64,000 nt of DNA, taken from the NCBI RefSeq assembly GCF_013113715.1, contig NZ_CP053344.1, positions 4,154,001 through 4,218,000 of the forward strand. Direction: 5' to 3'. Below, piece by piece: positions 1-64,000 of the stretch. The DNA comes from Herbiconiux sp. SALV-R1 (GTDB taxonomy: Bacteria; Actinomycetota; Actinomycetes; Actinomycetales; Microbacteriaceae). Positions within the stretch are counted from its first letter, which is position 1, and every line of letters starts with the position of its first letter. Position numbers and translations under genes: made by a program. Below the pieces are notes generated by a model that saw only the letters and a program-made list of their open reading frames with translations, made no database searches and was not told where the DNA came from.

Positions 1-1
1 T

Positions 2-343
2 CTCGTGCGCTCGACCAACCAAGGGCCGACCGGGCAGGCGCATTTCGTGGAGGAGGCGCTCGCCGGCATCAACGGCGGGGCGCGCAAGGCGCCGCCGCAG
101 CTGCCTTACATCACCGACTGGGCGTGTTCGTCGTCGGGCGCGTGGGTGGCGCTCGTGATCGAGTCGCTGTTCGGCGTCTCCGTGGCGCTCGACGGGTCGC
201 TGTCGCTCATCGGGAGCGGTGCGGCTGCAGCGTCCGCGCTCGACCCCGACGCCGTGCTGCGGGGAGTGCGCGCGGGTGACCGCCTCTACGACGTGCACGC
301 AGACGGGCGCGTCGTCGCCGCTCTCCCCGGGCACTACAGCTAG
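2..343 (+). CDS. C-terminal end of a protein cut by the window edge, family uncertain
   Basis: The frame is open from the first bases to a TAG at 341-343, so only the last ~113 residues are seen and the GTG at 5 need not be a start. The fragment has an Asn-Gln-Gly-Pro-Thr-Gly stretch, a Trp-Ala-Cys-Ser-Ser-Ser segment and a final short beta-rich part containing RLYDVHADGR. This general look recalls the tail of large (alpha/alpha)6-barrel glycoside-hydrolase-like proteins, but I cannot name a family from this fragment. It ends 57 bp before the AraC-type gene in the same direction. Confidence 0.45.
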   Translation, partial: LVRSTNQGPTGQAHFVEEALAGINGGARKAPPQLPYITDWACSSSGAWVALVIESLFGVSVALDGSLSLIGSGAAAASALDPDAVLRGVRAGDRLYDVHADGRVVAALPGHYS

Positions 344-400
344 CCGAAGGGGCCGTCGGCTGGGCTACAGTTGCCGCAGGCCATTGCGAGGGAGCAGCAC

Positions 401-1441
401 ATGGTGGGTGACGAGGGAACCCTGTTGACGGGGGTTCGGGCGACGCGGGTCGACGGTGCCCTGTCGGAGGCCGAGCAAGACCTGATCCTCCCCTCCACCG
501 AAGAGCATGACCTCGATCTCTTCCGCGATCGGCTCAACGCGGCGTACTACCCGGCGTTCGTCGACGTGGTCGGGTCGAAGCCCAAGCTCGACCATGGCCG
601 ACTGAACGCCGCGAAACTCGGCCGGGTGACCGTCGGGTTCGTCCGCTTCGGTCACCAGGCGGTGGTCGACCCGGGAACCATCGACGGTTTCCATGTGAAC
701 GTCCCGGTGGCCGGGATGATCGGCTCCCGATGCGGCGACCAGTCGGTGCTCGCGAGGCCTGGAACGGCGGCGGTCTTCACGCCGAACGGACCCACGAAGC
801 TCCCGTTCTGGAGCGCGGACGCCGCGCAACTGTGCCTCAAGATCAGCCGGGCTGCGTTGGAGCACGAGCTCGAGGGGCTGCTCGGGCGCCCCGTGCCCGG
901 CCGCTTGGAGTTCGGCATGGCACTCGATCTCGGCACGCCGGCCGGCCAGCAGTGGAACCGTGCTCTCCGCAGCCTCGTGGACTCCGTCAGCATGGGTGGG
1001 CTGCCCGGCACGGTGTCGGACTATCTCGAACGCGCCGTGATCTGTCAGCTGCTGTTCGCCGCCGACCACAATCTGGGGGAGGAGTTGGCGGCAGGGCGCA
1101 GCGCGCCGCTGCCTGGCGCTGTGCGGCGGGTGGTGGAGCTCATCGACGGCGCCCCCGAGGTGCTGCTCACGGCCGCCGACCTGGCTCGTCACGCCGGTGT
1201 GGGAGTCCGTCGACTCGAGCAGGGCTTCCGTGAGAGCCTCGGCACGACACCGAGCGCCTATCACCATAAGGTGCGACTCGAACGCGCGCGGGCCGATCTG
1301 CTCGAACCGGCGACAGGGGAGACAGTGACTTCGGTCATGTACCGATGGGGCTTCTCCAATCACGCGCGCTTCGCGGCGAACTATCGCGCTCGTTTCGGGG
1401 AGAATCCCGCAGAGACCTTGAGGCGTTCACTCGGCGCCTGA
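401..1441 (+). CDS. AraC family transcriptional regulator
   Basis: 346 aa. The last ~95 residues form an AraC/XylS double helix-turn-helix: a first helix pair around LLTAADLARHAGVGVRRL and a second ending in the family hallmark VMYRWGFSNHARFAANYR, followed by F-G-E-N-P. The N-terminal ~220 residues resemble the AraC-binding-like ligand domain (AraC_binding_2 type) seen in regulators of aromatic and nitrile catabolism. I chose ATG 401 because GAGGGAG lies 6 nt upstream; an upstream TTG at 371 has no such site. It probably controls the monooxygenase operon starting 147 bp downstream on the same strand; this is inferred from position only. Confidence 0.9.
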   Translation: MVGDEGTLLTGVRATRVDGALSEAEQDLILPSTEEHDLDLFRDRLNAAYYPAFVDVVGSKPKLDHGRLNAAKLGRVTVGFVRFGHQAVVDPGTIDGFHVNVPVAGMIGSRCGDQSVLARPGTAAVFTPNGPTKLPFWSADAAQLCLKISRAALEHELEGLLGRPVPGRLEFGMALDLGTPAGQQWNRALRSLVDSVSMGGLPGTVSDYLERAVICQLLFAADHNLGEELAAGRSAPLPGAVRRVVELIDGAPEVLLTAADLARHAGVGVRRLEQGFRESLGTTPSAYHHKVRLERARADLLEPATGETVTSVMYRWGFSNHARFAANYRARFGENPAETLRRSLGA

Positions 1442-1587
1442 GCGCTGCACGGCTCGGGTCACCTTTCGCAATCCGGCCGCCCGCGCTTCGGCACGCGGCT
1501 GTCGTGCTCTGCGGGGTGAAATCTATCGTCGTCATACCCGCCCGGTCGCACCCCGCGATCGGCCCCGCTCCCGAAAGGCTCGGATCG

Positions 1588-2829
1588 ATGACGATTCTCC
1601 GACACGACGTCTCAGCGCCCTCCGTCGAACAGCTCGACGAACTCGACCTGTACCGCCCGCACTTCGACGAGGAACTCGTCGCCAGAGCCACGGCACTGGT
1701 CCCGCTGATCCGGGAGCATGCCGCAGAGAGTTCGGCCAACCAAGCAGTATCGCCGGTCGTGATGAAGGCTCTCGAAGACGCCGAACTGCTCAACCTCTTC
1801 GTGCCGAGGCGCTTCGGTGGGCACGAGGCCACCATGCGCACCTCGATGGAGGTGCTCGCCGAGATCGCCCGGGGCGACGGCTCCACCGCCTGGGCGGCGT
1901 CGCTGCTCAACGTGTGCACCTGGTTCGCCACCACCTTCTCGGTCGAGGCGCAGAACGATGTCTTCGGAAGCAACCCGCACGCGAAGGTCGCGGGCATCTT
2001 CACCCCGGGAAGCTCGATGACCCGGGTGGAGGGCGGCTACCTGGTGAGCGGCCGCTGGCCGTACTCCTCGGGCTCGTTCGCCGCCGACTGGGCTGCTCTC
2101 GGCATCGCGATGGACGTCGCCGACGGGGAAGACCCTCGCGCACTCGCCCTGTTCTCGCGCGACCAGTTCACAATCGAACCCACCTGGTTCGTCACCGGGA
2201 TGAAGGGGTCGGGATCGGACACCATCGTGCTCGAGAACCAATTCGTGCCAGACCACCGCGTGCAACGTTTCGTCGACATGCGCGAGGCACACTACCTCAC
2301 GCCCTTCGCCGACACGGAGCGCAACGCGAACATGGCGTTCATCCCCGTCGCGGCCCTCGTGCTCATCTCACCGCAACTCGGGCTCGCCCGCCACGCCCTG
2401 GAGCTCACCGTGCAGAAGCTGCCCGAGAAGCCCGTCGCCTACACGCGGTACACGCAGGCCAAGAATTCGCCGGCACACCAGTTCGGCGTCGCGGCTGCGG
2501 CGACGAAGTTCCGGCTGGCCGAGCTGCTGGCCGGCGAGGCCGCCGACATCATCGACCTGAACGCCGTGCTGCGGCAGTTGCCCGACCAGGCTACGCGGGC
2601 GCGCATCCGTAACGACACCGGCATCGTCGCCGAGCTCGTGAAAGACGGGATCGACGCCCTCGTCACGGCGAACGGAGCAGGTTCCTTCGCCGAGGCGAAC
2701 GTCTTCTCCCGCATCTGGCGCGACGCCGAGATCGCAGGCCGGCACGCCTACGTGAGCCCGGAGGTCGGCAAGGAGGTCTACGGCCGGGTACTCCTTGGAG
2801 CCGACGACGCCCTCACGATGGACATCTGA
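1588..2829 (+). CDS. Acyl-CoA dehydrogenase-like flavin-dependent monooxygenase (oxygenase component)
   Basis: 413 aa, acyl-CoA dehydrogenase fold throughout: an N-terminal helical domain with the PRRFGGHEATMRTSMEVLAE segment, a beta domain with SGRWPYSSGSFAADWAALG and the GSGSDTIVLENQFVPDHRV strand, and a C-terminal four-helix bundle ending GADDALTMDI. This pattern fits group D flavoprotein hydroxylases (HsaA, HpaB-C2, DszC type), which use reduced flavin supplied by a partner, rather than true acyl-CoA dehydrogenases. The partner reductase is the fourth gene of the same operon (3812-4402). ATG 1588 has GAAAGG about 9 nt upstream. The frame is open further upstream, but that part lacks family similarity. 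The substrate is unknown. Confidence 0.85.
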   Translation: MTILRHDVSAPSVEQLDELDLYRPHFDEELVARATALVPLIREHAAESSANQAVSPVVMKALEDAELLNLFVPRRFGGHEATMRTSMEVLAEIARGDGSTAWAASLLNVCTWFATTFSVEAQNDVFGSNPHAKVAGIFTPGSSMTRVEGGYLVSGRWPYSSGSFAADWAALGIAMDVADGEDPRALALFSRDQFTIEPTWFVTGMKGSGSDTIVLENQFVPDHRVQRFVDMREAHYLTPFADTERNANMAFIPVAALVLISPQLGLARHALELTVQKLPEKPVAYTRYTQAKNSPAHQFGVAAAATKFRLAELLAGEAADIIDLNAVLRQLPDQATRARIRNDTGIVAELVKDGIDALVTANGAGSFAEANVFSRIWRDAEIAGRHAYVSPEVGKEVYGRVLLGADDALTMDI

Positions 2830-2831
2830 CG

Positions 2832-3116
2832 ATGGTGCACGAGTATGCACTCCTCACGGTGGCCGTTGACGACGTCGACGCCTTCGAGGCTTCGCATCCC
2901 GCTGCCTCGAGCATCCTTCTCTCGTCGCCGGGATGCCGGTCGGTCGAGTTTCAGCGAAGCATCGACGAACCTGGTATCTACCTCATGAAGGTCGGGTGGG
3001 ACAGGGTCGAAGACCACCTCGACACCTTCGCGTCGAGCGCGGCGGCGATCGAACTCAGCGAGGTGATCGGGCGCTACTTCAGCTCACCGCCCACTGTCGC
3101 GCACTTCGAACGGTAG
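2832..3116 (+). CDS. Small antibiotic-biosynthesis-monooxygenase (ABM)-type dimeric alpha/beta barrel protein
   Basis: 94 aa beginning two bases after the monooxygenase stop. The order of elements (HEYALLTVAVDD strand, helix, SPGCRSVEFQRSID strand, YLMKVGWDRVEDHLD, then a helix with FASS) is that of the ABM/ferredoxin-like dimeric barrel family, typically 90-110 aa. Members include cofactor-independent oxygenases and small helper or quinone-handling proteins. Position between a flavin hydroxylase and its reductase suggests it acts on, or shields, the hydroxylated product. This role is inference; the fold call is from pattern alone. Confidence 0.7.
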   Translation: MVHEYALLTVAVDDVDAFEASHPAASSILLSSPGCRSVEFQRSIDEPGIYLMKVGWDRVEDHLDTFASSAAAIELSEVIGRYFSSPPTVAHFER

Positions 3117-3125
3117 GCGGCACGG

Positions 3126-3815
3126 ATGTATCGCACGTATGACGGCATTGCAGCCATCGCTCTCGAAGGGGCGCCGGGACACCTGCTCGACCTGGTGTCG
3201 ATCGCCGGCCTCGAGCAGGATCTTCGGACGGCCGACGCCGATTCAGAGGTCACGGGGATCCTCATCGAGGGCGGCCCCGAGATGTTCTGCGGTGGACTCG
3301 ACCTCGCATCGATCAGGTCGCCGGAGGACTCCGTCGAGCTCGCAGCGGCGCTCGCGGACCTGCTGCGCGTGATGCCCCGTCTCAGCAAACCCGTCGCCGC
3401 ATCCGCAGAAGGGGATGCGCTCGCCTCCGGTGCCTCTCTGCTGTGCTGCACCGACTACGCGGCCTGTCGATCGGGGATCTCGATCGGGACGGTCGAGGCG
3501 GGGAAGGGCATCTGGCCGATGGTGGCCCAAGTTCCACTGCTCCACAGGGTCGGCGCACGAGCCGCCATGGAGAACCTCGCCAGCGGCATCCCCTTCCCTG
3601 CCGAGCGGGCGCGGGAGCTGGGGCTCGTCAACATCGTCACCGACGATCCCCGCGCCGCCGCGGTCGCCTGGCTTCGGGCCGCTTCGCGTGGAGGCGAGGC
3701 GGCGCGCCGAGGGCGTCCACTGGCGTACCACCTCGCCGATCTCGACTACGACAGGGCGCTGGACACAGCGCTCACTCACTTCAGCAGCATGTTCCGGAAG
3801 GACCACACAACATGA
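3126..3815 (+). CDS. Enoyl-CoA hydratase/isomerase (crotonase) family protein
   Basis: 229 aa, a short crotonase. It shows the oxyanion-hole segment EMFCGGLDLASI (residues ~53-64) and a second GXSXL-like loop, followed by the GTVEAGKGIWPM helix where catalytic acids usually lie. Family members are normally 255-290 aa, so this one lacks most of the C-terminal trimerisation helix. It lies in an operon with a flavin monooxygenase and overlaps the flavin reductase start by ATGA, so it probably hydrates or cleaves a CoA-bound or activated intermediate in the same pathway. The exact reaction cannot be read from the sequence. Confidence 0.75.
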   Translation: MYRTYDGIAAIALEGAPGHLLDLVSIAGLEQDLRTADADSEVTGILIEGGPEMFCGGLDLASIRSPEDSVELAAALADLLRVMPRLSKPVAASAEGDALASGASLLCCTDYAACRSGISIGTVEAGKGIWPMVAQVPLLHRVGARAAMENLASGIPFPAERARELGLVNIVTDDPRAAAVAWLRAASRGGEAARRGRPLAYHLADLDYDRALDTALTHFSSMFRKDHTT

Positions 3816-4402
3816 CCACGACCGACCATGACGACACGCCCGGCATCGCAGATGGCCGTCTCGTCGACGAGCTCTCGACGAGCACGCTGTTGAGTGCCGA
3901 GGAGTTCAAGGCCGCATTCCGCAATCATCCCGCGGGGGTCGCCGTGATCACCGCCGACCCGGGAGACGGGCCCGTCGCGCTCACCGCGACGTCGGTCTTC
4001 TCGGTGAGCGCGACGCCCCCGCTGTTGGTGTTCTCGGTGTCGGAGCTCTCCTCGGCGGCGCCCGCGATCACGCGATCGACCTCGGTCGTGGTGCACCTTC
4101 TCGGCGCCGACCAGCTCGGTCTCGCGCGACTGTGCGCCACGAGCGGCGTCGACCGGTTCGCCGGCGGCTGGGCCTGGGAACGGCTGGGCACGGGCGAGCC
4201 CCGCTTCCTCGCAGCGCCCGACTGGATCCGGGGCACGGTCGTCACCACGCTGCAGGCGGGAACCTCGACCCTCGTCGTCGTCAACGCCACTCACTCCTCG
4301 GGCTCGGCGGACGAGAGCGATCGAACGGATGGGCGTGGCGCGCGCCCGCTCGTCTACCACAACCGCACCTGGCACGAGTTGAGCGAGCGCTCTGCGGTGT
4401 GA
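3812..4402 (+). CDS. Flavin reductase (partner of two-component monooxygenase)
   Basis: 196 aa flavin-reductase-like domain: HPAGVAVITADPGDGPVALT is the family's first strand-turn-strand, followed by TSVFSVSATPPLLVFSV, which binds the flavin isoalloxazine. Proteins of this family pass electrons from NAD(P)H to FMN or FAD and release reduced flavin for a separate oxygenase, here most likely the product of 1588-2829. The ATG overlaps the crotonase stop in an ATGA, indicating translational coupling. About 35 residues of unrelated sequence precede the domain. The C-terminus is short and polar. Confidence 0.88.
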   Translation: MTTTDHDDTPGIADGRLVDELSTSTLLSAEEFKAAFRNHPAGVAVITADPGDGPVALTATSVFSVSATPPLLVFSVSELSSAAPAITRSTSVVVHLLGADQLGLARLCATSGVDRFAGGWAWERLGTGEPRFLAAPDWIRGTVVTTLQAGTSTLVVVNATHSSGSADESDRTDGRGARPLVYHNRTWHELSERSAV

Positions 4403-4458
4403 GCCGAGGGAGGGTCGACCACGCGCCGGGACCGTGCGAAGCGGGGCAGGATGGGGTC

Positions 4459-4896
4459 ATGAGCGAGAACGGGCCCGTCTTCAGCATCGACCGGATGGAC
4501 GTGGGGCCGGACGACCTGGCGGCCCAGCTCCCCGTCAGGGCGCGGCTGCTGCGGGTCATCGCGGGCCCCGATCGGCCCGACTACTGCCTGGCGGTCGCGG
4601 AGCAGCCCATCCGTCACCGCACCTCGCTCGAGCAGCTGCGGGCCGCGGGGGTCGACCCGGCGAAGGCCGACCCGCAGATGATCAGGGTGCACGACGACGG
4701 GTCGGTCGACCTGCTCGTGTTCGGGCTCGTGCTCGCCGCACGCCTGCAGGGCGAGCAGCTCCACGCCGGGAGGCGCGACCTCGCCACCGGGCTCGCCTAC
4801 GTCGTCGACAACACCCTCCTGAAGGATGCGACCCTCGACCTCCGCAAAGCCCTGTACGTCGCCGTCGTCGACATCACCGACCGCTCCGCGGAGTGA
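4459..4896 (+). CDS. Conserved-looking hypothetical protein, function unknown
   Basis: 145 aa starting MSENGPVFSIDRMDVGPDDL. It is acidic and soluble, with no signal peptide, membrane segment or motif I recognise. Codon use is the strongly GC3-rich pattern of its neighbours and the frame is clean, so it is probably a real gene. It follows the flavin reductase by 56 bp on the same strand and precedes the GntR gene by 30 bp. A frame open upstream (from 4132) overlaps the flavin reductase and is not used. Confidence 0.65.
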   Translation: MSENGPVFSIDRMDVGPDDLAAQLPVRARLLRVIAGPDRPDYCLAVAEQPIRHRTSLEQLRAAGVDPAKADPQMIRVHDDGSVDLLVFGLVLAARLQGEQLHAGRRDLATGLAYVVDNTLLKDATLDLRKALYVAVVDITDRSAE

Positions 4897-4926
4897 GGTG
4901 GGGTGCGCGTCGACTAGGGTTCAGGC

Positions 4927-5616
4927 GTGGTGCTCAAGGCGATCGACTCGTTCCTGCCCCGCATCGAGGGCGCGGCGATTCCTCGTGGGGCCGCGGCCGA
5001 CGTCGTGTTCGAGGCGATGTGCGCGGCGCTCGTCTCCGGCGAGTTGGGGCCCGGCATGACCGTGCACGACGCGACAATCGCCGAGCACCTCGGCATCTCG
5101 CGCACCCCGGTGCGCGAAGCGATCCAGAGGCTCCGGATGCTCGGTGTCATCGAGTCGGCAGCGAACCGGCACACACGAATCGTCGATGTGTCGCCGGTGC
5201 GCACCGAGCAGGCCCTGCACACGTGGACGGGTCTGTTCCAGGTGCTCTGCGAAGAGGTGATCCCTCGCGCAGACGCCGGCATCGTCGCGTCGCTCGTCGA
5301 GCAGCACGCGGCCTTCGGGGCAGCGCGTGCTGCAGCCGACGACATCGGCATGGCGCGCACGAACTTCGCGTTCTACGCCGTGCCTCTCCCGCTGTCGCGC
5401 AACCCGGTGCTGGTCGACGCCCTTCGTCGCGTCGTGTTCGTCATCAGGCTGGGCGGGCTGAGTCTTCCCGACCACATCGACGTCGACACGGTCGAGAGGG
5501 CGCAGCTCGGCGTGGTGGAGGCGTTCCGGCAGGGCGATCCCGCGCCGGCCGCGGCGGCCATGCTGGCGTTGCGGCACCTTCGGATCCCGCGCGAGGAGAC
5601 CCGATCGGGGGGTTGA
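4927..5616 (+). CDS. GntR family transcriptional regulator
   Basis: 229 aa from a GTG start. A winged helix-turn-helix spans about residues 20-85, with the GntR hallmark TIAEHLGISRTPVREAIQRL, and a helical C-terminal effector domain of FCD (FadR) type, though short and divergent. GntR/FCD proteins usually repress catabolic genes and bind carboxylates. It is the last gene of the left co-directional run, and a 20-bp inverted repeat sits directly after its coding region at 5630-5649. Target genes are not known; the adjacent monooxygenase operon is a candidate. Confidence 0.88.
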   Translation: MVLKAIDSFLPRIEGAAIPRGAAADVVFEAMCAALVSGELGPGMTVHDATIAEHLGISRTPVREAIQRLRMLGVIESAANRHTRIVDVSPVRTEQALHTWTGLFQVLCEEVIPRADAGIVASLVEQHAAFGAARAAADDIGMARTNFAFYAVPLPLSRNPVLVDALRRVVFVIRLGGLSLPDHIDVDTVERAQLGVVEAFRQGDPAPAAAAMLALRHLRIPREETRSGG

Positions 5617-5629
5617 CCCGGGCGGAACC

Positions 5630-5649
5630 AGCACCAATATACTGGTGCT
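5630..5649 (+). promoter_or_regulatory. Inverted repeat over a likely promoter of the cell-wall protein gene
   Basis: AGCACCA and TGGTGCT form perfect 7-bp arms around a 6-bp spacer. A TTGACC at 5613-5618 and TATACT at 5638-5643 give a promoter-like pair with a long 19-bp spacer, so the palindrome would cover the -10 box and act as an operator. No T-run follows, which argues against a terminator, although it does lie between the GntR stop and the next gene. Confidence 0.45.
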
Positions 5650-5676
5650 CCTTCCGGCCCCGACCTTGGAGACCCA

Positions 5677-7815
5677 ATGCCCGCATCCGTCGTCACCGCA
5701 CCGCGAGCGCGAGGCATCGCCCGTCTGCGTCACCTGCTCGCCCTGGGGGCGGCCGTCGCACTCGTGGGCGCCGGGTTCGCCGTTCCGTCATCGGCAGTCG
5801 CCCGCGAGAGCGCCGCCGATGAGAGCGTCGCCGACGGATGCTCCTTCGAGACCGGGTTCTGCCAGGTCGACGGGCAGCCGGGGTCGTCGCACGAGGTCGC
5901 CGTCCCCACCGGTGTGAGCCGCATCACCGCCCTCGTCATCGGCGGAGCGGGGGGTGCGAACAGCTCGGGGCAGCCCGGCGGCCAGGGCGGGTTGACCATG
6001 GCGACCTTCGAGGTGAGTGCGGGTCAGACGCTCGACGTCATCATCGGCGGCGCCGCCTCGGGCGCGGCACCGGGCGTCGGCTTCACCTCGGGCGGGAAGG
6101 GCGGCCGCTCGGTCGCCACCCCCGACTTCATGCCGACCGGTGGCGGGGGCGGAGGGTCGAGTGCGGTGCTCGACGGCACGTCGGGCGAGGTGATAGCGGT
6201 CGCGGGAGGCGGTGGCGGTGCCGGAGGCGACGCTCTCGGTGGAGGTGCGCCGGGCGGCAGCGGGGGAGACGGCGGGCAGCCCGCCTCCTCGGGCGGCAAC
6301 GGCTCCCCGACGGGCACCTCGAGCGACGGAGCCCAGGGTGGCGACGGCGGAGGAGCGGGGCAGCCCGACGGTGAGGACAACACGACGGTCTCGATCGCCC
6401 CGACTCCCGGAGCGGGCGGGGGCGGGTACGCCGACGGCGGCAGCGGCGGCGGCGGATCGAGCGGGTTCACGGGCACACCCGACGGCACCGAGGACTACGC
6501 CTCCGCGGGCGGCGGCGGGGGCGGCCAGTCGTACGTCGCGCCCTCGGTCGTGACCTGGCGCTTCCTCGCCTCCGGGCCGTGGAACGCGGCCGGCGACGGA
6601 ACCGTGCTCCTCTACACCTCGTCCGGATCCGTCTTCACCTGCGCCAGCGGCACCCAAGACGACGTGCTGCCCGACGCGGCCACCGGTGTGATGGTGGTCG
6701 CCGCAGGAGGCGCGGGCGAGTCGACCGAGGACAACGGTCAGGGCGGGGCCGGCGCGCTCGTCACGGGTCAGTTCGCGGTTGCGGGCGGCACGCAGCTGAA
6801 GGTGGTCGTCGGATGCGCGGGCGACCACGGCGGGTACGGATGGTCGTCGGGAGGGGCCGGCGGAAGCGCGCACGACCTGACCAAGACCGGTGGGCGAGGG
6901 GGTGGATCCTCCGCGGTGGTCCCGGGGAACTCGGCTCCGAGCATCGGGGCGGGCGGGGGTGGCGGCGCCGGCGGCCCCATCTTCGACGCGGTCTGCAACT
7001 GCTCGGGCGGCAACGGGGGTGTCGGCATCGGCACGCCGGTGGCCGGAGGCATCGGCGAGGCCGGCGCGGGCGGTCAAGGCGGGGGCCTGTTCGGTGGCGA
7101 CGGAGGTGCGGGGGGCTTCTCCGACGGCGCCTCGGGTGACGACGGTCAGAATGGCGAGTTCCTGAAGGCCCCCGGCGGCGGGGGTGGGGGCGGCATCGTC
7201 AGCGGCGGCAGCTTCGGCCGCCGCGGCGGCGAGAGCTCGGCCGGCGGCGGCGGGGGAGCGGGGTCGTCGTACGCGGTCGACGGGGCGATCTTCCTGACGG
7301 GCGGCACCCTCGACCCGACGGTGTTCGACGACGGCGTGGTGCTCATCATTCCGGTGGTGCCTCCGCAGCTCTCCACGACGTTGACGATCGACCAGCCCGT
7401 CCTCAACGCGACGGGAGCGAAGCCTGACGTGAGCGTCGGGGTGACCTGCACGGTGGCCGGCGACGTCGTCACCTCAGAGCAGCTGCGCTTCGCGGGGGAG
7501 CAGCGCACGCTGACGGTGAGCGGGATCGACCGTGGCGCAGAGTGCACGGCGCGCATCCTCGAGCCGGCGGATGCCGGGGCGGCAGACCCGGTCGTCACCG
7601 TGATGGACGCGGACAAGCGCATCTCGCTCAGCTACGACGCGTCGAAGGCGAACGCCGGTGGAGGGGGAGGCGCCGCCGGCGCCGGCGCGGGGTCGTCTCG
7701 CCTCGCCGACACGGGCGCATCCCCGGCGAACGCCGTCGGGTTGGTCGCACTGCTCCTTGCCGCAGGTGTGGGAGCGCTCGTCGGGAGGCGACGGTTCGCG
7801 CGAATGGGCCGGTAA
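5677..7815 (+). CDS. Glycine-rich secreted protein with LADTG cell-wall sorting signal
   Basis: 712 aa. Residues ~1-45 form a long signal peptide with a basic start and a hydrophobic core ending near SSAVARESA. Two glycine-rich repeats follow (about 55-300 and 310-555), each starting with a valine-rich strand such as ITALVIGGAGG or GVMVVAAGGAG, typical of Gly_rich domain proteins. Next is one immunoglobulin-like domain with paired cysteines (~565-650). The C-terminus is a sortase signal: LADTG at 676-680, a hydrophobic helix and RRRFARMGR. LAxTG is the class E sortase motif usual in high-GC actinobacteria. Expected location: covalently attached to peptidoglycan, outside the cell. No sortase gene is in the window and no function is evident. 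Confidence 0.85.
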   Translation: MPASVVTAPRARGIARLRHLLALGAAVALVGAGFAVPSSAVARESAADESVADGCSFETGFCQVDGQPGSSHEVAVPTGVSRITALVIGGAGGANSSGQPGGQGGLTMATFEVSAGQTLDVIIGGAASGAAPGVGFTSGGKGGRSVATPDFMPTGGGGGGSSAVLDGTSGEVIAVAGGGGGAGGDALGGGAPGGSGGDGGQPASSGGNGSPTGTSSDGAQGGDGGGAGQPDGEDNTTVSIAPTPGAGGGGYADGGSGGGGSSGFTGTPDGTEDYASAGGGGGGQSYVAPSVVTWRFLASGPWNAAGDGTVLLYTSSGSVFTCASGTQDDVLPDAATGVMVVAAGGAGESTEDNGQGGAGALVTGQFAVAGGTQLKVVVGCAGDHGGYGWSSGGAGGSAHDLTKTGGRGGGSSAVVPGNSAPSIGAGGGGGAGGPIFDAVCNCSGGNGGVGIGTPVAGGIGEAGAGGQGGGLFGGDGGAGGFSDGASGDDGQNGEFLKAPGGGGGGGIVSGGSFGRRGGESSAGGGGGAGSSYAVDGAIFLTGGTLDPTVFDDGVVLIIPVVPPQLSTTLTIDQPVLNATGAKPDVSVGVTCTVAGDVVTSEQLRFAGEQRTLTVSGIDRGAECTARILEPADAGAADPVVTVMDADKRISLSYDASKANAGGGGGAAGAGAGSSRLADTGASPANAVGLVALLLAAGVGALVGRRRFARMGR

Positions 7816-7853
7816 GACGTCGGCACGGCCCCCGCGGCCCTACTCCCGTGAGG

Positions 7854-7880
7854 GCGACCGGCAAGCCCCTTGCCGGTCGC
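7854..7880 (+). terminator. Strong 12-bp hairpin after the LADTG protein gene
   Basis: GCGACCGGCAAG and CTTGCCGGTCGC are perfectly complementary with a 3-nt loop. It lies 39 bp after the stop of the cell-wall protein gene and just before the Shine-Dalgarno region of the next small gene. There is no T-tract, as is common for actinobacterial terminators. Confidence 0.6.
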
Positions 7881-7904
7881 GAGGGGAGGCCTAGCGTGGG
7901 GCGC

Positions 7905-8138
7905 ATGGAGAAGACAAAGATCCGCTGGAACGACGAAGCACGCGCGAAGATCCTCGACGATGCCGACCGGGTGCTGCAGGAGGCCGTCGAGGCGACCGCC
8001 GCCTCCCACGCCGACGCCTCGCCGGACGAGGTGTACGCCGAGCTCAACCGCCACCTGAAAGACCGCTTCATCGACTACGAGCCCGGCCCCGACGTGCGCA
8101 AGTACGCCGACGCCATCGTGGCGGGTGACATCGGCTGA
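7905..8138 (+). CDS. Small hypothetical protein
   Basis: 77 aa, starting MEKTKIRWNDEARAKILDDA; mostly helical, charged and soluble, with no known motif found. An in-frame GTG at 7896 is an alternative start, since AGGGGAGG ends 6 nt before it, while the ATG at 7905 is 15 nt away from that site. Codon use fits the genome. It stands alone between the glycine-rich protein gene and the GH10 lipoprotein gene, and nothing in its context suggests a function. Confidence 0.6.
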   Translation: MEKTKIRWNDEARAKILDDADRVLQEAVEATAASHADASPDEVYAELNRHLKDRFIDYEPGPDVRKYADAIVAGDIG

Positions 8139-8178
8139 CGACTGTCGCTCCGGGGCGGCACCACGCCAGGATGACAGC

Positions 8179-9900
8179 ATGACCTTCTGCAGCACGCGCC
8201 TTCGACGAGGGCGCGCGGCGGGCATGGTGGGGGCCGCGGGCATCGGCATCGTGCTGGCTCTGACCGGATGCACGTCGGCAGACCCCGCGCCGGAGGTCGT
8301 CATCGACCTGCTGCAGGAGGACTGGCGCCATGTTCCCGGGGTTGTGGAAGGTGTCGACGGCCTGAGCGTCGCCGCGACGGGGCGACGCATCGTCGAGCAG
8401 GACGGCGGGGGTGGGCAGCCGAACCCGCCGGTCGATCTGGCGGGAACACATCTGGTGGCCAGCGGCGACTTCACGATCAGCACGACCTTCGAGAAGGTCA
8501 TCGCCGATGCAACTCTTGCCGTGTACGACGAACCGCCGGTGATCGCCGACGAGTTCCGCATCGAGCCGCCTGGCGTGCAGCTCACGCTGCGCGGCGACGA
8601 CCTCGGGGTCGCGGTCTTCGACGGTTCGGTGCAGCGGGAGGTGACCGACCCCGAGCCGGCGACCGAGGAGCACGTGACGCTCTCCGAACCCGGGGCGGAA
8701 CTCGCCGTGCACCGTTCCGGTGATCGGCTCGAGGTGGCGAGCGGCGGCGAGACCGTCGCATCCGTCTCGGCGGCCGGCGTCTTCGACTCGGGCCAGCTGT
8801 GGCTCGGGCTGTCGAGCGACGACGGGTCTTTCACAGTCAGCTCGCTCACCGCCGCGGCGACCGGTGGCGCATCCCTCTCCGCAGCAGGGTCCGTCGCCGC
8901 CGACGCGAGCCCGTCGGCCGACGGGCTGCAGGCTCTCGCGACCCAGGCTCGCCCGGGGTTCCTCGTCGGCGCGGCGGTCGCCCTCGGCCCGCTCGCCTCC
9001 GACGCGGAGTACGCGAGCGCGTTCGTCGGGAACTTCGGCGCGCTCACCCCCGAGAATGTGATGAAGCCGCAGGCGTTGTCGCCGCGGCAGGGCGAGTACC
9101 TCTTCGAGGAGGCCGATGCCGTGCTCGACCTCGCGGAGAGCAAGGGGATCGCGGTGCACGGCCACACCATCGCCTTCTCGGAGGCCATGCCCCGCTGGAT
9201 GCAGGACCTGCCGGTCGACTCCGAAGGGGAGCGCGAGGCGAGCTCCGCGATCCTGCTCGACTACGTCGACACCGTCGTCACCCACTTCGCGGGCCGGCTG
9301 CACTCCCTCGACGTCGTCAACGAACCGTTCGACGTCGACCAGGGAACGCAGCTGCAGGAGAACATCTGGTTCCGCGTCTTCGGGCCGGGCTACCCGGCGG
9401 TCGTCTCGAGGGCCGTTCACGACGCCGACCCCGGGGTGCTGCAGTTCATCAACGAGAACGGCGCCGACGTGCCCGGGCCCCGACAAGACGCCCTGCTCGA
9501 GCTCGCCCTCGACACGAACCGGCAGGGCGGGCACATCGACGGGGTGGGCCTCCAAGCGCACGTCTACGACCTCGACACCGACGCCATCTCCGCCGACGAC
9601 CTCACCACGACACTCGAGACGTTCGGAGATGCCGGCCTGGTGGTGCGGATCTCGGAGAACGACGTTCCGGGCAGCGACGGCCTCGACGCCCAGGCGGAGC
9701 AGTACGCGACGGCGCTGAGCACCTGCCTCCGCTCGGAGACCTGCGTGTCGTACACGACCTGGGGGGTCGACGATCGGTACGACGTCTTCCTCGACGGCGA
9801 CGGCGCCCTGCAGCACGGGCACGACCTCCTCTTCGACGAGGGCGAGCCGACGCCCGCGTACGACGCGCTGCGCGAGGTGCTCGCGGGCTTCGGCGGCTGA
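8179..9900 (+). CDS. GH10 family lipoprotein (endo-beta-1,4-xylanase-like) with an N-terminal beta-sandwich domain
   Basis: 573 aa. A lipoprotein signal ends at the lipobox LTGC (Cys31), so it should be membrane-anchored outside the cell. Residues ~35-235 look like a concanavalin/LamG-type beta-sandwich, possibly carbohydrate-binding. From ~250 comes a GH10 TIM barrel: NFGALTPENVMKPQAL (substrate-binding E and N), VHGHTIAFSEAMPRWM, DVVNEPFD with the acid/base Glu, GVGLQAHV, and VVRISENDV where the nucleophile Glu sits in place of the usual ITELD. YTTWGVDD matches the final barrel strand. GH10 enzymes cleave xylan or related beta-1,4 glycans. An upstream ATG at 8171 closes after three codons. 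Confidence 0.87.
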   Translation: MTFCSTRLRRGRAAGMVGAAGIGIVLALTGCTSADPAPEVVIDLLQEDWRHVPGVVEGVDGLSVAATGRRIVEQDGGGGQPNPPVDLAGTHLVASGDFTISTTFEKVIADATLAVYDEPPVIADEFRIEPPGVQLTLRGDDLGVAVFDGSVQREVTDPEPATEEHVTLSEPGAELAVHRSGDRLEVASGGETVASVSAAGVFDSGQLWLGLSSDDGSFTVSSLTAAATGGASLSAAGSVAADASPSADGLQALATQARPGFLVGAAVALGPLASDAEYASAFVGNFGALTPENVMKPQALSPRQGEYLFEEADAVLDLAESKGIAVHGHTIAFSEAMPRWMQDLPVDSEGEREASSAILLDYVDTVVTHFAGRLHSLDVVNEPFDVDQGTQLQENIWFRVFGPGYPAVVSRAVHDADPGVLQFINENGADVPGPRQDALLELALDTNRQGGHIDGVGLQAHVYDLDTDAISADDLTTTLETFGDAGLVVRISENDVPGSDGLDAQAEQYATALSTCLRSETCVSYTTWGVDDRYDVFLDGDGALQHGHDLLFDEGEPTPAYDALREVLAGFGG

Positions 9901-9922
9901 GGCCGGCGGACAACTGCTCGGC

Positions 9923-10205
9923 CCGGTGTCGTCGGCGGTGTACGAGAAGCGGCCGGGTGTGAAGGTCGCCCGCTGCGGCGCGTCGTCGATGCGCTGGCCG
10001 CTGACGTCGATGGCGCGGATGCGATCATCGCCGCCCCGATCTCCGGCAGATCGGTCTCGACCCACCGCGAGCAGGAGCACCCCCGGCAACGCCCGTCACG
10101 ACGATCCTCCGCCGCGACCAGCGCCGCTCAGGCCGTCGCCGGAGTCTGCGCACGTGTGCTGTCGGTCGTGCCCGTCATGGTCGCCCCCTGTCCACGCGAT
10201 GCTCA
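9923..10205 (-). pseudogene. Deleted relic of the membrane-anchored protein gene found at 54268-55282
   Basis: Three collinear blocks match the gene at 54.3-55.3 kb: 9923-9972 to 54356-54405, 9965-10064 to about 54776-54875, and 10062-10205 to about 55171-55310. The first junction lies in an 8-bp repeat, GTCGCCCG, present at 54398 and 54776 of the intact copy, so a 378-bp (126-codon) piece was lost between short direct repeats. The second missing piece is about 300 bp. The relic still starts with an ATG (10178 on the minus strand; MTGTTDST, as against MAGTAEST), but a stop follows after 16 codons. It cannot make the protein. Confidence 0.85.
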
Positions 10206-10372
10206 AGTGTGACCCTGTGCGCCGCCCCCGCATCCGTGGCACCGTCCAGCTCGGCGTCGGGCCGGCGCCGCGGTACCGATCGACGCGCGAGGGCCGCGCG
10301 GTAAGGTGCTGGGGTGAGTGGACGAGGTGGCCGCCGGGTGGTGACGAGGCCGTGACCGGGGGAGCTGCATGG
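10206..10372 (+). other. Rest of the intergenic region before the PucR gene
   Basis: Together with the relic, this makes up the only gap of more than 300 bp in the window. It is GC-rich and should hold the promoter of the PucR-type gene, but I see no convincing -35/-10 pair, operator or RNA gene in it. Confidence 0.4.
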
Positions 10373-11629
10373 ATGCGCGGGCTCCGGCCCGAAGGCGCCG
10401 TCGACTCGCTGCTGCGGGAGTCGGCCGCCACCCCGGCCGAGCTGAGCGCGGCGATCGAGGCGCTCGGCCCCGTGGTCGCCGCCTGGGCCATCGAGACCGC
10501 GGTGCGTGTGGTCGGCGACGTGCACCGGTCGTCGCCGGAGATGTCGACGATGGCGACCGGGCTCGAGCGGCAGGGCTGTGAGGAGTGCCTGCTCTCGTCG
10601 CTGGTCGCGCTGCACGAGGAGACCCCGCCGGCACGGGTGACGGCGCCGCCGGGAGCGGTGGCGAACGCGCGGGTCGCGGTGCGGCAGGGCGTGAACGTGG
10701 GCGCGGTGCTGAGAACGGTGTGGGCGTCGCACACCCGGGTGCTCGACGCGCTGCTCTCGGCGCTCGAGGAGGCCGAGACCGACGAGCTCGTCGCCGACGT
10801 GCGCGCCCTGAACACGCGCATGTTCGACTACGCGAACGCGTACATCCGTGATCTCAGCGACGCCTACGACGACGAGCGGCGACTGTGGAACGGCCGCAGC
10901 GCGGTTCTGCGCCGATCGGTGCTGGAGTCGCTCGCGGCGGGCGACGCGCCGCCGCGCGACGCCGAGGCGGTGCTGGGGCTGCCCCTCTCGGGCACCCACG
11001 TGATCGCGCTCGCCTGGGCCAGCGTCACGACCTTCGTTCCCGACCGCGACACCGAGATGCACCGGCTGCTCGCCGAGATCGCCGTCGCCACGGGCGCCCG
11101 CGACTTCGTGGCGATCGGTCTGGGCGAGGTCACCGCGCTGTGGTGGCGGTACCCCGGCGCGGTCGACCGCGACGTGGTGGAGACCATGCGCCGGGTGCCG
11201 CGGCCCAGCTGGCTGCGGCTCGCGGTGGGTCCGCCGGGCAGCGGGGCGGCGGGGGTGCGCGTGGGCGTGCTCACCGCCCGGGGCCTGCACCGCCTCGCCG
11301 GAGACGCGGGCGGTCGCGGCTTCTGGAGCTCGTACTCCGACGGGCTCGGGGCGCTGCTCGCCGTCGACCGCGAGGCCGCTGAGCGGTTCGCGCAGACCGA
11401 GATCGGGCCGCTGCTCGGAACGGATGCGCGCAGCCGCGAACTCCGCGAGACGCTCCGGCTCTACCTCCGTTCCCATCGCAGCCGCTCCGCCGTCGCGACC
11501 GCGCTGACGGTGGCACCCAACACCGTCGCGGCCCGTGTGCAGCGGGCGAGGGACCTGCTCGCGAGCGACCTCGACGAGCGGTGGCTGGAGGTTCTGGTGG
11601 CGCTCGAGATCGCCTCGCTCGGGGAGTGA
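10373..11629 (+). CDS. PucR-type helix-turn-helix transcriptional regulator
   Basis: 418 aa. The N-terminal half is helical (RsbRD-like or a histidine-kinase-like sensor region); a middle GGDEF-like domain spans ~185-330; the C-terminus has the PucR HTH (HTH_30) hallmark LRLYLRSHRSRSAVATALTV followed by APNTVAARVQRARDLL. This family activates purine, proline and phenylpropanoid catabolism in actinobacteria. ATG 10373 has GGGGGAG about 10 nt upstream; GTG 10352 is an in-frame alternative. The next gene in the same direction is the carotenoid-oxygenase homologue, its likely target by position. Confidence 0.85.
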   Translation: MRGLRPEGAVDSLLRESAATPAELSAAIEALGPVVAAWAIETAVRVVGDVHRSSPEMSTMATGLERQGCEECLLSSLVALHEETPPARVTAPPGAVANARVAVRQGVNVGAVLRTVWASHTRVLDALLSALEEAETDELVADVRALNTRMFDYANAYIRDLSDAYDDERRLWNGRSAVLRRSVLESLAAGDAPPRDAEAVLGLPLSGTHVIALAWASVTTFVPDRDTEMHRLLAEIAVATGARDFVAIGLGEVTALWWRYPGAVDRDVVETMRRVPRPSWLRLAVGPPGSGAAGVRVGVLTARGLHRLAGDAGGRGFWSSYSDGLGALLAVDREAAERFAQTEIGPLLGTDARSRELRETLRLYLRSHRSRSAVATALTVAPNTVAARVQRARDLLASDLDERWLEVLVALEIASLGE

Positions 11630-11647
11630 CGGGCGCTCGGGTGCGGT

Positions 11648-11684
11648 GGGCGTCAGGCGTTCCGGGCAGACCGGCGTGACGCCC
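11648..11684 (+). terminator. Possible hairpin terminator after the PucR gene
   Basis: GGGCGTCA (11648-11655) pairs with TGACGCCC (11677-11684) around a 21-nt loop, 18 bp after the stop. The loop is long and no T-run follows, so it is only a weak candidate. It could also be an operator for the downstream oxygenase gene. Confidence 0.35.
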
Positions 11685-11823
11685 GATTCTGCGCTCTGAA
11701 CGCCGAAAAACGACGGGATCGTAGTGTCGGAGCGCTGGTGCGCCGTCGGCGGCCGGGTGAGGATCATTCGCACGGACGGCCCTCATCGAGGAGGGCGCTC
11801 GTCCGAGCTGCGAAAGGACTCCC

Positions 11824-13263
11824 ATGGCGCTGTGGCCGACCGACAACAAGTTCCTCAACGGACCCTTCGCCCCATGGGCCGAGGAGTCGGAGGCCTTCGA
11901 CCTGCCCGTGATCGGAGAGCTCCCCGCCGATCTCTCCGGCGCCCTGTTCCGCATCTCGTCGAACCCGCGCTTCGAGCCCCGCAACACCGACCGGTACCAC
12001 TGGTGGGAGGGCGACGGCATGGTGTGCGGCGTCTACGTGCGCGACGGCAAGGTGGCCTACCGCACCCGGTGGGTCGAGACCGATTCGATGAAGGTCGAGG
12101 TCGACCAGGGGGAGGCCGTGTACAGCGGTTTCGTCAGCGGCGGCACTCCCGGCCGCCTCCCCGCCGGGGCGCCGCCGGCGAAGAACGTCGCCAACACCAA
12201 CGTGGGCATCTTCGACGACAAGCTGCTGGTGTACTACGAGGGCGGTCTGCCGCACGAGCTGCACCCGGAGACCCTGGCCACCAAGGGTGCCTACGACTTC
12301 CAGGGCGGCATCGACACCCTCTGCACGGCGCACTACAAGATCGACCGGCTCACCGGCGACATGCTCTTCTTCGCCGCCAAGGGCCCCACCATCACCTGGT
12401 ACCGCGCCGACGTCTCCACCGGCCAGATCGTCGAGAGCCACATCATCGACGTCGGACTGCCCGTGCTCATGCACGACTTCGTGGTGAGCGACAACTACGC
12501 GATTTTCTTCGTCACGCCGTCGCTGTTCCGCCTCGACCTCATCATGCAGGGCCGCCCCGGCGTGATCTGGGACGAGAGCGTGCTGCCCCACGGCACGCAG
12601 ATCGTGATGATGCACCGCCGCACCAAGAAGGTGACCTGGTACGAGGCGAACGGGGTCTTCGGCCCCACGCACTTCTACAACGCCTACGAGATCGGCGACG
12701 AGGTCGTCATCGACCTGCACCGCATCCCCCGACTCGGGAACCCCGCCTCGGGCAACACCCCGCTGTCGTCGCACGAGTGGTTCCCGCCCGCCCTGCCGTG
12801 GCAGTGGAGGGTCAACGTGAAGACGGGTGCGGTGAGTGACCGGATGATCAGCGGCATCGCGGGGGAGTTCCCGAAGATCAACGACGCCTATGTGGGCGCC
12901 GAGCACCGCTTCGGCTACTTCGTGACGACCAGGTCGCTCGACCGGCAGACGATGAGCGACGGCCTCGCCAAGCACGATCACCTGCTCGACTCGACGGTGG
13001 TCGTGGAGGGCGTCGATGGTCTGACGAACCCCAGCGAACCGGTCTTCGTGGCGCGGGAGGGCGGAGTCGCCGAAGACGACGGGTACATCCTGTCGATCTG
13101 GTGGAACCCCTCGACCGAGCTCAGCGAGCTGCTGGTGCACGACGCCGTGCGCATGACGCGCGAGCCCCTGGCTCGGGTTCCGCTCCCGGTGCGGGTTCCG
13201 TTCGGCTTCCACGGCAGCTGGGCGGGCCGCGACGTGCTGGAGAGCGCGATCGCCGCCCAGTGA
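11824..13263 (+). CDS. Carotenoid oxygenase family dioxygenase (carotenoid or stilbenoid/phenylpropene cleavage)
   Basis: 479 aa, full length for the RPE65/CCD beta-propeller family. The four iron-ligand histidines are present: H170 (in TAHYKID), H217 (LMHDF), H283 (THFYNAYE) and H463 (GFHGSW). The N-terminal GDGMV signature is intact. Members cleave C=C bonds with O2 to give two aldehydes; bacterial lignostilbene and isoeugenol-type enzymes act on aromatic side chains. The KNVANTNV segment resembles lignostilbene dioxygenases more than plant carotenoid enzymes. A role supplying aromatic aldehydes to the aldehyde dehydrogenase and pobA/pca genes downstream is an inference from context. No carotenoid genes are nearby. 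No signal peptide. Confidence 0.9.
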   Translation: MALWPTDNKFLNGPFAPWAEESEAFDLPVIGELPADLSGALFRISSNPRFEPRNTDRYHWWEGDGMVCGVYVRDGKVAYRTRWVETDSMKVEVDQGEAVYSGFVSGGTPGRLPAGAPPAKNVANTNVGIFDDKLLVYYEGGLPHELHPETLATKGAYDFQGGIDTLCTAHYKIDRLTGDMLFFAAKGPTITWYRADVSTGQIVESHIIDVGLPVLMHDFVVSDNYAIFFVTPSLFRLDLIMQGRPGVIWDESVLPHGTQIVMMHRRTKKVTWYEANGVFGPTHFYNAYEIGDEVVIDLHRIPRLGNPASGNTPLSSHEWFPPALPWQWRVNVKTGAVSDRMISGIAGEFPKINDAYVGAEHRFGYFVTTRSLDRQTMSDGLAKHDHLLDSTVVVEGVDGLTNPSEPVFVAREGGVAEDDGYILSIWWNPSTELSELLVHDAVRMTREPLARVPLPVRVPFGFHGSWAGRDVLESAIAAQ

Positions 13264-13277
13264 GCCGGATGCGCCTG

Positions 13278-13306
13278 TTGACCCACTCATGGACGGTCGC
13301 TATAGT
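13278..13306 (+). promoter_or_regulatory. Sigma-70-type promoter of the ATPase-fusion Liv importer operon
   Basis: TTGACC at 13278-13283 and TATAGT at 13301-13306 are separated by exactly 17 bp, close to consensus. Transcription would start near 13313, about 36 nt before the first ATG. The tandem operators at 13305-13342 cover the -10 end and start site, so a bound regulator would block initiation. Confidence 0.8.
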
Positions 13307-13342
13307 CTCGTTTAGCAAGACATAAGTCCTGTAAAACAAGAC
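13305..13342 (+). promoter_or_regulatory. Tandem 17-bp operators, GTCCTG-N5-CAGGAC family, Liv importer operon
   Basis: Site 1 is GTCTCGTTTAGCAAGAC (13305-13321) and site 2 is GTCCTGTAAAACAAGAC (13326-13342), starting 21 bp apart, i.e. two helical turns. Both fit the palindrome seen in four other promoters of the window. The likely ligand is the IclR protein of 19271-20050. Confidence 0.75.
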
Positions 13343-13348
13343 ACACGA

Positions 13349-14860
13349 ATGGCGGGGGCAATGGTGCCCACTTCTTCTGAACCGATCCTCTCGGTGAGCG
13401 GCCTGACCCGGCGCTTCGGCGGCGTCACGGCGGTGGACGACCTGAGCTTCGCCATCTCGCCCGGCGAGAAGCTCGCGGTCATCGGCCCGAACGGCGCCGG
13501 GAAGAGCACTCTGCTCAAGCTGATCGCCGGTCAGGACAAGCCCACGCGGGGCAGCATCGAGCTGCGCGGCCAGGGCCGCACCGACGGCAAGCCCGCGCAC
13601 GTGCTGGCCCGCTCGGGCATCGCCCTCGCCCGTCAGGTGCCGAAGCCGCTCGGCTCCCTGACGGTCGAGGCGAACATCCGCGTGGGCCTCACCGCCGGCG
13701 CCTCGAGACGGAGCGGTTCGGCCGGCGAGCGGCTCGACGACATCCTCGAGCAGACCGGACTGCACACCAAGCGCTCGCGCCTGGCGAGCCAGCTGCCGCT
13801 GCTCGACCTGAAGCGACTCGAGGTGGCACGTGCCCTGTCGTCAGACCCGGTGCTCCTGCTGCTCGACGAGGTGAGCGCGGGCCTCACCGAGGGCGAGCTC
13901 GACGACGCGATCGCGCTCATCGCGCGCATCCACGAGCGCGGTACGTCGCTCATGATCGTGGAGCACGTGCAGAAGGTCGTGCACTCGCTCGCCGACCGGG
14001 TGCTCGTGCTCAACTGGGGGTCGCTGATCGCCGAGGGCACTCCCGCGGAGGTGACCGCCGACGAGGAGGTGGGCCGCATCTACCTCGGCTCGGGCCGCCA
14101 GGCCCCGACCGAGGGGCTGTCGGTGCGTGAACGCGGTGAGCACGCCCCGCGCGAAGGCGCCCGGCTCGAGCTGGCCGGTGTGAGCGCCCACCGGGCGGGC
14201 ATCACCGCGCTCGACGGCGCGTCGATCGTCATCGAACCGGGGGAGATCGTCACGGTGCTCGGTGCCAACGGCGCCGGCAAGACGTCGCTCACCCAGGCCA
14301 TCAGCGGCCTGCTCCCCGCCTCGGCCGGGTCGATCCGGTGGAACGGGGAGGACATCACCGCGGTGCCCGCCCACCGCCGGGCTCGGCTCGGCATCGCCCA
14401 CTGCCAGGAGGGTCGCAAGCTCTTCCCCGGCCTCACGGTCGCCGAGAATCTCGAGCTGGGAGCCTTCGGGACCGACCGTGCGGAACGCCGGCGTCGGCTG
14501 GAGACGGTGTACGAGATCTTCCCGGTGGTGAGAGACCGTCGGCGCCAGATCGCGACCACCATGTCGGGCGGGCAGCAGCAGATGGTGGCCATCGGGCGGG
14601 CGTTGATGTCGGCGCCCCGGCTGCTGCTGTGCGACGAGGTGACCCTGGGGCTCTCACCCCGCGTCGCCGACGAGATCTACGAGGCCCTCGGCCGCATCGC
14701 GGCGACGGCGACGAGCATGCTGCTCGTCGAGCAGGACACCGAGCGCAGTCTCTCCGTCTCCGCCCACGCCTATGTGCTCTCCCGCGGCGCCGTCGTCTAC
14801 GACGGCGCCCCCAGCGGACTGTCGAAGTCCGTTCTCCACCAGGCCTATCTGGGCCTGTAG
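13349..14860 (+). CDS. Fused branched-chain-type ABC transporter ATPase (LivG-LivF in one chain)
   Basis: 503 aa with two complete ABC ATPase domains. The first (about 10-245, LivG-like) has Walker A GPNGAGKS at residues 46-53 and Walker B LLLLDEVSAGL; its signature is degenerate (QLPLLDLKRLEVARAL, no Ser-Gly-Gly). The second (about 265-503, LivF-like) has GANGAGKT, the signature TMSGGQQQMVAIGRAL and LLLCDEVTLGL. The two proteins are normally separate; here one polypeptide would power the importer formed with 14907-18130. ATG 13349 and ATG 13361 are both possible starts. First gene of an operon that ends with the alcohol dehydrogenase. Confidence 0.92.
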   Translation: MAGAMVPTSSEPILSVSGLTRRFGGVTAVDDLSFAISPGEKLAVIGPNGAGKSTLLKLIAGQDKPTRGSIELRGQGRTDGKPAHVLARSGIALARQVPKPLGSLTVEANIRVGLTAGASRRSGSAGERLDDILEQTGLHTKRSRLASQLPLLDLKRLEVARALSSDPVLLLLDEVSAGLTEGELDDAIALIARIHERGTSLMIVEHVQKVVHSLADRVLVLNWGSLIAEGTPAEVTADEEVGRIYLGSGRQAPTEGLSVRERGEHAPREGARLELAGVSAHRAGITALDGASIVIEPGEIVTVLGANGAGKTSLTQAISGLLPASAGSIRWNGEDITAVPAHRRARLGIAHCQEGRKLFPGLTVAENLELGAFGTDRAERRRRLETVYEIFPVVRDRRRQIATTMSGGQQQMVAIGRALMSAPRLLLCDEVTLGLSPRVADEIYEALGRIAATATSMLLVEQDTERSLSVSAHAYVLSRGAVVYDGAPSGLSKSVLHQAYLGL

Positions 14861-14906
14861 CACCCACAGCTGCCGTGCACCACGGCGACCCGAGAGGAAT
14901 GAACGA

Positions 14907-16124
14907 ATGAAACGAACGATGTCGGCAGTGTCGGCGGTATCGGTCCTCGCCCTGCTGCTCGCGGGATGCAGCGGCGCCGGCGGCGACGGTGGAGGCTCCG
15001 GTGACGGTGACACCATCACGATCGGTGCGAGCATCCCGCTGACGGGGTCGCTCGCCGGGTTCGGCCCCCTCATCCAGGACGGCTACCAGGATGCGGTCGA
15101 CCAGGTGAACGCGGCAGGCGGCATCGAGATCGACGGCACCGCGCACCAGGTCGAGCTCGTCGTGCAGGACAACAAGTCCGATTCGACGACCGCGGGCGAT
15201 CAGGCCAGGAGCCTCATCCTCGAGAACGGCGCCGTCGCGCTCCTCGGCTCGGTGAGCCCGCCCCTGAACATCCCCATGTCGAACGTCGCGGAGGTGGAGC
15301 AGGTGCCCTTCGTCACCTCGCTCACCCCCACGCGTGCCTGGCGCGCGGGCAACGAGAGCGGCTGGACCTACGCCTGGGACATGTTCTTCGACGAGGAGAC
15401 CATGACCGACCTGCAGTTCACCACCTCCGACCTGGTCGCCACCAACAAGAAGGTCGCGTTGTTCACCGACAACGAGGAGGACGGCATCACCATGGGTGCG
15501 CTGTGGGAGGCCAAGGCCCCGACGTTCGGGTATGAGATCGTGTCGCACTCCGAGTTCCCGGTGGGCACCTCCGACTTCTCCTCCTTCATCAACGACGCCA
15601 AGGCCGCGGGGGCCGAGGTGGTCATCGCGCAGATGACCCCGCCCGACGCGTTCGCCCTGTGGAAGCAGATGAAGGCGCTCCAGTTCGATCCGCAGGTCGC
15701 CTTCTGCGAGAAGTGCGCCGCGACCGCGGCCTTCCAGAAGGAACTCGGCGAGACGGCGGAAGGCACGACCTCGACGAACTTCTACGAGACCTCCGAGCAT
15801 CCTGACGCCGTTCGGCTGACCGAGAAGTTCGGCGCCCAGCTCGGGCAGAACGTCGACCTCTCGACCCTCATCATCTCCCAGAGCGCCGCGCAGGTGCTGC
15901 TCGACGCCATCGCCGCGGCGGGGTCGACCGACGGCAGCGCCATCAACGAGGCGATCGGTGCCACCGACAAGGAGTACGCGGTGGGCGACATCTCGTTCAG
16001 CGACGAGAACGTCGCCGACATCACCCCCGTGTCGTCGCAGTGGCAGGGTGACCAGATGGTGCAGGTGAACCCCCAGGGGGCGAACTCCGGCACCCTCGAA
16101 GCGCCCGTCGCCGGCCTGAAGTAA
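14907..16124 (+). CDS. Branched-chain-type ABC importer substrate-binding lipoprotein
   Basis: 405 aa. Lipobox LLAGC puts the lipid-carrying Cys at 21, followed by a Gly/Ser/Asp linker. The mature part is a Peripla_BP_6 (LivK-like) protein starting TITIGASIPLTGSLAGFGPL, the family's usual opening. Besides amino acids, this family in actinobacteria binds aromatic acids and alcohols. GAGAGGA lies before the ATG at 14907; an ATG at 14899 closes after three codons. It sits 46 bp after the fused ATPase and before both permeases. The ligand is likely to be the substrate or precursor of the co-transcribed aryl-alcohol-type dehydrogenase (inference). Confidence 0.9.
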   Translation: MKRTMSAVSAVSVLALLLAGCSGAGGDGGGSGDGDTITIGASIPLTGSLAGFGPLIQDGYQDAVDQVNAAGGIEIDGTAHQVELVVQDNKSDSTTAGDQARSLILENGAVALLGSVSPPLNIPMSNVAEVEQVPFVTSLTPTRAWRAGNESGWTYAWDMFFDEETMTDLQFTTSDLVATNKKVALFTDNEEDGITMGALWEAKAPTFGYEIVSHSEFPVGTSDFSSFINDAKAAGAEVVIAQMTPPDAFALWKQMKALQFDPQVAFCEKCAATAAFQKELGETAEGTTSTNFYETSEHPDAVRLTEKFGAQLGQNVDLSTLIISQSAAQVLLDAIAAAGSTDGSAINEAIGATDKEYAVGDISFSDENVADITPVSSQWQGDQMVQVNPQGANSGTLEAPVAGLK

Positions 16125-16151
16125 CGACCGGATGCGAAGGGGGCGACGATC

Positions 16152-17060
16152 ATGATCGACGGCGGAGTGATCATCAGCGGACTGCTCATCGGCGGCCTGT
16201 ACGCCATCGTGGCGCTCGGACTGTCGCTGGTGTTCGGCGTGATGCGCCTGGTGAACCTCGCCCACGGCGAGCTCATCGTGATGGGGGCGTACGGCGCCTC
16301 ACTGCTGGTCACCGTCCTGGGCTGGGATCCGCTCGTGTCGATGCTGGTCGTCGCCCCCGTCGTGGCCGCGATCGCCTACCCGGTGCAGCGCTACCTGCTC
16401 ACCGGGCTGCTGCGCCGAGGGCTCGAGCCGCCGTTGGTGGCGACCTTCGGCATCTCGCTGCTGGTCAGCTCGGCCCTCGTCATCGCCTTCAGCGGCAACG
16501 CGAGGTCGATGCCGGCCGCGTACGCCCTCGACGGCGTGCAGCTCTTCGGACAGACGGTGCGGGTCTCCGACGTCATCGCCTTCGTGATCGGGGTGGTGCT
16601 CGTCGTCGCCACGCATCTCGCGATGACCAGGACGCGGTTCGGCACGGTGCTGCGAGCCGCCGCCGTCGACCCGGCCACCGCCGGCACGATGGCGATCGAC
16701 GTCAAGCACGTGTACGCCATCACCTTCGCGGCGGCGGCCGGCTTCGCCGCCGTCGCCGGCGTGCTCATCGGCATCGGTTACTCCTTCACCCCGAGCACCG
16801 GCACCTCCTACATCCTGATCGGCTTCACGGTGGTCGTGCTGGGAGGCACGGGCAGCGTGCTCGGCACCCTCTGGGGCGGCCTGGCCCTGGGTGTCATCCA
16901 GAGCGTCGGGAGCGCGGTGGTGGGCGGGCAGTACCGCGACTTCGTGATCTACGCCGCCTTCATCGTCATCCTGCTGCTGAAGCCGTTCACGCAGCGGATC
17001 GGCGACACCGTGAAGGGTGCCCGGGCAGAGCACCTCCGAGAGAAAGCAGTGCAGGGATGA
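16152..17060 (+). CDS. Branched-chain-type ABC importer permease, LivH-like
   Basis: 302 aa, highly hydrophobic with about eight membrane segments. It shows the LivH-type opening ISGLLIGGLYAIVALGLSLV and the GVMRLVNLAHGELIVMGAY loop typical of BPD_transp_2 permeases. The conserved cytoplasmic loop that docks to the ATPase lies around MTRTRFGTVLRAAAVDPATA. It would pair with the LivM-like permease encoded next, whose start overlaps its stop by 4 bp. Confidence 0.92.
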   Translation: MIDGGVIISGLLIGGLYAIVALGLSLVFGVMRLVNLAHGELIVMGAYGASLLVTVLGWDPLVSMLVVAPVVAAIAYPVQRYLLTGLLRRGLEPPLVATFGISLLVSSALVIAFSGNARSMPAAYALDGVQLFGQTVRVSDVIAFVIGVVLVVATHLAMTRTRFGTVLRAAAVDPATAGTMAIDVKHVYAITFAAAAGFAAVAGVLIGIGYSFTPSTGTSYILIGFTVVVLGGTGSVLGTLWGGLALGVIQSVGSAVVGGQYRDFVIYAAFIVILLLKPFTQRIGDTVKGARAEHLREKAVQG

Positions 17061-18130
17061 CCGCCGCCACCGTGTTCGACGCGATCGCCCGGCCCGCGGG
17101 TCGGCGCGCCATGATGTACCGCTCCATCGGCACCCTCGTCGTGCTGGCGACCGTGCTACTCGCGCTCTCGGGGGTGCTCGGCAAGCTGCAGCTCGATCTG
17201 CTGACGACCCTGCTGCTCTACATCGCGGCGGCCAGCGCCTGGAACATCATCGGCGGCTTCGCCGGCCAGTTCTCGTTGGCCAACTCGGCGTTCATCGGCA
17301 CCGGCGCCTACGCCACCGTGCTCATCCTGCGCGACCTGGGGTGGGGCGTCGTGCCGGCCCTGCTCGCCTCGGCCGTCTGCGGGGCCGTGCTGGCGCTCGT
17401 CATGGGGGCGATCCTGTTCCGGCTGAGAGACGCCTACTTCACCATCGGCTCCATGGCCGTGGCGCTGGCGGCCCTGATCTGGATGTCGAACTGGGACGTC
17501 ACCGGCGCGGCCACCGGCATCGCCGTGCCGATGTCGGAGGTGCCAGGACGGAGCACCCTCTATCTGCTCGCCGTCGTCGTCGCGGTGGTCGCCGTCGGGG
17601 TCTGCATCGCCGTCTACCACAGCGCGTTCGGGCTGCGGCTCATGGCGGTGCGGGACGACCAGGACGTCGCCGACAGCCTGGGGTTGTCGCCGGTGCGGCT
17701 GAAGCTCGCCGCCATCGGCCTCTCCGGCGCCATCACCGCAGCGGCCGGGGGCTGCATCGCGGTGCAGCAGATCACCATCGAACCGTTCTCGTCGTTCAGC
17801 ATCAACTGGTCGATGACGTTCATCGTGATGGCCATCGTCGGGGGCCTCGGCCGGGTCTGGGGCCCGACCATCGGCGCCGTCATCATCTACTACGTCATCA
17901 CGGTGCAGCTGAGGAACGTGCCGACCCTCAGCATCCTGATCGAGGGGGCGCTGCTGATCGTGCTCATCAAGGTGCTTCCCGGCGGCATCCTCGGCGGGGT
18001 CGGCCGGCTCGTCGCGGCCGTGGGCCGCCGCCTCGACGCACGTCGCCCGGCTTCGTCGGCTGACCCCGCGGCCGCCTCCGCCGCCCGCACCGAGAGCACC
18101 GAGAGCGCCGAGAGCAAGGAGCCGGTATGA
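17057..18130 (+). CDS. Branched-chain-type ABC importer permease, LivM-like
   Basis: 357 aa with about nine or ten membrane segments and a BPD_transp_2 core: YIAAASAWNIIGGFAGQFSL near the start and the ATPase-docking loop SAFGLRLMAVRDDQDVADSL. The C-terminal ~45 residues are a charged tail with repeated Glu-Ser-Thr/Ala-Glu units. The ATG overlaps the LivH stop, and its own stop overlaps the alcohol dehydrogenase start by 4 bp, so all are translated together. Confidence 0.92.
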   Translation: MTAATVFDAIARPAGRRAMMYRSIGTLVVLATVLLALSGVLGKLQLDLLTTLLLYIAAASAWNIIGGFAGQFSLANSAFIGTGAYATVLILRDLGWGVVPALLASAVCGAVLALVMGAILFRLRDAYFTIGSMAVALAALIWMSNWDVTGAATGIAVPMSEVPGRSTLYLLAVVVAVVAVGVCIAVYHSAFGLRLMAVRDDQDVADSLGLSPVRLKLAAIGLSGAITAAAGGCIAVQQITIEPFSSFSINWSMTFIVMAIVGGLGRVWGPTIGAVIIYYVITVQLRNVPTLSILIEGALLIVLIKVLPGGILGGVGRLVAAVGRRLDARRPASSADPAAASAARTESTESAESKEPV

Positions 18131-19230
18131 CCATCGAGATCCGGGCCGCCGTCGTCAGAGAACCCCGCGGCCCCTTCGTCACCGAGACGCTGCGCCTGCG
18201 CGCACCGGAGGCCGACGAGGTCGTGGTGCGTCTGGTCGCGAGCGGCGTGTGCCACACCGACGCCATCGTGCGCAACGGCCACTACCCGGTGCCCTTCCCG
18301 GTGGTGCTCGGCCACGAGGGCGCCGGCATCGTCGAAGCCGTCGGCCCCGACGTGCAGGGCCTCGCACCCGGCGACCACGTCATCCTGAGCTTCGTCTCGT
18401 GCGGCGTCTGCTCCACCTGCGCAGCGGGCCGGCCCGCGCTCTGCCAGTCGGCGTTCGAGCTCAACTTCCTCGGCTCCTGGCAGCAGGGCGCGCCGGCCGC
18501 GCACGACGTGAACGGCGACGAGATGGGAGCGGGGTTCTTCGGCCAGTCGAGCTTCGCCGACCATCTGCTCGCGCCGGCGTCGTGCGTGGTCAAGGTCGAC
18601 GACGACCTCGACCTCACCCTGGCCGCGCCGCTCGGGTGCGGCATCCAGACCGGCGCCGGCGCCGTGCTGAACAGCCTCCGGCCCCCGGCGGGCTCCACCA
18701 TCGCCGTGTTCGGTGCGGGGGCCGTGGGTCTGTCGGCGATCATGGCCGCGGTGATCGCCGGATGCTCGACGATCGTCGCCGTCGACCTGCAGGAGTCCCG
18801 CCTGCAGCTCGCGCTCGAACTCGGTGCGACGCACGTGGTCGACCCGACGGCGGCGCCCGTCGTCGAGACCGTGCGCGCACTGACGGGCGGCGGTGTCGAG
18901 TTCGCCCTCGACACGACCGGTAACCCCGCCGTCGTGCGGCAGGCGATCGAGTCTCTGCGCATCGCCGGCACCTTCGGGCTGATCGGCGCCTCGAAGACCG
19001 GCACCGAGGTGTCGCTCGACCTCACCCACATGCTGTTCGGGCGCACCTTCCGCGGCATCATCGAGGGCGACAGCGTGCCGCGGGAGTTCATCCCCGAGCT
19101 CATCCGGCACCATCGCTCGGGTCGGTTCCCCTTCGACCGGCTGGTGCAGCACTTCGCGCTCGACGAGCTCGAGGAGGCGGTGTCGGCGTCGGAGCGGGGC
19201 ACGGTCGTCAAGCCGGTGATCAGGTTCTGA
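18127..19230 (+). CDS. Zinc-dependent NAD(P) alcohol dehydrogenase, aryl/benzyl-alcohol type
   Basis: 367 aa medium-chain dehydrogenase. Catalytic zinc ligands: Cys42 (GVCHTD), His63-Glu64 (LGHEGAGIVEAVG) and the Cys in PLGCGIQTGAG. Structural zinc lobe: Cys92, 95, 98 and 106. The Rossmann motif is VFGAGAVGLSAIMAA. The LGCGIQTGAGAVLN pattern is typical of benzyl/aryl alcohol dehydrogenases (XylB/AreB group), which oxidise aromatic alcohols to aldehydes in the cytoplasm. It is the last gene of the ATPase-fusion Liv importer operon, so the imported compound may be an alcohol or be converted to one. The benzaldehyde-type dehydrogenase at 32845 shares the same operator and could take the next step. 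Confidence 0.9.
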   Translation: MTIEIRAAVVREPRGPFVTETLRLRAPEADEVVVRLVASGVCHTDAIVRNGHYPVPFPVVLGHEGAGIVEAVGPDVQGLAPGDHVILSFVSCGVCSTCAAGRPALCQSAFELNFLGSWQQGAPAAHDVNGDEMGAGFFGQSSFADHLLAPASCVVKVDDDLDLTLAAPLGCGIQTGAGAVLNSLRPPAGSTIAVFGAGAVGLSAIMAAVIAGCSTIVAVDLQESRLQLALELGATHVVDPTAAPVVETVRALTGGGVEFALDTTGNPAVVRQAIESLRIAGTFGLIGASKTGTEVSLDLTHMLFGRTFRGIIEGDSVPREFIPELIRHHRSGRFPFDRLVQHFALDELEEAVSASERGTVVKPVIRF

Positions 19231-19247
19231 GGTGCCCGGGTCGGCTC

Positions 19248-19266
19248 CGGCGGTGCCGCACCGCCG
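19248..19266 (+). terminator. Bidirectional hairpin between convergent genes
   Basis: CGGCGGTG and CACCGCCG pair perfectly around a 3-nt loop. It lies between the alcohol dehydrogenase stop (19230) and the IclR gene stop on the other strand (19271), the place expected for a shared terminator. Confidence 0.6.
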
Positions 19267-19270
19267 CCGG

Positions 19271-20050
19271 TCAGGCGTCGTGCAGGGTCACCCGTTCGGA
19301 GAGGTGAGCCGCGGCACGCACGATGGCGTCGGTGATCGAGGGCACCGCCTCCTGGTCGATGCGCGACTGGATGAGCACCACGCTGAGGCCCGCCACCACC
19401 GTGCCCCCGCTCGAGAAGATGGGGGCGGCGATACCCATCGCCTCCTGGTCGACCTCGCCGCGCGTGACGGCGAATCCGTCGCTCCTGATGGCGGCGAGTC
19501 GCTCGACGATGGCGTCGGGGTCGACCAGGGTGGCGTCGGTGAACCGGGTGAGCGGCTGGGCGGCGAGCAGTTCGCGCACGCGCGCCTCGGGCAGCCAGGC
19601 CAGCAGCACCAGGGCGCTGGCGCCGGCGTTGATGTCGAGCAACGATCCCCGCTCGTACGACAGCCGCACGTACTGCCGCTGCGACTCCTCCCGCTCGAGG
19701 CACACGATCGAGTTGCCCGAGAGCCGGGTGAGCAGCACCGTCTGGTGCAGCTCCTCGGCGAGCTGCCGCATGGTGGGCAGGGCGAGTTCGGCCACTCCCT
19801 GGCTCCGGCGGGCGATGCGCGACAGCTGCAGGATCTTCACTCCGAGGCGGAACCCGCGGCCCGGGTCCTCCTCCAGGAACGACGCCGTCACGAGCGTCTG
19901 CAGATAGCGGTAGGCGGTCGACCGGGCGACACCGAGGGTCTCGGCGACGTCGACCGCGGTGATGATCAGGCGATCGTCGTCGAACATCTCGAGGATCGTC
20001 AGGGCACGGTCGGCGGTGCTGTTCCGCTCGCGGTAACCGCTCTCGTTCAT
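19271..20050 (-). CDS. IclR family transcriptional regulator, likely master regulator of the central catabolic region
   Basis: 259 aa. The N-terminal winged HTH (about 10-70) contains ITAVDVAETLGVARSTAYRYL; the rest is the IclR GAF-like effector domain, with INAGASALVLLAWLPE, and a C-terminal helix. ATG 20050 is preceded by GAGGGAG at 6 nt; an upstream in-frame ATG at 20074 has no comparable site. The gene is divergent from the ring-cleavage operon, and the 131-bp gap between them carries the tandem GTCCTG operators at 20113-20150, so it probably controls itself and that operon. Matching operators elsewhere suggest four further targets. IclR proteins in these pathways typically bind an aromatic acid or pathway intermediate. 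Confidence 0.9.
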   Translation of the reverse strand: MNESGYRERNSTADRALTILEMFDDDRLIITAVDVAETLGVARSTAYRYLQTLVTASFLEEDPGRGFRLGVKILQLSRIARRSQGVAELALPTMRQLAEELHQTVLLTRLSGNSIVCLEREESQRQYVRLSYERGSLLDINAGASALVLLAWLPEARVRELLAAQPLTRFTDATLVDPDAIVERLAAIRSDGFAVTRGEVDQEAMGIAAPIFSSGGTVVAGLSVVLIQSRIDQEAVPSITDAIVRAAAHLSERVTLHDA

Positions 20051-20112
20051 TCCGCTCCCTCGCTTCGCGCCCACGAACCTCAGCGTAACCAGTCTGCCGG
20101 ATACCGACTGCA

Positions 20113-20150
20113 GTCCTGTTTATCAGGTATAGTTTCCTGCATGCTAGGCA
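20113..20150 (+). promoter_or_regulatory. Tandem 17-bp operators between the IclR gene and the ring-cleavage operon
   Basis: Site 1 is GTCCTGTTTATCAGGTA (20113-20129) and site 2 is TTCCTGCATGCTAGGCA (20134-20150), starting 21 bp apart. A -10 box, TATAGT (20128-20133), lies between them, so both sites flank the promoter of the operon that starts at 20182. No strong -35 is visible, which suggests activation rather than only repression. Confidence 0.75.
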
Positions 20151-20181
20151 AAGACGTCGAGAACCACGCCGAGGGTCGCTC

Positions 20182-21789
20182 GTGATCCGCGAGGTCGAGA
20201 CCTGCGACGTGCTCGTCGTCGGTGCCGGCCCGGTGGGCATGACGGCGGCGCTGCTGCTGGCAGCGCGGGGTGTCGGCGTCGTGCTCGCGGAGCGCAATCT
20301 GCACACGAGCAACGACCCCAAGGCCATCAGCCTCGACGACGAGTCACTGCGCTCCTACCAAGACGCGGGCATCGAGTCGCAGGTGATGTCGGTGATCGTG
20401 CCGGGCACCGGCACGAGATACTACGGTGCCGACGACCGGCCGTTGTTCCACGCCCGGTCGGCGGCGCCGTTCCGCAACGGGTTCCCCTTCAAGAACCCGT
20501 TCGCCCAGCCCGATCTCGAGCGCGTGCTGATGGGGGCCCTGCGGTACGACTCGAACGTGCGCGTGCTGCTCGGCGCTGCGCTCACGAGCATCCACCTCGA
20601 CTCCGACGGCGTCGAGGCCACCACGGGAGGCGACTCCCCGCGCACCATCCGGGCGCGCTACCTGCTCGGCGCCGACGGCGGCCGCTCGACGGTGCGTTCG
20701 CTGCTCGGCTCGACGATGAGCGGTCGCAGTCACGACGACGTGTGGCTCGTCGTCGACACCACGGGAGACACCCGCACCGAGCGCTACGGCATGCACCACG
20801 CGTTGCCCGAGCGGCCGCATGTGATCGTGCCCGGGCTCGACGGGCGATGCCGGTACGAGTTCCGGCTCTTCCCGGGAGAGGGCGAGGCCGGCAAAGAACC
20901 CGAGTTCGAGCTCATCGAACGACTCGTCTCGCGCTACCGCACGATCACCCCCGACCAGGTCGAGCGCGCGGTGTCGTACCGCTTCCACGGCCTGAACGCC
21001 GACCACTACCGAGAGGGCCCGGTGTTCCTGCTGGGCGACGCGGCGCACATGATGCCGCCGTTCGCCGGGCAGGGGCTCAACTCGGGCCTCCGCGACGCCG
21101 CCAATCTGTGCTGGAAGATCGCCGAATGCCTCGCCGGCCGCCTCGCCGACTCCGCCCTCGACTCCTACGAGACCGAGCGCCGCCCTCACGCGGAGGCGGT
21201 CATCCGGAGTTCCGAGAGGCTCGGCCGGGTGGTGATGACGACCGACCGTCGCCTCGCCGAGTTCCGCGACACCGTCGTGCGGAACTCGCTGCACACCGAG
21301 GAGGGCCGCCGCTTCTTCGAGGAGATGCGCTACCGCCCCGTCGTGCGCTACACCGACGGTCTCGTCGATGGCGACCATCCGCTCGTGGGTACCCAGATCG
21401 GGCAGCCCCGGGTGTTCGACTTCTCGGTGCGGCGCACGGTGCCCTTCGACAGCATGGTGGGCTCGGGGTGGGCGCTCGTGGGGGTCGACGTCGACGCGGC
21501 GGCGTGGGACGCCGTGGCCCCGATAGCCCGCCGTCTGCACGCGCCGCTGATCAGCGTGCCCCTCGACGACACCATCGTCGTCGACGAGCGCGTGCACGTG
21601 GCGGTCGACCTCGACACACTGCTCTACCGCGAGTTCGCCCCCGCCCGCGGCTCGTTCGTCGTGCTGCGGCCCGACCACTTCGTCGCCGCGGTCTGGTCTC
21701 CCGACGCGCTCGACGACGCCGAGCACGCCCTCGAGCGGTGGGGTGTTCCCGCCGCCCTCACCCTCTCCGACCCCCTACCCGCCGCCTAG
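20182..21789 (+). CDS. FAD-dependent aromatic hydroxylase (MhpA/PheA-type class A monooxygenase)
   Basis: 535 aa. It has the dinucleotide motif GAGPVG at 14-19, the second FAD/NADPH motif LLGADGGRSTVRSLLG and the GD motif FLLGDAAHMMPPFAGQGLN. Size and motifs match 3-(3-hydroxyphenyl)propionate hydroxylase and related single-component phenol or resorcinol hydroxylases, with a thioredoxin-like C-terminal domain (~380-535). Such enzymes add a hydroxyl ortho to an existing one using NAD(P)H and O2, giving a catechol. The next gene encodes a dioxygenase that could open that ring. First gene of an eight-kilobase operon under the IclR operator. Confidence 0.9.
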   Translation: MIREVETCDVLVVGAGPVGMTAALLLAARGVGVVLAERNLHTSNDPKAISLDDESLRSYQDAGIESQVMSVIVPGTGTRYYGADDRPLFHARSAAPFRNGFPFKNPFAQPDLERVLMGALRYDSNVRVLLGAALTSIHLDSDGVEATTGGDSPRTIRARYLLGADGGRSTVRSLLGSTMSGRSHDDVWLVVDTTGDTRTERYGMHHALPERPHVIVPGLDGRCRYEFRLFPGEGEAGKEPEFELIERLVSRYRTITPDQVERAVSYRFHGLNADHYREGPVFLLGDAAHMMPPFAGQGLNSGLRDAANLCWKIAECLAGRLADSALDSYETERRPHAEAVIRSSERLGRVVMTTDRRLAEFRDTVVRNSLHTEEGRRFFEEMRYRPVVRYTDGLVDGDHPLVGTQIGQPRVFDFSVRRTVPFDSMVGSGWALVGVDVDAAAWDAVAPIARRLHAPLISVPLDDTIVVDERVHVAVDLDTLLYREFAPARGSFVVLRPDHFVAAVWSPDALDDAEHALERWGVPAALTLSDPLPAA

Positions 21790-21847
21790 CGGAAAACGAG
21801 GCGCAGGCCGTGATCGATCGGCCCGCCGGAACAGAAAGGAATGTCCC

Positions 21848-22780
21848 GTGAGTGACGCGAACCGCATCACCCTGTCCCAGAGCGACACTGCCGGAACCCT
21901 GCGCAAGACAGCCGTCTCGCACATCGGCTTCCGGGTGCCCGACGTCGCCGCCGCCGAACGCTTCTACTCCCGCGTGCTGGGCATGAAGCGGCACGAGGAG
22001 CTGGCCGACGGCGCCGTGCGCCTCGGCTGGGGCTCCGGCCACCACGTCATCGACCTGTTCCCCGGCGAACAGGGACTCGTGCACTACGGCTTCGAGGTGC
22101 GCGACGAGGGCGGGATCGCCGGTATCAGGGAGCGTCTGACCGCCGCCGGCCACGAGGTCGCCGACCTCGACCCCTCGTACATCGACGCCGCGGCCGGTGA
22201 GCCCGTCGGCATCTCGTTCACCGACCCCGACGGCACCGAGGTGCACTTCCACTCCGAGGTCGAGCGGCAGGGCGAGAACGCGGCCGACCCCGGCCGCCGC
22301 CCGGTGAAGTTCCAGCACACCACGCTCACCACCACCGACGTGCCAGGGCTGGTCTCGTTCTATGTCGACACGGTCGGCTTCCGCATCTCCGACCAGCTCG
22401 CCGACGGCCGGTTCTGCTGGCTCCGCAGCGACAAGGACCACCACACGCTCGCCATCGTCGACACCGGTCGCGCGGGCGACATCGACCACTACTCCTACGA
22501 CCTCGCGGAATGGGAGGACTTCAAGTCCTGGTGCGATCGCCTCTCCGAGCTCGACGTCGACGTGCAGTGGGGGCCGGGGCGCCACGGCCCCGGCAACAAC
22601 CTGTTCGTCTTCTTCGACGACCCGGCGGGCAACCACATCGAGCTCTCCGCCGAGATGGAGAAGTTCTGGGACGACCGGGTGGCCTACGAGCCGCGACGTT
22701 GGGAGCCGATCCCGCACAGCGTGAACCTCTGGGGCGGCCAGACGCCGACCTGGCGCAAGACGAGCGAGGTGCGCATCTGA
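21848..22780 (+). CDS. Extradiol ring-cleavage dioxygenase, two-VOC-domain type
   Basis: 310 aa from GTG 21848, with GAAAGGA upstream; an ATG at 21841 closes after four codons. Two vicinal-oxygen-chelate domains: first at about 18-145 (starting SHIGFRVPD), second at about 155-285 (starting FQHTTLTTTDVPGLV). Metal ligands expected in the second domain are the His of FQHTTL, a His in DHYSYDL or HHTLAIVD, and the Glu of NHIELSAEM, as in type I catechol 2,3-dioxygenases. It would split the catechol made by the preceding hydroxylase next to a hydroxyl group. The following FAH-family gene overlaps its stop. Confidence 0.88.
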   Translation: MSDANRITLSQSDTAGTLRKTAVSHIGFRVPDVAAAERFYSRVLGMKRHEELADGAVRLGWGSGHHVIDLFPGEQGLVHYGFEVRDEGGIAGIRERLTAAGHEVADLDPSYIDAAAGEPVGISFTDPDGTEVHFHSEVERQGENAADPGRRPVKFQHTTLTTTDVPGLVSFYVDTVGFRISDQLADGRFCWLRSDKDHHTLAIVDTGRAGDIDHYSYDLAEWEDFKSWCDRLSELDVDVQWGPGRHGPGNNLFVFFDDPAGNHIELSAEMEKFWDDRVAYEPRRWEPIPHSVNLWGGQTPTWRKTSEVRI

Positions 22781-23604
22781 TGGCCTACCTCAGCTACCTC
22801 GCCGACGGTGAACCGCACGTGGGCGTCGTCGACGGCGACGACATCATCCCGCTGGAGGGCGTGCGGGCCATCGGGCCGGGCACGGGAACCGACGAGCTGG
22901 CCGCGGCGACACGCCTGGAGCACCAGCGCGTCGCCCGGGCGGCCGTCGAGCTCCTGCCGTCGAGCCCCCGCCCCGGCAAGGTCTTCTGCGTGGGGCTCAA
23001 CTACTCCTCGCACATCGAGGAGACCAAGCGCGATCTGCCCACCTACCCGGTGCTGTTCCCGAAGTTCGCGTCGAACCTCGTCGGCGCCGACGCGCCCATC
23101 GTCGCGCCGCCGGAGTCGACCCAGATCGACTACGAGGGCGAGCTCGCCGTCATCATCGGGCGGCCGGGGCGGCGCATCCGCCCTGAAGACGCCCTCGACC
23201 ACGTGCTCGGCTACAGCGTGGCCAACGACGTGACCATGCGCGACTACCAGTACAAGACCCACCAGTGGACCCAAGGGAAGGCCTGGGACGCCTCGACGCC
23301 CCTCGGTCCGACCGTGATGACCCCCGACGAGGTCGACGTCTCGGCGGCGGGCATCCGCACGACCGTCAACGATCAGGTGGTGCAGGACTCCGACCTGTCG
23401 AAGCTCATCTTCGACATCCCGACCCTCATCGCGACCATCTCGGAGTTCACGGTGCTCGAACCGGGCGACGTCATCCTCACCGGCACCCCCGGGGGTGTCG
23501 GCTTCCGCCGCGACCCCCAGCTGTTCCTGCACCCGGGCGACCGGGTGAGCGTCGAGATCGACGGCGTGGGCCGCATCGACAGCCTCGTGGTTGCCGAGAG
23601 CTGA
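22780..23604 (+). CDS. Fumarylacetoacetate hydrolase (FAH) family protein, meta-cleavage product hydrolase or hydratase
   Basis: 274 aa with the FAH catalytic core: KVFCVGLNYSSHIEE, the metal-binding YEGELAVIIG, the GYSVANDVTMRDYQ loop, and VILTGTPGGVGFRRDP near the end. The family splits C-C bonds of diketo acids (acylpyruvases, maleylpyruvate hydrolase) or hydrates 2-oxopent-4-enoates. Most catechol meta pathways use an alpha/beta hydrolase (MhpC/XylF) for the first C-C split; none is encoded in this operon, so this protein may take over that step. The ATG overlaps the dioxygenase stop (TGATG). Confidence 0.88.
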   Translation: MAYLSYLADGEPHVGVVDGDDIIPLEGVRAIGPGTGTDELAAATRLEHQRVARAAVELLPSSPRPGKVFCVGLNYSSHIEETKRDLPTYPVLFPKFASNLVGADAPIVAPPESTQIDYEGELAVIIGRPGRRIRPEDALDHVLGYSVANDVTMRDYQYKTHQWTQGKAWDASTPLGPTVMTPDEVDVSAAGIRTTVNDQVVQDSDLSKLIFDIPTLIATISEFTVLEPGDVILTGTPGGVGFRRDPQLFLHPGDRVSVEIDGVGRIDSLVVAES

Positions 23605-23607
23605 CCG

Positions 23608-24486
23608 ATGACCGCGTTGGGCGGCCGTTCGGCCTTCGTGACGGGGGGCGACAGCGGTATCGGATTGGGTATCGCCCGCGCCCTCGTGGCGGAGGGCGCA
23701 CGGGTCGCGCTCTGCGGGCTGACCGACGACTCCGTGCGAGCGGCGGTCGCCGAGCTCTCGCGGAGCGGGGTGGCCCGGGGATTCGTGCTCGACGTGCGCG
23801 ACCGCGAGGCATTCGAGTCCGTCGCTCGCGAGCTTGACGAGTCGCAGGGTGGCATCGACATCCTCGTCAACAACGCCGGCGTCGGCTTCTTGACCCCCAC
23901 GATCGAGGCCGAATTCGAGCACTGGGACTGGGTGCTCGGCATCAACCTCACCGGCGTCTTCAACGGCGTGAAGACCTTCGTCCCTCGGATGCTCGCCTCC
24001 GGCCGTGAGGGCCATGTCGTGTCCACGGCCTCAGTAGGCGGCCTGCTGGGCACTCCAGGAGGCTTGTACGTGGCAGCGAAATTCGGGGTGGTGGGCCTGA
24101 TGGAGGCCCTCCGCAACGAGCTCCACGGAACGAGGATCGGGGTGTCGGTGCTCGCGCCGGGAATCGTGCGCACGAACATCGCCGACGGCCCGAGGCCGCC
24201 CGGTGAGGTCGCGAGCGAGTCGCCGGGCGGAGCCTCGCTCGACGACCTCTACGTCGCTCCGATGGAACCTGACGACGTGGGTCGCGCGGTGGTCGCAGGG
24301 ATCCTGAATGACGACCTCTACATCCTCACCCACGGCGAGCACCGTCCGTTCCTCGCGGAGCGGTTCGAGGCCATCCTCGCGTCGCTGCCGCCTGAACCCG
24401 CCGAAGACCGGCGCAGCGCGGTCGAGAGGATCGTGCTCGCCAGCCCGATCTACGCGGAGGCCAAGGCGCGCCGGGAGGGCCGATGA
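23608..24486 (+). CDS. Short-chain dehydrogenase/reductase (SDR)
   Basis: 292 aa classical SDR: nucleotide motif TGGDSGIGLGIA (about 11-22), NNAGVG, a catalytic Ser region STASVGGLLG and YVAAK. A C-terminal extension of ~45 residues (THGEHRPFLAERFEAILASL...) closely resembles that of the SDR at 44771-45721, so the two are paralogues in different operons. It probably oxidises or reduces a hydroxyl or carbonyl group on a ring or side chain. The ATG lies 3 bp after the FAH gene, and its stop overlaps the next SDR start by 4 bp. Confidence 0.9.
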   Translation: MTALGGRSAFVTGGDSGIGLGIARALVAEGARVALCGLTDDSVRAAVAELSRSGVARGFVLDVRDREAFESVARELDESQGGIDILVNNAGVGFLTPTIEAEFEHWDWVLGINLTGVFNGVKTFVPRMLASGREGHVVSTASVGGLLGTPGGLYVAAKFGVVGLMEALRNELHGTRIGVSVLAPGIVRTNIADGPRPPGEVASESPGGASLDDLYVAPMEPDDVGRAVVAGILNDDLYILTHGEHRPFLAERFEAILASLPPEPAEDRRSAVERIVLASPIYAEAKARREGR

Positions 24487-25259
24487 CCCGGCCGGCAGGC
24501 ACCGGAGAGCTCGCGGGAACGGTCAGTCTGATCACGGGCGCCGGAGCGGGCATCGGGCGGGCGGCAGCACTGCTGTTCGCCGAAGAGGGCGCGTCGGTGG
24601 TCATCGCCGATCGCGACGCCGACGCGGCGGAGGCGGTCGCGAACGAGATCGCGGCCGCAGGTGGAACGGCGATCGGCCTCCGGGTCGACGTGACCGACGA
24701 GGCCAGCGTGCGTGAGGTAGTGGGCGCCACCGTCGCACGATTCGGGCGGCTCGACTCCGCGTTCAACAATGCCGGCATCGCTCCCCCGGGGAGCGGGGTC
24801 GAGCAGATCGACACCGCCGACTGGGATCTCGTGCAGGGCGTCAATCTGCGCGGGGTGTGGCTGTGCCTGAAGTACGAGCTCGAGCAGATGATTCCTCGCG
24901 GCCGCGGGTCGATCGTGAACAACGCCTCCGTGGCGGGCGTCGTGGGTGCCCCGGGCTCGGCCGGGTACTCGGCGGCCAAGCACGGGGTGATCGGTCTGAG
25001 TCGCACGGCGGCGGCCGAACACGGCCGCCACGGGGTGCGCGTCAACGCCATCGCACCCGGACTCACGGGCACCGAGATGGTGCGCCGGCTGATGGCCGAC
25101 GGTGTCATCGATGCGGCGACGGCGGCGTCGAGGATGCCACTCGGCCGGATCGCCGAGCCCCGCGAGATCGCGGAAGCCGCTCTGTGGCTTGCCTCATCGC
25201 GGTCGAGTTTCGTCACGGGGAGCGTGCTCGCCGTCGACGGGGGCGAGACTGCACTCTGA
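24483..25259 (+). CDS. Short-chain dehydrogenase/reductase (SDR), FabG-like
   Basis: 258 aa classical SDR: TGAGAGIGRAAA, NNAGIAPP, a Ser in NNASVAGVVG, YSAAK, and the C-terminal PLGRIAEPREIAEAALWLAS and TGSVLAVDGG motifs of the large FabG-like group. NAD(P)-dependent alcohol oxidation or carbonyl reduction. It is not obviously related to its SDR neighbour beyond the common fold, so the operon carries two different dehydrogenase steps. The substrate is unknown. Confidence 0.9.
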   Translation: MTRPAGTGELAGTVSLITGAGAGIGRAAALLFAEEGASVVIADRDADAAEAVANEIAAAGGTAIGLRVDVTDEASVREVVGATVARFGRLDSAFNNAGIAPPGSGVEQIDTADWDLVQGVNLRGVWLCLKYELEQMIPRGRGSIVNNASVAGVVGAPGSAGYSAAKHGVIGLSRTAAAEHGRHGVRVNAIAPGLTGTEMVRRLMADGVIDAATAASRMPLGRIAEPREIAEAALWLASSRSSFVTGSVLAVDGGETAL

Positions 25260-25324
25260 AACAGCCGGCTGCGGCCGGCAGGAACCGAACTTCACGTCAG
25301 TGTCGACACGAACGGAGCAACGCA

Positions 25325-27001
25325 ATGACAGCAACCGGCGGGGAACTCGTCATCAGAACGCTGGAACGCGCCAGCGTCGACGTGGCGTTCGGCATCAACG
25401 GCGCGCACGTCGACAGCATCTACCAGGCCGCGCTCGACCGGTCGTTCCGCATCGTCGACACCCGCAACGAGATGAACGCCGGGCACGCGGCCGAGGGGTA
25501 CGCCCGGGCCGGACATCGCCTGGGCGTCGCGCTGCTCACCGCGGGGGGCGGCTTCACGAACGCGGTCACCTCGATCGCCAACGCCCACCTCGACCGCACC
25601 CCGGTGCTCTACATCGCCGCTTCAGGGCCGCTCGGCGTCGATGAGACGAATACGCTGCAGGCCGGGATCGACCAGGTCGCCATCGCTACGCCGATCACGA
25701 AGTGGGCGCACCGCGTGACCCGGGTCGAGCTCCTCCCGCGCCTCATCGCACAGGCCATCCGCATCGCCACACACGGCCCGCGCGGGCCGGTGCTGCTCGA
25801 CATCCCCTGGGACGTGCTGACCGCCACGGTCGACGACGCTCTCGCCGACGGGGTGGAGGAGCTGGGCGCCCACGCTCTGACCGCCGCCCTGGGCGCGGAT
25901 GCGGTCGAGCGCATCCTCGACGGACTCGCCGGAGCAGAGCGGCCGGTCTTCATCGCCGGTTCCGAACTCACCAGGGGTGACGGTGGTGCGGCTCTCCGCC
26001 GGCTCGCCGAGATCACCGGAACGCCGCTCTTCTCCGACACCGAGGCGCTCGGCGCCATCCGGGAGAGCCCGCTGTCGTTCGGTCTGTTGCAGGGACTGTT
26101 CGGCCTCGACGAAGCGGAACGACCCGACCGGGTGGTGCTCTTCGGGCTGCGGTTCGGGCTCGCAACAGCGCACGGCTCGGGCATTCTCATTCCCCGCGAC
26201 GCCGCCGTGGTGCAGATCGACAGCGACGCCCGCGAGCTCGGCCGACTGCAGCCGATCGAACTCGGTGCCGTGGGCGACCCTGCTGCCGCCGCCGAGGAAC
26301 TCGCTCGAGCCGCCCTCACCTGGGCGGCGGGTTGGCCGGATCGCTCGCGGTGGCAGGAGCGCCTGCGCGAGCTCGTCGACGGTCGCTTCGAGAGCGTGAC
26401 GGCCCAGGCGGTGCGTGACGACCGCATCCACCCCATGGATGCGGTGACGGCCATCGCGGAGACCGTGCCCGCCGGATCGGTGGTCGTCGCCGACGGTGCA
26501 CTGACCTATCTCTGGCTGTCGGAGACCATCTCGCGCGCACCCGTCGCCGACTACCTCTGCCACGGCTACCTGGGATCGATGGGGGTCGGGGTGGGAACGG
26601 CCCTCGGGGCCCAGGCTGCCGATGTCACCCGCCCGGTGGTGCTGGTGACCGGTGACGGGGCGGTCGGCTACAGTCTCGGCGAATTCGATTCGATGGTGCG
26701 GGCCGGGCTACCGGTCGTGGTGGTGGTGCTGAACAATCGCGCCTGGGGCGCCACGCTTCACGCGCAGGAACTCATACTGGGACCGGATCGTGTGGTGAAC
26801 AATCGCCTCGAGAACGGTTCCTACAGCGGGGTGGCACGTGCTCTTGGAGCCGACAGCATCGATGTCAGCGACATCGCCGACCTCGCGCCCACTCTGCGGG
26901 AAGCGCTCGCTTCCGGCAGGCCCACCTGCATCGAGGTGCACGTCAGCCTCGCTCCGGTGCCGCCGGAGGAGAACGTCATCATGGGCGGCAAGCCGTTCTG
27001 A
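25325..27001 (+). CDS. Thiamine-diphosphate-dependent enzyme (acetolactate synthase/benzoylformate decarboxylase-like)
   Basis: 558 aa with the three-domain ThDP layout: Pyr domain with the catalytic Glu at 49 (in TRNEMNAGHAAEGYARA), a central domain, and the PP domain with TGDGAVGYSLGEFDSM...VVVVLNNRAWG, the GDG-to-NN metal/ThDP motif. It does not carry a recognisable FAD-binding acetolactate-synthase signature. In this operon it could decarboxylate a 2-oxo acid released by ring cleavage or join it to an aldehyde; which of these cannot be told from the sequence. It begins 65 bp after the SDR, the widest gap in the operon. Confidence 0.88.
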   Translation: MTATGGELVIRTLERASVDVAFGINGAHVDSIYQAALDRSFRIVDTRNEMNAGHAAEGYARAGHRLGVALLTAGGGFTNAVTSIANAHLDRTPVLYIAASGPLGVDETNTLQAGIDQVAIATPITKWAHRVTRVELLPRLIAQAIRIATHGPRGPVLLDIPWDVLTATVDDALADGVEELGAHALTAALGADAVERILDGLAGAERPVFIAGSELTRGDGGAALRRLAEITGTPLFSDTEALGAIRESPLSFGLLQGLFGLDEAERPDRVVLFGLRFGLATAHGSGILIPRDAAVVQIDSDARELGRLQPIELGAVGDPAAAAEELARAALTWAAGWPDRSRWQERLRELVDGRFESVTAQAVRDDRIHPMDAVTAIAETVPAGSVVVADGALTYLWLSETISRAPVADYLCHGYLGSMGVGVGTALGAQAADVTRPVVLVTGDGAVGYSLGEFDSMVRAGLPVVVVVLNNRAWGATLHAQELILGPDRVVNNRLENGSYSGVARALGADSIDVSDIADLAPTLREALASGRPTCIEVHVSLAPVPPEENVIMGGKPF

Positions 27002-27017
27002 CACGGAAGGAGACAGC

Positions 27018-27536
27018 ATGCTCTTCGATTTCGGACAGCCGACGGACGGTGTCATTCAGCTGGCGTTCGTCGTTCCCGACCTCGAGCAGGCCATGGCGGA
27101 GTACTCCGCACGTCTGTCGATCGGGCCGTGGACAGTGTTCCGCGACTTCGCAGGTCACGACCCGCGGTATCACGGCGAACCGACCGAGGCCGTCGCGCAC
27201 GTCGCGCTCGGCTTCGGGGGTCACCTGCAGTACGAGCTCATCCAGCCGGCCGATGACCTGCCCTCCGTGCACCGCGACGTCATCGCGGACCGCGGCTACG
27301 GCTTCCACCACTTCGGCGTCGCGACCACGACCTTCGACGCTTCGGTGGCGGAGTACGTCGCGCGCGGCTACCCCGTGGTGTTCAGCGCCTCGGTCGACCC
27401 TCAGTCGCGCGTCGCCTATTTCGACACTCGCGACGTGCTGCCCGGCATGACCGAGCTGATCGAGGCGAGCGAGTCGACCGAGCGGGCCTTCACCCGGATG
27501 TTCGCGGCATCCGCCAGCCGTCAGCTCTCCGTCTGA
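27018..27536 (+). CDS. Glyoxalase/VOC superfamily protein
   Basis: 172 aa, one VOC unit: VIQLAFVVPDLEQAMAEYSARL at the start and GYGFHHFGVATTTFDASVAEY in the middle, the Glyoxalase_4 pattern. The potential metal ligands are few, so it may be an isomerase/epimerase, a binding protein or a dioxygenase helper. AAGGAGA lies just upstream of the ATG, 16 bp after the ThDP enzyme. It is the last gene of the ring-cleavage operon, and its end overlaps the convergent LivF-like gene by 16 bp. Confidence 0.8.
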   Translation: MLFDFGQPTDGVIQLAFVVPDLEQAMAEYSARLSIGPWTVFRDFAGHDPRYHGEPTEAVAHVALGFGGHLQYELIQPADDLPSVHRDVIADRGYGFHHFGVATTTFDASVAEYVARGYPVVFSASVDPQSRVAYFDTRDVLPGMTELIEASESTERAFTRMFAASASRQLSV

Positions 27537-28285
27537 ACACCGAGGTAGCTGCCGCGCAGCTCGTCGAGGGAGGCGGAGATCTGTGCGGCGGTTCCCTCGC
27601 GCACGATGCGCCCGCGTGACATGACGTAGGCCCGATCGGCGATCCCGAGGGCGAGGCGCACGTGTTGCTCCACCATCAGCACCGAGCATCCGGTGTCGGC
27701 GACGATGCGGCGGAAGACGGGGAGGATCGACTCCACGACGATCGGCGCGAGCCCGAGGCTCATCTCGTCGACGATCAGAAGGGCCGGACGAAGTGCGAGG
27801 GCGCGGGCCAAGGCGAGCATCTGCTGCTCGCCGCCCGAGAGCACCGTGGCCTTGCGGTCGAGGATGTCACCGAGCTTCGGGAAGTACTCGAGCACGCGGG
27901 CGATGTCCTCAGGGTCGCGCGACGCGACCCTGAGGTTCTCCCCGACGGTGAGGGCACCGAACAGCGACCTGTCCTCCGGCACGTGCACGATGCCCATGCG
28001 GGTGAGCGCGTCGGGGCTCTTCTTCAGCAGGTCCTGCTGCTGGAACTGCACCGAGCCCCTCATCAGCGGGATCAGTCCCGAGATGGCGAGCAGGGTCGTC
28101 GTCTTGCCGGCGCCATTGGGGCCGAGCAGACACACGATCTCTCCTCGTCGCACGGTGAGATCGACACCATGGGTGACGGGTGTGCCGCCGTACCCGACGC
28201 TCACCGAGTCGAGACGGAGGAGCTCGGCGTCTGAGTCGAGCACCGCCGGGCCGGCGGCGGGGGGAGTGGCGGGGGTGGCGTTCAT
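27521..28285 (-). CDS. Branched-chain-type ABC importer ATPase, LivF-like
   Basis: 254 aa. Walker A LLGPNGAGKTTTLLAIS, signature VLSGGEQQMLALARAL, Walker B LLIVDEMSLGLAP and the H-loop VEQHVRLAL. The short length and the VLSGGEQQMLA signature are LivF-like. Last gene of the minus-strand importer operon 32444-27521; its start overlaps the LivG stop by 4 bp. Confidence 0.93.
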   Translation of the reverse strand: MNATPATPPAAGPAVLDSDAELLRLDSVSVGYGGTPVTHGVDLTVRRGEIVCLLGPNGAGKTTTLLAISGLIPLMRGSVQFQQQDLLKKSPDALTRMGIVHVPEDRSLFGALTVGENLRVASRDPEDIARVLEYFPKLGDILDRKATVLSGGEQQMLALARALALRPALLIVDEMSLGLAPIVVESILPVFRRIVADTGCSVLMVEQHVRLALGIADRAYVMSRGRIVREGTAAQISASLDELRGSYLGVQTES

Positions 28286-29046
28286 GCTTCGGCCTTCTCG
28301 TCGTCGGAGGTGCTTCCCAGGTATGCCTTGATCACCGCGGGGTCGGCGGCGATCTCGGCCGGCGTGCCCTGCGCGATCTGCCGGCCGAAATCGAGCACGT
28401 AGATGCGGTCGCAGACCTCGAGCACGAGGTTCATGTCGTGGTCGACCAGGAGCACCGAGATGCCATCGGCGGCGAGGCCGCGCAGTTGCCGTCCGAGCTC
28501 GGCGCCCTCGGCGTCGTCGAGGCCCGCTCCGGGCTCGTCCATGAGCACCAGAGCCGGAGCCGCGATGACGGCACGGGCGACCCCGACGAGCACCCGTTGA
28601 CCGTGGGAGAGCTCGCCCGGGAGGCGGTCACCGAGCTCGGCGATGCCGAGCCGCTCGAGCACCGGTTCGACCTCGGCCCGGTGGCCTCGACCGCGCAGGC
28701 GCTCCGAGAGCGGCGTGTGCGCCGCGGCCACCCTGACGTTCTCGATCACCGTGAGGTCTTCGAACAGGCTCACCGACTGCCAGGTGCGGCTGAGACCCAA
28801 CCTGCTGCGGCGGTGGGCTCGCTGGCCACTGAGCTCGTGACCGTTCAGGGTGACCGAACCCGTCATGGGCGCGAAGCCCGAGACGGCATCGATGAACGAG
28901 GTCTTCCCGGCGCCGTTCGGGCCGATCAGGCCGACGATCTCACCTCTGTCGACATGCAGGTCGACGTCACTCACGGCCTTCACGCCGCCGTACGCGACGG
29001 ACAGCTTCGAGCTGACCAGAACGCTGCTCTCCGGCATCTCAGGCAC
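28282..29046 (-). CDS. Branched-chain-type ABC importer ATPase, LivG-like
   Basis: 254 aa. Walker A GLIGPNGAGKTSFIDAVSGF, a LivG-type signature ELSHGQRVLVGVARAV, Walker B LVLMDEPGAGLDD and the H-loop VDHDMNLVLEVCDRIYVLDF, which is typical of LivG. The start overlaps the fused permease gene by 8 bp. Confidence 0.93.
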   Translation of the reverse strand: MPEMPESSVLVSSKLSVAYGGVKAVSDVDLHVDRGEIVGLIGPNGAGKTSFIDAVSGFAPMTGSVTLNGHELSGQRAHRRSRLGLSRTWQSVSLFEDLTVIENVRVAAAHTPLSERLRGRGHRAEVEPVLERLGIAELGDRLPGELSHGQRVLVGVARAVIAAPALVLMDEPGAGLDDAEGAELGRQLRGLAADGISVLLVDHDMNLVLEVCDRIYVLDFGRQIAQGTPAEIAADPAVIKAYLGSTSDDEKAEA

Positions 29047-31048
29047 CCACTCTCACGGCGGGAGCGGCCGCCGGGGCCGCCCGCAGTCTGCGCTTCGCCG
29101 ACCGGCGCGCGAACTTGTCGCGGAAGAAGCCTGCGATGCCGTCGGGGTTTCCCACCACCGTGGCGAGCACCGCCACCCCGGCGATCAGGGTCTGGAAGGC
29201 GGAGTCGATGTTGAGCAGGTTGGTGATGGTGTACATCATCACTCCCTGAGTCACGAGGAGCCCCCCGATCACCGCACCCGAGACCGTGGTGATGCCGCCC
29301 AGATAGGCGATGGCGAGAAACGAGATGGCGGTGAACTCGTCGAAGCGCGTTGCTGTGACCAGCCCGAAGTTGTAGCCGTAGAGGGTTCCCGCGATGCCGG
29401 CGATGAGACCCGCGATGCCGAAGGCGAGGAGCTTGGTGGTCACCACGCTCACCCCGGCTGCGGCGGCTGCCGCCTCGTTCGCTCGCACGGCGAGCATCCG
29501 GGCCCCGAGTGAGCTGCGTCGCACGGTCACGACGAACAGGGCGACCAGGCACGCCACGATGAGGATGAACAGGGCGAAACCAGGGGTGGGTACGCTCGAG
29601 CCCATGTTCCAGAACGAGTCGGTGGTGCCGAGCTTGATGCCGAGGAACTCGGGTGCAGGCACGCTCGCGGCTGTGGTTCCGCCGCCCCACTCGGGATTGC
29701 GGAACCACAGGCTCTGAATGGCGACGGCCCCGGCGAGGGTGACGACCGCGAGTTGCATACCGCGCATCCGGAGTGCCGGGAGGGCGACCAGCAGGCTCAC
29801 GGCGGCCGCAACCAGTACGGCGAGCACAGCGCCGAAGGGAAAGCCGATGCCCGCGTTGAGAGCGAGCTTCGACACCACGAAGCCGGCGATGCCCGCGATG
29901 GCCATCTGGCCGAGCGTGACCTGACCTAGGTACCCGGTGATCACGACGATCGACATGCAGACGATGGCGCCGATGAGGCTCGTGATGAGGGCCTGTCGCC
30001 AGCCGTAGGGCGCGAACGTGATGATGGCCATGCCCAGCACGATCGCGACGGAGAAGCGGATGAGGAGCTTCCGCGGCCGCGGTGCCCGAGGCAGCCGCGG
30101 TTGCGCTTCGGTAAGTCGGTCGGGCAGGTTGCGGCCGCGCACGAACAGCACGACGGCGATGATGAGGAACGGGAGCACCTCTTTGACACCGGGCAGTGGT
30201 GCGTTGTTGACGGTCGGGAACCAGTCGAATCCCTGGGCGAAGGTGATCAGTGCCTGCGCCATGCCGATGCCGATCCCGGCGAGCGCTGCGACCCAGAACG
30301 AGCTGAAGCCGGCGAGCAGCACCGCGCTGAGCGCAGACACGATGAACAGGCTCATCGCGGTGGGCTGGAGGCCGATGAGGGGGCTGACCAGCACGCCGAT
30401 GAGACCGGTGATGACGGAAGCGACGACCCAGTTGATGGCTTCGAGCTTGCCGGGGTTGACCCCCAGCAGGAGCGCGCCCTTGCGGTTGTCTGCAGCGGCA
30501 CGGGTCTTGATGCCGAAGGAGGTGCGGCGGTAGACGAAGGTCAGGGCGGCAGCGGCGATGAGTGCCAGGGCAAGGATGATCACGCGGTCAAGCGGCAGGG
30601 AGAGCCCGCCGATGGCGAGCGGCGTCTGGGGAAGTAGGGGCGAGACGACGCGGGTGTCCGAACCGAAGGCGAGAACCACCAGCGACTGCAGCACGAGCAG
30701 AACGCCCGAGGAGGCCACGACCTTCGCCAGTGCGCCGGCGTTGCGGAGTGGACGGTAGACGAGGAGGTACTGCAGATAGCCGAGCGCCGCAGCGATCCCC
30801 AAGCAGATCAGGACGGCAAGCCAGCCGTTGATGCCCGACCCGTCGCTGGTGAGCGGGATCTCGACCCCGATGAACAGCCGGCCGCGGCTGGTCAGGTCCC
30901 AGTACGCGTAGGCGATGAACGCCGCAGTCGCACCGGCGGCGAAGTTGATGACCCCGGACGCGCGGAAGGTCAAGACCAGGCTCAGCGCCATCGTGGCGAT
31001 CAGCGCGCCCGCGCCGAGGCTGAGGAGAAGAAAGGTGAGGATTTCCAC
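29039..31048 (-). CDS. Fused branched-chain-type ABC importer permease (LivH-LivM in one chain)
   Basis: 669 aa, two BPD_transp_2 permease domains in series. The LivH-like half (about 1-310) starts MEILTFLLLSLGAGALIATM with the SGVINFAAG loop; the LivM-like half (about 325-640) has ITGYLGQVTLGQMAIAGIAG and the ATPase-docking loop SSLGARMLAVRANEAAAAAAG. The halves are joined by a basic linker near PRLPRAPRPRKLLIRFS. Usually these are two genes, as in the importer at 16152-18130. Cytoplasmic membrane. Separated from the binding-protein gene by a strong hairpin (31064-31094). Confidence 0.92.
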   Translation of the reverse strand: MEILTFLLLSLGAGALIATMALSLVLTFRASGVINFAAGATAAFIAYAYWDLTSRGRLFIGVEIPLTSDGSGINGWLAVLICLGIAAALGYLQYLLVYRPLRNAGALAKVVASSGVLLVLQSLVVLAFGSDTRVVSPLLPQTPLAIGGLSLPLDRVIILALALIAAAALTFVYRRTSFGIKTRAAADNRKGALLLGVNPGKLEAINWVVASVITGLIGVLVSPLIGLQPTAMSLFIVSALSAVLLAGFSSFWVAALAGIGIGMAQALITFAQGFDWFPTVNNAPLPGVKEVLPFLIIAVVLFVRGRNLPDRLTEAQPRLPRAPRPRKLLIRFSVAIVLGMAIITFAPYGWRQALITSLIGAIVCMSIVVITGYLGQVTLGQMAIAGIAGFVVSKLALNAGIGFPFGAVLAVLVAAAVSLLVALPALRMRGMQLAVVTLAGAVAIQSLWFRNPEWGGGTTAASVPAPEFLGIKLGTTDSFWNMGSSVPTPGFALFILIVACLVALFVVTVRRSSLGARMLAVRANEAAAAAAGVSVVTTKLLAFGIAGLIAGIAGTLYGYNFGLVTATRFDEFTAISFLAIAYLGGITTVSGAVIGGLLVTQGVMMYTITNLLNIDSAFQTLIAGVAVLATVVGNPDGIAGFFRDKFARRSAKRRLRAAPAAAPAVRVGA

Positions 31049-31063
31049 GAGTCACTCGATTCC

Positions 31064-31094
31064 GGGGCGTGCGGCGGGTGTCGCCGCACGCCCC
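31064..31094 (-). terminator. Intercistronic 13-bp hairpin between binding-protein and permease genes
   Basis: GGGGCGTGCGGCG and CGCCGCACGCCCC are perfectly complementary with a 5-nt loop. It lies between the stop of the binding-protein gene (31125) and the start of the permease gene (31048). Such hairpins often stop part of the transcripts or protect the upstream mRNA, giving more binding protein than membrane subunits. Confidence 0.65.
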
Positions 31095-31124
31095 TGGGGG
31101 TCGTCGGTCAGCTGGAGGGGCCGG

Positions 31125-32444
31125 TCACTGACCGGTCAGGGCTAGGTCGCCGACGTCGAGGCCCTTGCCGTCGGTGGGGTCGACCCACTTTCCGTCGCCC
31201 TCGTAGTTGACCGGGAAGGCGGCGGTCGTGCAGAGGCTCTGCGCACCCTGGTCGGCGTACTGACCGCACTCGATCGTGGGCGGGCCGACGAACACCGGCC
31301 CGGTGAAGTCGTGCACTGCCTTGCGGATCGCCTCGACCGAGAGGTTGTCATACCCGACCTCGTTGAGCGCCCGCACCTGGCTGACGAACATCTGGAAGGT
31401 GCCGTTGGCCCCGCCGGCCCGATTGGCGTCGGGCGAGTAGGCATCCATGACCGCGTTGTAGAGCTGCACGTCGTCGTCTTCGACTCCGATAGGACTCTTC
31501 AGGGGCTGGATGTAGGTCCACTTCGGGTAGTCGCCGAGCGCGTCGGAGACGGAGGAATCCTGGCAGAACCCGAAAGTCTCCACCGGAGCCGTGACGCCCA
31601 GCTGCTGCAGCGCCTCGGCGAAGGGCACACAGGCCGTCGTCGCACCGCTCATCACCACCGCATCCGCGGTCTGAGCGCCGGACGCGGCGAGGGCGCTCGC
31701 CCACTCCGAGGTGTTCGTCGCGGGCACCGAGGTGATGTCCATGTCGAACTGGGGGCCGAGCCCGGTGATGACCTGAGCTGCGGCCGCGGCCCCGGGGTCG
31801 GTGCCGTCGTAGACGACCGCGATCTTCTTGGCCTTCAGGTACTCGTCGGCGTAGACGATCACGCCGGGGCCGGTCGCATAGGCGGCGGCCTCGTAGAAGG
31901 CGACGCCGGCCTGGTCGAGATCGATCGGGTTGAAGGTTCCCTGACCGACGACGTTCTTCGACTCGCCGAGGGTCGTGTAGATCGGCCCGGTGCCCAATAC
32001 CGTCATGCCGAGCTGCACGGTGAGGATGTCGGGGTCGTTGGCGAAGTCCTGAGCGCACTTCTGCGCATCCTCTTCGCCCTGCACGATGTTGCACTGAACG
32101 AGCTCGACCGGGTGGCCGCCGACGCCACCGAGCTGTTCGTTGATGAAGCGCACCGCCACCTGGGCTGCGTTGGTCGACTCGGGGAAGGAGGGCACTCCTC
32201 CGTCGACATTGATGAAGCCGATCTTCACCGGGTCGAGCGAGGTGTCCGCTGCGCCGGCGCTGCCGCCGGTGTACTCCACGCCGAGCGCGATCTGATCGGC
32301 GGTGAACGCCGAGGAGTCGACGGGGGTGGCGGCTGAGGTGGAGCCGCCGTCGCCTGCCGAGCCGGTGCAACCGCTGAGGGCGACTGCCAGAGCGAGGGTC
32401 GAGGCGACGACGACTGGGGTGGTTCGTCGCAGAGGGGTCTTCAT
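31125..32444 (-). CDS. Branched-chain-type ABC importer substrate-binding lipoprotein
   Basis: 439 aa. Lipobox ALSGC with the lipid-carrying Cys at 26, then a Gly/Ser linker. The mature part is a Peripla_BP_6 protein, with DPVKIGFINVDGGVPSFPE and AAQVAVRFINEQLGGVGGHP, typical of LivK-like proteins for aromatic or amide ligands. It is only distantly similar to the binding protein at 14907, so the two importers probably take different but related ligands. AAGGAGA lies 8 nt before ATG 32444. First gene of the second Liv operon, with its own strong promoter and tandem IclR-type operators. Confidence 0.9.
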   Translation of the reverse strand: MKTPLRRTTPVVVASTLALAVALSGCTGSAGDGGSTSAATPVDSSAFTADQIALGVEYTGGSAGAADTSLDPVKIGFINVDGGVPSFPESTNAAQVAVRFINEQLGGVGGHPVELVQCNIVQGEEDAQKCAQDFANDPDILTVQLGMTVLGTGPIYTTLGESKNVVGQGTFNPIDLDQAGVAFYEAAAYATGPGVIVYADEYLKAKKIAVVYDGTDPGAAAAAQVITGLGPQFDMDITSVPATNTSEWASALAASGAQTADAVVMSGATTACVPFAEALQQLGVTAPVETFGFCQDSSVSDALGDYPKWTYIQPLKSPIGVEDDDVQLYNAVMDAYSPDANRAGGANGTFQMFVSQVRALNEVGYDNLSVEAIRKAVHDFTGPVFVGPPTIECGQYADQGAQSLCTTAAFPVNYEGDGKWVDPTDGKGLDVGDLALTGQ

Positions 32445-32508
32445 GAGCGGGTCTCCTTGATGGCTTCGTTGACATCGACCTCTGGCGGTGACCGCCGTCG
32501 GAACCATT

Positions 32509-32574
32509 GTCCTGAATATCAGGCCACGGGTCTTGTTTCTTGAAGAATACGACCGGTGTCCTGCTTCGTCAAGA
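32509..32574 (-). promoter_or_regulatory. Promoter and tandem GTCCTG-type operators of the second Liv importer operon
   Basis: Reading the minus strand, TTGACG (32572-32567) and TATTCT (32549-32544) are 17 bp apart. Operator GTCTTGTTTCTTGAAGA (32530-32546) overlaps the -10 box and GTCCTGAATATCAGGCC (32509-32525) lies 21 bp further into the transcript, the same geometry as at 13305-13342. A third half-site, GTCCTG, occurs at 32558-32563 between the -35 and -10 boxes. Confidence 0.75.
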
Positions 32575-32585
32575 GCTCGAAGACC

Positions 32586-32819
32586 TCAGGTGACGCGCAT
32601 GACGGGATGCGTATGGCAGTACGAGTCGTCGCGATCGACGGGCTGCCCCGAGAAGACGCGCATCATCGTCTCGTCGTCCTGGGTTGCCCACACTTCGGTG
32701 GTGATCATGACGAGGGGGCCTGAGTCGATCTGGAGCGTGTACCTCGCCCAGAGGTGCACCACCCCGGCGGAGCGAACCAGGTTCCAGTCCGCTCCGCCGG
32801 GGAGAATCACGCCGCTCAA
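32586..32819 (-). pseudogene. Remnant of a DUF3237 family gene
   Basis: About 78 codons resemble the middle of DUF3237 (UPF0311) proteins: GVILPGGADWNLV, then an ARYTLQIDSGPLVMITTEVW strand pair, then PVDRDDSYCHTHPVM. Full-length members are about 150 aa, with ~55 more N-terminal and ~35 more C-terminal residues, both missing here. The best start is a TTG at 32819 without a ribosome binding site, 25 bp after the aldehyde dehydrogenase stop. I read it as a both-ends-truncated remnant; translation of a short product is not excluded. Confidence 0.6.
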
Positions 32820-32844
32820 GAGAGGGCGCGAGGTTCGCGGGGGG

Positions 32845-34302
32845 CTAGAACGGGTACGGTGCGATCTCCGAGCGCACCGTGAGCCACTGCGTCTCGGTGA
32901 AGGCCTCGATGTTGGCCTCCGCGCCGCCGAAGCGCGATCCGGTTCCCGAGTCTCCGGCACCGCCGAACGGGGCGTTCGCCTCGTCGGCGACGGTCTGCTC
33001 GTTGATGTGGATCTTGCCCGAGTCGATCCGGTCGGCGAGCGTCATCGCCTGCCCGACGTCGCCCAGGATGCTGAGCGAGAGCGCGAACGGGCTGCGGCTG
33101 ACGATGTCGACGGCTTCGTCGAGGGTGCTGAACGGGATGACCGGGGCGACCGGCCCGAAGATCTCCTCCGACCAGGCCTCCATCTCCGGGGTGAGCCCCG
33201 AGAGCACGGTCGGCTTGTAGAACAGCCCCTCGTGGGTTCCGCCGGCGGCGAGCGTGCCGCCCTGAGCGACCGTGCGCTGCACGATGCCGTCGATGCGCTC
33301 GAGCTGACGGGAGTCGATGATCGGCCCGAGTGCCACCTGGCCCGACGCCGGGTCGCCGACCGGGAGGTGCGAGGCCTTCTCGGCCAGCAGTGCGACGTAC
33401 TCCTCGTAGAGCGACTCGTGCACCAGGTGCCGCCCCGTCGTCATGCAGATCTGCCCCTGGTGCAACCACGACCCGAAGGCGCCGGCCGAGGCGGCCTTGG
33501 CGACGTCGGCGCCGGGCAGCACGATCATCGCGTTGTTGCCGCCGAGCTCCAGGTGCGCCCGCTTGAGGTGGCGGGCCGCCGACTCGCCCACCTTGCGGCC
33601 CGCCGGTGTCGACCCGGTGAACGAGATCACCCGCACCTCGGGGGCCTCGATGAGGGCGGCGCCGACATCGGCTCCGCCGGGGAGCAGCTGGAGCACACCG
33701 GCCGGGAGCCCGGCCTCCTCGAAGATGCGCGCGATGATGACGCCGCCCGAGACGGTGGTGCGGGGGTCGGGCTTCAGCAGCACGGCGTTGCCGAGCGCGA
33801 GCGCGGGGGCCACCGACCTGATCGAGAGCACGAGGGGGAAGTTGAAGGGGGAGATGACCGCGACGACGCCGGCCGGCCGGCGCCGGGAGATCGACCAGTG
33901 GTCGACGTTCGAGGGCAGCACCTGCCCGTGCGGGTGTGAGGGCAGGGCCGACGCCTCGAAGCACTCCTCGGCCGCGCTCGCCGCCTCGATCCCCGCCTTG
34001 GCCGGGATGCTCCCGGCTTCGCGGATGACCCAGTCGATCACCTCGTCGGCGTGCTTCTGGAACAGGATCCCGGCTCGGCGCAGCACCGCGGCGCGCTCCG
34101 AAGGGATCGTCGCCGCCCACTCCTTCTGCGCCTCGGCGGCCGATCGCGCGGCGTCGGCGACGTCTCGCGGGTCGGCGAGACCGACCTCGGCGAGGGTGCT
34201 GCCCGATGCGGGTTCGACGACGCTCTGGGTTCCGCCCCCGCCCCCGTGCCACTCGCCCGTGAAGATGGAGCCCTTCCAGTCGTGCTCGGTGAGAAGAGAC
34301 AT
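32845..34302 (-). CDS. Aldehyde dehydrogenase, benzaldehyde/vanillin dehydrogenase type
   Basis: 485 aa ALDH. Catalytic Cys286 (QGQICMTT), general base Glu252 (LELGGNN) and the cofactor motif FTGSTPAGRKVGESA are all present. The GQICM Cys context and the FNFPLVLSIRSVAPALALGN segment match benzaldehyde and vanillin dehydrogenases, which oxidise aromatic aldehydes to acids. It could connect the alcohol dehydrogenase (18127) and the carotenoid-oxygenase homologue to pobA/pca if the product is 4-hydroxybenzoate; this is inference. Monocistronic on the minus strand, with a GGAGGAAT ribosome site and a GTCCTG-type tandem operator upstream. Confidence 0.9.
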   Translation of the reverse strand: MSLLTEHDWKGSIFTGEWHGGGGGTQSVVEPASGSTLAEVGLADPRDVADAARSAAEAQKEWAATIPSERAAVLRRAGILFQKHADEVIDWVIREAGSIPAKAGIEAASAAEECFEASALPSHPHGQVLPSNVDHWSISRRRPAGVVAVISPFNFPLVLSIRSVAPALALGNAVLLKPDPRTTVSGGVIIARIFEEAGLPAGVLQLLPGGADVGAALIEAPEVRVISFTGSTPAGRKVGESAARHLKRAHLELGGNNAMIVLPGADVAKAASAGAFGSWLHQGQICMTTGRHLVHESLYEEYVALLAEKASHLPVGDPASGQVALGPIIDSRQLERIDGIVQRTVAQGGTLAAGGTHEGLFYKPTVLSGLTPEMEAWSEEIFGPVAPVIPFSTLDEAVDIVSRSPFALSLSILGDVGQAMTLADRIDSGKIHINEQTVADEANAPFGGAGDSGTGSRFGGAEANIEAFTETQWLTVRSEIAPYPF

Positions 34303-34341
34303 CGTATTCCTCCTTGAATGTGTGATGTGTGGTTTCAGATT

Positions 34342-34379
34342 GTTTTGTTTATCAGGATTCTAGTCTCGAAAAATCGGAC
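34342..34379 (-). promoter_or_regulatory. Tandem 17-bp operators upstream of the aldehyde dehydrogenase
   Basis: GTTTTGTTTATCAGGAT (34342-34358) and GTCTCGAAAAATCGGAC (34363-34379) start 21 bp apart. A minus-strand -10 box, TAGAAT (34362-34357), lies between them, as in the 20113-20150 promoter. Same operator family as at four other promoters. Confidence 0.7.
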
Positions 34380-34401
34380 TCCTCGAGTGTGCAGCGATAT
34401 C

Positions 34402-35583
34402 TCAGCGAGCGAGCGGCCAGCCGGTGTAGGCCTCGGCGAGGTAGGTCCTGCCCGCCTCCGACTCGATCACCGTGCGGAGTTCGCCGATCTGCCGTCGACG
34501 GTCGAAGTCGGTGTCCTGCGGGCTGACGTGCAGCATGCTCGTCATCCACCAGGAGAAGTGCTGGGCCTTCCAGATGCGCTGCAGGGCACGATCGGCGTAG
34601 CCGTCGACGAGCCGCTCGTCGCCCTCGGTCAGGAGTGCGCGGAGTGCGTCGGCCAGCAGCACCACGTCGGCGATCGCGAGGTTCATGCCCTTGGCCCCCG
34701 TCGGCGGCACCGTGTGCGCCGCGTCGCCCACCAGGGCGACCCGGCCCTTGCGCAGTTCGTGGGCGACGAAGCTGCGGAAGCGCAGCACATCGCGCTGGAT
34801 GATCGGCCCCTCGTGCAACTCCGTGCCGGGCACCCGGGCCTGCAGGGTGTCCCAGATCTCGGCGTCGCTCGGCGCTGTCGGGTCGGCGAGCGGATCGCAC
34901 TGGAAGTACATGCGCTGCACCTCGGGGCTGCGCTGACTGATGAGCGCGAACCCCTCGTCGGCGTTGCTGTAGATGAGCTCGGCCGAGCTCGGCGGCGCCT
35001 CGCACAGGATGCCGAACCAGGCGAACGGGTACTCACGGAAGTATCCGCCGGTCTGCGAACCCGTCACGGTGGCCCGCACGACACTGCGCGAGCCGTCGGC
35101 ACCGACGACGAAGTCGGCCTCCAGGCGCAGCTCCTCGCCGTCGGCCGATGTCACCAGCACGGCCGGATGCTCGGGGTCGGAGACATCGACGCCGTGCGCC
35201 GTCACGCCGAGCCGCAGGTCCTGGCCCGCTGCGATGCGCAGGGCCAGCAGGTCTTTCAGCACCTCGTGCTGCGGGTACAGCCACACGCTGCGGCCGACCA
35301 GGGAGGGGAAGTCGATGCGGTGCCCCTCGGTGCCGAAGCGGAGCTCGATGCCGTCGTGCCGGTGCCCGACGGTGTCGACTCGGGTGTCGGGGTCGAGCGA
35401 CTTCAGCAGATCGACCGTGCCCTGCTCGAGGATGCCCGCCCGGATGGTCGACTCGATCTCGTCGCGCGAGCGGCCGTCGACGATGACGGAGTCGATGCCG
35501 GCGTCGGCGAGCAGCTGCGACAGGATCAGGCCCGCGGGGCCCGCGCCCACGATGGCGACTCGGGTGCGGATGGTTCGGGGCAT
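34402..35583 (-). CDS. pobA: 4-hydroxybenzoate 3-monooxygenase
   Basis: 393 aa, the standard length of PobA. GxGxxG at residues 13-18 (GAGPAG), the DG motif FVVGADGSRSVVRATV, the GD motif VALVGDAAHTVPPTGAKGMN, and the RAGILEQGTVDLL segment specific to PobA. The enzyme hydroxylates 4-hydroxybenzoate to protocatechuate using NAD(P)H and O2; protocatechuate is the substrate of PcaHG encoded nearby. ATG 35583 has GGAGA upstream. A perfect 19-bp palindrome at 35646-35664 lies in its promoter region, and the pca-type IclR gene is immediately upstream on the same strand. Confidence 0.95.
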   Translation of the reverse strand: MPRTIRTRVAIVGAGPAGLILSQLLADAGIDSVIVDGRSRDEIESTIRAGILEQGTVDLLKSLDPDTRVDTVGHRHDGIELRFGTEGHRIDFPSLVGRSVWLYPQHEVLKDLLALRIAAGQDLRLGVTAHGVDVSDPEHPAVLVTSADGEELRLEADFVVGADGSRSVVRATVTGSQTGGYFREYPFAWFGILCEAPPSSAELIYSNADEGFALISQRSPEVQRMYFQCDPLADPTAPSDAEIWDTLQARVPGTELHEGPIIQRDVLRFRSFVAHELRKGRVALVGDAAHTVPPTGAKGMNLAIADVVLLADALRALLTEGDERLVDGYADRALQRIWKAQHFSWWMTSMLHVSPQDTDFDRRRQIGELRTVIESEAGRTYLAEAYTGWPLAR

Positions 35584-35645
35584 GGCGTCTCCTTCGACGA
35601 TCGGTGGCGCCATTGTGCGAGGGGGGAGGGCGGTTCGGGCACCTC

Positions 35646-35664
35646 ATTCCCGATCATCGGGAAT
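35646..35664 (-). promoter_or_regulatory. Perfect 19-bp palindromic operator upstream of pobA
   Basis: ATTCCCGATCATCGGGAAT: 9-bp perfect arms around one central base, between the IclR gene stop (35670) and the pobA start. No T-run follows, so an operator is more likely than a terminator. A degenerate copy (14 of 19 bases) occurs at 36451-36469, upstream of the same IclR gene. Confidence 0.65.
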
Positions 35665-35669
35665 CGCCG

Positions 35670-36422
35670 TCAGGATCGGTAGCCGAGTGCTCGGCCGATG
35701 TCGCGAGCCGCCCGATGGAGCTCGACAACCGCGAAGTCGGGTTCCGCCTCGCGGGGCAGCACCACCGACAGCGCCGCGACGACCTGGCCGGTCTCGTCGC
35801 GCACGGGAACCGCGATGCCGGTCGACACCTCCTCGATGTACCCGGGCGCGATGGCGTGGCCGAGACTGCGCACCTCGGCGAGCTTGCGCCGCACCGCCTC
35901 GGGGTCGGAGAGCGTCGCCCTGGTGAGGGGCGACAGACGCGAGGAGAGCAGACGCTCCTGCAGCTCGGCGGGCCCGAAGGCGAGCAGCACGAGACCCGAG
36001 CTCGAGGCGTGCAGCGGCAGCCGGCCGGCCACCCGGGTGATGTTCGAGCCCGACTGCGGGCTGCTCAGCCGCTCGAGGAAGAGGGCCTCGTCTTGCTCGA
36101 GGATGGCCAGCTGGGTGTGCTCGCGCACCCGGGACTGCACGCGCTCCATGAACGGCATGGCTGCCTGACGCAGCCGCAGCGCGTGCGACGACCGCGTGGC
36201 GAGCTCCCACAGGTGCATGCCGACGCGGATGCGGCGGTCGTCGTCGCGATCGAGCACGCCGTTCTCGACCAGCTCGGAGACGATGCGGTGCGCCGACGAG
36301 CTCGGCAGCCCGGCGCGACGCCCGATCTCGGAGGCGGTCTGCACCGTGCGCGTCGGCGTGAAGGTCTCCAGGATGCGCACCAGGCGTTCGGTCGCACTGT
36401 CGCCGGTCGAGGAATTGGCCAT
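35670..36422 (-). CDS. IclR family regulator of the protocatechuate genes (PcaR/PobR-like)
   Basis: 250 aa with an N-terminal winged HTH (about 8-70; QTASEIGRRAGLPSSSAHRIV) and an IclR effector domain containing LPLHASSSGLVLLAFGP. It lies between pobA (same strand, 86 bp downstream) and pcaH (divergent), the usual place for PcaR/PobR. These bind protocatechuate, 4-hydroxybenzoate or 3-oxoadipate. ATG 36422 is the likely start; the in-frame ATG 36458 lies inside the putative operator 36451-36469 and lacks a ribosome site. It is distinct from the IclR at 19271. Confidence 0.88.
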   Translation of the reverse strand: MANSSTGDSATERLVRILETFTPTRTVQTASEIGRRAGLPSSSAHRIVSELVENGVLDRDDDRRIRVGMHLWELATRSSHALRLRQAAMPFMERVQSRVREHTQLAILEQDEALFLERLSSPQSGSNITRVAGRLPLHASSSGLVLLAFGPAELQERLLSSRLSPLTRATLSDPEAVRRKLAEVRSLGHAIAPGYIEEVSTGIAVPVRDETGQVVAALSVVLPREAEPDFAVVELHRAARDIGRALGYRS

Positions 36423-36450
36423 GGTCGATGATCGCACTCCGCCGGGCTGG

Positions 36451-36469
36451 ATTCCCATTCATCGAGAGA
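36451..36469. promoter_or_regulatory. Degenerate copy of the pobA palindrome in the pcaR-pcaH gap
   Basis: ATTCCCATTCATCGAGAGA matches the 35646-35664 palindrome at 14 of 19 positions, strongest in the left arm and centre. It lies 29 bp upstream of the IclR start and 69 bp upstream of pcaH, so it could control both. Two CCCGACCA direct repeats at 36471 and 36494 follow. Confidence 0.45.
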
Positions 36470-36537
36470 ACCCGACCACCGTGATCGCGCGTGCCCGACC
36501 ATGGGATCACGCACTCCCAGGCGTCGAAGGAGACACC

Positions 36538-37353
36538 GTGAACGCACCCCACGCCGCGGCTCGGCCGAGCGCGCCGACAGCGCCCGAGCTGTCGTCGCAG
36601 CACGAGATCAGCTGCGAGATCGTCGAACGGCAGGAGCAGCTGGCCCGCCTCGAGCGAGCCGGAGAAGCCGTGCCCACGACCGCGTACGACTTCGCTCCCT
36701 ACCGTTCCAGCATCCTGCGCCACCCGACGAAGAGCCCGAAGCTCGTCGACCCCGAGACGATCGAGCTGTTCTCGCCCGCCTTCGGGCAGCGCGACGTTGC
36801 CCCCATCGAGTCCGACCTCACCCTGCAGCACGCGGGCGAACCGCTCGGTGAGCGGCTCACCGTGCGCGGCCGGGTCACCGACTCGTGGGGCCGGCCCGTG
36901 CGCGGCCAGCTGGTGGAGATCTGGCAGGCCAACTCCGCCGGCCGCTACATCCACCAGCGCGACCAGCACCCGGCGCCGCTCGACCCGAACTTCACCGGAG
37001 CCGGCCGCGCCATCACCGACGACGCGGGCGAGTACCTCTTCACCACGATCAAGCCGGGCCCCTACCCGTGGAAGAACCACGTCAACGCCTGGCGCCCCGC
37101 GCACATCCACTTCTCGGTCTTCGGCAGCTCGTTCACCCACCGGCTGGTCACCCAGATGTACTTCCCCGGCGACCCCCTGTTCGCCCTCGACCCCATCTTC
37201 AACACCATCTGGCGGGAGAAAGACCGGGAGAGCCTGATCGGAGTGTACGATCACGAGCTCACCTCGCCAGAATGGGCGACGGGCTACCGCTTCGACATCG
37301 TCGTCGACGGCCCCGACGCCACCTGGTTCGAGAACGAGAACGAGAGCGAGTGA
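36538..37353 (+). CDS. pcaH: Protocatechuate 3,4-dioxygenase, beta subunit
   Basis: 271 aa from GTG, with GAAGGAGA just upstream. All four iron(III) ligands are visible: Tyr137 (GRYIHQRD), Tyr176 (GPYPWKN), His189 and His191 (RPAHIHFS); their spacing of 39, 13 and 2 equals that of characterised PcaH. Arg186 corresponds to the conserved active-site arginine. The enzyme opens protocatechuate between its hydroxyls to give 3-carboxy-cis,cis-muconate, as a complex with PcaG. The first ~25 residues are a disordered Ala/Pro-rich extension. First gene of pcaHGBDC. Confidence 0.97.
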   Translation: MNAPHAAARPSAPTAPELSSQHEISCEIVERQEQLARLERAGEAVPTTAYDFAPYRSSILRHPTKSPKLVDPETIELFSPAFGQRDVAPIESDLTLQHAGEPLGERLTVRGRVTDSWGRPVRGQLVEIWQANSAGRYIHQRDQHPAPLDPNFTGAGRAITDDAGEYLFTTIKPGPYPWKNHVNAWRPAHIHFSVFGSSFTHRLVTQMYFPGDPLFALDPIFNTIWREKDRESLIGVYDHELTSPEWATGYRFDIVVDGPDATWFENENESE

Positions 37354-37355
37354 TC

Positions 37356-37916
37356 ATGGCAGTGCCTCCACGCACCCTGCGGGCGACCCCGGGCCAGACC
37401 GTCGGCCCCTTCTTCGCCTACGGGGTGGGATACGACAGGATGCACCAGGTGGCGCACCCCCACGCGCCCGGAACCGTGCTGCTCGGCGGAACGGTCTACG
37501 ACGGTGCCGGCGACCCGGTTCCCGACGCCTTCGTCGAGATCTTCGGGGCCGACTCCGACGGCCGGGTGCCGCACTCCCGCGGCGCCTTCCGACGTGACGA
37601 CCACACCTTCACCGGCTTCGGCCGAGCCTTCACCGATGGGGAGGGGCACTTCGAGTTCTTCACGCGGGAGCCCGGGTCGGTGGGCAAGGGTGCGCCCTTC
37701 TTCGCAGCGGTCGTCTACGCCAGGGGCCTCGCCCACAAGCTGCACACCCGCATCTACCTCCCGTTGGGCGACGAGGCGCTCGCCGCCGATCCGTTCCTGT
37801 CCTCCCTGACCGCCGAGGAGCGCTCGACGCTCATCGCGGAACGCGCCGACGGCGGCGGGCTGCATCACGACGTCAGGCTGCAGGGCGAGCGGGAGACGGT
37901 GTTCCTTGCCTTCTGA
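37356..37916 (+). CDS. pcaG: Protocatechuate 3,4-dioxygenase, alpha subunit
   Basis: 186 aa. It has the family opening TPGQTVGPFFAYG, a beta-sandwich core homologous to PcaH (VYDGAGDPVPDAFVEIFGAD) and the HKLHTRIYLP strand. As usual for PcaG it lacks the full set of iron ligands and shapes the active site together with PcaH. The ATG is 2 bp after the pcaH stop, and its 3' end overlaps pcaB by 11 bp. Confidence 0.95.
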   Translation: MAVPPRTLRATPGQTVGPFFAYGVGYDRMHQVAHPHAPGTVLLGGTVYDGAGDPVPDAFVEIFGADSDGRVPHSRGAFRRDDHTFTGFGRAFTDGEGHFEFFTREPGSVGKGAPFFAAVVYARGLAHKLHTRIYLPLGDEALAADPFLSSLTAEERSTLIAERADGGGLHHDVRLQGERETVFLAF

Positions 37917-39243
37917 CGCCTTCGACAGTGCACTCCTCTCGCCGGTCGCCGCAGGGCACGACGAGCTGGTGAGCGACGCCGCCGTGCTCGAGGCGCTGGT
38001 GACCGCCGAGGCAGCGCTGGTGCGCGCCTGGGCGGCGGCCGGGGCGCTGCCGGCGAGCGACGCCGAGCAGATCGTCGCGGCCTGGGGCCGCGGCGGGACC
38101 GAGCGGTCGGGCGTGGCGGGTGTCGATGTCGCAGAGCTCGCCCGGGAGGCGGTCGCCGGAGGCAACCCGGTGATCCCGCTCGTTCAGCGGCTGCGACGGA
38201 GTGTCGCCCCCGAGCATCGCACCTGGGTGCATCGGGGTGCCACCAGCCAAGACGTGCTCGACACGGCAGTGATGCTCCTCGCTCGGCGGGCCGTCGAACA
38301 GGTGGCGCGGGAGCTCGAGACCGTCGATGCGGCCTTGACCGCGCTCGCCGATCGGCACCGTCACGTCGTAGCGGTCGGCCGCACTCTCGGCCAGCACGCG
38401 GTGCCGGTGACCGTCGGTCTTCGTGCCGCTAGGTGGGGGAGCGCTCTCCGGCGTGCGCGCTTGCGGCTCCGATCGCTGACCCTCCCCGCCCAGCTCGGTG
38501 GCGCCGCGGGCACCCGCGCGGCCTTCGTCGAACTCGGCGGCGACCGCGCCGAGAAGCTGCCCGCCCGGTTCGCCGAGCTGCTCGGCCTCGACGACGCCGG
38601 CCCGGTCTGGCACACCGACCGGTGGCCGGTCACCGAGCTCGCCGACGCACTGACCGGGGTGACGGATGCGCTCGGCAAGTTCGGCGGCGACGTCGTCACC
38701 CTCTCCCGCCCCGAACTAGGCGAACTGACGTTCGGGCAGGGCGGCGGGTCGTCGGCCATGCCGCAGAAGAGCAACCCGGTGCAGGCGGTGCTCATCCGGT
38801 CGGCTGCGCTGCGCGCACCTCAGCTCGCCGCGACGCTCCACCTGTGCGCCGCGCTCGCCGAAGACGAACGCCCGGCGGGTGCCTGGCACGCCGAATGGCC
38901 GACCCTCCGTGAGCTGCTGCGCCTCGCGCTCGGCGCCGCCGCGCACGCCGCGGCGCTCGCCGGCGCCGTGCGCGTCGACACCGAGGCGGTGACGCGCAAT
39001 CTCCGGCTCTCGGGCGGCCTCGTGCTCGCGGAGCGCCTCTCCGTCGTGCTCACCCCCGTCATCGGTGCCGACCGTGTCGCCGCCGTCGTCACCGAGGCGG
39101 CAGCGGGCGGAGACCTCCGCGCGCTCCTCCTCGCACTGCCCGAGGCCGCAGGGCTCGACATCGACGACCTGCTCGACCCCCGTTCCTATCTCGGCGATGC
39201 CGACTCCCAGATCGACGCCTTCACGAAGGAGCGACTCTCGTGA
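37906..39243 (+). CDS. pcaB: 3-carboxy-cis,cis-muconate cycloisomerase
   Basis: 445 aa of the fumarase/aspartase superfamily, with the signature GGSSAMPQKSNPVQAV, the conserved WVHRGATSQDVLDTA region near the N-terminus and TLGQHAVPVTVGLRAARW. It converts 3-carboxymuconate to 4-carboxymuconolactone. The predicted TTG start lies inside the end of pcaG. The C-terminus is acidic and short. Confidence 0.93.
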   Translation: MPSDAFDSALLSPVAAGHDELVSDAAVLEALVTAEAALVRAWAAAGALPASDAEQIVAAWGRGGTERSGVAGVDVAELAREAVAGGNPVIPLVQRLRRSVAPEHRTWVHRGATSQDVLDTAVMLLARRAVEQVARELETVDAALTALADRHRHVVAVGRTLGQHAVPVTVGLRAARWGSALRRARLRLRSLTLPAQLGGAAGTRAAFVELGGDRAEKLPARFAELLGLDDAGPVWHTDRWPVTELADALTGVTDALGKFGGDVVTLSRPELGELTFGQGGGSSAMPQKSNPVQAVLIRSAALRAPQLAATLHLCAALAEDERPAGAWHAEWPTLRELLRLALGAAAHAAALAGAVRVDTEAVTRNLRLSGGLVLAERLSVVLTPVIGADRVAAVVTEAAAGGDLRALLLALPEAAGLDIDDLLDPRSYLGDADSQIDAFTKERLS

Positions 39244-40019
39244 CCCTTCCCGCGCTCGCCCTCCGCGACCTGGGCGGAGCATCCGATCTGCCGTTGCTGG
39301 TGCTCGGGCCCTCGCTCGGCACCTCGACAATCCTCTGGGAGACCACGGCGCCCCTGCTCCGCGACCGCTTCCACCTCGTCGCCTGGGATCTCCCGGGGCA
39401 CGGCGACTCGGTTCCCGCGGCGTCGCCGTTCACCGTCGCCGAGCTCGCCGACGCGGTCGCCGCGGCCGTCGACGGCCCCTTTTTCTACGCGGGCGTCTCG
39501 CTGGGCGGAGCGACCGGGCTCGAGCTGCTGCTGCGGCACGCCGATCGGGTTCGGGCCGCGGCCATCATCGCCTCGGGCGCCCAGCTCGGCGATCCGGCCG
39601 GGTGGCACGACCGGGCCGCGCAGGTGCGGTCGCAGAGCACCTCGAGCGTGATCGTGGCGTCGGCCGGGCGATGGTTCGCGCCGGAGTCGGTGGCCCGGCA
39701 TCCCGATCTCACGGGCCGGCTGCTGCACGCCCTGCAAGACGCCGACGACGAGTCGTACGCCCTCTGCTGCGAGGCTCTCGCCGCCTACGACGTGCGCGAC
39801 CGGCTCGGCCGGGTCGCCGCCCCGGTGATGGCCGTGTGGGGTCGTCACGACGGGGTGGCGCCGGAGGCGAAAGCGGCGGAGATCGCCGCGGGGGTGACCC
39901 ACGGCCGCATCGCGGTCATCGAGGGTGCCGCCCACCTGCCCCCGGCGGAGCAGCCCGAGGCGACCGCCGCGATCATCGCCGACTTCGTCGGCCGGGCGAC
40001 GGAAGGGACGGTCTCATGA
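39240..40019 (+). CDS. pcaD: 3-oxoadipate enol-lactonase
   Basis: 259 aa alpha/beta hydrolase from GTG. The nucleophile is Ser87 in AGVSLGG; the catalytic Asp lies in VWGRHDGVAPE and the His in EGAAHLPPAEQPEA. It hydrolyses 3-oxoadipate enol-lactone to 3-oxoadipate, the last ring-derived step before CoA transfer. In many actinobacteria this domain is fused to PcaC as PcaL; here it is a separate protein, and its stop overlaps the pcaC start by 4 bp. Confidence 0.92.
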   Translation: MTLPALALRDLGGASDLPLLVLGPSLGTSTILWETTAPLLRDRFHLVAWDLPGHGDSVPAASPFTVAELADAVAAAVDGPFFYAGVSLGGATGLELLLRHADRVRAAAIIASGAQLGDPAGWHDRAAQVRSQSTSSVIVASAGRWFAPESVARHPDLTGRLLHALQDADDESYALCCEALAAYDVRDRLGRVAAPVMAVWGRHDGVAPEAKAAEIAAGVTHGRIAVIEGAAHLPPAEQPEATAAIIADFVGRATEGTVS

Positions 40020-40417
40020 GTCGACCAGGCGGCGAAGGGCACAGCGACGCCGAACGGTGGGAGCAGGGGATGGCCGTGCGCAGGGCCGTGCTCTCCGACG
40101 AGCACGTCGACCGGGCCACGGCGGCCACCACCGAGCTGACCGCCGACTGGCAGGACTTCATCACCCGCACCGCGTGGGGCGACGTGTGGTCGCGACCGGG
40201 TCTGGATCGCCGCTCCCGCTCGATCGCGGTGCTCACCTCGCTAATCGCGCACGGTCACGAGGAGGAACTCGCGATGCACCTGCGGGCGGCGGTGCGCAAC
40301 GGCCTCACGGTCGCCGAGATCGGCGAGGTCATCCTCCAGTCGGCCATCTACTCGGGAGTACCCGCTGCCAACGTGGCGTTCCGGATCGCCTCTCGAGTCT
40401 TCAGCCAGTCGTCCTGA
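40016..40417 (+). CDS. pcaC: 4-carboxymuconolactone decarboxylase
   Basis: 133 aa, standard length. It shows the AhpD-like fold with RRSRSIAVLTSLIAHGHEEEL and the C-terminal VAEIGEVILQSAIYSGVPAANVAF pattern specific to this family. It decarboxylates 4-carboxymuconolactone to 3-oxoadipate enol-lactone. Last gene of pcaHGBDC; pcaIJ and pcaF (CoA transferase, thiolase) are not in the window. Confidence 0.95.
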   Translation: MSRPGGEGHSDAERWEQGMAVRRAVLSDEHVDRATAATTELTADWQDFITRTAWGDVWSRPGLDRRSRSIAVLTSLIAHGHEEELAMHLRAAVRNGLTVAEIGEVILQSAIYSGVPAANVAFRIASRVFSQSS

Positions 40418-40448
40418 TTGTCGCGTACGGAGTCCTGTTTTGCAGGTA
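40411..40448 (+). promoter_or_regulatory. GTCCTG-type operators upstream of the HSL-family hydrolase gene
   Basis: The strong site is GTCCTGTTTTGCAGGTA (40432-40448), nearly identical to the site at 20113. A half-site, GTCCTG, lies exactly 21 bp upstream (40411-40416), overlapping the pcaC stop. A possible -10 box, TATCCG, follows at 40447. Places the hydrolase gene in the same regulon as the importers. Confidence 0.7.
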
Positions 40449-40478
40449 TCCGGCGCGATATTTCGATAACATGGGTGC

Positions 40479-41399
40479 ATGGACCGAACCCTCTTCACCG
40501 CCGAAGCCGTCCGCCCCGAGGTCGCTGCGTTCAACGCCGCAGTCGCGGAGAAGTTCGGCCATCTGCCCGGCATCTTCGAGATCGGGCTCGAGGCCGCCCG
40601 CAGTGGCGACTTCATGCCCACGCCGCCCCCGTCCCCCCGATCCCGCGACCTCGAGATCGGTAGCGGGCTGTCGCTCCACGTGGTGCCGAGCGCCGAACCG
40701 AAAGGCGTGCTGCTGCACATCCACGGCGGAGGTTTCGTACTGGGCGGTGCCTCGCAGCAAGACCCCATGCTGGAGCGCATCGCCGGCGCCGCCGGCCTCA
40801 CCTGCGTGAGCGTCGAGTACCGACTCGCTCCCGAGCATCCGTACCCCGCCGCGTGGGACGACTGCGAACGCGCGGCCCGCTGGCTGATCGAGAATGCGGC
40901 TCGGGAATTCGGCAGCGACACCCTGGTGATCGCCGGGGAGTCGGCCGGGGCCCTGCTCTCGGTGGCGACGCTGCTCCGCCTGCGCGAGCGCGGCCTCGCC
41001 GAGGCGTTCCGGGGGGCCGCCCTCAGCTTCGGCGTCTACGACTCGACGATGACCCCCAGTCAGACCCTGGCACAGACGGGTGTGCTCAAAGCACGCGACA
41101 TCGCCCGGCTGGTCGACTCGTACGCGCCCGACGCGAGCCTGCGCCGCACGCCCGACCTGTCGCCGCTGTACGGCGACCTGCGCGGCCTTCCGCCCGCTCT
41201 GTTCACCGTGGGGACCCTCGACGCCATGCTCGATGACTCCCTCTTCCTGCACGACCGATGGCTCGCGGCCGGTGGTGAGGCCGAACTCGCCCTCTACCCG
41301 GGTGCCGACCACGCCTTCACGGAAGGGCCGCATCCGCTGGCCGCCGAGGCGAACGCCCGCATCGACGCCTTCCTTGCCGAGCGGGTGGCCGCGGCCTGA
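40479..41399 (+). CDS. Alpha/beta hydrolase, hormone-sensitive-lipase family esterase
   Basis: 306 aa. The oxyanion-hole motif HGGG is at 82-85, the nucleophile Ser155 is in GESAG, the catalytic Asp lies in VGTLDAMLDDS and the His in PGADHAFTEG; YRLAPEHPYPAAWDD is typical of HSL-group bacterial esterases. It probably splits short-chain or aryl esters in the cytoplasm. A possible role is releasing an aromatic alcohol or acid from an imported ester (inference from the shared operator). Transcribed alone and closed by the strong hairpin at 41418-41455. Confidence 0.9.
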   Translation: MDRTLFTAEAVRPEVAAFNAAVAEKFGHLPGIFEIGLEAARSGDFMPTPPPSPRSRDLEIGSGLSLHVVPSAEPKGVLLHIHGGGFVLGGASQQDPMLERIAGAAGLTCVSVEYRLAPEHPYPAAWDDCERAARWLIENAAREFGSDTLVIAGESAGALLSVATLLRLRERGLAEAFRGAALSFGVYDSTMTPSQTLAQTGVLKARDIARLVDSYAPDASLRRTPDLSPLYGDLRGLPPALFTVGTLDAMLDDSLFLHDRWLAAGGEAELALYPGADHAFTEGPHPLAAEANARIDAFLAERVAAA

Positions 41400-41417
41400 C
41401 CGGCTGAACCGCAGACG

Positions 41418-41455
41418 ACGATGCCCCGGTGCGCAGCTGCACACCGGGGCATCGT
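41418..41455. terminator. Bidirectional terminator, 14-bp perfect hairpin
   Basis: ACGATGCCCCGGTG and CACCGGGGCATCGT pair perfectly around a 10-nt loop, between the convergent hydrolase gene (stop 41399) and flavin reductase gene (stop 41474). This also marks the border between the central region and the next island. Confidence 0.85.
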
Positions 41456-41473
41456 GTCGAGCCGAGTCGGTCT

Positions 41474-41971
41474 CTAAGCCACGGCCGGAACCCGCAGCGC
41501 GACCTGGCGGAAGGCGCCCTGGTGGAAGACCAGGGGCGAGACTGTGCCTTCGGCCGACATGGCCTCGACCTCGCCGAGGACGAGGAGGTGGTCGCCGGCA
41601 TCCCCCACCGAATAGAGGGAGCACTCGATCCACGCGACTGCCCCGTCGAGCAGCGGCAGGCCCGAGTCGGACCGCCGGTGGGCGACGTCGACGAACTTGT
41701 CGTCGACGCGGCTGGCGAACTGCTTGCCGAGGTGCTCCTGGTCGTCGGCCAGCACGTTCACGCAGAAGCGGCCTGCGGCGGCGATGCTCGGCCAGCTGGT
41801 CGAGCGGCGGTCGGGGAAGAACCCGATGAGCGGCGGGTCGAGCGAGACCGAGGTGAAGGTGCCGACGGTCATGCCGACGGCCTTGCCCTCGGGCGTGATC
41901 GCCGTCACGACGCAGACGCCGGTGGGGTAGTGGCCCATGATGGTGCGGAAAATCTGGGGGTCGATAGGCAT
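41474..41971 (-). CDS. Flavin reductase (FMN/FAD:NAD(P)H), monooxygenase partner
   Basis: 165 aa, a single flavin_reduct domain: MGHYPTGVCVVTAITPEGK, then GMTVGTFTSVSLDPPLIGFF and a late VFHQGAFR. Standard length for the small reductases (HpaC, HsaB type). It should supply reduced flavin to the acyl-CoA-dehydrogenase-like oxygenase (45727) and perhaps to the luciferase-like enzyme (43693), both of which need it. GGAAAGGA lies upstream of ATG 41971. The promoter TTGCCT-17-TATAAA (42034-42006) has the ATTGTCACAAT palindrome in its spacer. Confidence 0.9.
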   Translation of the reverse strand: MPIDPQIFRTIMGHYPTGVCVVTAITPEGKAVGMTVGTFTSVSLDPPLIGFFPDRRSTSWPSIAAAGRFCVNVLADDQEHLGKQFASRVDDKFVDVAHRRSDSGLPLLDGAVAWIECSLYSVGDAGDHLLVLGEVEAMSAEGTVSPLVFHQGAFRQVALRVPAVA

Positions 41972-42016
41972 CGTTGCGGTCCTTTCCCGAGAACTGGATA
42001 GCTCTTTTATACGCAA

Positions 42017-42027
42017 ATTGTCACAAT
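42017..42027 (-). promoter_or_regulatory. Palindromic operator ATTGTCACAAT in the flavin reductase promoter
   Basis: Perfect 5-bp arms around a central C. On the minus strand it lies between TTGCCT (42034-42029) and TATAAA (42011-42006), spaced 17 bp, an ideal place for a repressor. It also overlaps the stop codon of the tandem-SDR gene. The same 11 bases recur at 43609-43619. Confidence 0.65.
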
Positions 42028-43616
42028 AAGGCAATAGCCGCTTTTATAGCGTCGCGACGGAGACGGATGATGGGGGCGATCCCCCCGTCGGTGAAGACCA
42101 CGGAGTCAGCGCGTTCGACGGCAGCCGCCACGCGTCGACCGACCGAGGCGGGGTCGGCTGCCTGGGAGAGCATCGCGCGCGCCATCGACTGGCGCTCCGC
42201 CATCTCGTCGTCGCTGCCGCGCACGCCGCTCGCGCTGAAGGCGGCCGGCCGCATCGTCTCATGGTCGTGGATGTTGGTGTTCACGCCGGCGGGGCACAGG
42301 GTGGTGACGCCGATGCCCTCCGGGGCCAGCTCGGCCCGGAGGCAGTCCATCACGGCGACTACGCCGTACTTCGCGGCGGAGTAGATTCCGCCGTCACCTG
42401 CGACCATCAGCCCGCCGGCCGACGAGGTGGCGACGACGCTCCCGCCCCGGCCCTGCGCGCGCAGGAGGGGCAGCACGATCTCGATGCCGTTCGTCACGCC
42501 GTCGAGATTCACCGCGGTCAGCCAGGTCCAATCGGCGGGGGTGCTCTGCAGGATGGTTCCCAGAACGCCGATCCCGGCGTTCAGGCAGAGCACGTCGATG
42601 CTGCCGAAGCGCTCGACCGTCGCGGCCGCGCCGTCACGCCAGGCCGTCTTGTCGGTCACGTCGAGGCGGAGGGCCATCGCGCGCCGTCCGTGCGGACGCA
42701 GTCGCTCCATCGCCTCGGCGATGTGGTCGTCGCGCACGTCGGCGATCGCCACATTCATGCCGCGGTCGAGGAGTGCTTCGGCGATGCCGAGCCCGATCCC
42801 GCTCGCGCCACCCGTGACGATCGCCGTTCTGCCGGGGGTCAGGACGTCGGATGCGGGGGCGGGCTCGTCGACGAACGCCCGGTCGGGGCTCGCCGGTGTG
42901 GTGGAGGGGCCGTCTGCGACGGCGTCGCGGAGCTCCGCCCGGTAGACCTCACCCATCGGTCCGAGTGGAGGGAGCGCGAGATCGGACGGGGTGGCGGCGA
43001 GCCCCTCGAGCCACGGGTCGAACACCGCGGCGATGTGGGCGGCCGTGGTCGACGGCGGCAGTGTGTAGAACGCGCCCGTCTCGAGCGCCTCGCCGATGCG
43101 CTCTGCGATGGAACGGGCGTCGTCGTCGGGCCCGGTCAAGACCAGGCACGCTGCCACGCCGGTGCCGAGGAGCTCTGCCCGGAGGCCCTCGGTGAGCCCT
43201 ATGAGGCTGCGGCCGAGCACGGAGTCGGCGGCTCGCCCCGGGTCGGCGATCAGGCTCGCCAGCGGGAGCACGACGACGACCCGCCCGCCGCCCTCACGCG
43301 TCAAAAGCGTGGGAACCACCCCGCGAAGGGCGGTGAAGACGCGGCGGAGCGGCGCCTGCACCGCCGACTCCCAGTCGACGGTTGCGGCGGCGCCAGCCCG
43401 CTGAGGCGCCACGGCGACCACCAGAGCCGAGGAGGACTGAGCCTCGGCGGGGAGGGTTGCTGCGAGCGAGCCCGGATCGTCGGCTGCGGCGTCGATCTCA
43501 TGGCGGGAGAGGGAGTGGATGCCGGCGCCGCGACGGGCCAGCTCCGTGCCGATCTCGGTCGCACCCGTCGGTTCGACGAAAATCAGGGCAGATGTATAAA
43601 CGTCATTGATTGTCAC
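42021..43616 (-). CDS. Tandem SDR fusion: degenerate N-terminal SDR domain plus active C-terminal SDR
   Basis: 531 aa. The C-terminal half (about 275-531) is a classical SDR: TGGASGIGLGIAEA, NAGIG, TSSAGG, YSAAK. The N-terminal half (about 1-230) follows the SDR strand-helix order (start EPTGATEIGTELARRGAGI, later VVVVLPLASLIADPGR) but has Val-Leu-Gly-Arg where Tyr-x-x-x-Lys should be, so it is probably inactive. A proline/aspartate-rich linker joins them. GTG 43616 gives a nearly leaderless message if TACACT (43630-43625) is the -10 box; ATG 43670 extends into the divergent promoter and has no ribosome site. Divergent from the luciferase-like gene. Confidence 0.82.
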   Translation of the reverse strand: MTINDVYTSALIFVEPTGATEIGTELARRGAGIHSLSRHEIDAAADDPGSLAATLPAEAQSSSALVVAVAPQRAGAAATVDWESAVQAPLRRVFTALRGVVPTLLTREGGGRVVVVLPLASLIADPGRAADSVLGRSLIGLTEGLRAELLGTGVAACLVLTGPDDDARSIAERIGEALETGAFYTLPPSTTAAHIAAVFDPWLEGLAATPSDLALPPLGPMGEVYRAELRDAVADGPSTTPASPDRAFVDEPAPASDVLTPGRTAIVTGGASGIGLGIAEALLDRGMNVAIADVRDDHIAEAMERLRPHGRRAMALRLDVTDKTAWRDGAAATVERFGSIDVLCLNAGIGVLGTILQSTPADWTWLTAVNLDGVTNGIEIVLPLLRAQGRGGSVVATSSAGGLMVAGDGGIYSAAKYGVVAVMDCLRAELAPEGIGVTTLCPAGVNTNIHDHETMRPAAFSASGVRGSDDEMAERQSMARAMLSQAADPASVGRRVAAAVERADSVVFTDGGIAPIIRLRRDAIKAAIALL

Positions 43617-43619
43617 AAT
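43609..43619. promoter_or_regulatory. Palindromic operator ATTGTCACAAT between divergent SDR-fusion and luciferase-like genes
   Basis: Identical to 42017-42027. For the plus strand it overlaps the -35 box and spacer of TTGATT (43606-43611)-17-TAGTGT (43629-43634); for the minus strand it covers the probable start of transcription and the GTG start codon. One bound regulator could close both directions. Confidence 0.65.
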
Positions 43620-43692
43620 TTGACAGTGTAGTGTCGCATTCCAGCGTTCGGAAGGAGCGCACACGATCATCGCCGATCACGAGGAGAAGACA

Positions 43693-44802
43693 ATGCACGT
43701 AGGTTATGCGACCGGATTCCAGCACCAGAGTGCGGAGTCGGTCAACGACACCCGATTCATCAAGCAGGATCTCGAGATGGCCATCGAGGCCGAAGAGCTC
43801 GGCTTCGAGTCGATCTGGGTGACCGAGCACCACTTCTCGAACTACTCGATCTCGCCCTCTCCGCTGCAGACGCTCGCCTACCTCGCCGGGCGCACGAAGT
43901 CGGTCAAGCTCGGCACCCAGGTGATCGTGCTCCCCTGGAACGACCCGGTGCGCGTGGCCGAGCAGGCGCTCTGGCTCGACAACGTCACCGAGGGGCGGCT
44001 GGTGCTCGGCTTCGGTCGCGGCCTCGGCAAGATGGAGTACGACGGGTTGCGCGTCGACATCAACCAGACCAGGCAGCTCTACCGCGAGTACGCCGAGATG
44101 ATCATCAACGCGCTCGAGACCGGTGTGATCGAAGGCGGCGAGATCACCCAGCAGCCCCGGCGCGAACTCCGCCCCCGTCCCTTCCGCAGCTTCGAGGGCC
44201 GGGTCTTCGGCTCGGCCGGATCGCCGGAGTCGGTGCGCACCGTCGCCGAGCTCGGCATGGGCATCATGATCATCAACCCCGAGCCCCGCGCGAACCTGGG
44301 CGTCGACACCGACACCTACAACCAGGTCTGGGCCGAGACCCACGGCGACACCCGCATCGCCCCCGCCCCGATGCTCTCCGGCACGATCTTCGTCGACGAG
44401 AGCAGCGACCGGGCTCAGGAGCTGTCGCGCCAGTACCACCGTGTGAACTTCCGCGCCGCGGTGAACAACTACGGCATGGCCGACGAGAGCTTCGGCACCA
44501 CCAAGGGCAACGAGTTCTACAAGAAGATGCGCATCGAGCCCTCGAAGATCGACGAGATGGCCGAGGTCACGGCCGGTGTGATGCCCGCGGGCAACCCGAC
44601 CGAGGTGCTCGAGCAGCTCGAGCGCATCAACAACGACCTCAACCTGCAGGGCTTCTTCCCGCACTTCCACTTCGGCGGCATGCCGCGCGAGGAGGCGGAG
44701 CGCAACATGCGCCTGTTCGCCGAGAAGTGCCTGCCCGAGCTGAAGAGCTGGCCGTCGGAGAGTACCCTCGATGGTGCGACCCGTACGCTCCAGACCGTCT
44801 GA
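43693..44802 (+). CDS. LLM class flavin-dependent monooxygenase (luciferase-like)
   Basis: 369 aa TIM-barrel of the bacterial luciferase family: SIWVTEHHFSNYSISPSP near 39-56 (the EHH motif), LGTQVIVLPWNDPVRVAEQA, LDNVTEGRLVLGFGRGLGKMEY, and a phosphate-binding GSAGSPESVRTVAEL. Members use reduced FMN to oxygenate aliphatic or cyclic substrates, including ketones (Baeyer-Villiger) and terpenoids. GAGGAGAAG lies upstream of the ATG. The flavin reductase at 41474 is the likely electron partner. First gene of the plus-strand operon that runs to the IclR-type gene. Confidence 0.92.
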   Translation: MHVGYATGFQHQSAESVNDTRFIKQDLEMAIEAEELGFESIWVTEHHFSNYSISPSPLQTLAYLAGRTKSVKLGTQVIVLPWNDPVRVAEQALWLDNVTEGRLVLGFGRGLGKMEYDGLRVDINQTRQLYREYAEMIINALETGVIEGGEITQQPRRELRPRPFRSFEGRVFGSAGSPESVRTVAELGMGIMIINPEPRANLGVDTDTYNQVWAETHGDTRIAPAPMLSGTIFVDESSDRAQELSRQYHRVNFRAAVNNYGMADESFGTTKGNEFYKKMRIEPSKIDEMAEVTAGVMPAGNPTEVLEQLERINNDLNLQGFFPHFHFGGMPREEAERNMRLFAEKCLPELKSWPSESTLDGATRTLQTV

Positions 44803-45721
44803 GACCGTGAAAGACCTCGCCGGCAAGACGGCATTCGTCACGGGTGGCGCCAGCGGGATCGGCTTCGGCATCGTCGAAGCCCTCCTCGCGCGTGGCGTGA
44901 AGGTGATGATCGCCGATCTCCGAGCCGACCACCTGGCCGAGGCGCGGGCGCGCCTCGGCCACCACCCCGACGTGCTCACCCTCGCGGTGGACGTGATCGA
45001 CCGCGACGCGATGCACGACGCCGCGCAACGCATGCTCGACCTCTTCGGGGGCTGCGACATCCTGGTCAACAACGCCGGTGTCGGGGCGAACCCCTCGGTC
45101 GACTCGGTCACCTACGCCGACTGGGAGTGGGTGCTCTCGGTCAACCTGTGGGGGCCCATCAACGGTGTGATGGAGTTCCTTCCCCTGATGCTCCGCCGAG
45201 GTGAAGGGCACATCGTCACCACCTCGTCGATGGCTGGCCTGCTCCCCACCGCCGACAACTACATCTACGCCGCGTCGAAGTTCGCGGTGCGCGGGATGAG
45301 CGACTCGCTGCGGCTGTCGCTCGCCCCGCGGGGCATCGGTGTGTCGGTGCTCTACCCCGGTCTCACCCAGAGCCGCATCCTGCAGTCGGAGGACAACAGG
45401 CATCCGCGCTTCAAGTCCGGTGCCGCCCAGCCGCCGCCGAACGGCGGGCCGGTCGCTCCACCGAAAGACTCCGGGATGCACCCGCGCGAGGTGGGCGAAG
45501 CCGTTGTGGAGGGCATCATCCACAACCGCGGGTACATCATCAGCCACTCCGAGTTCCGCGACGAGCTGGCGGAGCACTTCGAGTCGATCCTCGCGGCCTC
45601 CCCGCCACCCCAGGAGATCGATCCGGGTCGGCTGATGCTCGAGAACGCACGCCGCGCGCAGACCGCCGCGGCCCTGGAAGCCGTCGACGCCCTCACCCGC
45701 GGCGGCGCTGAACGGAGTTGA
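44771..45721 (+). CDS. Short-chain dehydrogenase/reductase (SDR), paralogue of 23608-24486
   Basis: 316 aa. TGGASGIGFGIVEA, NNAGVG, TSSMAGLLP, YAASK and a C-terminal extension (SHSEFRDELAEHFESILAAS) that parallels the SDR at 23608-24486. ATG 44771, inside the luciferase-like gene, has GGAGAG 8 nt upstream; GTG 44807 (VKDLAGKTAFV) is the alternative and fits the usual SDR N-terminus. Probably oxidises an alcohol made by, or feeding, the two monooxygenases of this operon. Confidence 0.88.
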   Translation: MVRPVRSRPSETVKDLAGKTAFVTGGASGIGFGIVEALLARGVKVMIADLRADHLAEARARLGHHPDVLTLAVDVIDRDAMHDAAQRMLDLFGGCDILVNNAGVGANPSVDSVTYADWEWVLSVNLWGPINGVMEFLPLMLRRGEGHIVTTSSMAGLLPTADNYIYAASKFAVRGMSDSLRLSLAPRGIGVSVLYPGLTQSRILQSEDNRHPRFKSGAAQPPPNGGPVAPPKDSGMHPREVGEAVVEGIIHNRGYIISHSEFRDELAEHFESILAASPPPQEIDPGRLMLENARRAQTAAALEAVDALTRGGAERS

Positions 45722-45726
45722 TCCCG

Positions 45727-46992
45727 ATGACTTCATCATCCGGTGTCACGGACGACATCACGCTGGCGCCGCCGGAGAGCCTGGAGCCGACCGAGGCCCT
45801 GGCGCCGCCGGAGCCGGAGCTCACGCCCGCGGCCCTCGTCGCCCGAGCGCGCGAGCTGCGTGGGCTCCTGCGCGAGCGTCAGGCCGAGACCGAGGCGGCC
45901 GGCAACATCTCCGAGGCCACCAACGACCTGCTCGTCTCGTCGGGCTTCTACCGCGTCATCCAGCCCCGCGCCTTCGGCGGCTACGGCTTCGACCTGCCCA
46001 CCTACGTGCGGCTGGCCGCCGAGGTCGCCCGGGGCTGCCCTGAGACCGCGTGGGTGCTCTCCCTCGTGCTCGGTCACGTGCACCAGCTCGCGACCTTCCC
46101 GCTGGAGGCGCAGCGCGAGGCCTACGGGGGGCACGGAGAGTTCCGTGCCCCCGAGGTCGCCGCTCCGCAGGGGCGCGGAGTGGTGGTTCCGGGCGGGTAC
46201 CGGGTGACCGGAGCCTGGGACTACGCCTCGGGAAGTGCGCACGCCACCCACATCCTGCTCGCCTTCGTGGTGCCCGACGGTGCTGCCGGGGGCGGTGGAC
46301 TGCGGATGGGGTTGTTCGACCGCGACGACTACGAGATCGTGCACAACTGGGACGTCATCGGCATGCAGGGCACGGGGTCGAACCGCGTCGTGGTCGACGA
46401 CGTCTTCGTGCCCGACCACCGCACGAAGGCGTTCCCCGTGGTCTCGCCGACGCTCGACCGGGCCGTGTACGACGACAGCCCCGTCTTCTACGGCCCCTCG
46501 CGCCCGTTCGTCGTGATGGAGTCGGCCGCCGTCATCGTGGGGGCGGCCGAGGGGGCGCTCGACCTCTACGAGGAGACCTTCCTCGCGCGGAAGTCAGGGC
46601 CCTCGGGGGCGCCCCGCGACGAGCTCGCCGAGTACCAGCTCAACTTCGGTCGCTGCCGCGCCCTCGTCGACACCGCCCGCGCGGCACTGCTGCAGACCGC
46701 CGCCGACTACATGGAGGTCGCCGAGACGACCCGTCGCACGGGTGTTCCCTGTTCTGACGACGACGCCCGGCGGTTGACCCTGGTCGTGCTGCAGAGCATC
46801 CATCTCGCGAACGATGCGGTCGACATCATCTTCCGCACCGTCGGCTCGTCGGCGTCGAAACGCGACTCGATGCTCGGGCGCTACTGGCGCAACGTCGGGG
46901 TGCTGCGCGGGCACCTCGCCCACCAGTCCGACAGCGCCGCACTGAACTACGGGCGCACGCACTTCGGCCACCCCGCCGTGGGCATCTCGTGA
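45727..46992 (+). CDS. Acyl-CoA dehydrogenase-like flavin-dependent monooxygenase (oxygenase component)
   Basis: 421 aa. Acyl-CoA dehydrogenase fold: an N-terminal helical domain with VIQPRAFGGYGFDLPTYVRL, the SGAWDYASGSAHATH-like beta segment (VTGAWDYASGSAHATHIL), MQGTGSNRVVVDDVFVPDHR, and a C-terminal helical bundle with the SSASKRDSMLGRYWRNVGVL hallmark of HpaB/HsaA-like hydroxylases. The first ~40 residues are Pro/Glu-rich and disordered. It needs reduced flavin from a partner, probably the reductase at 41474. It is a distant relative of the oxygenase at 1588, not a recent duplicate. The stop overlaps the next start by 4 bp. Confidence 0.88.
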   Translation: MTSSSGVTDDITLAPPESLEPTEALAPPEPELTPAALVARARELRGLLRERQAETEAAGNISEATNDLLVSSGFYRVIQPRAFGGYGFDLPTYVRLAAEVARGCPETAWVLSLVLGHVHQLATFPLEAQREAYGGHGEFRAPEVAAPQGRGVVVPGGYRVTGAWDYASGSAHATHILLAFVVPDGAAGGGGLRMGLFDRDDYEIVHNWDVIGMQGTGSNRVVVDDVFVPDHRTKAFPVVSPTLDRAVYDDSPVFYGPSRPFVVMESAAVIVGAAEGALDLYEETFLARKSGPSGAPRDELAEYQLNFGRCRALVDTARAALLQTAADYMEVAETTRRTGVPCSDDDARRLTLVVLQSIHLANDAVDIIFRTVGSSASKRDSMLGRYWRNVGVLRGHLAHQSDSAALNYGRTHFGHPAVGIS

Positions 46993-47801
46993 CAGGGCGC
47001 GAAGAACTGCTCCAGCGGTTGTTCGACTACCTCGGCGCCGTCGCCTCGGGCTCGCCCGAGGCGCTCGGCCTCGCCGAGGGCTTCCGCTCCACCGAGAACG
47101 GTGCCGCGACGGCACCGGGCACCGGGCTGTGGGCGCAGCGCCCTCGCTTCGAGGGCATCCAGGGTTTCGCCGACCCCGAGACCGGCGAGGCCGTCTGCAT
47201 GGGGGTGGCGTTCGTCGGCGGTGAGCCGCGCCCGTTCGCGCAGCGCATCCGCGTGGTCGACGGCGAGCTCCTCGAGGCGGAGGCGATCGTCAGTACCGAC
47301 GGCAACGGCCATTTCGCCGAGGTGGAGCAGCTGCTGAAGCCCGACATCCTCTACAGCGCGGTGGTGCCCCGGGCTCGGCGCTCCGATCGCGACGGTCTGC
47401 GCGAGGCCGCCGACCGCTATTGGGAGGGTCTGGAGCAGAGTGACGGCAGCATCCCTCGGTTCAACTATCGCTGCGACAAGTACGACAACGGCGCGAAGAC
47501 GACGAACACCCTGCGCACCCTGCTCTCGCCCGACGGCAAGGTGCACACTCCCGCGTCGGCCCTGAACGACACCCGTGCCGCCCGACCGCGGGCCCGCGAA
47601 CGTCGCTTCCCCGTGCTCGACACCGAGCTCGGAGTGGCGGCGAGCTTCGTCGTCGTCGATTTCCACCCGATCCCCGATCATCCGCGCCCCGACGCGGGCT
47701 CGATGTATATGCTGGGGGTTTTCAAGGTGGTGGACGGCGAGCTCCGCATCATCGACGAGGTTCGCGAGATCCTCCCTCTGGGCTCGACGACTCCGTGGTA
47801 G
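46989..47801 (+). CDS. Two-repeat NTF2-like (SnoaL/DUF8021-like) protein
   Basis: 270 aa with no signal peptide. Two similar units, each opening with a helix of the form LLQRLFDYLGAV (about 5-20) or LREAADRYWEGLEQSD (about 135-150), followed by curved-sheet strands; the first includes STENG, GTGLW and VVDGELLEAEAIV. From memory this resembles the DUF8021 family. NTF2-like folds in catabolic operons act as isomerases, dehydratases or cyclases without cofactors. It is clearly related to 48596-49522 (shared ENG/ENT, GxG-L-W, L-x-EAE pattern), so the island encodes two different members. GTG start overlaps the monooxygenase stop. Confidence 0.7.
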   Translation: MTGREELLQRLFDYLGAVASGSPEALGLAEGFRSTENGAATAPGTGLWAQRPRFEGIQGFADPETGEAVCMGVAFVGGEPRPFAQRIRVVDGELLEAEAIVSTDGNGHFAEVEQLLKPDILYSAVVPRARRSDRDGLREAADRYWEGLEQSDGSIPRFNYRCDKYDNGAKTTNTLRTLLSPDGKVHTPASALNDTRAARPRARERRFPVLDTELGVAASFVVVDFHPIPDHPRPDAGSMYMLGVFKVVDGELRIIDEVREILPLGSTTPW

Positions 47802-47839
47802 GGCGGCGCGCCAGCAGCAGATCGGACGAGCAGAGCAGG

Positions 47840-48592
47840 ATGAGCACGACGAGTTCCGACCGGATGCTGTCGGTGATGGACCTGTTCACGCCCGAGAAAC
47901 CGGAGTGGACGGTCGAGGAGGCCTGCGCGGTGCTCGGCCAGTCGGAGAGCACCGTGTACCGGTACTTCCGCAGCCTCAGCGCTGCCGGCCTGATCTTCAG
48001 CGTGCGCGCCGGGCGGTATCTGCTGGGGCCCGGCATCGTGCACTTCGATCGGCAGCTGCGCACCTCGGATCCGCTCATCCGGGCGACCGAGCCGGGCATC
48101 CTGGAGATCGCGGCGCAGTACTCCGAGCCCGGGATGCTGTTCATCAGCCGCATCCACCGCGACTACCTGATGACCATGCACGAGCACCGCCTCGGGTCGT
48201 CGCCCTTCCCCGAGGGCCCCTATGACCGCGGCAAGCTGGCTCCGCCCTTCGCCGGGGCGCCGGCGCTCGCCATCCACTCCTTCGCCGAGGTGCGCATGGT
48301 GCGCTCGATCTTCCGCGCGACCGGGGGGAGCGACGACGAGTGGCTCGAGATGAAGCGGGCGATGCGCGCGATCAGGGCGAACGGCTACGCGGCCGACGTC
48401 GGCGGGGAAGACGACGGCATCGTCTACGTGTCGGTGCCGCTGAAGAGGGCCGACTTCGGCATCGCCGGGAGCCTCACCATCGCCCTGTTCAGCCACGACG
48501 ACGACGCCGCGGTCATCGAGCGGGCGGCCCGGCTGCTGACAGCCGCCGCCGACACGATCGCCCGCGAGGCCCTCAACTCCGCCTCGCGCTGA
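47840..48592 (+). CDS. IclR-type transcriptional regulator of the second island
   Basis: 250 aa. The N-terminal winged HTH (about 8-65) includes WTVEEACAVLGQSESTVYRYF; the C-terminal part resembles the IclR effector domain (GPGIVHFDRQL, then GKLAPPFAGAPALAIHSF) but is divergent. AGCAGGA precedes ATG 47840. It is the last gene of the plus-strand operon, so it probably regulates its own operon and the surrounding genes; the ATTGTCACAAT palindromes at 42017 and 43609 are the candidate binding sites. It meets the minus-strand 48596 gene tail to tail with only 3 bp between. Confidence 0.85.
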   Translation: MSTTSSDRMLSVMDLFTPEKPEWTVEEACAVLGQSESTVYRYFRSLSAAGLIFSVRAGRYLLGPGIVHFDRQLRTSDPLIRATEPGILEIAAQYSEPGMLFISRIHRDYLMTMHEHRLGSSPFPEGPYDRGKLAPPFAGAPALAIHSFAEVRMVRSIFRATGGSDDEWLEMKRAMRAIRANGYAADVGGEDDGIVYVSVPLKRADFGIAGSLTIALFSHDDDAAVIERAARLLTAAADTIAREALNSASR

Positions 48593-48595
48593 CCC

Positions 48596-49522
48596 TCACA
48601 GGCCCGAGCCCTCGTCCCACCCGTTCCCCGACCCGTAGCTGAGCGGGATGAACACCGGCGCCTCGATCTCGTGGATCTGGCCGGAGTAGATCTTGAAGAT
48701 CTCCAGCCACTGCGTCGAGAACGGCAGCGGGCTCGGAAGGCGGTCCACCCCCGGGTAGCCGACGAGCGGTGAAGCGCGCACATCGCCGTTCTGGATGAAC
48801 AGCGGGAAGCAGGCCACCAGCCCCTTCTGCTCGTCGATGACGATCGGCCTCCTCGGCCACACCTTCTGCAGATCGGCGAAGAGGCCGGAGTCGATCTGAT
48901 CGGCCGGAGACCGCACGCTCATCCCGTCCATGAGGATCTGCATCCTCGCCCGGTCGTCGGCGGGGGTGTTCTGAGGGAGCAGCAGCTGGGGCGGTGTCTC
49001 GTTGCCCGTGGTGCGCAGTCCTGTCTCGTGCCGCACGCAGTCGTCGGCGAAGGGAGCGCGGCCGCTGTCCTCGCTCGTCAGCGCGTCGAAGTAGGAGTCG
49101 GCGATCAGCTGCAGCTCGGTGCGATCGTTGCGGAGCTCGGCGGGCACGTCACGCCCGAGGGCCGGCCGCGGTGACGCGAGGTTCGGCCAGGCGGCGGGCT
49201 GGATGAGGTCGGTGAGCAGGTGCTCCGCCTCGATGAGCCGCTCGTTCCGGAACCGCAGCCGGATGCCGACCAGGAACGGTCGACCGCGCACGTCGGCGAG
49301 GCCACCGATCACCAGTTGATTCGAGACCGGGTCGATCACATCGACCCGGAAGTTCTCGGGTGCCGTCGTCAGCCCGCGCCACAGAATGCCCTCCCCGAAC
49401 GGGATGGCGACGGTGTTCTCGGTCATCCGCGCGCCGGAGTCGCGGGCGACAGCGGCCGGCGAACCGTCGAGCAGGGCGGTGAGATACGCGTCGCCCTGCT
49501 GTCGCAGCCACTCCCGCGTCAA
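48596..49522 (-). CDS. Two-repeat NTF2-like (SnoaL/DUF8021-like) protein, second member
   Basis: 308 aa. The first unit starts LTREWLRQQGDAYLTALLDG and carries TENTVAIPFGEGILW and NERLIEAEHLLTD; the second starts LQLIADSYFDALTSEDSG. The layout matches 46989-47801 with an extra ~40 C-terminal residues. The TTG start at 49522 overlaps the permease stop (TTGA), so translation is coupled; no ATG is available before residue ~35. No signal peptide, therefore cytoplasmic. Being encoded with the importer, it may act on the imported compound first (inference). Confidence 0.68.
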   Translation of the reverse strand: MTREWLRQQGDAYLTALLDGSPAAVARDSGARMTENTVAIPFGEGILWRGLTTAPENFRVDVIDPVSNQLVIGGLADVRGRPFLVGIRLRFRNERLIEAEHLLTDLIQPAAWPNLASPRPALGRDVPAELRNDRTELQLIADSYFDALTSEDSGRAPFADDCVRHETGLRTTGNETPPQLLLPQNTPADDRARMQILMDGMSVRSPADQIDSGLFADLQKVWPRRPIVIDEQKGLVACFPLFIQNGDVRASPLVGYPGVDRLPSPLPFSTQWLEIFKIYSGQIHEIEAPVFIPLSYGSGNGWDEGSGL

Positions 49523-50355
49523 CTCTTGACCCCGCCCGAGAAGCCCTGCATGAGGCGGCGTTGCGAGAAGATGAAGAAGATCATCACCGGGATGAAGGCG
49601 ATGACGACGACCGCGAAGATCTTGTTCCACTCGGCGACCAGGTTGCCGACGTACTGGTACATCACGACCGGCAGCGTCGGGAAGTTCGATCCGCCGAGGA
49701 AGATCAGCGGCGTGAAGAAGTCGTTCCAGATCGCCACACCGGCGAGGATGGCGACGGTGCCGGTCACCGGGGCCATCAACGGCAGGACCGAGTGCCAGTA
49801 GGTGCGGAAGGGCCCCGCTCCGTCGATGGCCGCGGCCTCCTCGTAGTCGCGGGGGTGGCCGCGGAAGAACGAGGCATAGAGGAAGACGCACAGCGGCAGG
49901 AACATCCCCGAATAGATGAGGATCAGGCCGATCAGCGTGCCGGTCAACCCGAGGGCGCGGGCGCCGACGTACAGAGGAACGACGCCGAGCTGCGTCGGCA
50001 GGATGATGGCGACGAGGAAGAGATAGAACGAGGCCTTGGCCCAACGCCTCGTCGAGCGCACGATCACGTAGGCGCAGAACGACCCGAGCAGAATGACGAT
50101 GGCGAGGCTGCCGACCGTGAGCACCACGCTGTTCACGAACCCGGCGACCACACTGTTGCGCCCGGTGGTGGTGAGCACCTCGACGAAGTTCGACCACTGG
50201 GGATCGGTCGGCAGGGCCAGCGGCGACGTGCTGCGGAACTCGTCGGTGGTTTTCATCGAGCCCACTAGCAGGATGTACAGCGGCAGGGCGAACACGGCGG
50301 TGACGAGGATCATGACGATTTCCCGCACGAAGGTCAGGGGAGTGTACGTGAACAT
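49519..50355 (-). CDS. Sugar-type (CUT1) ABC importer permease, MalG/UgpE-like
   Basis: 278 aa with six membrane segments. The EAA loop is EEAAAIDGAGPFRTYWHSVLPLMAPV-like (key residues EAA...G near 185-205). The IILPTQLGVVPLYVGARAL segment and the C-terminal RRLMQGFSGGVKS ending are typical for the MalG group. It pairs with the permease at 50361-51266, 5 bp upstream. No ATPase gene is in the operon, as is common in actinobacteria that use a shared MsiK-type ATPase. Confidence 0.92.
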   Translation of the reverse strand: MFTYTPLTFVREIVMILVTAVFALPLYILLVGSMKTTDEFRSTSPLALPTDPQWSNFVEVLTTTGRNSVVAGFVNSVVLTVGSLAIVILLGSFCAYVIVRSTRRWAKASFYLFLVAIILPTQLGVVPLYVGARALGLTGTLIGLILIYSGMFLPLCVFLYASFFRGHPRDYEEAAAIDGAGPFRTYWHSVLPLMAPVTGTVAILAGVAIWNDFFTPLIFLGGSNFPTLPVVMYQYVGNLVAEWNKIFAVVVIAFIPVMIFFIFSQRRLMQGFSGGVKS

Positions 50356-50360
50356 CGGTG

Positions 50361-51266
50361 CTACCCTCCGGAGCGCTCTCGCGTGATGAATTGCTGGATG
50401 ATCGCGAAGATGAGGATGATCACGGTCAGGATGAGCGACAGCGCGGCGCCGTAGCCGAAGTGGCCCTGTGTGAAGGCCTCCTGGTACACCAGGAGCGCCA
50501 GGTTCTTGCTCGAGCTCACCGGGCCGCCGCCCGTCATGGCGAGGATCGGGTCGAACAGGCGGAGGCCGAAAATGAGCGACAGCATGGTCGCCACCGTCAC
50601 GGAGGGGCGCAGCGCCGGCAGCGTGACGTAGCGGAACCGCTGCCACAGGTTCGCCCGGTCGAGCGACGCAGCCTCCTCGAGCTCCGGCGGAACGCCGGCG
50701 AGGCCGGCGAGGAAGATCACCATCGAGATGCCGACCCCCTGCCAGACGATGACGACCACGACCGTCCAGATCGCCGTCTCGGGGTCGCCGAGCCAGGTGC
50801 GCTGGAGATCGGCGAGGCCGACCGCGGCCAGCACCTGGTTGAGCAGGCCGTCGTACTCGAAGATGAACTTCCAGACGTAGGAGACGGCGAGCGGGCTGAG
50901 CGCGATCGGCAGGAAGATGATCGCCCTGAGCACGTAGCGCGACTTCAGGCCGCGGTTGAGCGCGAGGGCGAAGAGGAGGCCGAGAACCGTCGTGCCGACC
51001 ATCTGTGCGAGAGCGTAGAGCAGGGTGTTGCCGATCACTCCCACGACCGCGGGGTCTTGGAAGATGGCGACGAAGTTGTCGAACCCGACCAGATCGAACG
51101 AACCGATGCCGGTGTAGTCGGTGAAGGCGAAGAAGGTGCCGGCGAACGTCGCGGCGTACTGCACCAGCAGCACGGCGAGGATCGCTGGAGCCGCCCACCA
51201 CCACCTCCCGAAGGAGAGGAGTGGGCGGCCCCGGCCTGACGCCGGCGACGTCGTTACTTGCTCCAC
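50361..51266 (-). CDS. Sugar-type (CUT1) ABC importer permease, MalF/UgpA-like
   Basis: About 301 aa with six membrane segments: the first is WWWAAPAILAVLLVQYAATF, and the EAA loop contains EEAASLDRANLWQRFRYVTL. The C-terminus ends ITRERSGG. The start is uncertain: GTG 51266, which overlaps the binding-protein stop by 13 bp, is the only start codon I found before the first membrane segment in this frame, and it lacks a clear ribosome site. It forms the channel with the MalG-like partner. Confidence 0.9.
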   Translation of the reverse strand: MEQVTTSPASGRGRPLLSFGRWWWAAPAILAVLLVQYAATFAGTFFAFTDYTGIGSFDLVGFDNFVAIFQDPAVVGVIGNTLLYALAQMVGTTVLGLLFALALNRGLKSRYVLRAIIFLPIALSPLAVSYVWKFIFEYDGLLNQVLAAVGLADLQRTWLGDPETAIWTVVVVIVWQGVGISMVIFLAGLAGVPPELEEAASLDRANLWQRFRYVTLPALRPSVTVATMLSLIFGLRLFDPILAMTGGGPVSSSKNLALLVYQEAFTQGHFGYGAALSLILTVIILIFAIIQQFITRERSGG

Positions 51267-52540
51267 GCCGCATCCATGTCGGCGAGCACCTGATCGACCG
51301 TCTTCTGACCGGTGAACAGCCCGGGCACATCCTCCTGCATGGCCGCCAGCACGCCGTTCGGCCAGGTGAGGCCGGGCTCGGAGATGACCTTGCCGTCGGC
51401 GACCAGCGACTTGATGGGCTCGTACACGCCCTCCAGCGAGTCGGCGTTCAGATCGCCCGCGGGCACCGTGCCGGTGATGTCGGCGATCTGCTGCAGGTTC
51501 TCGGGCTGGGCGAGCCACTCGAGGTAATCCTGGGCGACAGCGTTGTTCGCGTTCGCCGCGGCGGTCGAGAGGGTGAACTTCACGGAGTTGACGACCCTCA
51601 CGTCGTCGGCGGTCTCGCCGGGGAAGGGGTACACCGAGGTGGTCTCGTTGGGGAGCAGGCCCGACAGGTCTTTCCAGATGTCGGCCTCGCCCGTCGTGAG
51701 CGAGAGCACCGAGGGTGTCTCGCCGGCGGCGACACCCGTCCAGAACTCGCCCTGGGCGGCCTCGGCTCCGTCTTGGTAGCAGCCCGCCTGATACATGTCG
51801 GACAGGGTCTGGATGGCGTAGCGCCAGCCCTCGGTGTCGGAGAAGGTGACGTCGCCGGCCGCGCGCTTGGCATCCCAGTCGGGGTCGTTCGCGTAGACCG
51901 AGCTCGCGGCGATCAGGATCGCCTGGCCGTCTGCGGTGAAGGAGGAGCCGAACTGGCCGAGCGTGAAGGCGTAGCCGTTCGACTTCGCCGTGGGGCAACT
52001 CTGCAGCATCTCCGAGACGGTCTGGGGCCACTCGACGCCGGCTTTCTCGAGGTTGCCGTCGAAGACCACCGCTGCCCTCGGGGCGTTGAACACGGGCATG
52101 CCGTACGCCTTGCCGTCGGAGCCGTAGGCCGCACTCTCGTCGGGGTTGATGAGGTCGGCTGCCGCCCCGCTCACCTCGCCGAGCAGACCGGCGTCGCCGA
52201 GGCTGACGAGTCCCTTCGGGCCGGTGCCCGGCTCGGTGAGGAAGAGGTCGGGGGCGTTGCCGCCCTGGAGCCTGGTGTTGATGGCCGAGTCGTAGCCGTC
52301 GATGTAGATCGGCTCGACCTCGACCTTGACGCCGGTCTCCTCGCTGTACTTCTCCGCCATCGTCTCCCACGGGGTGGTGGAGCCGGCCTTCGGGTAGGCG
52401 AACGTCAGGGTGACGTCGCTCCCTGTCGCGTCACCCCCGCCCGAGGGTTCGGCGGTGGAGCAGCCGGCCAGCATGAGAGCGGAGACCGCTCCGATGCCGA
52501 TGACGAGCAGAGGGCGGCGGAACCGTTGACGCTGTGACAT
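51254..52540 (-). CDS. ABC importer family 1 substrate-binding lipoprotein
   Basis: 428 aa. Lipobox LMLAGC with the lipidated Cys at 27, then a Gly/Asp linker. The mature part is an SBP_bac_1 protein: WETMAEKYSEETGVKVEVEP and NAPDLFLTEPG. The family usually binds oligosaccharides or glycosides, which hints that the island's substrate may be a glycosylated or otherwise polar compound. AGGAGAG precedes the ATG. The palindrome GACAACATTGTC (52551-52562) sits just upstream. First gene of the minus-strand operon ending with the NTF2-like gene. Confidence 0.92.
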   Translation of the reverse strand: MSQRQRFRRPLLVIGIGAVSALMLAGCSTAEPSGGGDATGSDVTLTFAYPKAGSTTPWETMAEKYSEETGVKVEVEPIYIDGYDSAINTRLQGGNAPDLFLTEPGTGPKGLVSLGDAGLLGEVSGAAADLINPDESAAYGSDGKAYGMPVFNAPRAAVVFDGNLEKAGVEWPQTVSEMLQSCPTAKSNGYAFTLGQFGSSFTADGQAILIAASSVYANDPDWDAKRAAGDVTFSDTEGWRYAIQTLSDMYQAGCYQDGAEAAQGEFWTGVAAGETPSVLSLTTGEADIWKDLSGLLPNETTSVYPFPGETADDVRVVNSVKFTLSTAAANANNAVAQDYLEWLAQPENLQQIADITGTVPAGDLNADSLEGVYEPIKSLVADGKVISEPGLTWPNGVLAAMQEDVPGLFTGQKTVDQVLADMDAAWSK

Positions 52541-52550
52541 GTCTCTCCTG

Positions 52551-52562
52551 ACAACATTGTCG
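52551..52562 (-). promoter_or_regulatory. Short palindrome GACAACATTGTC before the binding-protein gene
   Basis: 5-bp perfect arms with a 2-bp spacer, 11 bp upstream of the start codon and touching the ribosome site region. It shares the half-element ATTGTC with the 42017/43609 operators but in a different arrangement, so it may be an unrelated or variant site. Confidence 0.35.
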
Positions 52563-52652
52563 AGCCTCGAGGGTACGAGGTGAGGTGGATGGGTGGTGGA
52601 GCGGGTCTTCCTGGTGGTGCGGGACGGGTGGTGCGGGACGGGTGGTGCGGGA

Positions 52653-54086
52653 CTATACGGATCGGTAGATGTGCTTGACTTCCTGGAACTCGGCGAGGCC
52701 GCCGGGCCCGTTGAGGCGGCCGAGGCCGCTCTTCTTGTAGCCGCCCTCTTCGAACTGGTCGAAGATCTGCGCCCACGCGTTGGTCCAGACGGTGCCGGCC
52801 TCGATGGCCTGCGACACGCGCAGCGATCGGGCGCCGTCGCGTGTCCAGACGGAGGCCGCGAGGCCGTAGTCGGTCGCGTTGGCTCGGAACACCGCCTCCT
52901 CGTCGCTGTCGAAGGTCTCGAAGGTCGCGACCGGCCCGAACACCTCGTCCTGCACGAGGCGGGAGTCGAGATCGGTCACGCCGATCAGCGCGGGACGGTA
53001 GAAGGCGCCGCGCCCCTCGGTGGGGCCGCCCGCGAGGATGACCTCGCCTCCGCTCTCGCCGACCATCCGGCTCACCCGGTCGACCGAGGCGTGGTCGATC
53101 AGCGGGCCCATCTGGGTGTCGGGGTCGATGCCGGGCCCGACCTGCACGCTGCGGAGCGAGGTGGCGAGGCGTTCGCGGAGCTCGTCGGCGACAGAGGAGT
53201 GGGCGAGCACGCGGCTGCCCGTCATGCAGAACTGCCCGGCGAACGTCGTGACGGCCGCCGTGAGCGTCGGCACGACGGCGTCGAAGTCGGCGTCGTCGAA
53301 GACGATCATCGGCGTCTTGCCGCCGAGCTCGAGCGAGACACGCTTGAGCTGGGGGGCCGCGGCAGCCATGATCCGGGCGCCCACCGCCGAACTGCCGGTG
53401 TAGCTGATCACGCCCACCCGGCGGTCGGCGACCAGGGCCTTGGCACCCTCGTCGCCCGACTCGGTGAAGAAGTTGACGACGCCGGCGGGCAGCGACGCCG
53501 TCTCGGCGAACAGTCCGGCGATGAGGGCGTTGGTGAGCGCGGTCTGGGCGGGCATCTTCACGGCGACCGTGCATCCGGCGGCGAGTGCCGGAGCGATGGA
53601 GCGGATGGACAGGATGCCGGGCGAGTTCCACGGCACGATCACGCCGGCGACACCGATCGGCTCCCGCGACAGGATGGAGAAGCCCGACGGCGTCTCGGCG
53701 GCCGTGCCCAGGTCGGTGAGCGCCTGGCCGGCGAAGTAGCGCAGCTTCGGGGCGGCGATGCTGAGCTCGAACTGGGCCTGCGCGAGGGGCTTGCCGTTCT
53801 CGAGCGTGATGGCGCGGGCGATGCGGTCGAGGTTGCGCTCGAGCGTCAGCGACAGATCCCAGAGGGCGCGTGCGCGCTGTTCGCGGTCGGTGCGCCAGGA
53901 GGTCGTGGTGAACGCGGTGTGCGCCGCGGCGATCGCCTCGTTCGCGGCGTCGAGGCCGCCGTCGTGGAACTGCCCGAGCGTCTCGTCGGTCGCGGGATTG
54001 AGCGACTCCTCCAGGGGACCGATCTCGCGCCATTCCCCGTCGATGTACTGCCGGGCCGGCTCGGCGGTGAACGGGTTGAGGGGCAT
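52653..54086 (-). CDS. NAD(P)-dependent aldehyde dehydrogenase
   Basis: 477 aa ALDH. Catalytic Cys287 (GQFCMTGSR), Glu253 (LELGGKT) and the YTGSSAVGARIM cofactor loop are present. The FCMTGSR context is of the broad benzaldehyde/betaine-aldehyde-like group, so the substrate is open. AGGAG lies 7 nt before ATG 54086; an earlier ATG at 54113 lies in the operator region. The gene is separated by 112 bp from the importer operon downstream and carries an operator-like ATTATCACCAT upstream, so it likely belongs to the second island's regulon. Confidence 0.9.
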   Translation of the reverse strand: MPLNPFTAEPARQYIDGEWREIGPLEESLNPATDETLGQFHDGGLDAANEAIAAAHTAFTTTSWRTDREQRARALWDLSLTLERNLDRIARAITLENGKPLAQAQFELSIAAPKLRYFAGQALTDLGTAAETPSGFSILSREPIGVAGVIVPWNSPGILSIRSIAPALAAGCTVAVKMPAQTALTNALIAGLFAETASLPAGVVNFFTESGDEGAKALVADRRVGVISYTGSSAVGARIMAAAAPQLKRVSLELGGKTPMIVFDDADFDAVVPTLTAAVTTFAGQFCMTGSRVLAHSSVADELRERLATSLRSVQVGPGIDPDTQMGPLIDHASVDRVSRMVGESGGEVILAGGPTEGRGAFYRPALIGVTDLDSRLVQDEVFGPVATFETFDSDEEAVFRANATDYGLAASVWTRDGARSLRVSQAIEAGTVWTNAWAQIFDQFEEGGYKKSGLGRLNGPGGLAEFQEVKHIYRSV

Positions 54087-54115
54087 TTGAACTCCTGAGC
54101 GCTTAATCATCATTG

Positions 54116-54126
54116 ATTATCACCAT
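54116..54126 (-). promoter_or_regulatory. Degenerate ATTGTCACAAT-type site upstream of the aldehyde dehydrogenase
   Basis: ATTATCACCAT matches the 42017 and 43609 palindromes at 9 of 11 positions. The similarity to the 43604-43622 stretch extends leftward (CATTGATT in both). It lies 30 bp upstream of ATG 54086. The rest of the gap up to 54267 shows only a loose GAACTC/GAGTTC inverted repeat. Confidence 0.45.
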
Positions 54127-54267
54127 GTGGGATTGAAGGTGACTTAGCGATGATCATGCCGCCTCACCGGCTCGCAAGGCCAGCGTTACGACGACGAACT
54201 CTGCAGGCCCGACTGCGCTCACAACGCAGTACGACGAGTTCGGCGCGGAATGAGACCGCTGCCAGCC

Positions 54268-55282
54268 CTACAACCCCGAGCGGAACTCGATGATGACGTC
54301 GTCGGCGGTCGGGCTGATCCACGCGAAGAGCGAGAAGCGTGTCGTGTCGACGTCGCCGGTGTCGTCGGCGGTGTACGAGAAGCGGCCGGGCGTGAAGGTC
54401 GCCCGGAGGGGCGGCTCGGCGGCCACGCCGTCGACGTAGTCGACCTGGTACGTGGCGATGCCCTCCAGTGCGGGCAGCTCGGAGACGGCGACGTCTCGGG
54501 CGAAGTCGGCGCGCAGGCGGAGCGAGGTCGGGCAGTTCTCGCCCACCTCGGGCAGGGAGGCGAAGCACGAGGCGATGAACGCCTCGGCCTCCTCCGTCAC
54601 CTGCGTCTCGAGCGCCTCCGTCGCCGAGTACAGAAGGGCACCGTCCACAGCGTCGCCGAAGACGTCCGACGACGAGCTCACGGCGGTGCCGCCCGCGACG
54701 ATCAGCTCGAGGTCGTCGGCCGTGACGAACTCGCTCTGAGCGGCCGCCAGTGTGTAGACACCGGGGTAGAGCAGCGTCGCCCGCTGCGGCGCGTCGTCGA
54801 TGCGCGGGCCGCTGACGTCGACGGGGGCGGATGCGATGGTCGCCGCCCCGATCTCCGGCAGGTTGGTCTCGACCCGCAGCGGCACGAGGAGCGGGTCGAT
54901 CACCCGCCACCGCGGGAAGCCGTACCAGGTGTCGGCGAGGCGCTCGACCCGCAGGGTGGCTCGGCTGTCGACCCCGGCGACGCTGTACTGCGCGTCGATG
55001 TCTACCATGTCGCCTACCGCGACGCCGGCGTCGTCGCCGTCCGTTCGCAGCTCACCCACGACGAGTCGCTCGGTCGATGCGGCAGAAGCCGTCTCGATGA
55101 CCTCGCTGTCGAGCACGACGTGGTCACCCGCATCCCTGGGCGCCTCGCTCGCTGTACACGATCCAGGCCACCACCGCGAGCAGGAGCACACCCCCGACCA
55201 CGCTCGTCACGACGATCCTCTGTCGCGACCAGGGCCGCCCGGTGGATGCCGGCGCCTGCGTGCTCTCCGCCGTGCCCGCCAT
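54268..55282 (-). pseudogene. Membrane-anchored extracellular protein gene with a frameshift
   Basis: The first frame (from ATG 55282) encodes MAGTAEST, then a basic stretch and a membrane helix (VVTSVVGGVLLLAVVAWIVY), and ends at a TGA at 55124. The second frame, entered with a +1 shift near 55140, encodes ~295 residues beginning DAGDHVVLDSEVIET and ending FRSGL. Together they form one plausible single-pass protein with a large beta-rich outer domain; I recognise no family. Either a real frameshift or a sequence error explains it. The internally deleted relative at 9923-10205 shows that the gene family has a second, dead copy here. Confidence 0.7.
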
Positions 55283-55372
55283 CGTCGCCCCGTCCCTCGC
55301 GATGCTCAAGTCTGGCGCGAGGGGCGGCTCCCCGCATCGGCCGGTGATGCCGGGCCTGGGTGGTGAGACCGG

Positions 55373-56737
55373 TCAGCTGAGGGTGCGCACGAGCTTGCGG
55401 TTCACGAACTCGCGGATGCCGTCGCGGCCGAGTTCGCGACCGAAGCCGGAGCGCTTGACCCCGCCGAAGGGGATGTCGGCACGTTCCGCGCCGACGGCGT
55501 TGACGAACACCATGCCGACGTCGAGGCCGCGCGCCACCCGCTCGGCCTGCTCCGCGTCGCGCGTGTAGACGTACGAGCCGAGGCCGTAGGGGGTGTCGTT
55601 GGCGATGCGCACGGCGTCGTCTTCGGAGGCGGCGCGGAACAGCATGGCGGCCGGGCCGAACAGTTCTTCGCGGTACGCCTCCGAGTCGCGCGGCACGTCG
55701 AGCAGCACCACGGGTGCGGCGAAGGTCCCGTTCGACGCGCCACCGCGGATCACGGTCGCGCCCTGCTCCTCCGCCTGGGACACCTGGTTCTCGAGTGTGC
55801 GCGCGGCCGAGACCGAGCTGAGGGGGCCGAGCACGGTTCCGGGAACCCGGGGGTCGGCGGGGTTCAGCTTCGAGACGGCGGCCACGAAGAGATCACGGAA
55901 CTCGTCGAACAGCTCGTCGATCACGATGAAGCGCTTCGCGGCGTTGCACGCCTGGCCGGCGTTGGCGAACCGAGCGCTCACGGCCGCGTCGACGGTGGCC
56001 GGCAGGTCGTCGGTCGACAGCACGAGGAACGGGTCCGATCCGCCGAGCTCCAGCACGACCTTCTTGAGGTGACGCCCCGCGATCTCGGCCACTGCCGCAC
56101 CGGCCCGCTCCGACCCGGTGAGCGAGACGCCCGCCACGGCGGGATGCGCGATGACGGCTGCGATCTGCCAGTGGTCGGCGTAGATGTTGCGGTAGGCCCC
56201 CTCGGGGAATCCTGCGTCGAGGAAGATGCGCTCGATGGCCGCCGACGACTCCGGGCACTGCTCCGCGTGCTTCAGCAGGATCGTGTTGCCGGCGACCAGG
56301 TTCGGGCCGGCGAAGCGGGCCACCTGATAGTAGGGGTAGTTCCAGGGCATGATGCCGAGCAGCACGCCGACCGGCGCCTGCTGGATGGTCGCTGCACCCG
56401 ACCCCGCGGGAAGCTCGATGGTCTCGTCGGTCAGCATGGCCGGGCCCTGGTCGGCGTAGTACTCGTAGATCGTGGCGCTGAAGTCGACCTCGCCGAGTGC
56501 CTGATCGGTCGGCTTTCCCATCTCGCGGGTGATGATGCGGGCGAGTTCGTCGCGCCGTTCGCGGTGCAACTCGGCCACGCGCCGGAGGAGCGCGGCCCGG
56601 TCGGCCGGGGTCGTGGAGCCCGCCCACTCGCGCTGGACGGCCCGGCCGCCGGTGATGTGGGCCTCCAGTGTCTCGTCGTCGAGGAGCGGATACTCCGCCA
56701 GGGTCTGTCCGGTGCTGGGGTCGGTCACGGCGTACAT
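55373..56737 (-). CDS. Succinate-semialdehyde dehydrogenase-type aldehyde dehydrogenase (Sad/GabD group)
   Basis: 454 aa. Catalytic Cys264 (GQACNAAKRF), Glu230 (LELGGSD) and the cofactor loop LTGSERAGAAV. The short N-terminus and the GIMPWNYPYYQVARF and GQACNAAKR segments are those of the NAD(P) succinate-semialdehyde dehydrogenase group (YneI/Sad), which acts in GABA and putrescine breakdown. Minus strand and alone; its promoter region carries the TetR-type palindrome 56763-56783. With the amine-type dehydrogenase and polyamine-type importer across the TetR gene it suggests an amine-to-semialdehyde-to-acid route. Confidence 0.9.
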   Translation of the reverse strand: MYAVTDPSTGQTLAEYPLLDDETLEAHITGGRAVQREWAGSTTPADRAALLRRVAELHRERRDELARIITREMGKPTDQALGEVDFSATIYEYYADQGPAMLTDETIELPAGSGAATIQQAPVGVLLGIMPWNYPYYQVARFAGPNLVAGNTILLKHAEQCPESSAAIERIFLDAGFPEGAYRNIYADHWQIAAVIAHPAVAGVSLTGSERAGAAVAEIAGRHLKKVVLELGGSDPFLVLSTDDLPATVDAAVSARFANAGQACNAAKRFIVIDELFDEFRDLFVAAVSKLNPADPRVPGTVLGPLSSVSAARTLENQVSQAEEQGATVIRGGASNGTFAAPVVLLDVPRDSEAYREELFGPAAMLFRAASEDDAVRIANDTPYGLGSYVYTRDAEQAERVARGLDVGMVFVNAVGAERADIPFGGVKRSGFGRELGRDGIREFVNRKLVRTLS

Positions 56738-56762
56738 CGCGGCTCCTTCGCGGTCAAGTTGG

Positions 56763-56783
56763 CCAATAATACAACATTATTGG
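56763..56783. promoter_or_regulatory. TetR-type operator, palindrome CCAATAAT-N5-ATTATTGG
   Basis: Perfect 8-bp arms around a 5-bp spacer, between the divergent aldehyde dehydrogenase (start 56737) and the TetR gene (start 56863). A minus-strand -10-like TATTAT lies inside it. A near copy occurs at 57535-57554, on the other side of the TetR gene. Confidence 0.78.
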
Positions 56784-56862
56784 GTGAGATCGCCCGCCGG
56801 GTGGTGAGGATGTGCCTCGTAGGATGAGGGTCGGGGCATGCACGCGAGGGAAAGGCGTCAGG

Positions 56863-57468
56863 ATGGCGGATACAGCGGTCACCGACCTGGCCACGGATCG
56901 GCGGGAATCCATCCTCGCCGCCACCGTCCGCTGCATCGCGCGACAGGGGTACGACGCCGTCCGCCTCCGCGATGTCAGCAAGGAGGCCGGTGTCTCGGTC
57001 GGCCTGCTCCAGCACTACTTCGAGTCGCGCGACGAACTCGTCGACCAGGCCATCACTTTCGGCAACGACAAGCTCATCTCGCGATGGGACGACGCCTTCG
57101 CCGACCGCACGGCCCGCGACCGCATCGTCGCCTCCATCGGCAAGGTCGCGTTGCGCCCGGAGCTGCGCGAGGTGAGCGTGCTGTGGGTGGAGTTCGCGCG
57201 CGCCGCGATGCGCCACGACCACCTGCGCGATCGCTACCGCGCGGTCTACGACGCGTGGCATCGGCACTTCCTCGACATCCTCACGGCAGGCATCGCCGAC
57301 GGCTCCTTCCGGCCCGCGCTCGATCCGAACGACGCTGTGCGCGCTCTGCTGGCGTATTTCGACGGCTACGAGCTCGAGGTCGCCACCGGTGTCGTCGAGG
57401 CCGACGTCGGCGCGTTCGAGGAGCGCACCGTGAACGTGGCGCTCGCGCTGTTCGGCGCGACCCGCTGA
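56863..57468 (+). CDS. TetR family transcriptional regulator (BetI-like)
   Basis: 201 aa. N-terminal TetR HTH (about 12-60): RESILAATVRCIARQGYDAV, then LRDVSKEAGVSVGLLQHYFE with SVGLLQHYF typical of the BetI/TetR_C_6 subgroup. This group includes repressors of choline, amine and fatty-acid catabolism that dissociate on ligand binding. ATG 56863 keeps the full HTH. Flanked on both sides by matching AATAAT palindromes (56763, 57535), so it very likely controls the aldehyde dehydrogenase, itself and the downstream operon. Confidence 0.92.
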   Translation: MADTAVTDLATDRRESILAATVRCIARQGYDAVRLRDVSKEAGVSVGLLQHYFESRDELVDQAITFGNDKLISRWDDAFADRTARDRIVASIGKVALRPELREVSVLWVEFARAAMRHDHLRDRYRAVYDAWHRHFLDILTAGIADGSFRPALDPNDAVRALLAYFDGYELEVATGVVEADVGAFEERTVNVALALFGATR

Positions 57469-57534
57469 CGCGGCGGGCCCACCCTGCCCGCCGGAGCATC
57501 CGGTTCACACCTCCGGAACTTGTTCTTGCGCTCG

Positions 57535-57554
57535 GCAATAATTTCATATTATGG
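57535..57554 (+). promoter_or_regulatory. TetR-type operator upstream of the iron-sulfur flavoprotein operon
   Basis: GCAATAAT-TTCAT-ATTATGG has the arm and spacer plan of 56763-56783, with one mismatch near each end. TATTAT at 57547-57552 could be the -10 box, so the operator would overlap the promoter of the genes starting at 57596. Confidence 0.72.
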
Positions 57555-57595
57555 TCGCTCCACAGCCGGTCAGACGACGACGAAGGAGCCGCACC

Positions 57596-57877
57596 GTGGG
57601 CAGCCCAGCACAGCGCAAGACCATCGTCTGCCCGTGCCAGGACGTGACACTCGGCGACATCCTCGACGCCGTCGAGCACGGCCACACGAACGTCGAGACG
57701 GTCAAGCGGGCGACCGCCGTGTTCATGGGTGCCTGCCAGGGCAAGACCTGTGCCCCTCACGTGGAAGCCCTCCTCTCCGAGCGGGGCGGGAGCGAGCAGG
57801 AGTACCGGCGGCCGTCGGCCCGGCTGCCCGTGCAGCCGGTGCTCCTCGGCATGCTCGCCGACCCCGGAGAGAACTGA
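57596..57877 (+). CDS. Small BFD-like [2Fe-2S]-binding subunit
   Basis: 93 aa from GTG, with GAAGGAG about 8 nt upstream. The four cysteines (C12, C14, C47, C52; pattern CPC ... CQGKTC) match the bacterioferritin-associated-ferredoxin-like [2Fe-2S] domain found in opine, D-hydroxyproline and sarcosine oxidising complexes. The context of two FAD proteins encoded next supports a role as electron-transfer subunit. Its stop overlaps the start of the FAD subunit by one base (TGATG). Confidence 0.85.
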   Translation: MGSPAQRKTIVCPCQDVTLGDILDAVEHGHTNVETVKRATAVFMGACQGKTCAPHVEALLSERGGSEQEYRRPSARLPVQPVLLGMLADPGEN

Positions 57878-59061
57878 TGCTGCCGGGCGTCCACACGGGC
57901 GCGATCCGCAGCGGCTACGACGTCGTCATCGTCGGCGCCGGCATCCAAGGGCTCGCCCTCGCGCATGAACTCGCCAAGCGCGGCATCACCGACGTTCTGG
58001 TCATCGACCGCTCGTGGCCCGGGGGCGGAGCGAGCGGCCGCAACGGCGAACTGATCCGCTCGGCCTTCTCGTCGCCCGAGTGGTGCGGGCTGTTCGACCT
58101 GGCACTCGACAAGTGGCAGACCCTCAGCGCCGAACTCGACTACAACATCCTCTTCAATCGCGACGGCTACGCCGTGCTCGCCTCCACCGAGGAGCAGTGG
58201 GCCATGCTCCAGCGCGATCGTGCCTTCCAGCGGAGCATCGGGCTGCGCTCGGAACTCCTCGACGACGCGGATGCCCGGCGCCTCCTGCCCGCGGCGGCTC
58301 CCGAGATGGTGCGCGGAGCGCTCTACCAGCCGCACGGGGGGTTCGCCCACCACGACTCCGTGGTGGCGGGCTACCTCGAGCAGGCGGCTGCGCGGGGTGT
58401 CCACGTGGTCGGCGGACGGGAGGTCGTCGCCGTCGAGCGCTCCGGCTCACGCGCGACGGCGGTGGTGCTCGCAGACGGCACCCGCATCGGGTGCGGCGTG
58501 GTGGTGAACGCCGCGGGCGGGCACGCCCCCGATGTCGACAGGATGCTCGGCGTCGAGCTCGGAATCCTCTCGGCCCGACTCGAGATGATCGTCACGCAAC
58601 CGATGAGGCCCTTCCTCGGCCCCGCGGTCGCGGCACTCGACCTGCTCGGTTACTGCCACCAGACGATGCGGGGTGAGTTCGTCGGCGGCACCGAGCTCGC
58701 TCACGTCGACCAGACCACGAGCCTCCGTGGCACCTGGGCCATGGTGCGCGACATGGCGACGAAGTTCACCCGCCTCTTCCCGTCGCTGGCCGGGGTGCGA
58801 CTGCTGCGTCACTGGGCGGGCACGGTGAGTCAGACTCCCGACCTGGCGCCCGCGCTCGGGCCGGTTCCGGAACTCGAGAACGTCGTGCTCTCGGTCGGCT
58901 GGGTCTACGGCTTCATGGGAGCGCCGGCCGCCGGCGAGCTTCTCGCCGCCTACATCGACACCGGTCGCGTCGACCCGCGGCTCGCCCCGTTCGGCATCGA
59001 GCGGGTGCGTGAGGGGCGCTGGATCGCCGAGGGCTCCCTCGTCGTGGAGACTGCAGCATGA
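57877..59061 (+). CDS. FAD-dependent oxidoreductase, DAO/SoxB-type catalytic subunit
   Basis: 394 aa, D-amino-acid-oxidase (DAO) fold: GxGxxG at 20-25 (GAGIQG), SWPGGGASGRNGELIRSAFS with the FAD-contacting GASGRNGE segment, GYLEQAAARGV, a VVNAAGGHAPDV substrate loop and GWVYGFMGAPAAGELLAAYI. Relatives include sarcosine oxidase beta, the hydroxyproline dehydrogenase catalytic chain and glutamylputrescine oxidase. It should oxidise the C-N bond of an amino or imino compound. It probably forms a complex with the Fe-S FAD protein encoded next and the BFD-like subunit, passing electrons on instead of to O2. Confidence 0.88.
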   Translation: MLPGVHTGAIRSGYDVVIVGAGIQGLALAHELAKRGITDVLVIDRSWPGGGASGRNGELIRSAFSSPEWCGLFDLALDKWQTLSAELDYNILFNRDGYAVLASTEEQWAMLQRDRAFQRSIGLRSELLDDADARRLLPAAAPEMVRGALYQPHGGFAHHDSVVAGYLEQAAARGVHVVGGREVVAVERSGSRATAVVLADGTRIGCGVVVNAAGGHAPDVDRMLGVELGILSARLEMIVTQPMRPFLGPAVAALDLLGYCHQTMRGEFVGGTELAHVDQTTSLRGTWAMVRDMATKFTRLFPSLAGVRLLRHWAGTVSQTPDLAPALGPVPELENVVLSVGWVYGFMGAPAAGELLAAYIDTGRVDPRLAPFGIERVREGRWIAEGSLVVETAA

Positions 59062-60446
59062 GCGCCGACACCGTCGTCTTCACCTTCGAGGGCAAGCAGC
59101 TGACCGCCCGCCCCGGGGTGAGCATCGCCGCAGCGCTGGCGGCGCACGGCGTGCACACGCTCGGGCGCAGTGTGAAGTACCACCGCCCTCGCGGCTACAC
59201 CTGCGGCTTCTCGGCCTGCGGCGACTGCCCGCTGACGGTGAACGGCCTCCCCGGTGTGGAGTCCTGCTCGCGAGAGGTCGCGCCGGGCGACGAGGTGTCG
59301 CGGGAGCTCGGCTGGCCGAGCGCCTCGTTCGATCTGCTCCGCGTGGCCGACCTGGTGGCTCGCTGGATTCCCGCCGGGTTCCAGTTCCGCCTGTTCACGC
59401 GGGCGCCTCGGCTCAGCCGCGCATCCGGACGCGTGCTCAAGAACCTCGCCGGGGGAGGCCGCTTTCCCACCGTCGCGGCGGCCCGTGCGTCGCAAGCCGT
59501 CGACGTGCGCCGTGTCGACGCCGACGTGGTCGTCGTCGGAGCCGGGGTCAGCGGGCTCCAGTCGGCTCGCGTCGCCGCGGCGGCCGGTCGATCGGTGGTG
59601 CTCGTCGAACGTCCCGCGCCGACCAGACGGGCCGAGGTGCGCACCGAGCCGGTGATCGGGATGGACGGCGCCGAGGTCACCCGTGCCGAAGCGCTCGGCG
59701 AACTGCGCGACGCGGTGGCCGCTGACACCCGCATCGGCCATGTGACGGGCACGGTGTTCGGCGTGATGGACGGTCTCGTGCTCGTCGACTCGGGCGCCAC
59801 CCGATGGGAGATCACCCCGGGCCACCTGGTCGTGGCCACCGGGAGCTACGAGACCACCCCGCTGTTCCGGGGCAACGATCGGCCCGGCATCCATCTCGCC
59901 GACGGAGCCCTCAAGCTCCGGCGCGAGTCGGGTCGCCCCCTCGGCCGGCGGGTCGTCGTCGCCACCGACTCCGACCGCGGTCACGCCGTCGCCGCCGCGC
60001 TGCGGAACGCGGGAGACACCGTCGTGCGGGTGCTCGACACGCGCTCCACGCCGGGTGTCGAGGGCCGAGCCGACGGGCTCCGTTCGGGAACCGATGCCGA
60101 GTACGGCATCGAGCTCGCCGGCACCCGCGGCTGGGGGCGCGTCTCCGCCGTCGTGTATCGCCGCGAGAACGGCGATCGCGGTGTCGTGCGGGCCGACGCG
60201 CTCGTGCTCGCGTTCGCCCGCCGGCCCGCCGACGAGCTGGTGCTCCAGACGGAGTACCACGACGAGGAGGCGGTGGGCGCTCCGCCGCTGACCGTCGTGG
60301 GTTCGGCATCCGGCGCCGACCGGACAGACCTCCACCGCACCGCGACCCTCCTTCGGGACGCGCTCGCCGAGACATCGACTTCTCCCTCAGCACCATCCTC
60401 AGCACCACCCACATCCGCAATTCCCTTCCACCCCCGAAAGAAGTGA
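59058..60446 (+). CDS. FAD/NAD oxidoreductase subunit with N-terminal [2Fe-2S] ferredoxin domain (SoxA/OoxA-like)
   Basis: 462 aa. Residues ~1-85 are a Fer2_4 ferredoxin domain with C49, C54, C57 and C70 (TCGFSACGDCP ... SC). From ~155 comes an FAD/NAD-binding domain with VVVVGAGVSGLQSA, a second strand region with LVVATGSYETTPLF and GRRVVVATDSDRG. This is the layout of the N-terminal half of sarcosine oxidase alpha or of OoxA/LhpF-like subunits, with the ferredoxin module fused at the front. The ~25 C-terminal residues are Ser/Pro-rich and low complexity. The ATG overlaps the DAO subunit stop by 4 bp. Confidence 0.87.
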   Translation: MSADTVVFTFEGKQLTARPGVSIAAALAAHGVHTLGRSVKYHRPRGYTCGFSACGDCPLTVNGLPGVESCSREVAPGDEVSRELGWPSASFDLLRVADLVARWIPAGFQFRLFTRAPRLSRASGRVLKNLAGGGRFPTVAAARASQAVDVRRVDADVVVVGAGVSGLQSARVAAAAGRSVVLVERPAPTRRAEVRTEPVIGMDGAEVTRAEALGELRDAVAADTRIGHVTGTVFGVMDGLVLVDSGATRWEITPGHLVVATGSYETTPLFRGNDRPGIHLADGALKLRRESGRPLGRRVVVATDSDRGHAVAAALRNAGDTVVRVLDTRSTPGVEGRADGLRSGTDAEYGIELAGTRGWGRVSAVVYRRENGDRGVVRADALVLAFARRPADELVLQTEYHDEEAVGAPPLTVVGSASGADRTDLHRTATLLRDALAETSTSPSAPSSAPPTSAIPFHPRKK

Positions 60447-60454
60447 GGAACGCA

Positions 60455-61495
60455 ATGATCCGCAGAAAGTTGCTCGGCACCATCGGCGCCGGAGTCGTGG
60501 CAGCGCTTGCGCTCGCCGGATGTGCGTCCGACGGCGGCGGCTCCACGGCCGCTCCGGATGCGCTCACCGTGGTGAGCTACGGCGGCGCCTACCAGGAAGC
60601 CCAGTCGGAAGCCTTCTTCAAGCCGTTCGCCGCCGACACCGGCATCACCGTCACCGAGGACAGCCCCACCGATTACGCCCAGCTGCGCACGATGGTGGAG
60701 AACGGGCGCCCGACCTGGGACCTCGCGCTCGTCGCGAACGACTTCGGCACCGCAGCCGACGCCGACTACCTCGAGCCGATCGACTACAGCAAGATCGACA
60801 AGTCGGCTCTCGTGGAGGGCGCGGCGCAGGAGTACCGCGTCGCCGCCGACATCGAGGCGAGCGTCATCGCCTACCGCTCCGACGCGTTCTCCACCCAGCC
60901 GACCACGTGGGCCGATCTGTTCGACACCGAGAAGTTCCCGGGCAAGCGCATCTTCAACAAGCTCTCCTCGGGCGGCGTGCTCGAGGCGGCACTGCTCGCC
61001 GACGGCGTCGCCCCCGACGAGCTGTACCCGCTCGACGTCGACCGCGCCCTGAAGAAGCTCGACACCATCAAGGACGACATCATCTGGTGGGACACCGCGG
61101 CGCAGTCGCAGCAGCTCCTCGAGTCGGGTGAGGGCGCGATCGGGCTGGTCTGGGTCGGGCGCGCGGTCGACGCGTCGAAGCAGACGCCGATCACCATCAA
61201 CTGGGACACCTGGTTGCAGGTCGACGCCTACTGGGTCATCCCCAAGGGCGCGCCCGGCGCATCCGCTGCACAGGATCTGCTCGCCGCCGCGCTGCAGACC
61301 GGCCCTCAGCTCGCTTTCGCCGAGCTGTCGGACTACGGGCCCGTGAACGCGGAGGCCGCGAAAGACCCGGCGGTCACGGCGAACGAGAACCGCCCGACGA
61401 ACCACCTCGACACCCGGGTGAGCGTCGACGACGACTGGTGGGGTGCGAACGCCGAAGACGTGGACAAGAAGTTCCAGGCATGGCTGGTCAGCTAG
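60455..61495 (+). CDS. Polyamine-type ABC importer substrate-binding lipoprotein (PotD-like)
   Basis: 346 aa. Lipobox ALAGC gives lipidated Cys23. The mature protein is of the SBP_bac_8/PotD class: LTVVSYGGAYQEAQSEAFFKPF, then TEDSPTDYAQLRTMVENGRPTWDL and IIWWDTAAQSQQLLESGEGAIGLVW. This class binds putrescine, spermidine and other cationic or amino compounds. It follows the Fe-S flavoprotein by 8 bp, so it is likely to deliver that complex's substrate. GAGGAACG lies upstream of the ATG. Confidence 0.92.
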   Translation: MIRRKLLGTIGAGVVAALALAGCASDGGGSTAAPDALTVVSYGGAYQEAQSEAFFKPFAADTGITVTEDSPTDYAQLRTMVENGRPTWDLALVANDFGTAADADYLEPIDYSKIDKSALVEGAAQEYRVAADIEASVIAYRSDAFSTQPTTWADLFDTEKFPGKRIFNKLSSGGVLEAALLADGVAPDELYPLDVDRALKKLDTIKDDIIWWDTAAQSQQLLESGEGAIGLVWVGRAVDASKQTPITINWDTWLQVDAYWVIPKGAPGASAAQDLLAAALQTGPQLAFAELSDYGPVNAEAAKDPAVTANENRPTNHLDTRVSVDDDWWGANAEDVDKKFQAWLVS

Positions 61496-62325
61496 GCTCC
61501 CAGGCCCGCGCCACCCGGCTGGCAGGATGGATCCTCATCCTGCCGGCCGGGGCGTTCGCCGCGATCTTCTTCGTGGTGCCGCTGGTGCTGATGATCAGCA
61601 CCAGCTTCCGTGACGGCACCGACACCTACGCGGAGGTGTTCACGTCTCCCGTCTACGGCACGGTGTTCGTGAACACGATCCGCACGGCGGTGCTGACCAC
61701 CGTGTGCTGCGTGCTGATCGGCTATCCCTTCGCCTACGCGCTCACCCGCTCGGGCCCCCGCCTCCGGCTCGTGCTGCTGGCCGTCGTGCTGCTGCCGTTC
61801 TGGACCAGCCTGCTGGTGCGGAGCTTCGCCTGGGTGGGGCTGCTGCAGGACTCGGGGCTGCTCAACCAAGCCCTCGCCGCACTCGGCCTCACCAGCGAGC
61901 CCCTCGCGCTCATCCGCACCCCCGTCGGAGTGCTCATCGGCATGGTGCACGTGCTGCTGCCGTACATGGTGCTCCCGCTCATCGCCACGATGGGCCAGAT
62001 CGACCCCTCGGCCCTTCGCGCCGCCTCCAGTCTCGGGGCGGGGCCGTGGCGCCGCTTCGTGCGCGTCTTCCTCCCGCTCAGCCTGCCCGGCGTGCTCTCG
62101 GGCGCCATCCTCGTCTTCGTGCTGTCGCTCGGCTTCTACATCACGCCGGCCCTGCTCGGCGGCGTCGACAGCACCATGATCGGCGAGACCATCGTCAACG
62201 AGGTCACCCGGTTCGGGCCCGTCACGGCAAGTGCGCTGGGCCTCGTGCTCCTGGCCGGTGTGCTCATCTCGCTCGCCCTCCTCCTGGGCGTGCGCTCGCT
62301 CCGCCGAAAGGAAGGACGGTCATGA
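61480..62325 (+). CDS. Polyamine-type ABC importer permease, PotB-like
   Basis: 281 aa with six membrane segments; the first is LAGWILILPAGAFAAIFFVV. EAA-loop equivalent: RAASSLGAGPWRRFVRVFLP. The ATG lies inside the end of the binding-protein gene (16-bp overlap), which indicates coupling. It works with the PotC-like partner and the ATPase encoded downstream. Confidence 0.93.
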   Translation: MAGQLGSQARATRLAGWILILPAGAFAAIFFVVPLVLMISTSFRDGTDTYAEVFTSPVYGTVFVNTIRTAVLTTVCCVLIGYPFAYALTRSGPRLRLVLLAVVLLPFWTSLLVRSFAWVGLLQDSGLLNQALAALGLTSEPLALIRTPVGVLIGMVHVLLPYMVLPLIATMGQIDPSALRAASSLGAGPWRRFVRVFLPLSLPGVLSGAILVFVLSLGFYITPALLGGVDSTMIGETIVNEVTRFGPVTASALGLVLLAGVLISLALLLGVRSLRRKEGRS

Positions 62326-63110
62326 GACGGCCGACCGTTCGACACGTGCTGCTCGGGGTGTTCGTCGCCGTCGTGAGCCTGTTCCTCGTGCTCCCGACCC
62401 TCATCATCATCCCGATGTCGTTCAACTCCTCGTCGACCCTCGGCGTCTTCAACGCCGGCTGGACCACGGAGTGGTACGAGAACCTCGTCACCGACCCCTC
62501 CTGGGGGAGGGCCGCGCTCACCAGCCTGCAGGTCGCGATCGGCACGACCCTCCTCTCCACGGCGCTCGGCACGGCCGCGGCCATGGGCATCCAGCGTCTG
62601 CCGGAGCGGGCGCGGCTGCTGCTGCTCGGGGTGCTGCTCAGCCCGCTCATCATCCCGCCGGTCATCATCGGCATCGGGCTCTACGTGCTGTACCTCAGGT
62701 GGTACCTCGACGGCACGATCCCCGGGTTGATCGCCGCGCACACCATCCTCAGCGTGCCGTTCGTCGTGGTGACGGTCTCGGCCAGCCTCAGCCAGGTCGA
62801 TCCGGTCTACGAGCGAGCCGCCGCGAGCCTGGGTGCGCCGCCGTGGGTGCGGTTCCGGCGCGTGCTGCTGCCGATGATCGCACCCGGCGTGTTCGGCGGC
62901 GCCCTGTTCGCCTTCGTCAGCTCGTGGGACGAGGTCGTCATCTCGATCTTCGTCACCGACGCCACCACCCGCACCCTTCCGGTGCTGATGTGGAGCCAGA
63001 TGCGCACGCAGGTCACGCCCACGCTGGCGGCGATCGGCGTGCTGCTCACCATCCTCTCGCTCATCGCGCTCGTCGCGACCCGCCGCCTCACCAAAGGACA
63101 GACCTCATGA
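62322..63110 (+). CDS. Polyamine-type ABC importer permease, PotC-like
   Basis: 262 aa with six membrane segments: VLLGVFVAVVSLFLVLPTLI, the LIIIPMSFN loop and the EAA-loop region ERAAASLGAPPWVRFRRVLL. The SSWDEVVISIF segment is characteristic of PotC. Its ATG overlaps the PotB stop and its own stop overlaps the ATPase start, both by 4 bp. Confidence 0.93.
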   Translation: MRRPTVRHVLLGVFVAVVSLFLVLPTLIIIPMSFNSSSTLGVFNAGWTTEWYENLVTDPSWGRAALTSLQVAIGTTLLSTALGTAAAMGIQRLPERARLLLLGVLLSPLIIPPVIIGIGLYVLYLRWYLDGTIPGLIAAHTILSVPFVVVTVSASLSQVDPVYERAAASLGAPPWVRFRRVLLPMIAPGVFGGALFAFVSSWDEVVISIFVTDATTRTLPVLMWSQMRTQVTPTLAAIGVLLTILSLIALVATRRLTKGQTS

Positions 63111-64000
63111 GCAGTGCCGAGAAGCCCGCCCTCGAACTCCGCAACGTCACAAAGCGGTTCGGTGACTCCCTGGCCGTCGACGACGTGACCCTCACGCTCG
63201 AGCCGGGCACCTTCCTCACCATGCTCGGGCCCTCCGGTTCGGGGAAGACCACGACCCTCAACATCATCGCGGGGTTCCTCGACGCCGATTCGGGGAGCGT
63301 GACTCTCGGCGGCCGCGACCTCACCTCGCTAGCGCCCTACAAGCGGGACATCGGGGTGGTGTTCCAGAACTACGCGCTGTTCCCGCATCAGACGGCCCTG
63401 CAGAACGTCGCCTTCCCACTCGAGATGCGAGGTGTCTCCCGTCGTGAGGCGCGTGTCCGTGCGATGGGGGCGCTCGAGATGGTGGAACTCGGCAAGCGGG
63501 CAGACCGTCTTCCCAAGCAGCTCTCGGGCGGCCAGCAGCAGCGCGTCGCGCTCGCGCGCGCCATGGTGTTCGAACCCGACCTGCTGCTCATGGACGAGCC
63601 GCTCGGCGCCCTCGACAAGAAGCTGCGCGAGACCATGCAGATCGAGATCATGCGCCTCGGCCGGCAGACCGAGTCGACCATCGTCTACGTCACGCACGAC
63701 CAGGAGGAGGCGCTCGTCATGAGCGACCAGATCGCGGTCTACAACGAGGGCCGCATCGTGCAGCTGGGTACGAGCGAAGACCTCTACGAGCGGCCGCGCG
63801 ACCTGTTCGTCGCCGACTTCATCGGCGAGTCGGTGCGGCTGCCGTGCGTGCGGGAGGCCGACGGGTCGTTGCACGGCGACGGGTGGTCGTGCTCCCGGGC
63901 GGGGCAGGACTTCGCCGAGGGGCGGGACGCGGTGCTCGTCGTGCGGCCGGAGCGGATGCGGCTGCAGGCGGTCGGGGCGTCGGGAGCGGATGCGCGTGGC
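63107..64000 (+). CDS. Polyamine-type ABC importer ATPase (PotA-like), 3' end beyond the window
   Basis: At least 298 codons, open to the last base. Walker A GPSGSGKTTTLN, Q-loop VVFQNYALFPHQTALQNV, signature LSGGQQQRVALARAM, Walker B LLLMDEPLGALDKK and the H-loop VTHDQEEALVMSD are all complete. The first part of a C-terminal TOBE regulatory domain (with VLVVRPERMRL) is visible before the window ends. PotA proteins are normally about 350-380 aa, so roughly 60-80 residues lie outside. Confidence 0.95.
   Translation, partial: MSSAEKPALELRNVTKRFGDSLAVDDVTLTLEPGTFLTMLGPSGSGKTTTLNIIAGFLDADSGSVTLGGRDLTSLAPYKRDIGVVFQNYALFPHQTALQNVAFPLEMRGVSRREARVRAMGALEMVELGKRADRLPKQLSGGQQQRVALARAMVFEPDLLLMDEPLGALDKKLRETMQIEIMRLGRQTESTIVYVTHDQEEALVMSDQIAVYNEGRIVQLGTSEDLYERPRDLFVADFIGESVRLPCVREADGSLHGDGWSCSRAGQDFAEGRDAVLVVRPERMRLQAVGASGADARG

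Follow-up and report, generated by a model that had tools for sequence, protein, structure and literature searches.

Genes and paired palindromes of the aromatic cluster

The window, i.e., the whole 64,000-nucleotide stretch of Herbiconiux sp. SALV-R1 DNA that was analyzed, contains an aromatic-compound cluster with five candidate operators (A to E), each consisting of two 17-bp palindromes. Operator A (13305..13342, forward strand; palindromes 13305-13321 and 13326-13342) precedes Liv importer operon 1 (13349..19230, forward strand), which, according to the Pfam assignments, encodes fused ATPases, a binding protein and two permeases, together with a zinc alcohol dehydrogenase. This block lies between two genes that are adjacent in the relative G063. 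Operator B (20113..20150) is located between the divergent gene for an IclR-type regulator, IclR1 (19271..20050, reverse strand; start at ATG 20050, assigned from the N-terminus common to three orthologues), and the core of the ring-cleavage operon (20182..23604, forward strand). Operator C (32509..32546, reverse strand) precedes Liv importer operon 2 (27521..32444, reverse strand), the binding protein of which probably starts at ATG 32444, with AAGGAG just upstream, rather than at 32507. Operators D (34342..34379, reverse strand) and E (40411..40448, forward strand) precede an aldehyde dehydrogenase (32845..34302, reverse strand) and an alpha/beta hydrolase of the hormone-sensitive-lipase kind (40479..41399, forward strand), respectively. 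Between two genes that share one divergent operator in G063, the window contains a pob/pca block, which has an IclR gene of its own. A special likeness of operator E to that shared operator was considered and rejected, the two agreeing at 25/38 bases, no more than A and D do.

The ring-cleavage core, which is also found in the IclR1 loci of relatives, encodes an FAD hydroxylase, a type I extradiol dioxygenase and a fumarylacetoacetate-hydrolase-type enzyme. Clusters of a flavin hydroxylase, an extradiol dioxygenase and a hydrolase are known as the mhp and hpp types, and hcdABC is reportedly another; the order of reactions is the same here, whereas the third gene encodes a fumarylacetoacetate-hydrolase-type enzyme and the hydroxylase stays below the cut-offs of its best models, both for 3-(3-hydroxyphenyl)propionate hydroxylase (400.2 versus 546 and 369.6 versus 390). 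The oxygenase encoded at 11824 is similar in sequence to carotenoid and lignostilbene oxygenases; given that its promoter lacks the operator and that the gene was found in only 2/10 IclR1 loci from other genomes, stilbenes as the substrate stay a guess.

All ten palindromes that the earlier note had placed at 13305/13326, 20113/20134, 32530/32509, 34363/34342 and 40411/40432 were found at these coordinates, with a start-to-start distance of exactly 21 bp in 5/5 pairs. None of the ten sites is a perfect copy of the form given for them, GTCCTG-N5-CAGGAC: those at 13326 and 32509 come closest (one mismatch each), and four of the ten (20134, 32530, 34363 and 40411) are weak partners. The palindrome consensus is about GTCYTRWWWWWYARGAC (17 bp). 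The bare GTCCTG-N5-CAGGAC pattern shows no enrichment within the window (41 matches at <=3 mismatches versus 50.2 expected) and, at 2 mismatches, yields 121 scattered matches in the genome versus 97 for the pattern read backwards. The sites are distinguished by their pairing and by the A/T-rich centres of the paired palindromes, not by the bare consensus, and given the lack of enrichment, a tandem model was used instead.

In scans that left out one promoter at a time, the omitted pair ranked 1, 5, 5, 4 and 5 among 63,963 window positions; in each scan the five true pairs were the top five (scores 27-46), followed by an off-register overlap of a true pair (score ~20). Operator A has the highest tandem score in the window. 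When the best partner was sought 17-60 bp from the stronger site, 21 bp was preferred at 4/5 promoters; the exception is 32509 in operator C, where a shift of 28 bp outscores that of 21 bp (15.0 versus 8.2), so that the weak partner in this operator is the least certain. Across the whole 4.52-Mb genome, the 38-position model R1, trained on those five pairs and run with a search tool that applies a first-look filter, found at E<=10 the five window places and no sixth. The genome scan proposed in the earlier note as a check for random scatter thus separates the tandem, confined to five places, from the single palindrome, which is scattered. The proposed regulon is retained for five promoters and does not extend over the whole cluster, a pair scan of seven other promoter regions (the carotenoid-cleavage-type oxygenase CCD, PobA, PcaH, LLM, HsaB, SDR/TPP and IclR3) having found none.

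Co-occurrence of the operator with IclR1

IclR1 contains the HTH_IclR (47.0 bits, cut-off 22) and IclR_C (118.8 bits, cut-off 24) domains of Pfam. The operator model R2, trained on sites of G000 and G081, found matches at E<=1 in 7/9 genomes of the family with IclR1 versus 6/389 without it (p=2e-10), and when the two training genomes were removed, in 5/7 genomes with IclR1 (p=1.2e-7); these multi-genome runs used stricter filters, under which weak matches are lost. No IclR1-like gene was found in the 9-14 kb around the R2 matches of the six genomes lacking IclR1, and their scores (12.2-14.7 bits) overlap those of some sites beside IclR1 (12.9 in G266, 13.8 in G081 and 13.8 for operator E). At E<=5, 9/11 genomes with IclR1 have matches, each within ~21 kb of the regulator gene, and R2 gave no match in G382 and G279, where the IclR1 relatives are ~50% identical.

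The motif trained on the window alone was also applied to 214,629 bases of IclR1 loci, with a pair defined by a score sum of at least 18 and at least 5 for each half. Altogether 19 pairs at 21 bp were detected versus 0.05 expected (locus L068 of G081, the reverse complement of L048, being counted once), and 44 control loci (152,286 bases) contained zero 21-bp pairs. Over spacings of 17-63, there are 40 pairs, of which 21 are not at 21 bp (null total 2.05 in 20 simulated sets); some of these belong to longer arrays with three or four palindromes, and G266 and one L049 site have spacings of 22-23 bp. Two pairs, one at 14427 in L072 and the other the top-scoring pair of L069 (5671), have no downstream gene in the automatic gene list, and two 20-bp pairs of L074, which lie within a predicted gene, were taken as chance matches.

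Operator B is identical to its G063 counterpart at 38/38 bases, with flanks matching at 13/60 and 18/40, and operator C keeps 34/38 bases, with flanks at 26/60 and 10/40; given that both nearly repeat those of the window, G063 is not fully independent. The comparison of related species suggested in the earlier note reveals an operator conserved along with IclR1. Among 23 operators selected by motif, which biases the count, the central base is A/T in 46/46 palindromes; position 3 of the half-site is C in 73/92 and T in 13/92, and position 5 is T in 72/92 and C in 17/92. Not counted in this set are L067, which has the same sequence as B, the arrays spaced at 22-23 bp (L070 and L049:3004), the weak site L049:9959, and L072 and L074, which are variant loci. 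Within the recognition helix, VARSTAYRY is identical in 9/9 IclR1 proteins with operator-bearing loci. In a sister pair, the recognition helices ISRST and VSRSS seem to accompany half-sites resembling GTCTCR and ATCCCG.

The protein tree groups the IclR1 sequences with a support of only 71/88 and includes five paralogue rows of odd letter make-up, probably mistranslated. A search for IclR1 in 60 relatives returned, besides the window's own protein, identities of <=35% among the matches listed, and 29 loci from this search served as controls. The identification of the gene at 19271-20050 as the regulator, made in the earlier note, is well supported by its co-occurrence with the operator, the clustering of the sites near it and the mostly 21-bp spacing elsewhere; judging from these sequence patterns, IclR1 very probably controls all five promoters.

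Promoter geometry and proposed mode of action

At operator A, a predicted promoter TTGACC-N17-TATAGT (13278..13306, forward strand; one found versus a mean of 0.0 in shuffles) has its -10 box touching the operator, so that transcription would start within it. A predicted -10 box TATAGT lies in the linker of operator B (20128..20133, forward strand), at an offset of 15 that recurs in L067 and L050:10955 and is 14 in two L049 operators. Operator C is touched by a predicted promoter TTGACG-N17-TATTCT (32544..32572, reverse strand), also present in G063, and a predicted -10 box TAGAAT (34357-34362) spans the linker of operator D. Operators B and D have no good -35 box; no convincing -10 box was found at operator E, and none was clear on the IclR1 side of operator B and in several relatives. 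TATA[AG]T boxes occur in 7/29 operator-gene pairings versus ~0.04 expected, an expectation that is too low because it was drawn from whole loci, which are mostly coding.

Given that the predicted -10 boxes touch the palindromes or lie between them at 4/5 promoters, we infer repression by a tetramer that an aromatic compound would relieve. Each palindrome would bind one IclR1 dimer, and two palindromes spaced by two helical turns would let a tetramer bind along the same face of the helix. Seated on the core promoter, with the -10 box touching the first palindrome (A and C) or located in or across the linker (B and D), bound IclR1 would stand in the way of RNA polymerase. Its release by an aromatic metabolite would jointly induce ring cleavage, aldehyde oxidation, ester hydrolysis and, through the two Liv importers, uptake. 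IclR1 is likely to regulate its own gene through operator B. Overall, we hold with considerable confidence that the five pairs are, on this reading of the sequences, operators of a single repressor, IclR1, released by an aromatic ligand.

Activation by the same protein, dependent on the ligand, appears unlikely. PobR and PcaU are activators, the best curated model for IclR1 is that of PcaR/PcaU/PobR, even if its cut-off is not reached, and the poor -35 boxes of B and D would suit such a role, but in four cases (A, B, C and D) the operator overlaps or abuts the predicted -10 box, a position that activators seldom take. That the palindromes form RNA hairpins, acting as terminators or attenuators and not as operators, is highly improbable: a terminator scan of 13200-13400, i.e., of the operator A region only, flags 13326-13342 on the strand opposite to the gene, whereas the first palindromes of B and D precede the predicted start and would remain untranscribed, and the sites serve divergent genes, stay in 21-bp register and occur together with a single DNA-binding protein.

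The earlier note had considered a single IclR gene, and the one at 19271 stands as the candidate, but it is not alone: the window encodes two further IclR-type proteins, IclR2 (35670-36458) and IclR3 (47795-48592), which fit poorly. Belonging to the same family and the same cluster, either might be the regulator of the five operators, but we regard this as very unlikely given that relatives of IclR3 are found in 2/11 genomes with IclR1 (the window's and G063; E<=1e-30) and IclR2 in 4/11 including the window's (E<=1e-50), in the other three on contigs different from that of IclR1. Their recognition helices differ from that of IclR1, and a different palindrome, TTCCC(A/G)-N5-(C/T)GGGAA, is present at 8/29 paralogue loci and beside IclR2 in the window. 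Chance similarity picked out by eye, which the unenriched bare consensus and the four weak sites could suggest, deserves practically no credence: the leave-one-out scans, the genome-wide scan and the other genomes are all contrary to it, and the comparative results already refute it.

Relation to known IclR operators and implications

A survey of IclR regulators (Suvorova and Gelfand 2021; PMC8222616) describes, for 94 orthologous groups, tandem sites whose centres are 18-22 nt apart (mostly 19-21), as well as regulons with many genes of aromatic metabolism and transport, including Liv genes. The operators described here agree with this class in centre spacing (21 bp in five window pairs and 19 in relatives), in the 17-bp palindrome with an A/T centre, in the aromatic/Liv regulon and in the location beside the regulator gene, conserved with IclR1 except in G382 and G279; the spacing is 22-23 bp in one relative's array. 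Given these published tandems ~21 bp apart, the operator form is not new, contrary to the earlier note, which knew of none; what departs from the published consensus is the CTG-type half-site. Compared with the group 1 motif GKTYCRYW3-4RYGRAMC, GTCCTG has C for T at position 3 and mostly T for C at position 5, and it fits none of the four subgroups as printed in that survey.

For tetramer binding, the same survey cites TtgV of Pseudomonas putida (PDB 2XRO, with operator). Like TtgV, IclR1 belongs to the IclR family, and it matches the TtgV chain in sequence (E=1.1e-14), whereas TtgV regulates efflux transporters. The best NCBIfam model for IclR1 is that of the aromatic-catabolism regulators PcaR/PcaU/PobR (TIGR02431), with 139.1 bits below the cut-off of 284.75, and the BhcR model NF045644 scores 127.8 bits, below its cut-off of 350; PcaU binds a three-box site (PMC8222616). 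IclR1 and its recognition sequence look undescribed.

It is possible, if only tentatively proposed, that IclR1 represents an undescribed group of Microbacteriaceae regulators whose regulon expands as modules bearing the 38-bp operator are captured. As the half-site seems to shift with the recognition helix in the sister pair, the group could reveal how IclR proteins read DNA, and this shift in two relatives, if true, would amount to a natural test of IclR specificity on a small scale. The operator architecture is unsurprising to specialists. A motif spotted by eye has become a testable regulon of one regulator, five promoters and a 38-bp operator, with ten other genomes carrying the regulator. 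In the aromatic-compound cluster, uptake, ring cleavage and side-chain oxidation would be tied to one predicted signal, which would help in finding the substrate and could yield a biosensor promoter.

Paired palindromes in the window and around IclR1 relatives

The window (64 kb, 69.9% GC, within a 4.52-Mb genome) is an aromatic-degradation cluster. Direct inspection confirmed all ten palindromes of the earlier note, arranged in five pairs with starts 21 bp apart, namely operators A (13305-13342), B (20113-20150), C (32509-32546), D (34342-34379) and E (40411-40448). The paired arrangement is beyond chance, whereas the bare consensus GTCCTG-N5-CAGGAC is not: with three or fewer mismatches, it is slightly rarer in the window than expected (41 vs 50.2). 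When a symmetric weight matrix was built from four promoters and the fifth was scored, the five true pairs ranked first to fifth among 63,963 positions in each of the five scans, with the next rank (score about 20) being an overlap of a true site. A 38-bp sequence model matches only these five places in the whole genome (E down to 10), so the paired motif is not scattered; given that these places are the model's own training set, what the scan adds is the lack of a sixth site.

Close relatives of the IclR-type gene IclR1 (19271-20050, minus strand) are few: three loci in the genome collection and eight other genomes among the 398 of the family (E<=1e-60), one of the eight being the same record as a collection locus, for ten other genomes in total, with about 50-89% identity. 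The three named records (Homoserinimonas, Subtercola and Microbacterium) are all Microbacteriaceae; G081, a genome listed in the window's own family, is the Homoserinimonas record itself, since its locus L068 matches L048 as the reverse complement. The host of the window is therefore very probably a member of the Microbacteriaceae. All 10 fetched loci encode the extradiol dioxygenase, and 9 encode the hydroxylase, which is absent from L070 and lies 6 kb off in L069. A hydrolase of at least 59% identity is present in 9 loci, L074 having a distant one only. The Subtercola locus, L049, also encodes two GMC oxidoreductases, xylose-isomerase-like proteins and a sugar-type binding protein near IclR1 (7890-9695, 10813-12840, 4094-5107, 1747-2994), a gene content hinting that an aromatic glycoside may be used.

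Trained on the window alone, a matrix detected 21-bp pairs in L048, L049, L050, L067/L092 (both from G063), L069, L071 and L073, and a degenerate pair in L072; L070, from G266, carries an array of four palindromes 22-23 bp apart upstream of the IclR1 relative (9675-9758). Altogether, 19 pairs at 21 bp were found in 214,629 bases of IclR1 loci vs 0.05 expected; the remaining spacings from 17 to 63 yielded 21 pairs together, some of them multiples within arrays, against a null total of 2.05. Among 44 control loci, 29 around IclR paralogues and the others at places where the bare motif matches by chance, there was no pair at 21 bp and one at 20 bp. The top-scoring pair of L069, the G424 locus (5671-5708, score 32.9), lies behind an aldehyde dehydrogenase gene and has no gene after it in the automatic gene list.

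Assignment of the regulator

The earlier note proposed the gene at 19271-20050 as the regulator of the five pairs, and comparison across genomes strongly supports this assignment. The operator model R2, trained on the five window pairs and eight from L048-L050, matched nine of the 11 IclR1 genomes at E<=5 (none in G382 and G279), every match lying within about 21 kb of IclR1; training sites came from G000, G081, G426 and G427, and G063, G424, G266, G226 and G340 were matched without having supplied any. Among 398 family genomes, 13 were matched at E<=1, comprising 7 of 9 with IclR1 and 6 of 389 without it (p=2e-10); with the two training genomes among them (G000 and G081) removed, R2 matches 5 of 7 IclR1 genomes (p=1.2e-7). 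The six IclR1-less matches score 12.2-14.7 bits, overlapping the weakest sites beside IclR1; no IclR1-like gene was found in the 9-14 kb fetched around them, and in one such locus, L097, the neighbours include a distant fumarylacetoacetate-hydrolase-type gene. In Microbacterium sp. 2FI, an extra operator-model match (G426:C6:37181-37212) lies about 10.7 kb from IclR1, beyond the fetched locus.

Two other IclR-type genes of the window, IclR2 (35670-36458), absent from the earlier finding, and the diverged IclR3 (47795-48592), were weighed as operator regulators and fit poorly on the distribution of relatives, palindrome type and recognition helix. Relatives of IclR3 occur in 2 of the 11 IclR1 genomes, the window's and G063 only (E<=1e-30), and those of IclR2 in 4, three of them on contigs other than that of IclR1. 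A different palindrome, TTCCC(A/G)-N5-(C/T)GGGAA, is present in 8 of 29 IclR-paralogue loci, and one of the same type, TTCCCGATCATCGGGAA, lies between IclR2 and the 4-hydroxybenzoate-hydroxylase gene (35647-35663); IclR2 is probably a pob/pca regulator. The recognition-helix segment VARSTAYRY is identical in IclR1 and eight orthologues with operator-bearing loci, and both IclR2 and IclR3 differ from IclR1 there. Thus, IclR1 is the strongly supported predicted regulator of operators A-E.

Predicted regulon and promoters, and possible assembly

The predicted targets are Liv importer 1 with the alcohol dehydrogenase, the ring-cleavage operon, Liv importer 2, the aldehyde dehydrogenase and the hydrolase. 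Scans of seven further promoter regions (CCD, PobA, PcaH, LLM, HsaB, SDR/TPP and IclR3) detected no pair, and the regulon therefore takes in some of the cluster and not all of it. The nearest models for the hydroxylase are those of 3-(3-hydroxyphenyl)propionate hydroxylase, whose cut-offs it does not reach. The CCD gene (11824-13263), without an operator, encodes an RPE65-family oxygenase related in sequence to carotenoid- and lignostilbene-cleaving enzymes.

Operator A starts on the last two bases of the predicted promoter TTGACC-N17-TATAGT; operator C has TTGACG-N17-TATTCT in the equivalent place, kept in G063; operator B has the box TATAGT in its linker, as in G063, at L050:10955 and at two L049 promoters; and the box at operator D is TAGAAT. 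The boxes start 3-7 bases before a palindrome, so the transcription start would fall under the protein, which, judged from sequence, is a repressor's position. Of 29 operator-gene pairings, 7 have a TATA[AG]T box, and no convincing box was found at operator E, the IclR1 side of B or a number of other pairings. Tandem spacing has been linked to tetramers with dimers on one helix face (PMC8222616); IclR1 probably acts in this way, as a tetrameric repressor that a ligand would release from the paired palindromes and that would autoregulate its own gene through operator B.

A close counterpart of the cluster is present in G063 (IclR1 89%, CCD 94%), in which operator B is the same at 38 of 38 bases, with both palindromes kept, the weak one included, vs 13/60 and 18/40 in the flanks, and operator C at 34 of 38 vs 26/60 and 10/40, the flank figures being lower bounds because the alignment was ungapped. 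In the window, block 13349-19230 separates CCD from IclR1, two genes whose ends are 59 bp apart in G063. Block 34402-40019 separates the aldehyde dehydrogenase from the hydrolase, and in G063 these two are divergent neighbours around one operator. Both blocks look inserted in the window or lost in G063, a hint at how the regulon was assembled.

The half-site and the IclR family

The operator form, of which the earlier note knew no published example, is already known: Suvorova and Gelfand (PMC8222616) describe 94 orthologous groups whose IclR sites come in tandem, 18-22 nt apart. Half-site counts are G 55, T 68, C 73, C 64, T 72 and G 63 of 92, somewhat biased because the sites were chosen with the motif; the half-site departs at positions 3 and 5 from group 1 of that study. 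In the most distant IclR1 relatives (G382 and G279), sites between the hydroxylase and IclR1 are GTCTCR/ATCCCG-like (L072 9471, L074 9518) and the helices, ISRST and VSRSS, differ from IclR1 at the residue before RS, which suggests, from two loci only, a linked change of helix and half-site. A search of one paper library found no description of the motif or regulator, which falls short of proof that none is in print. IclR1 and its orthologues appear to make up a new group of regulators whose half-site is a variant, in an operator form itself known for the family.
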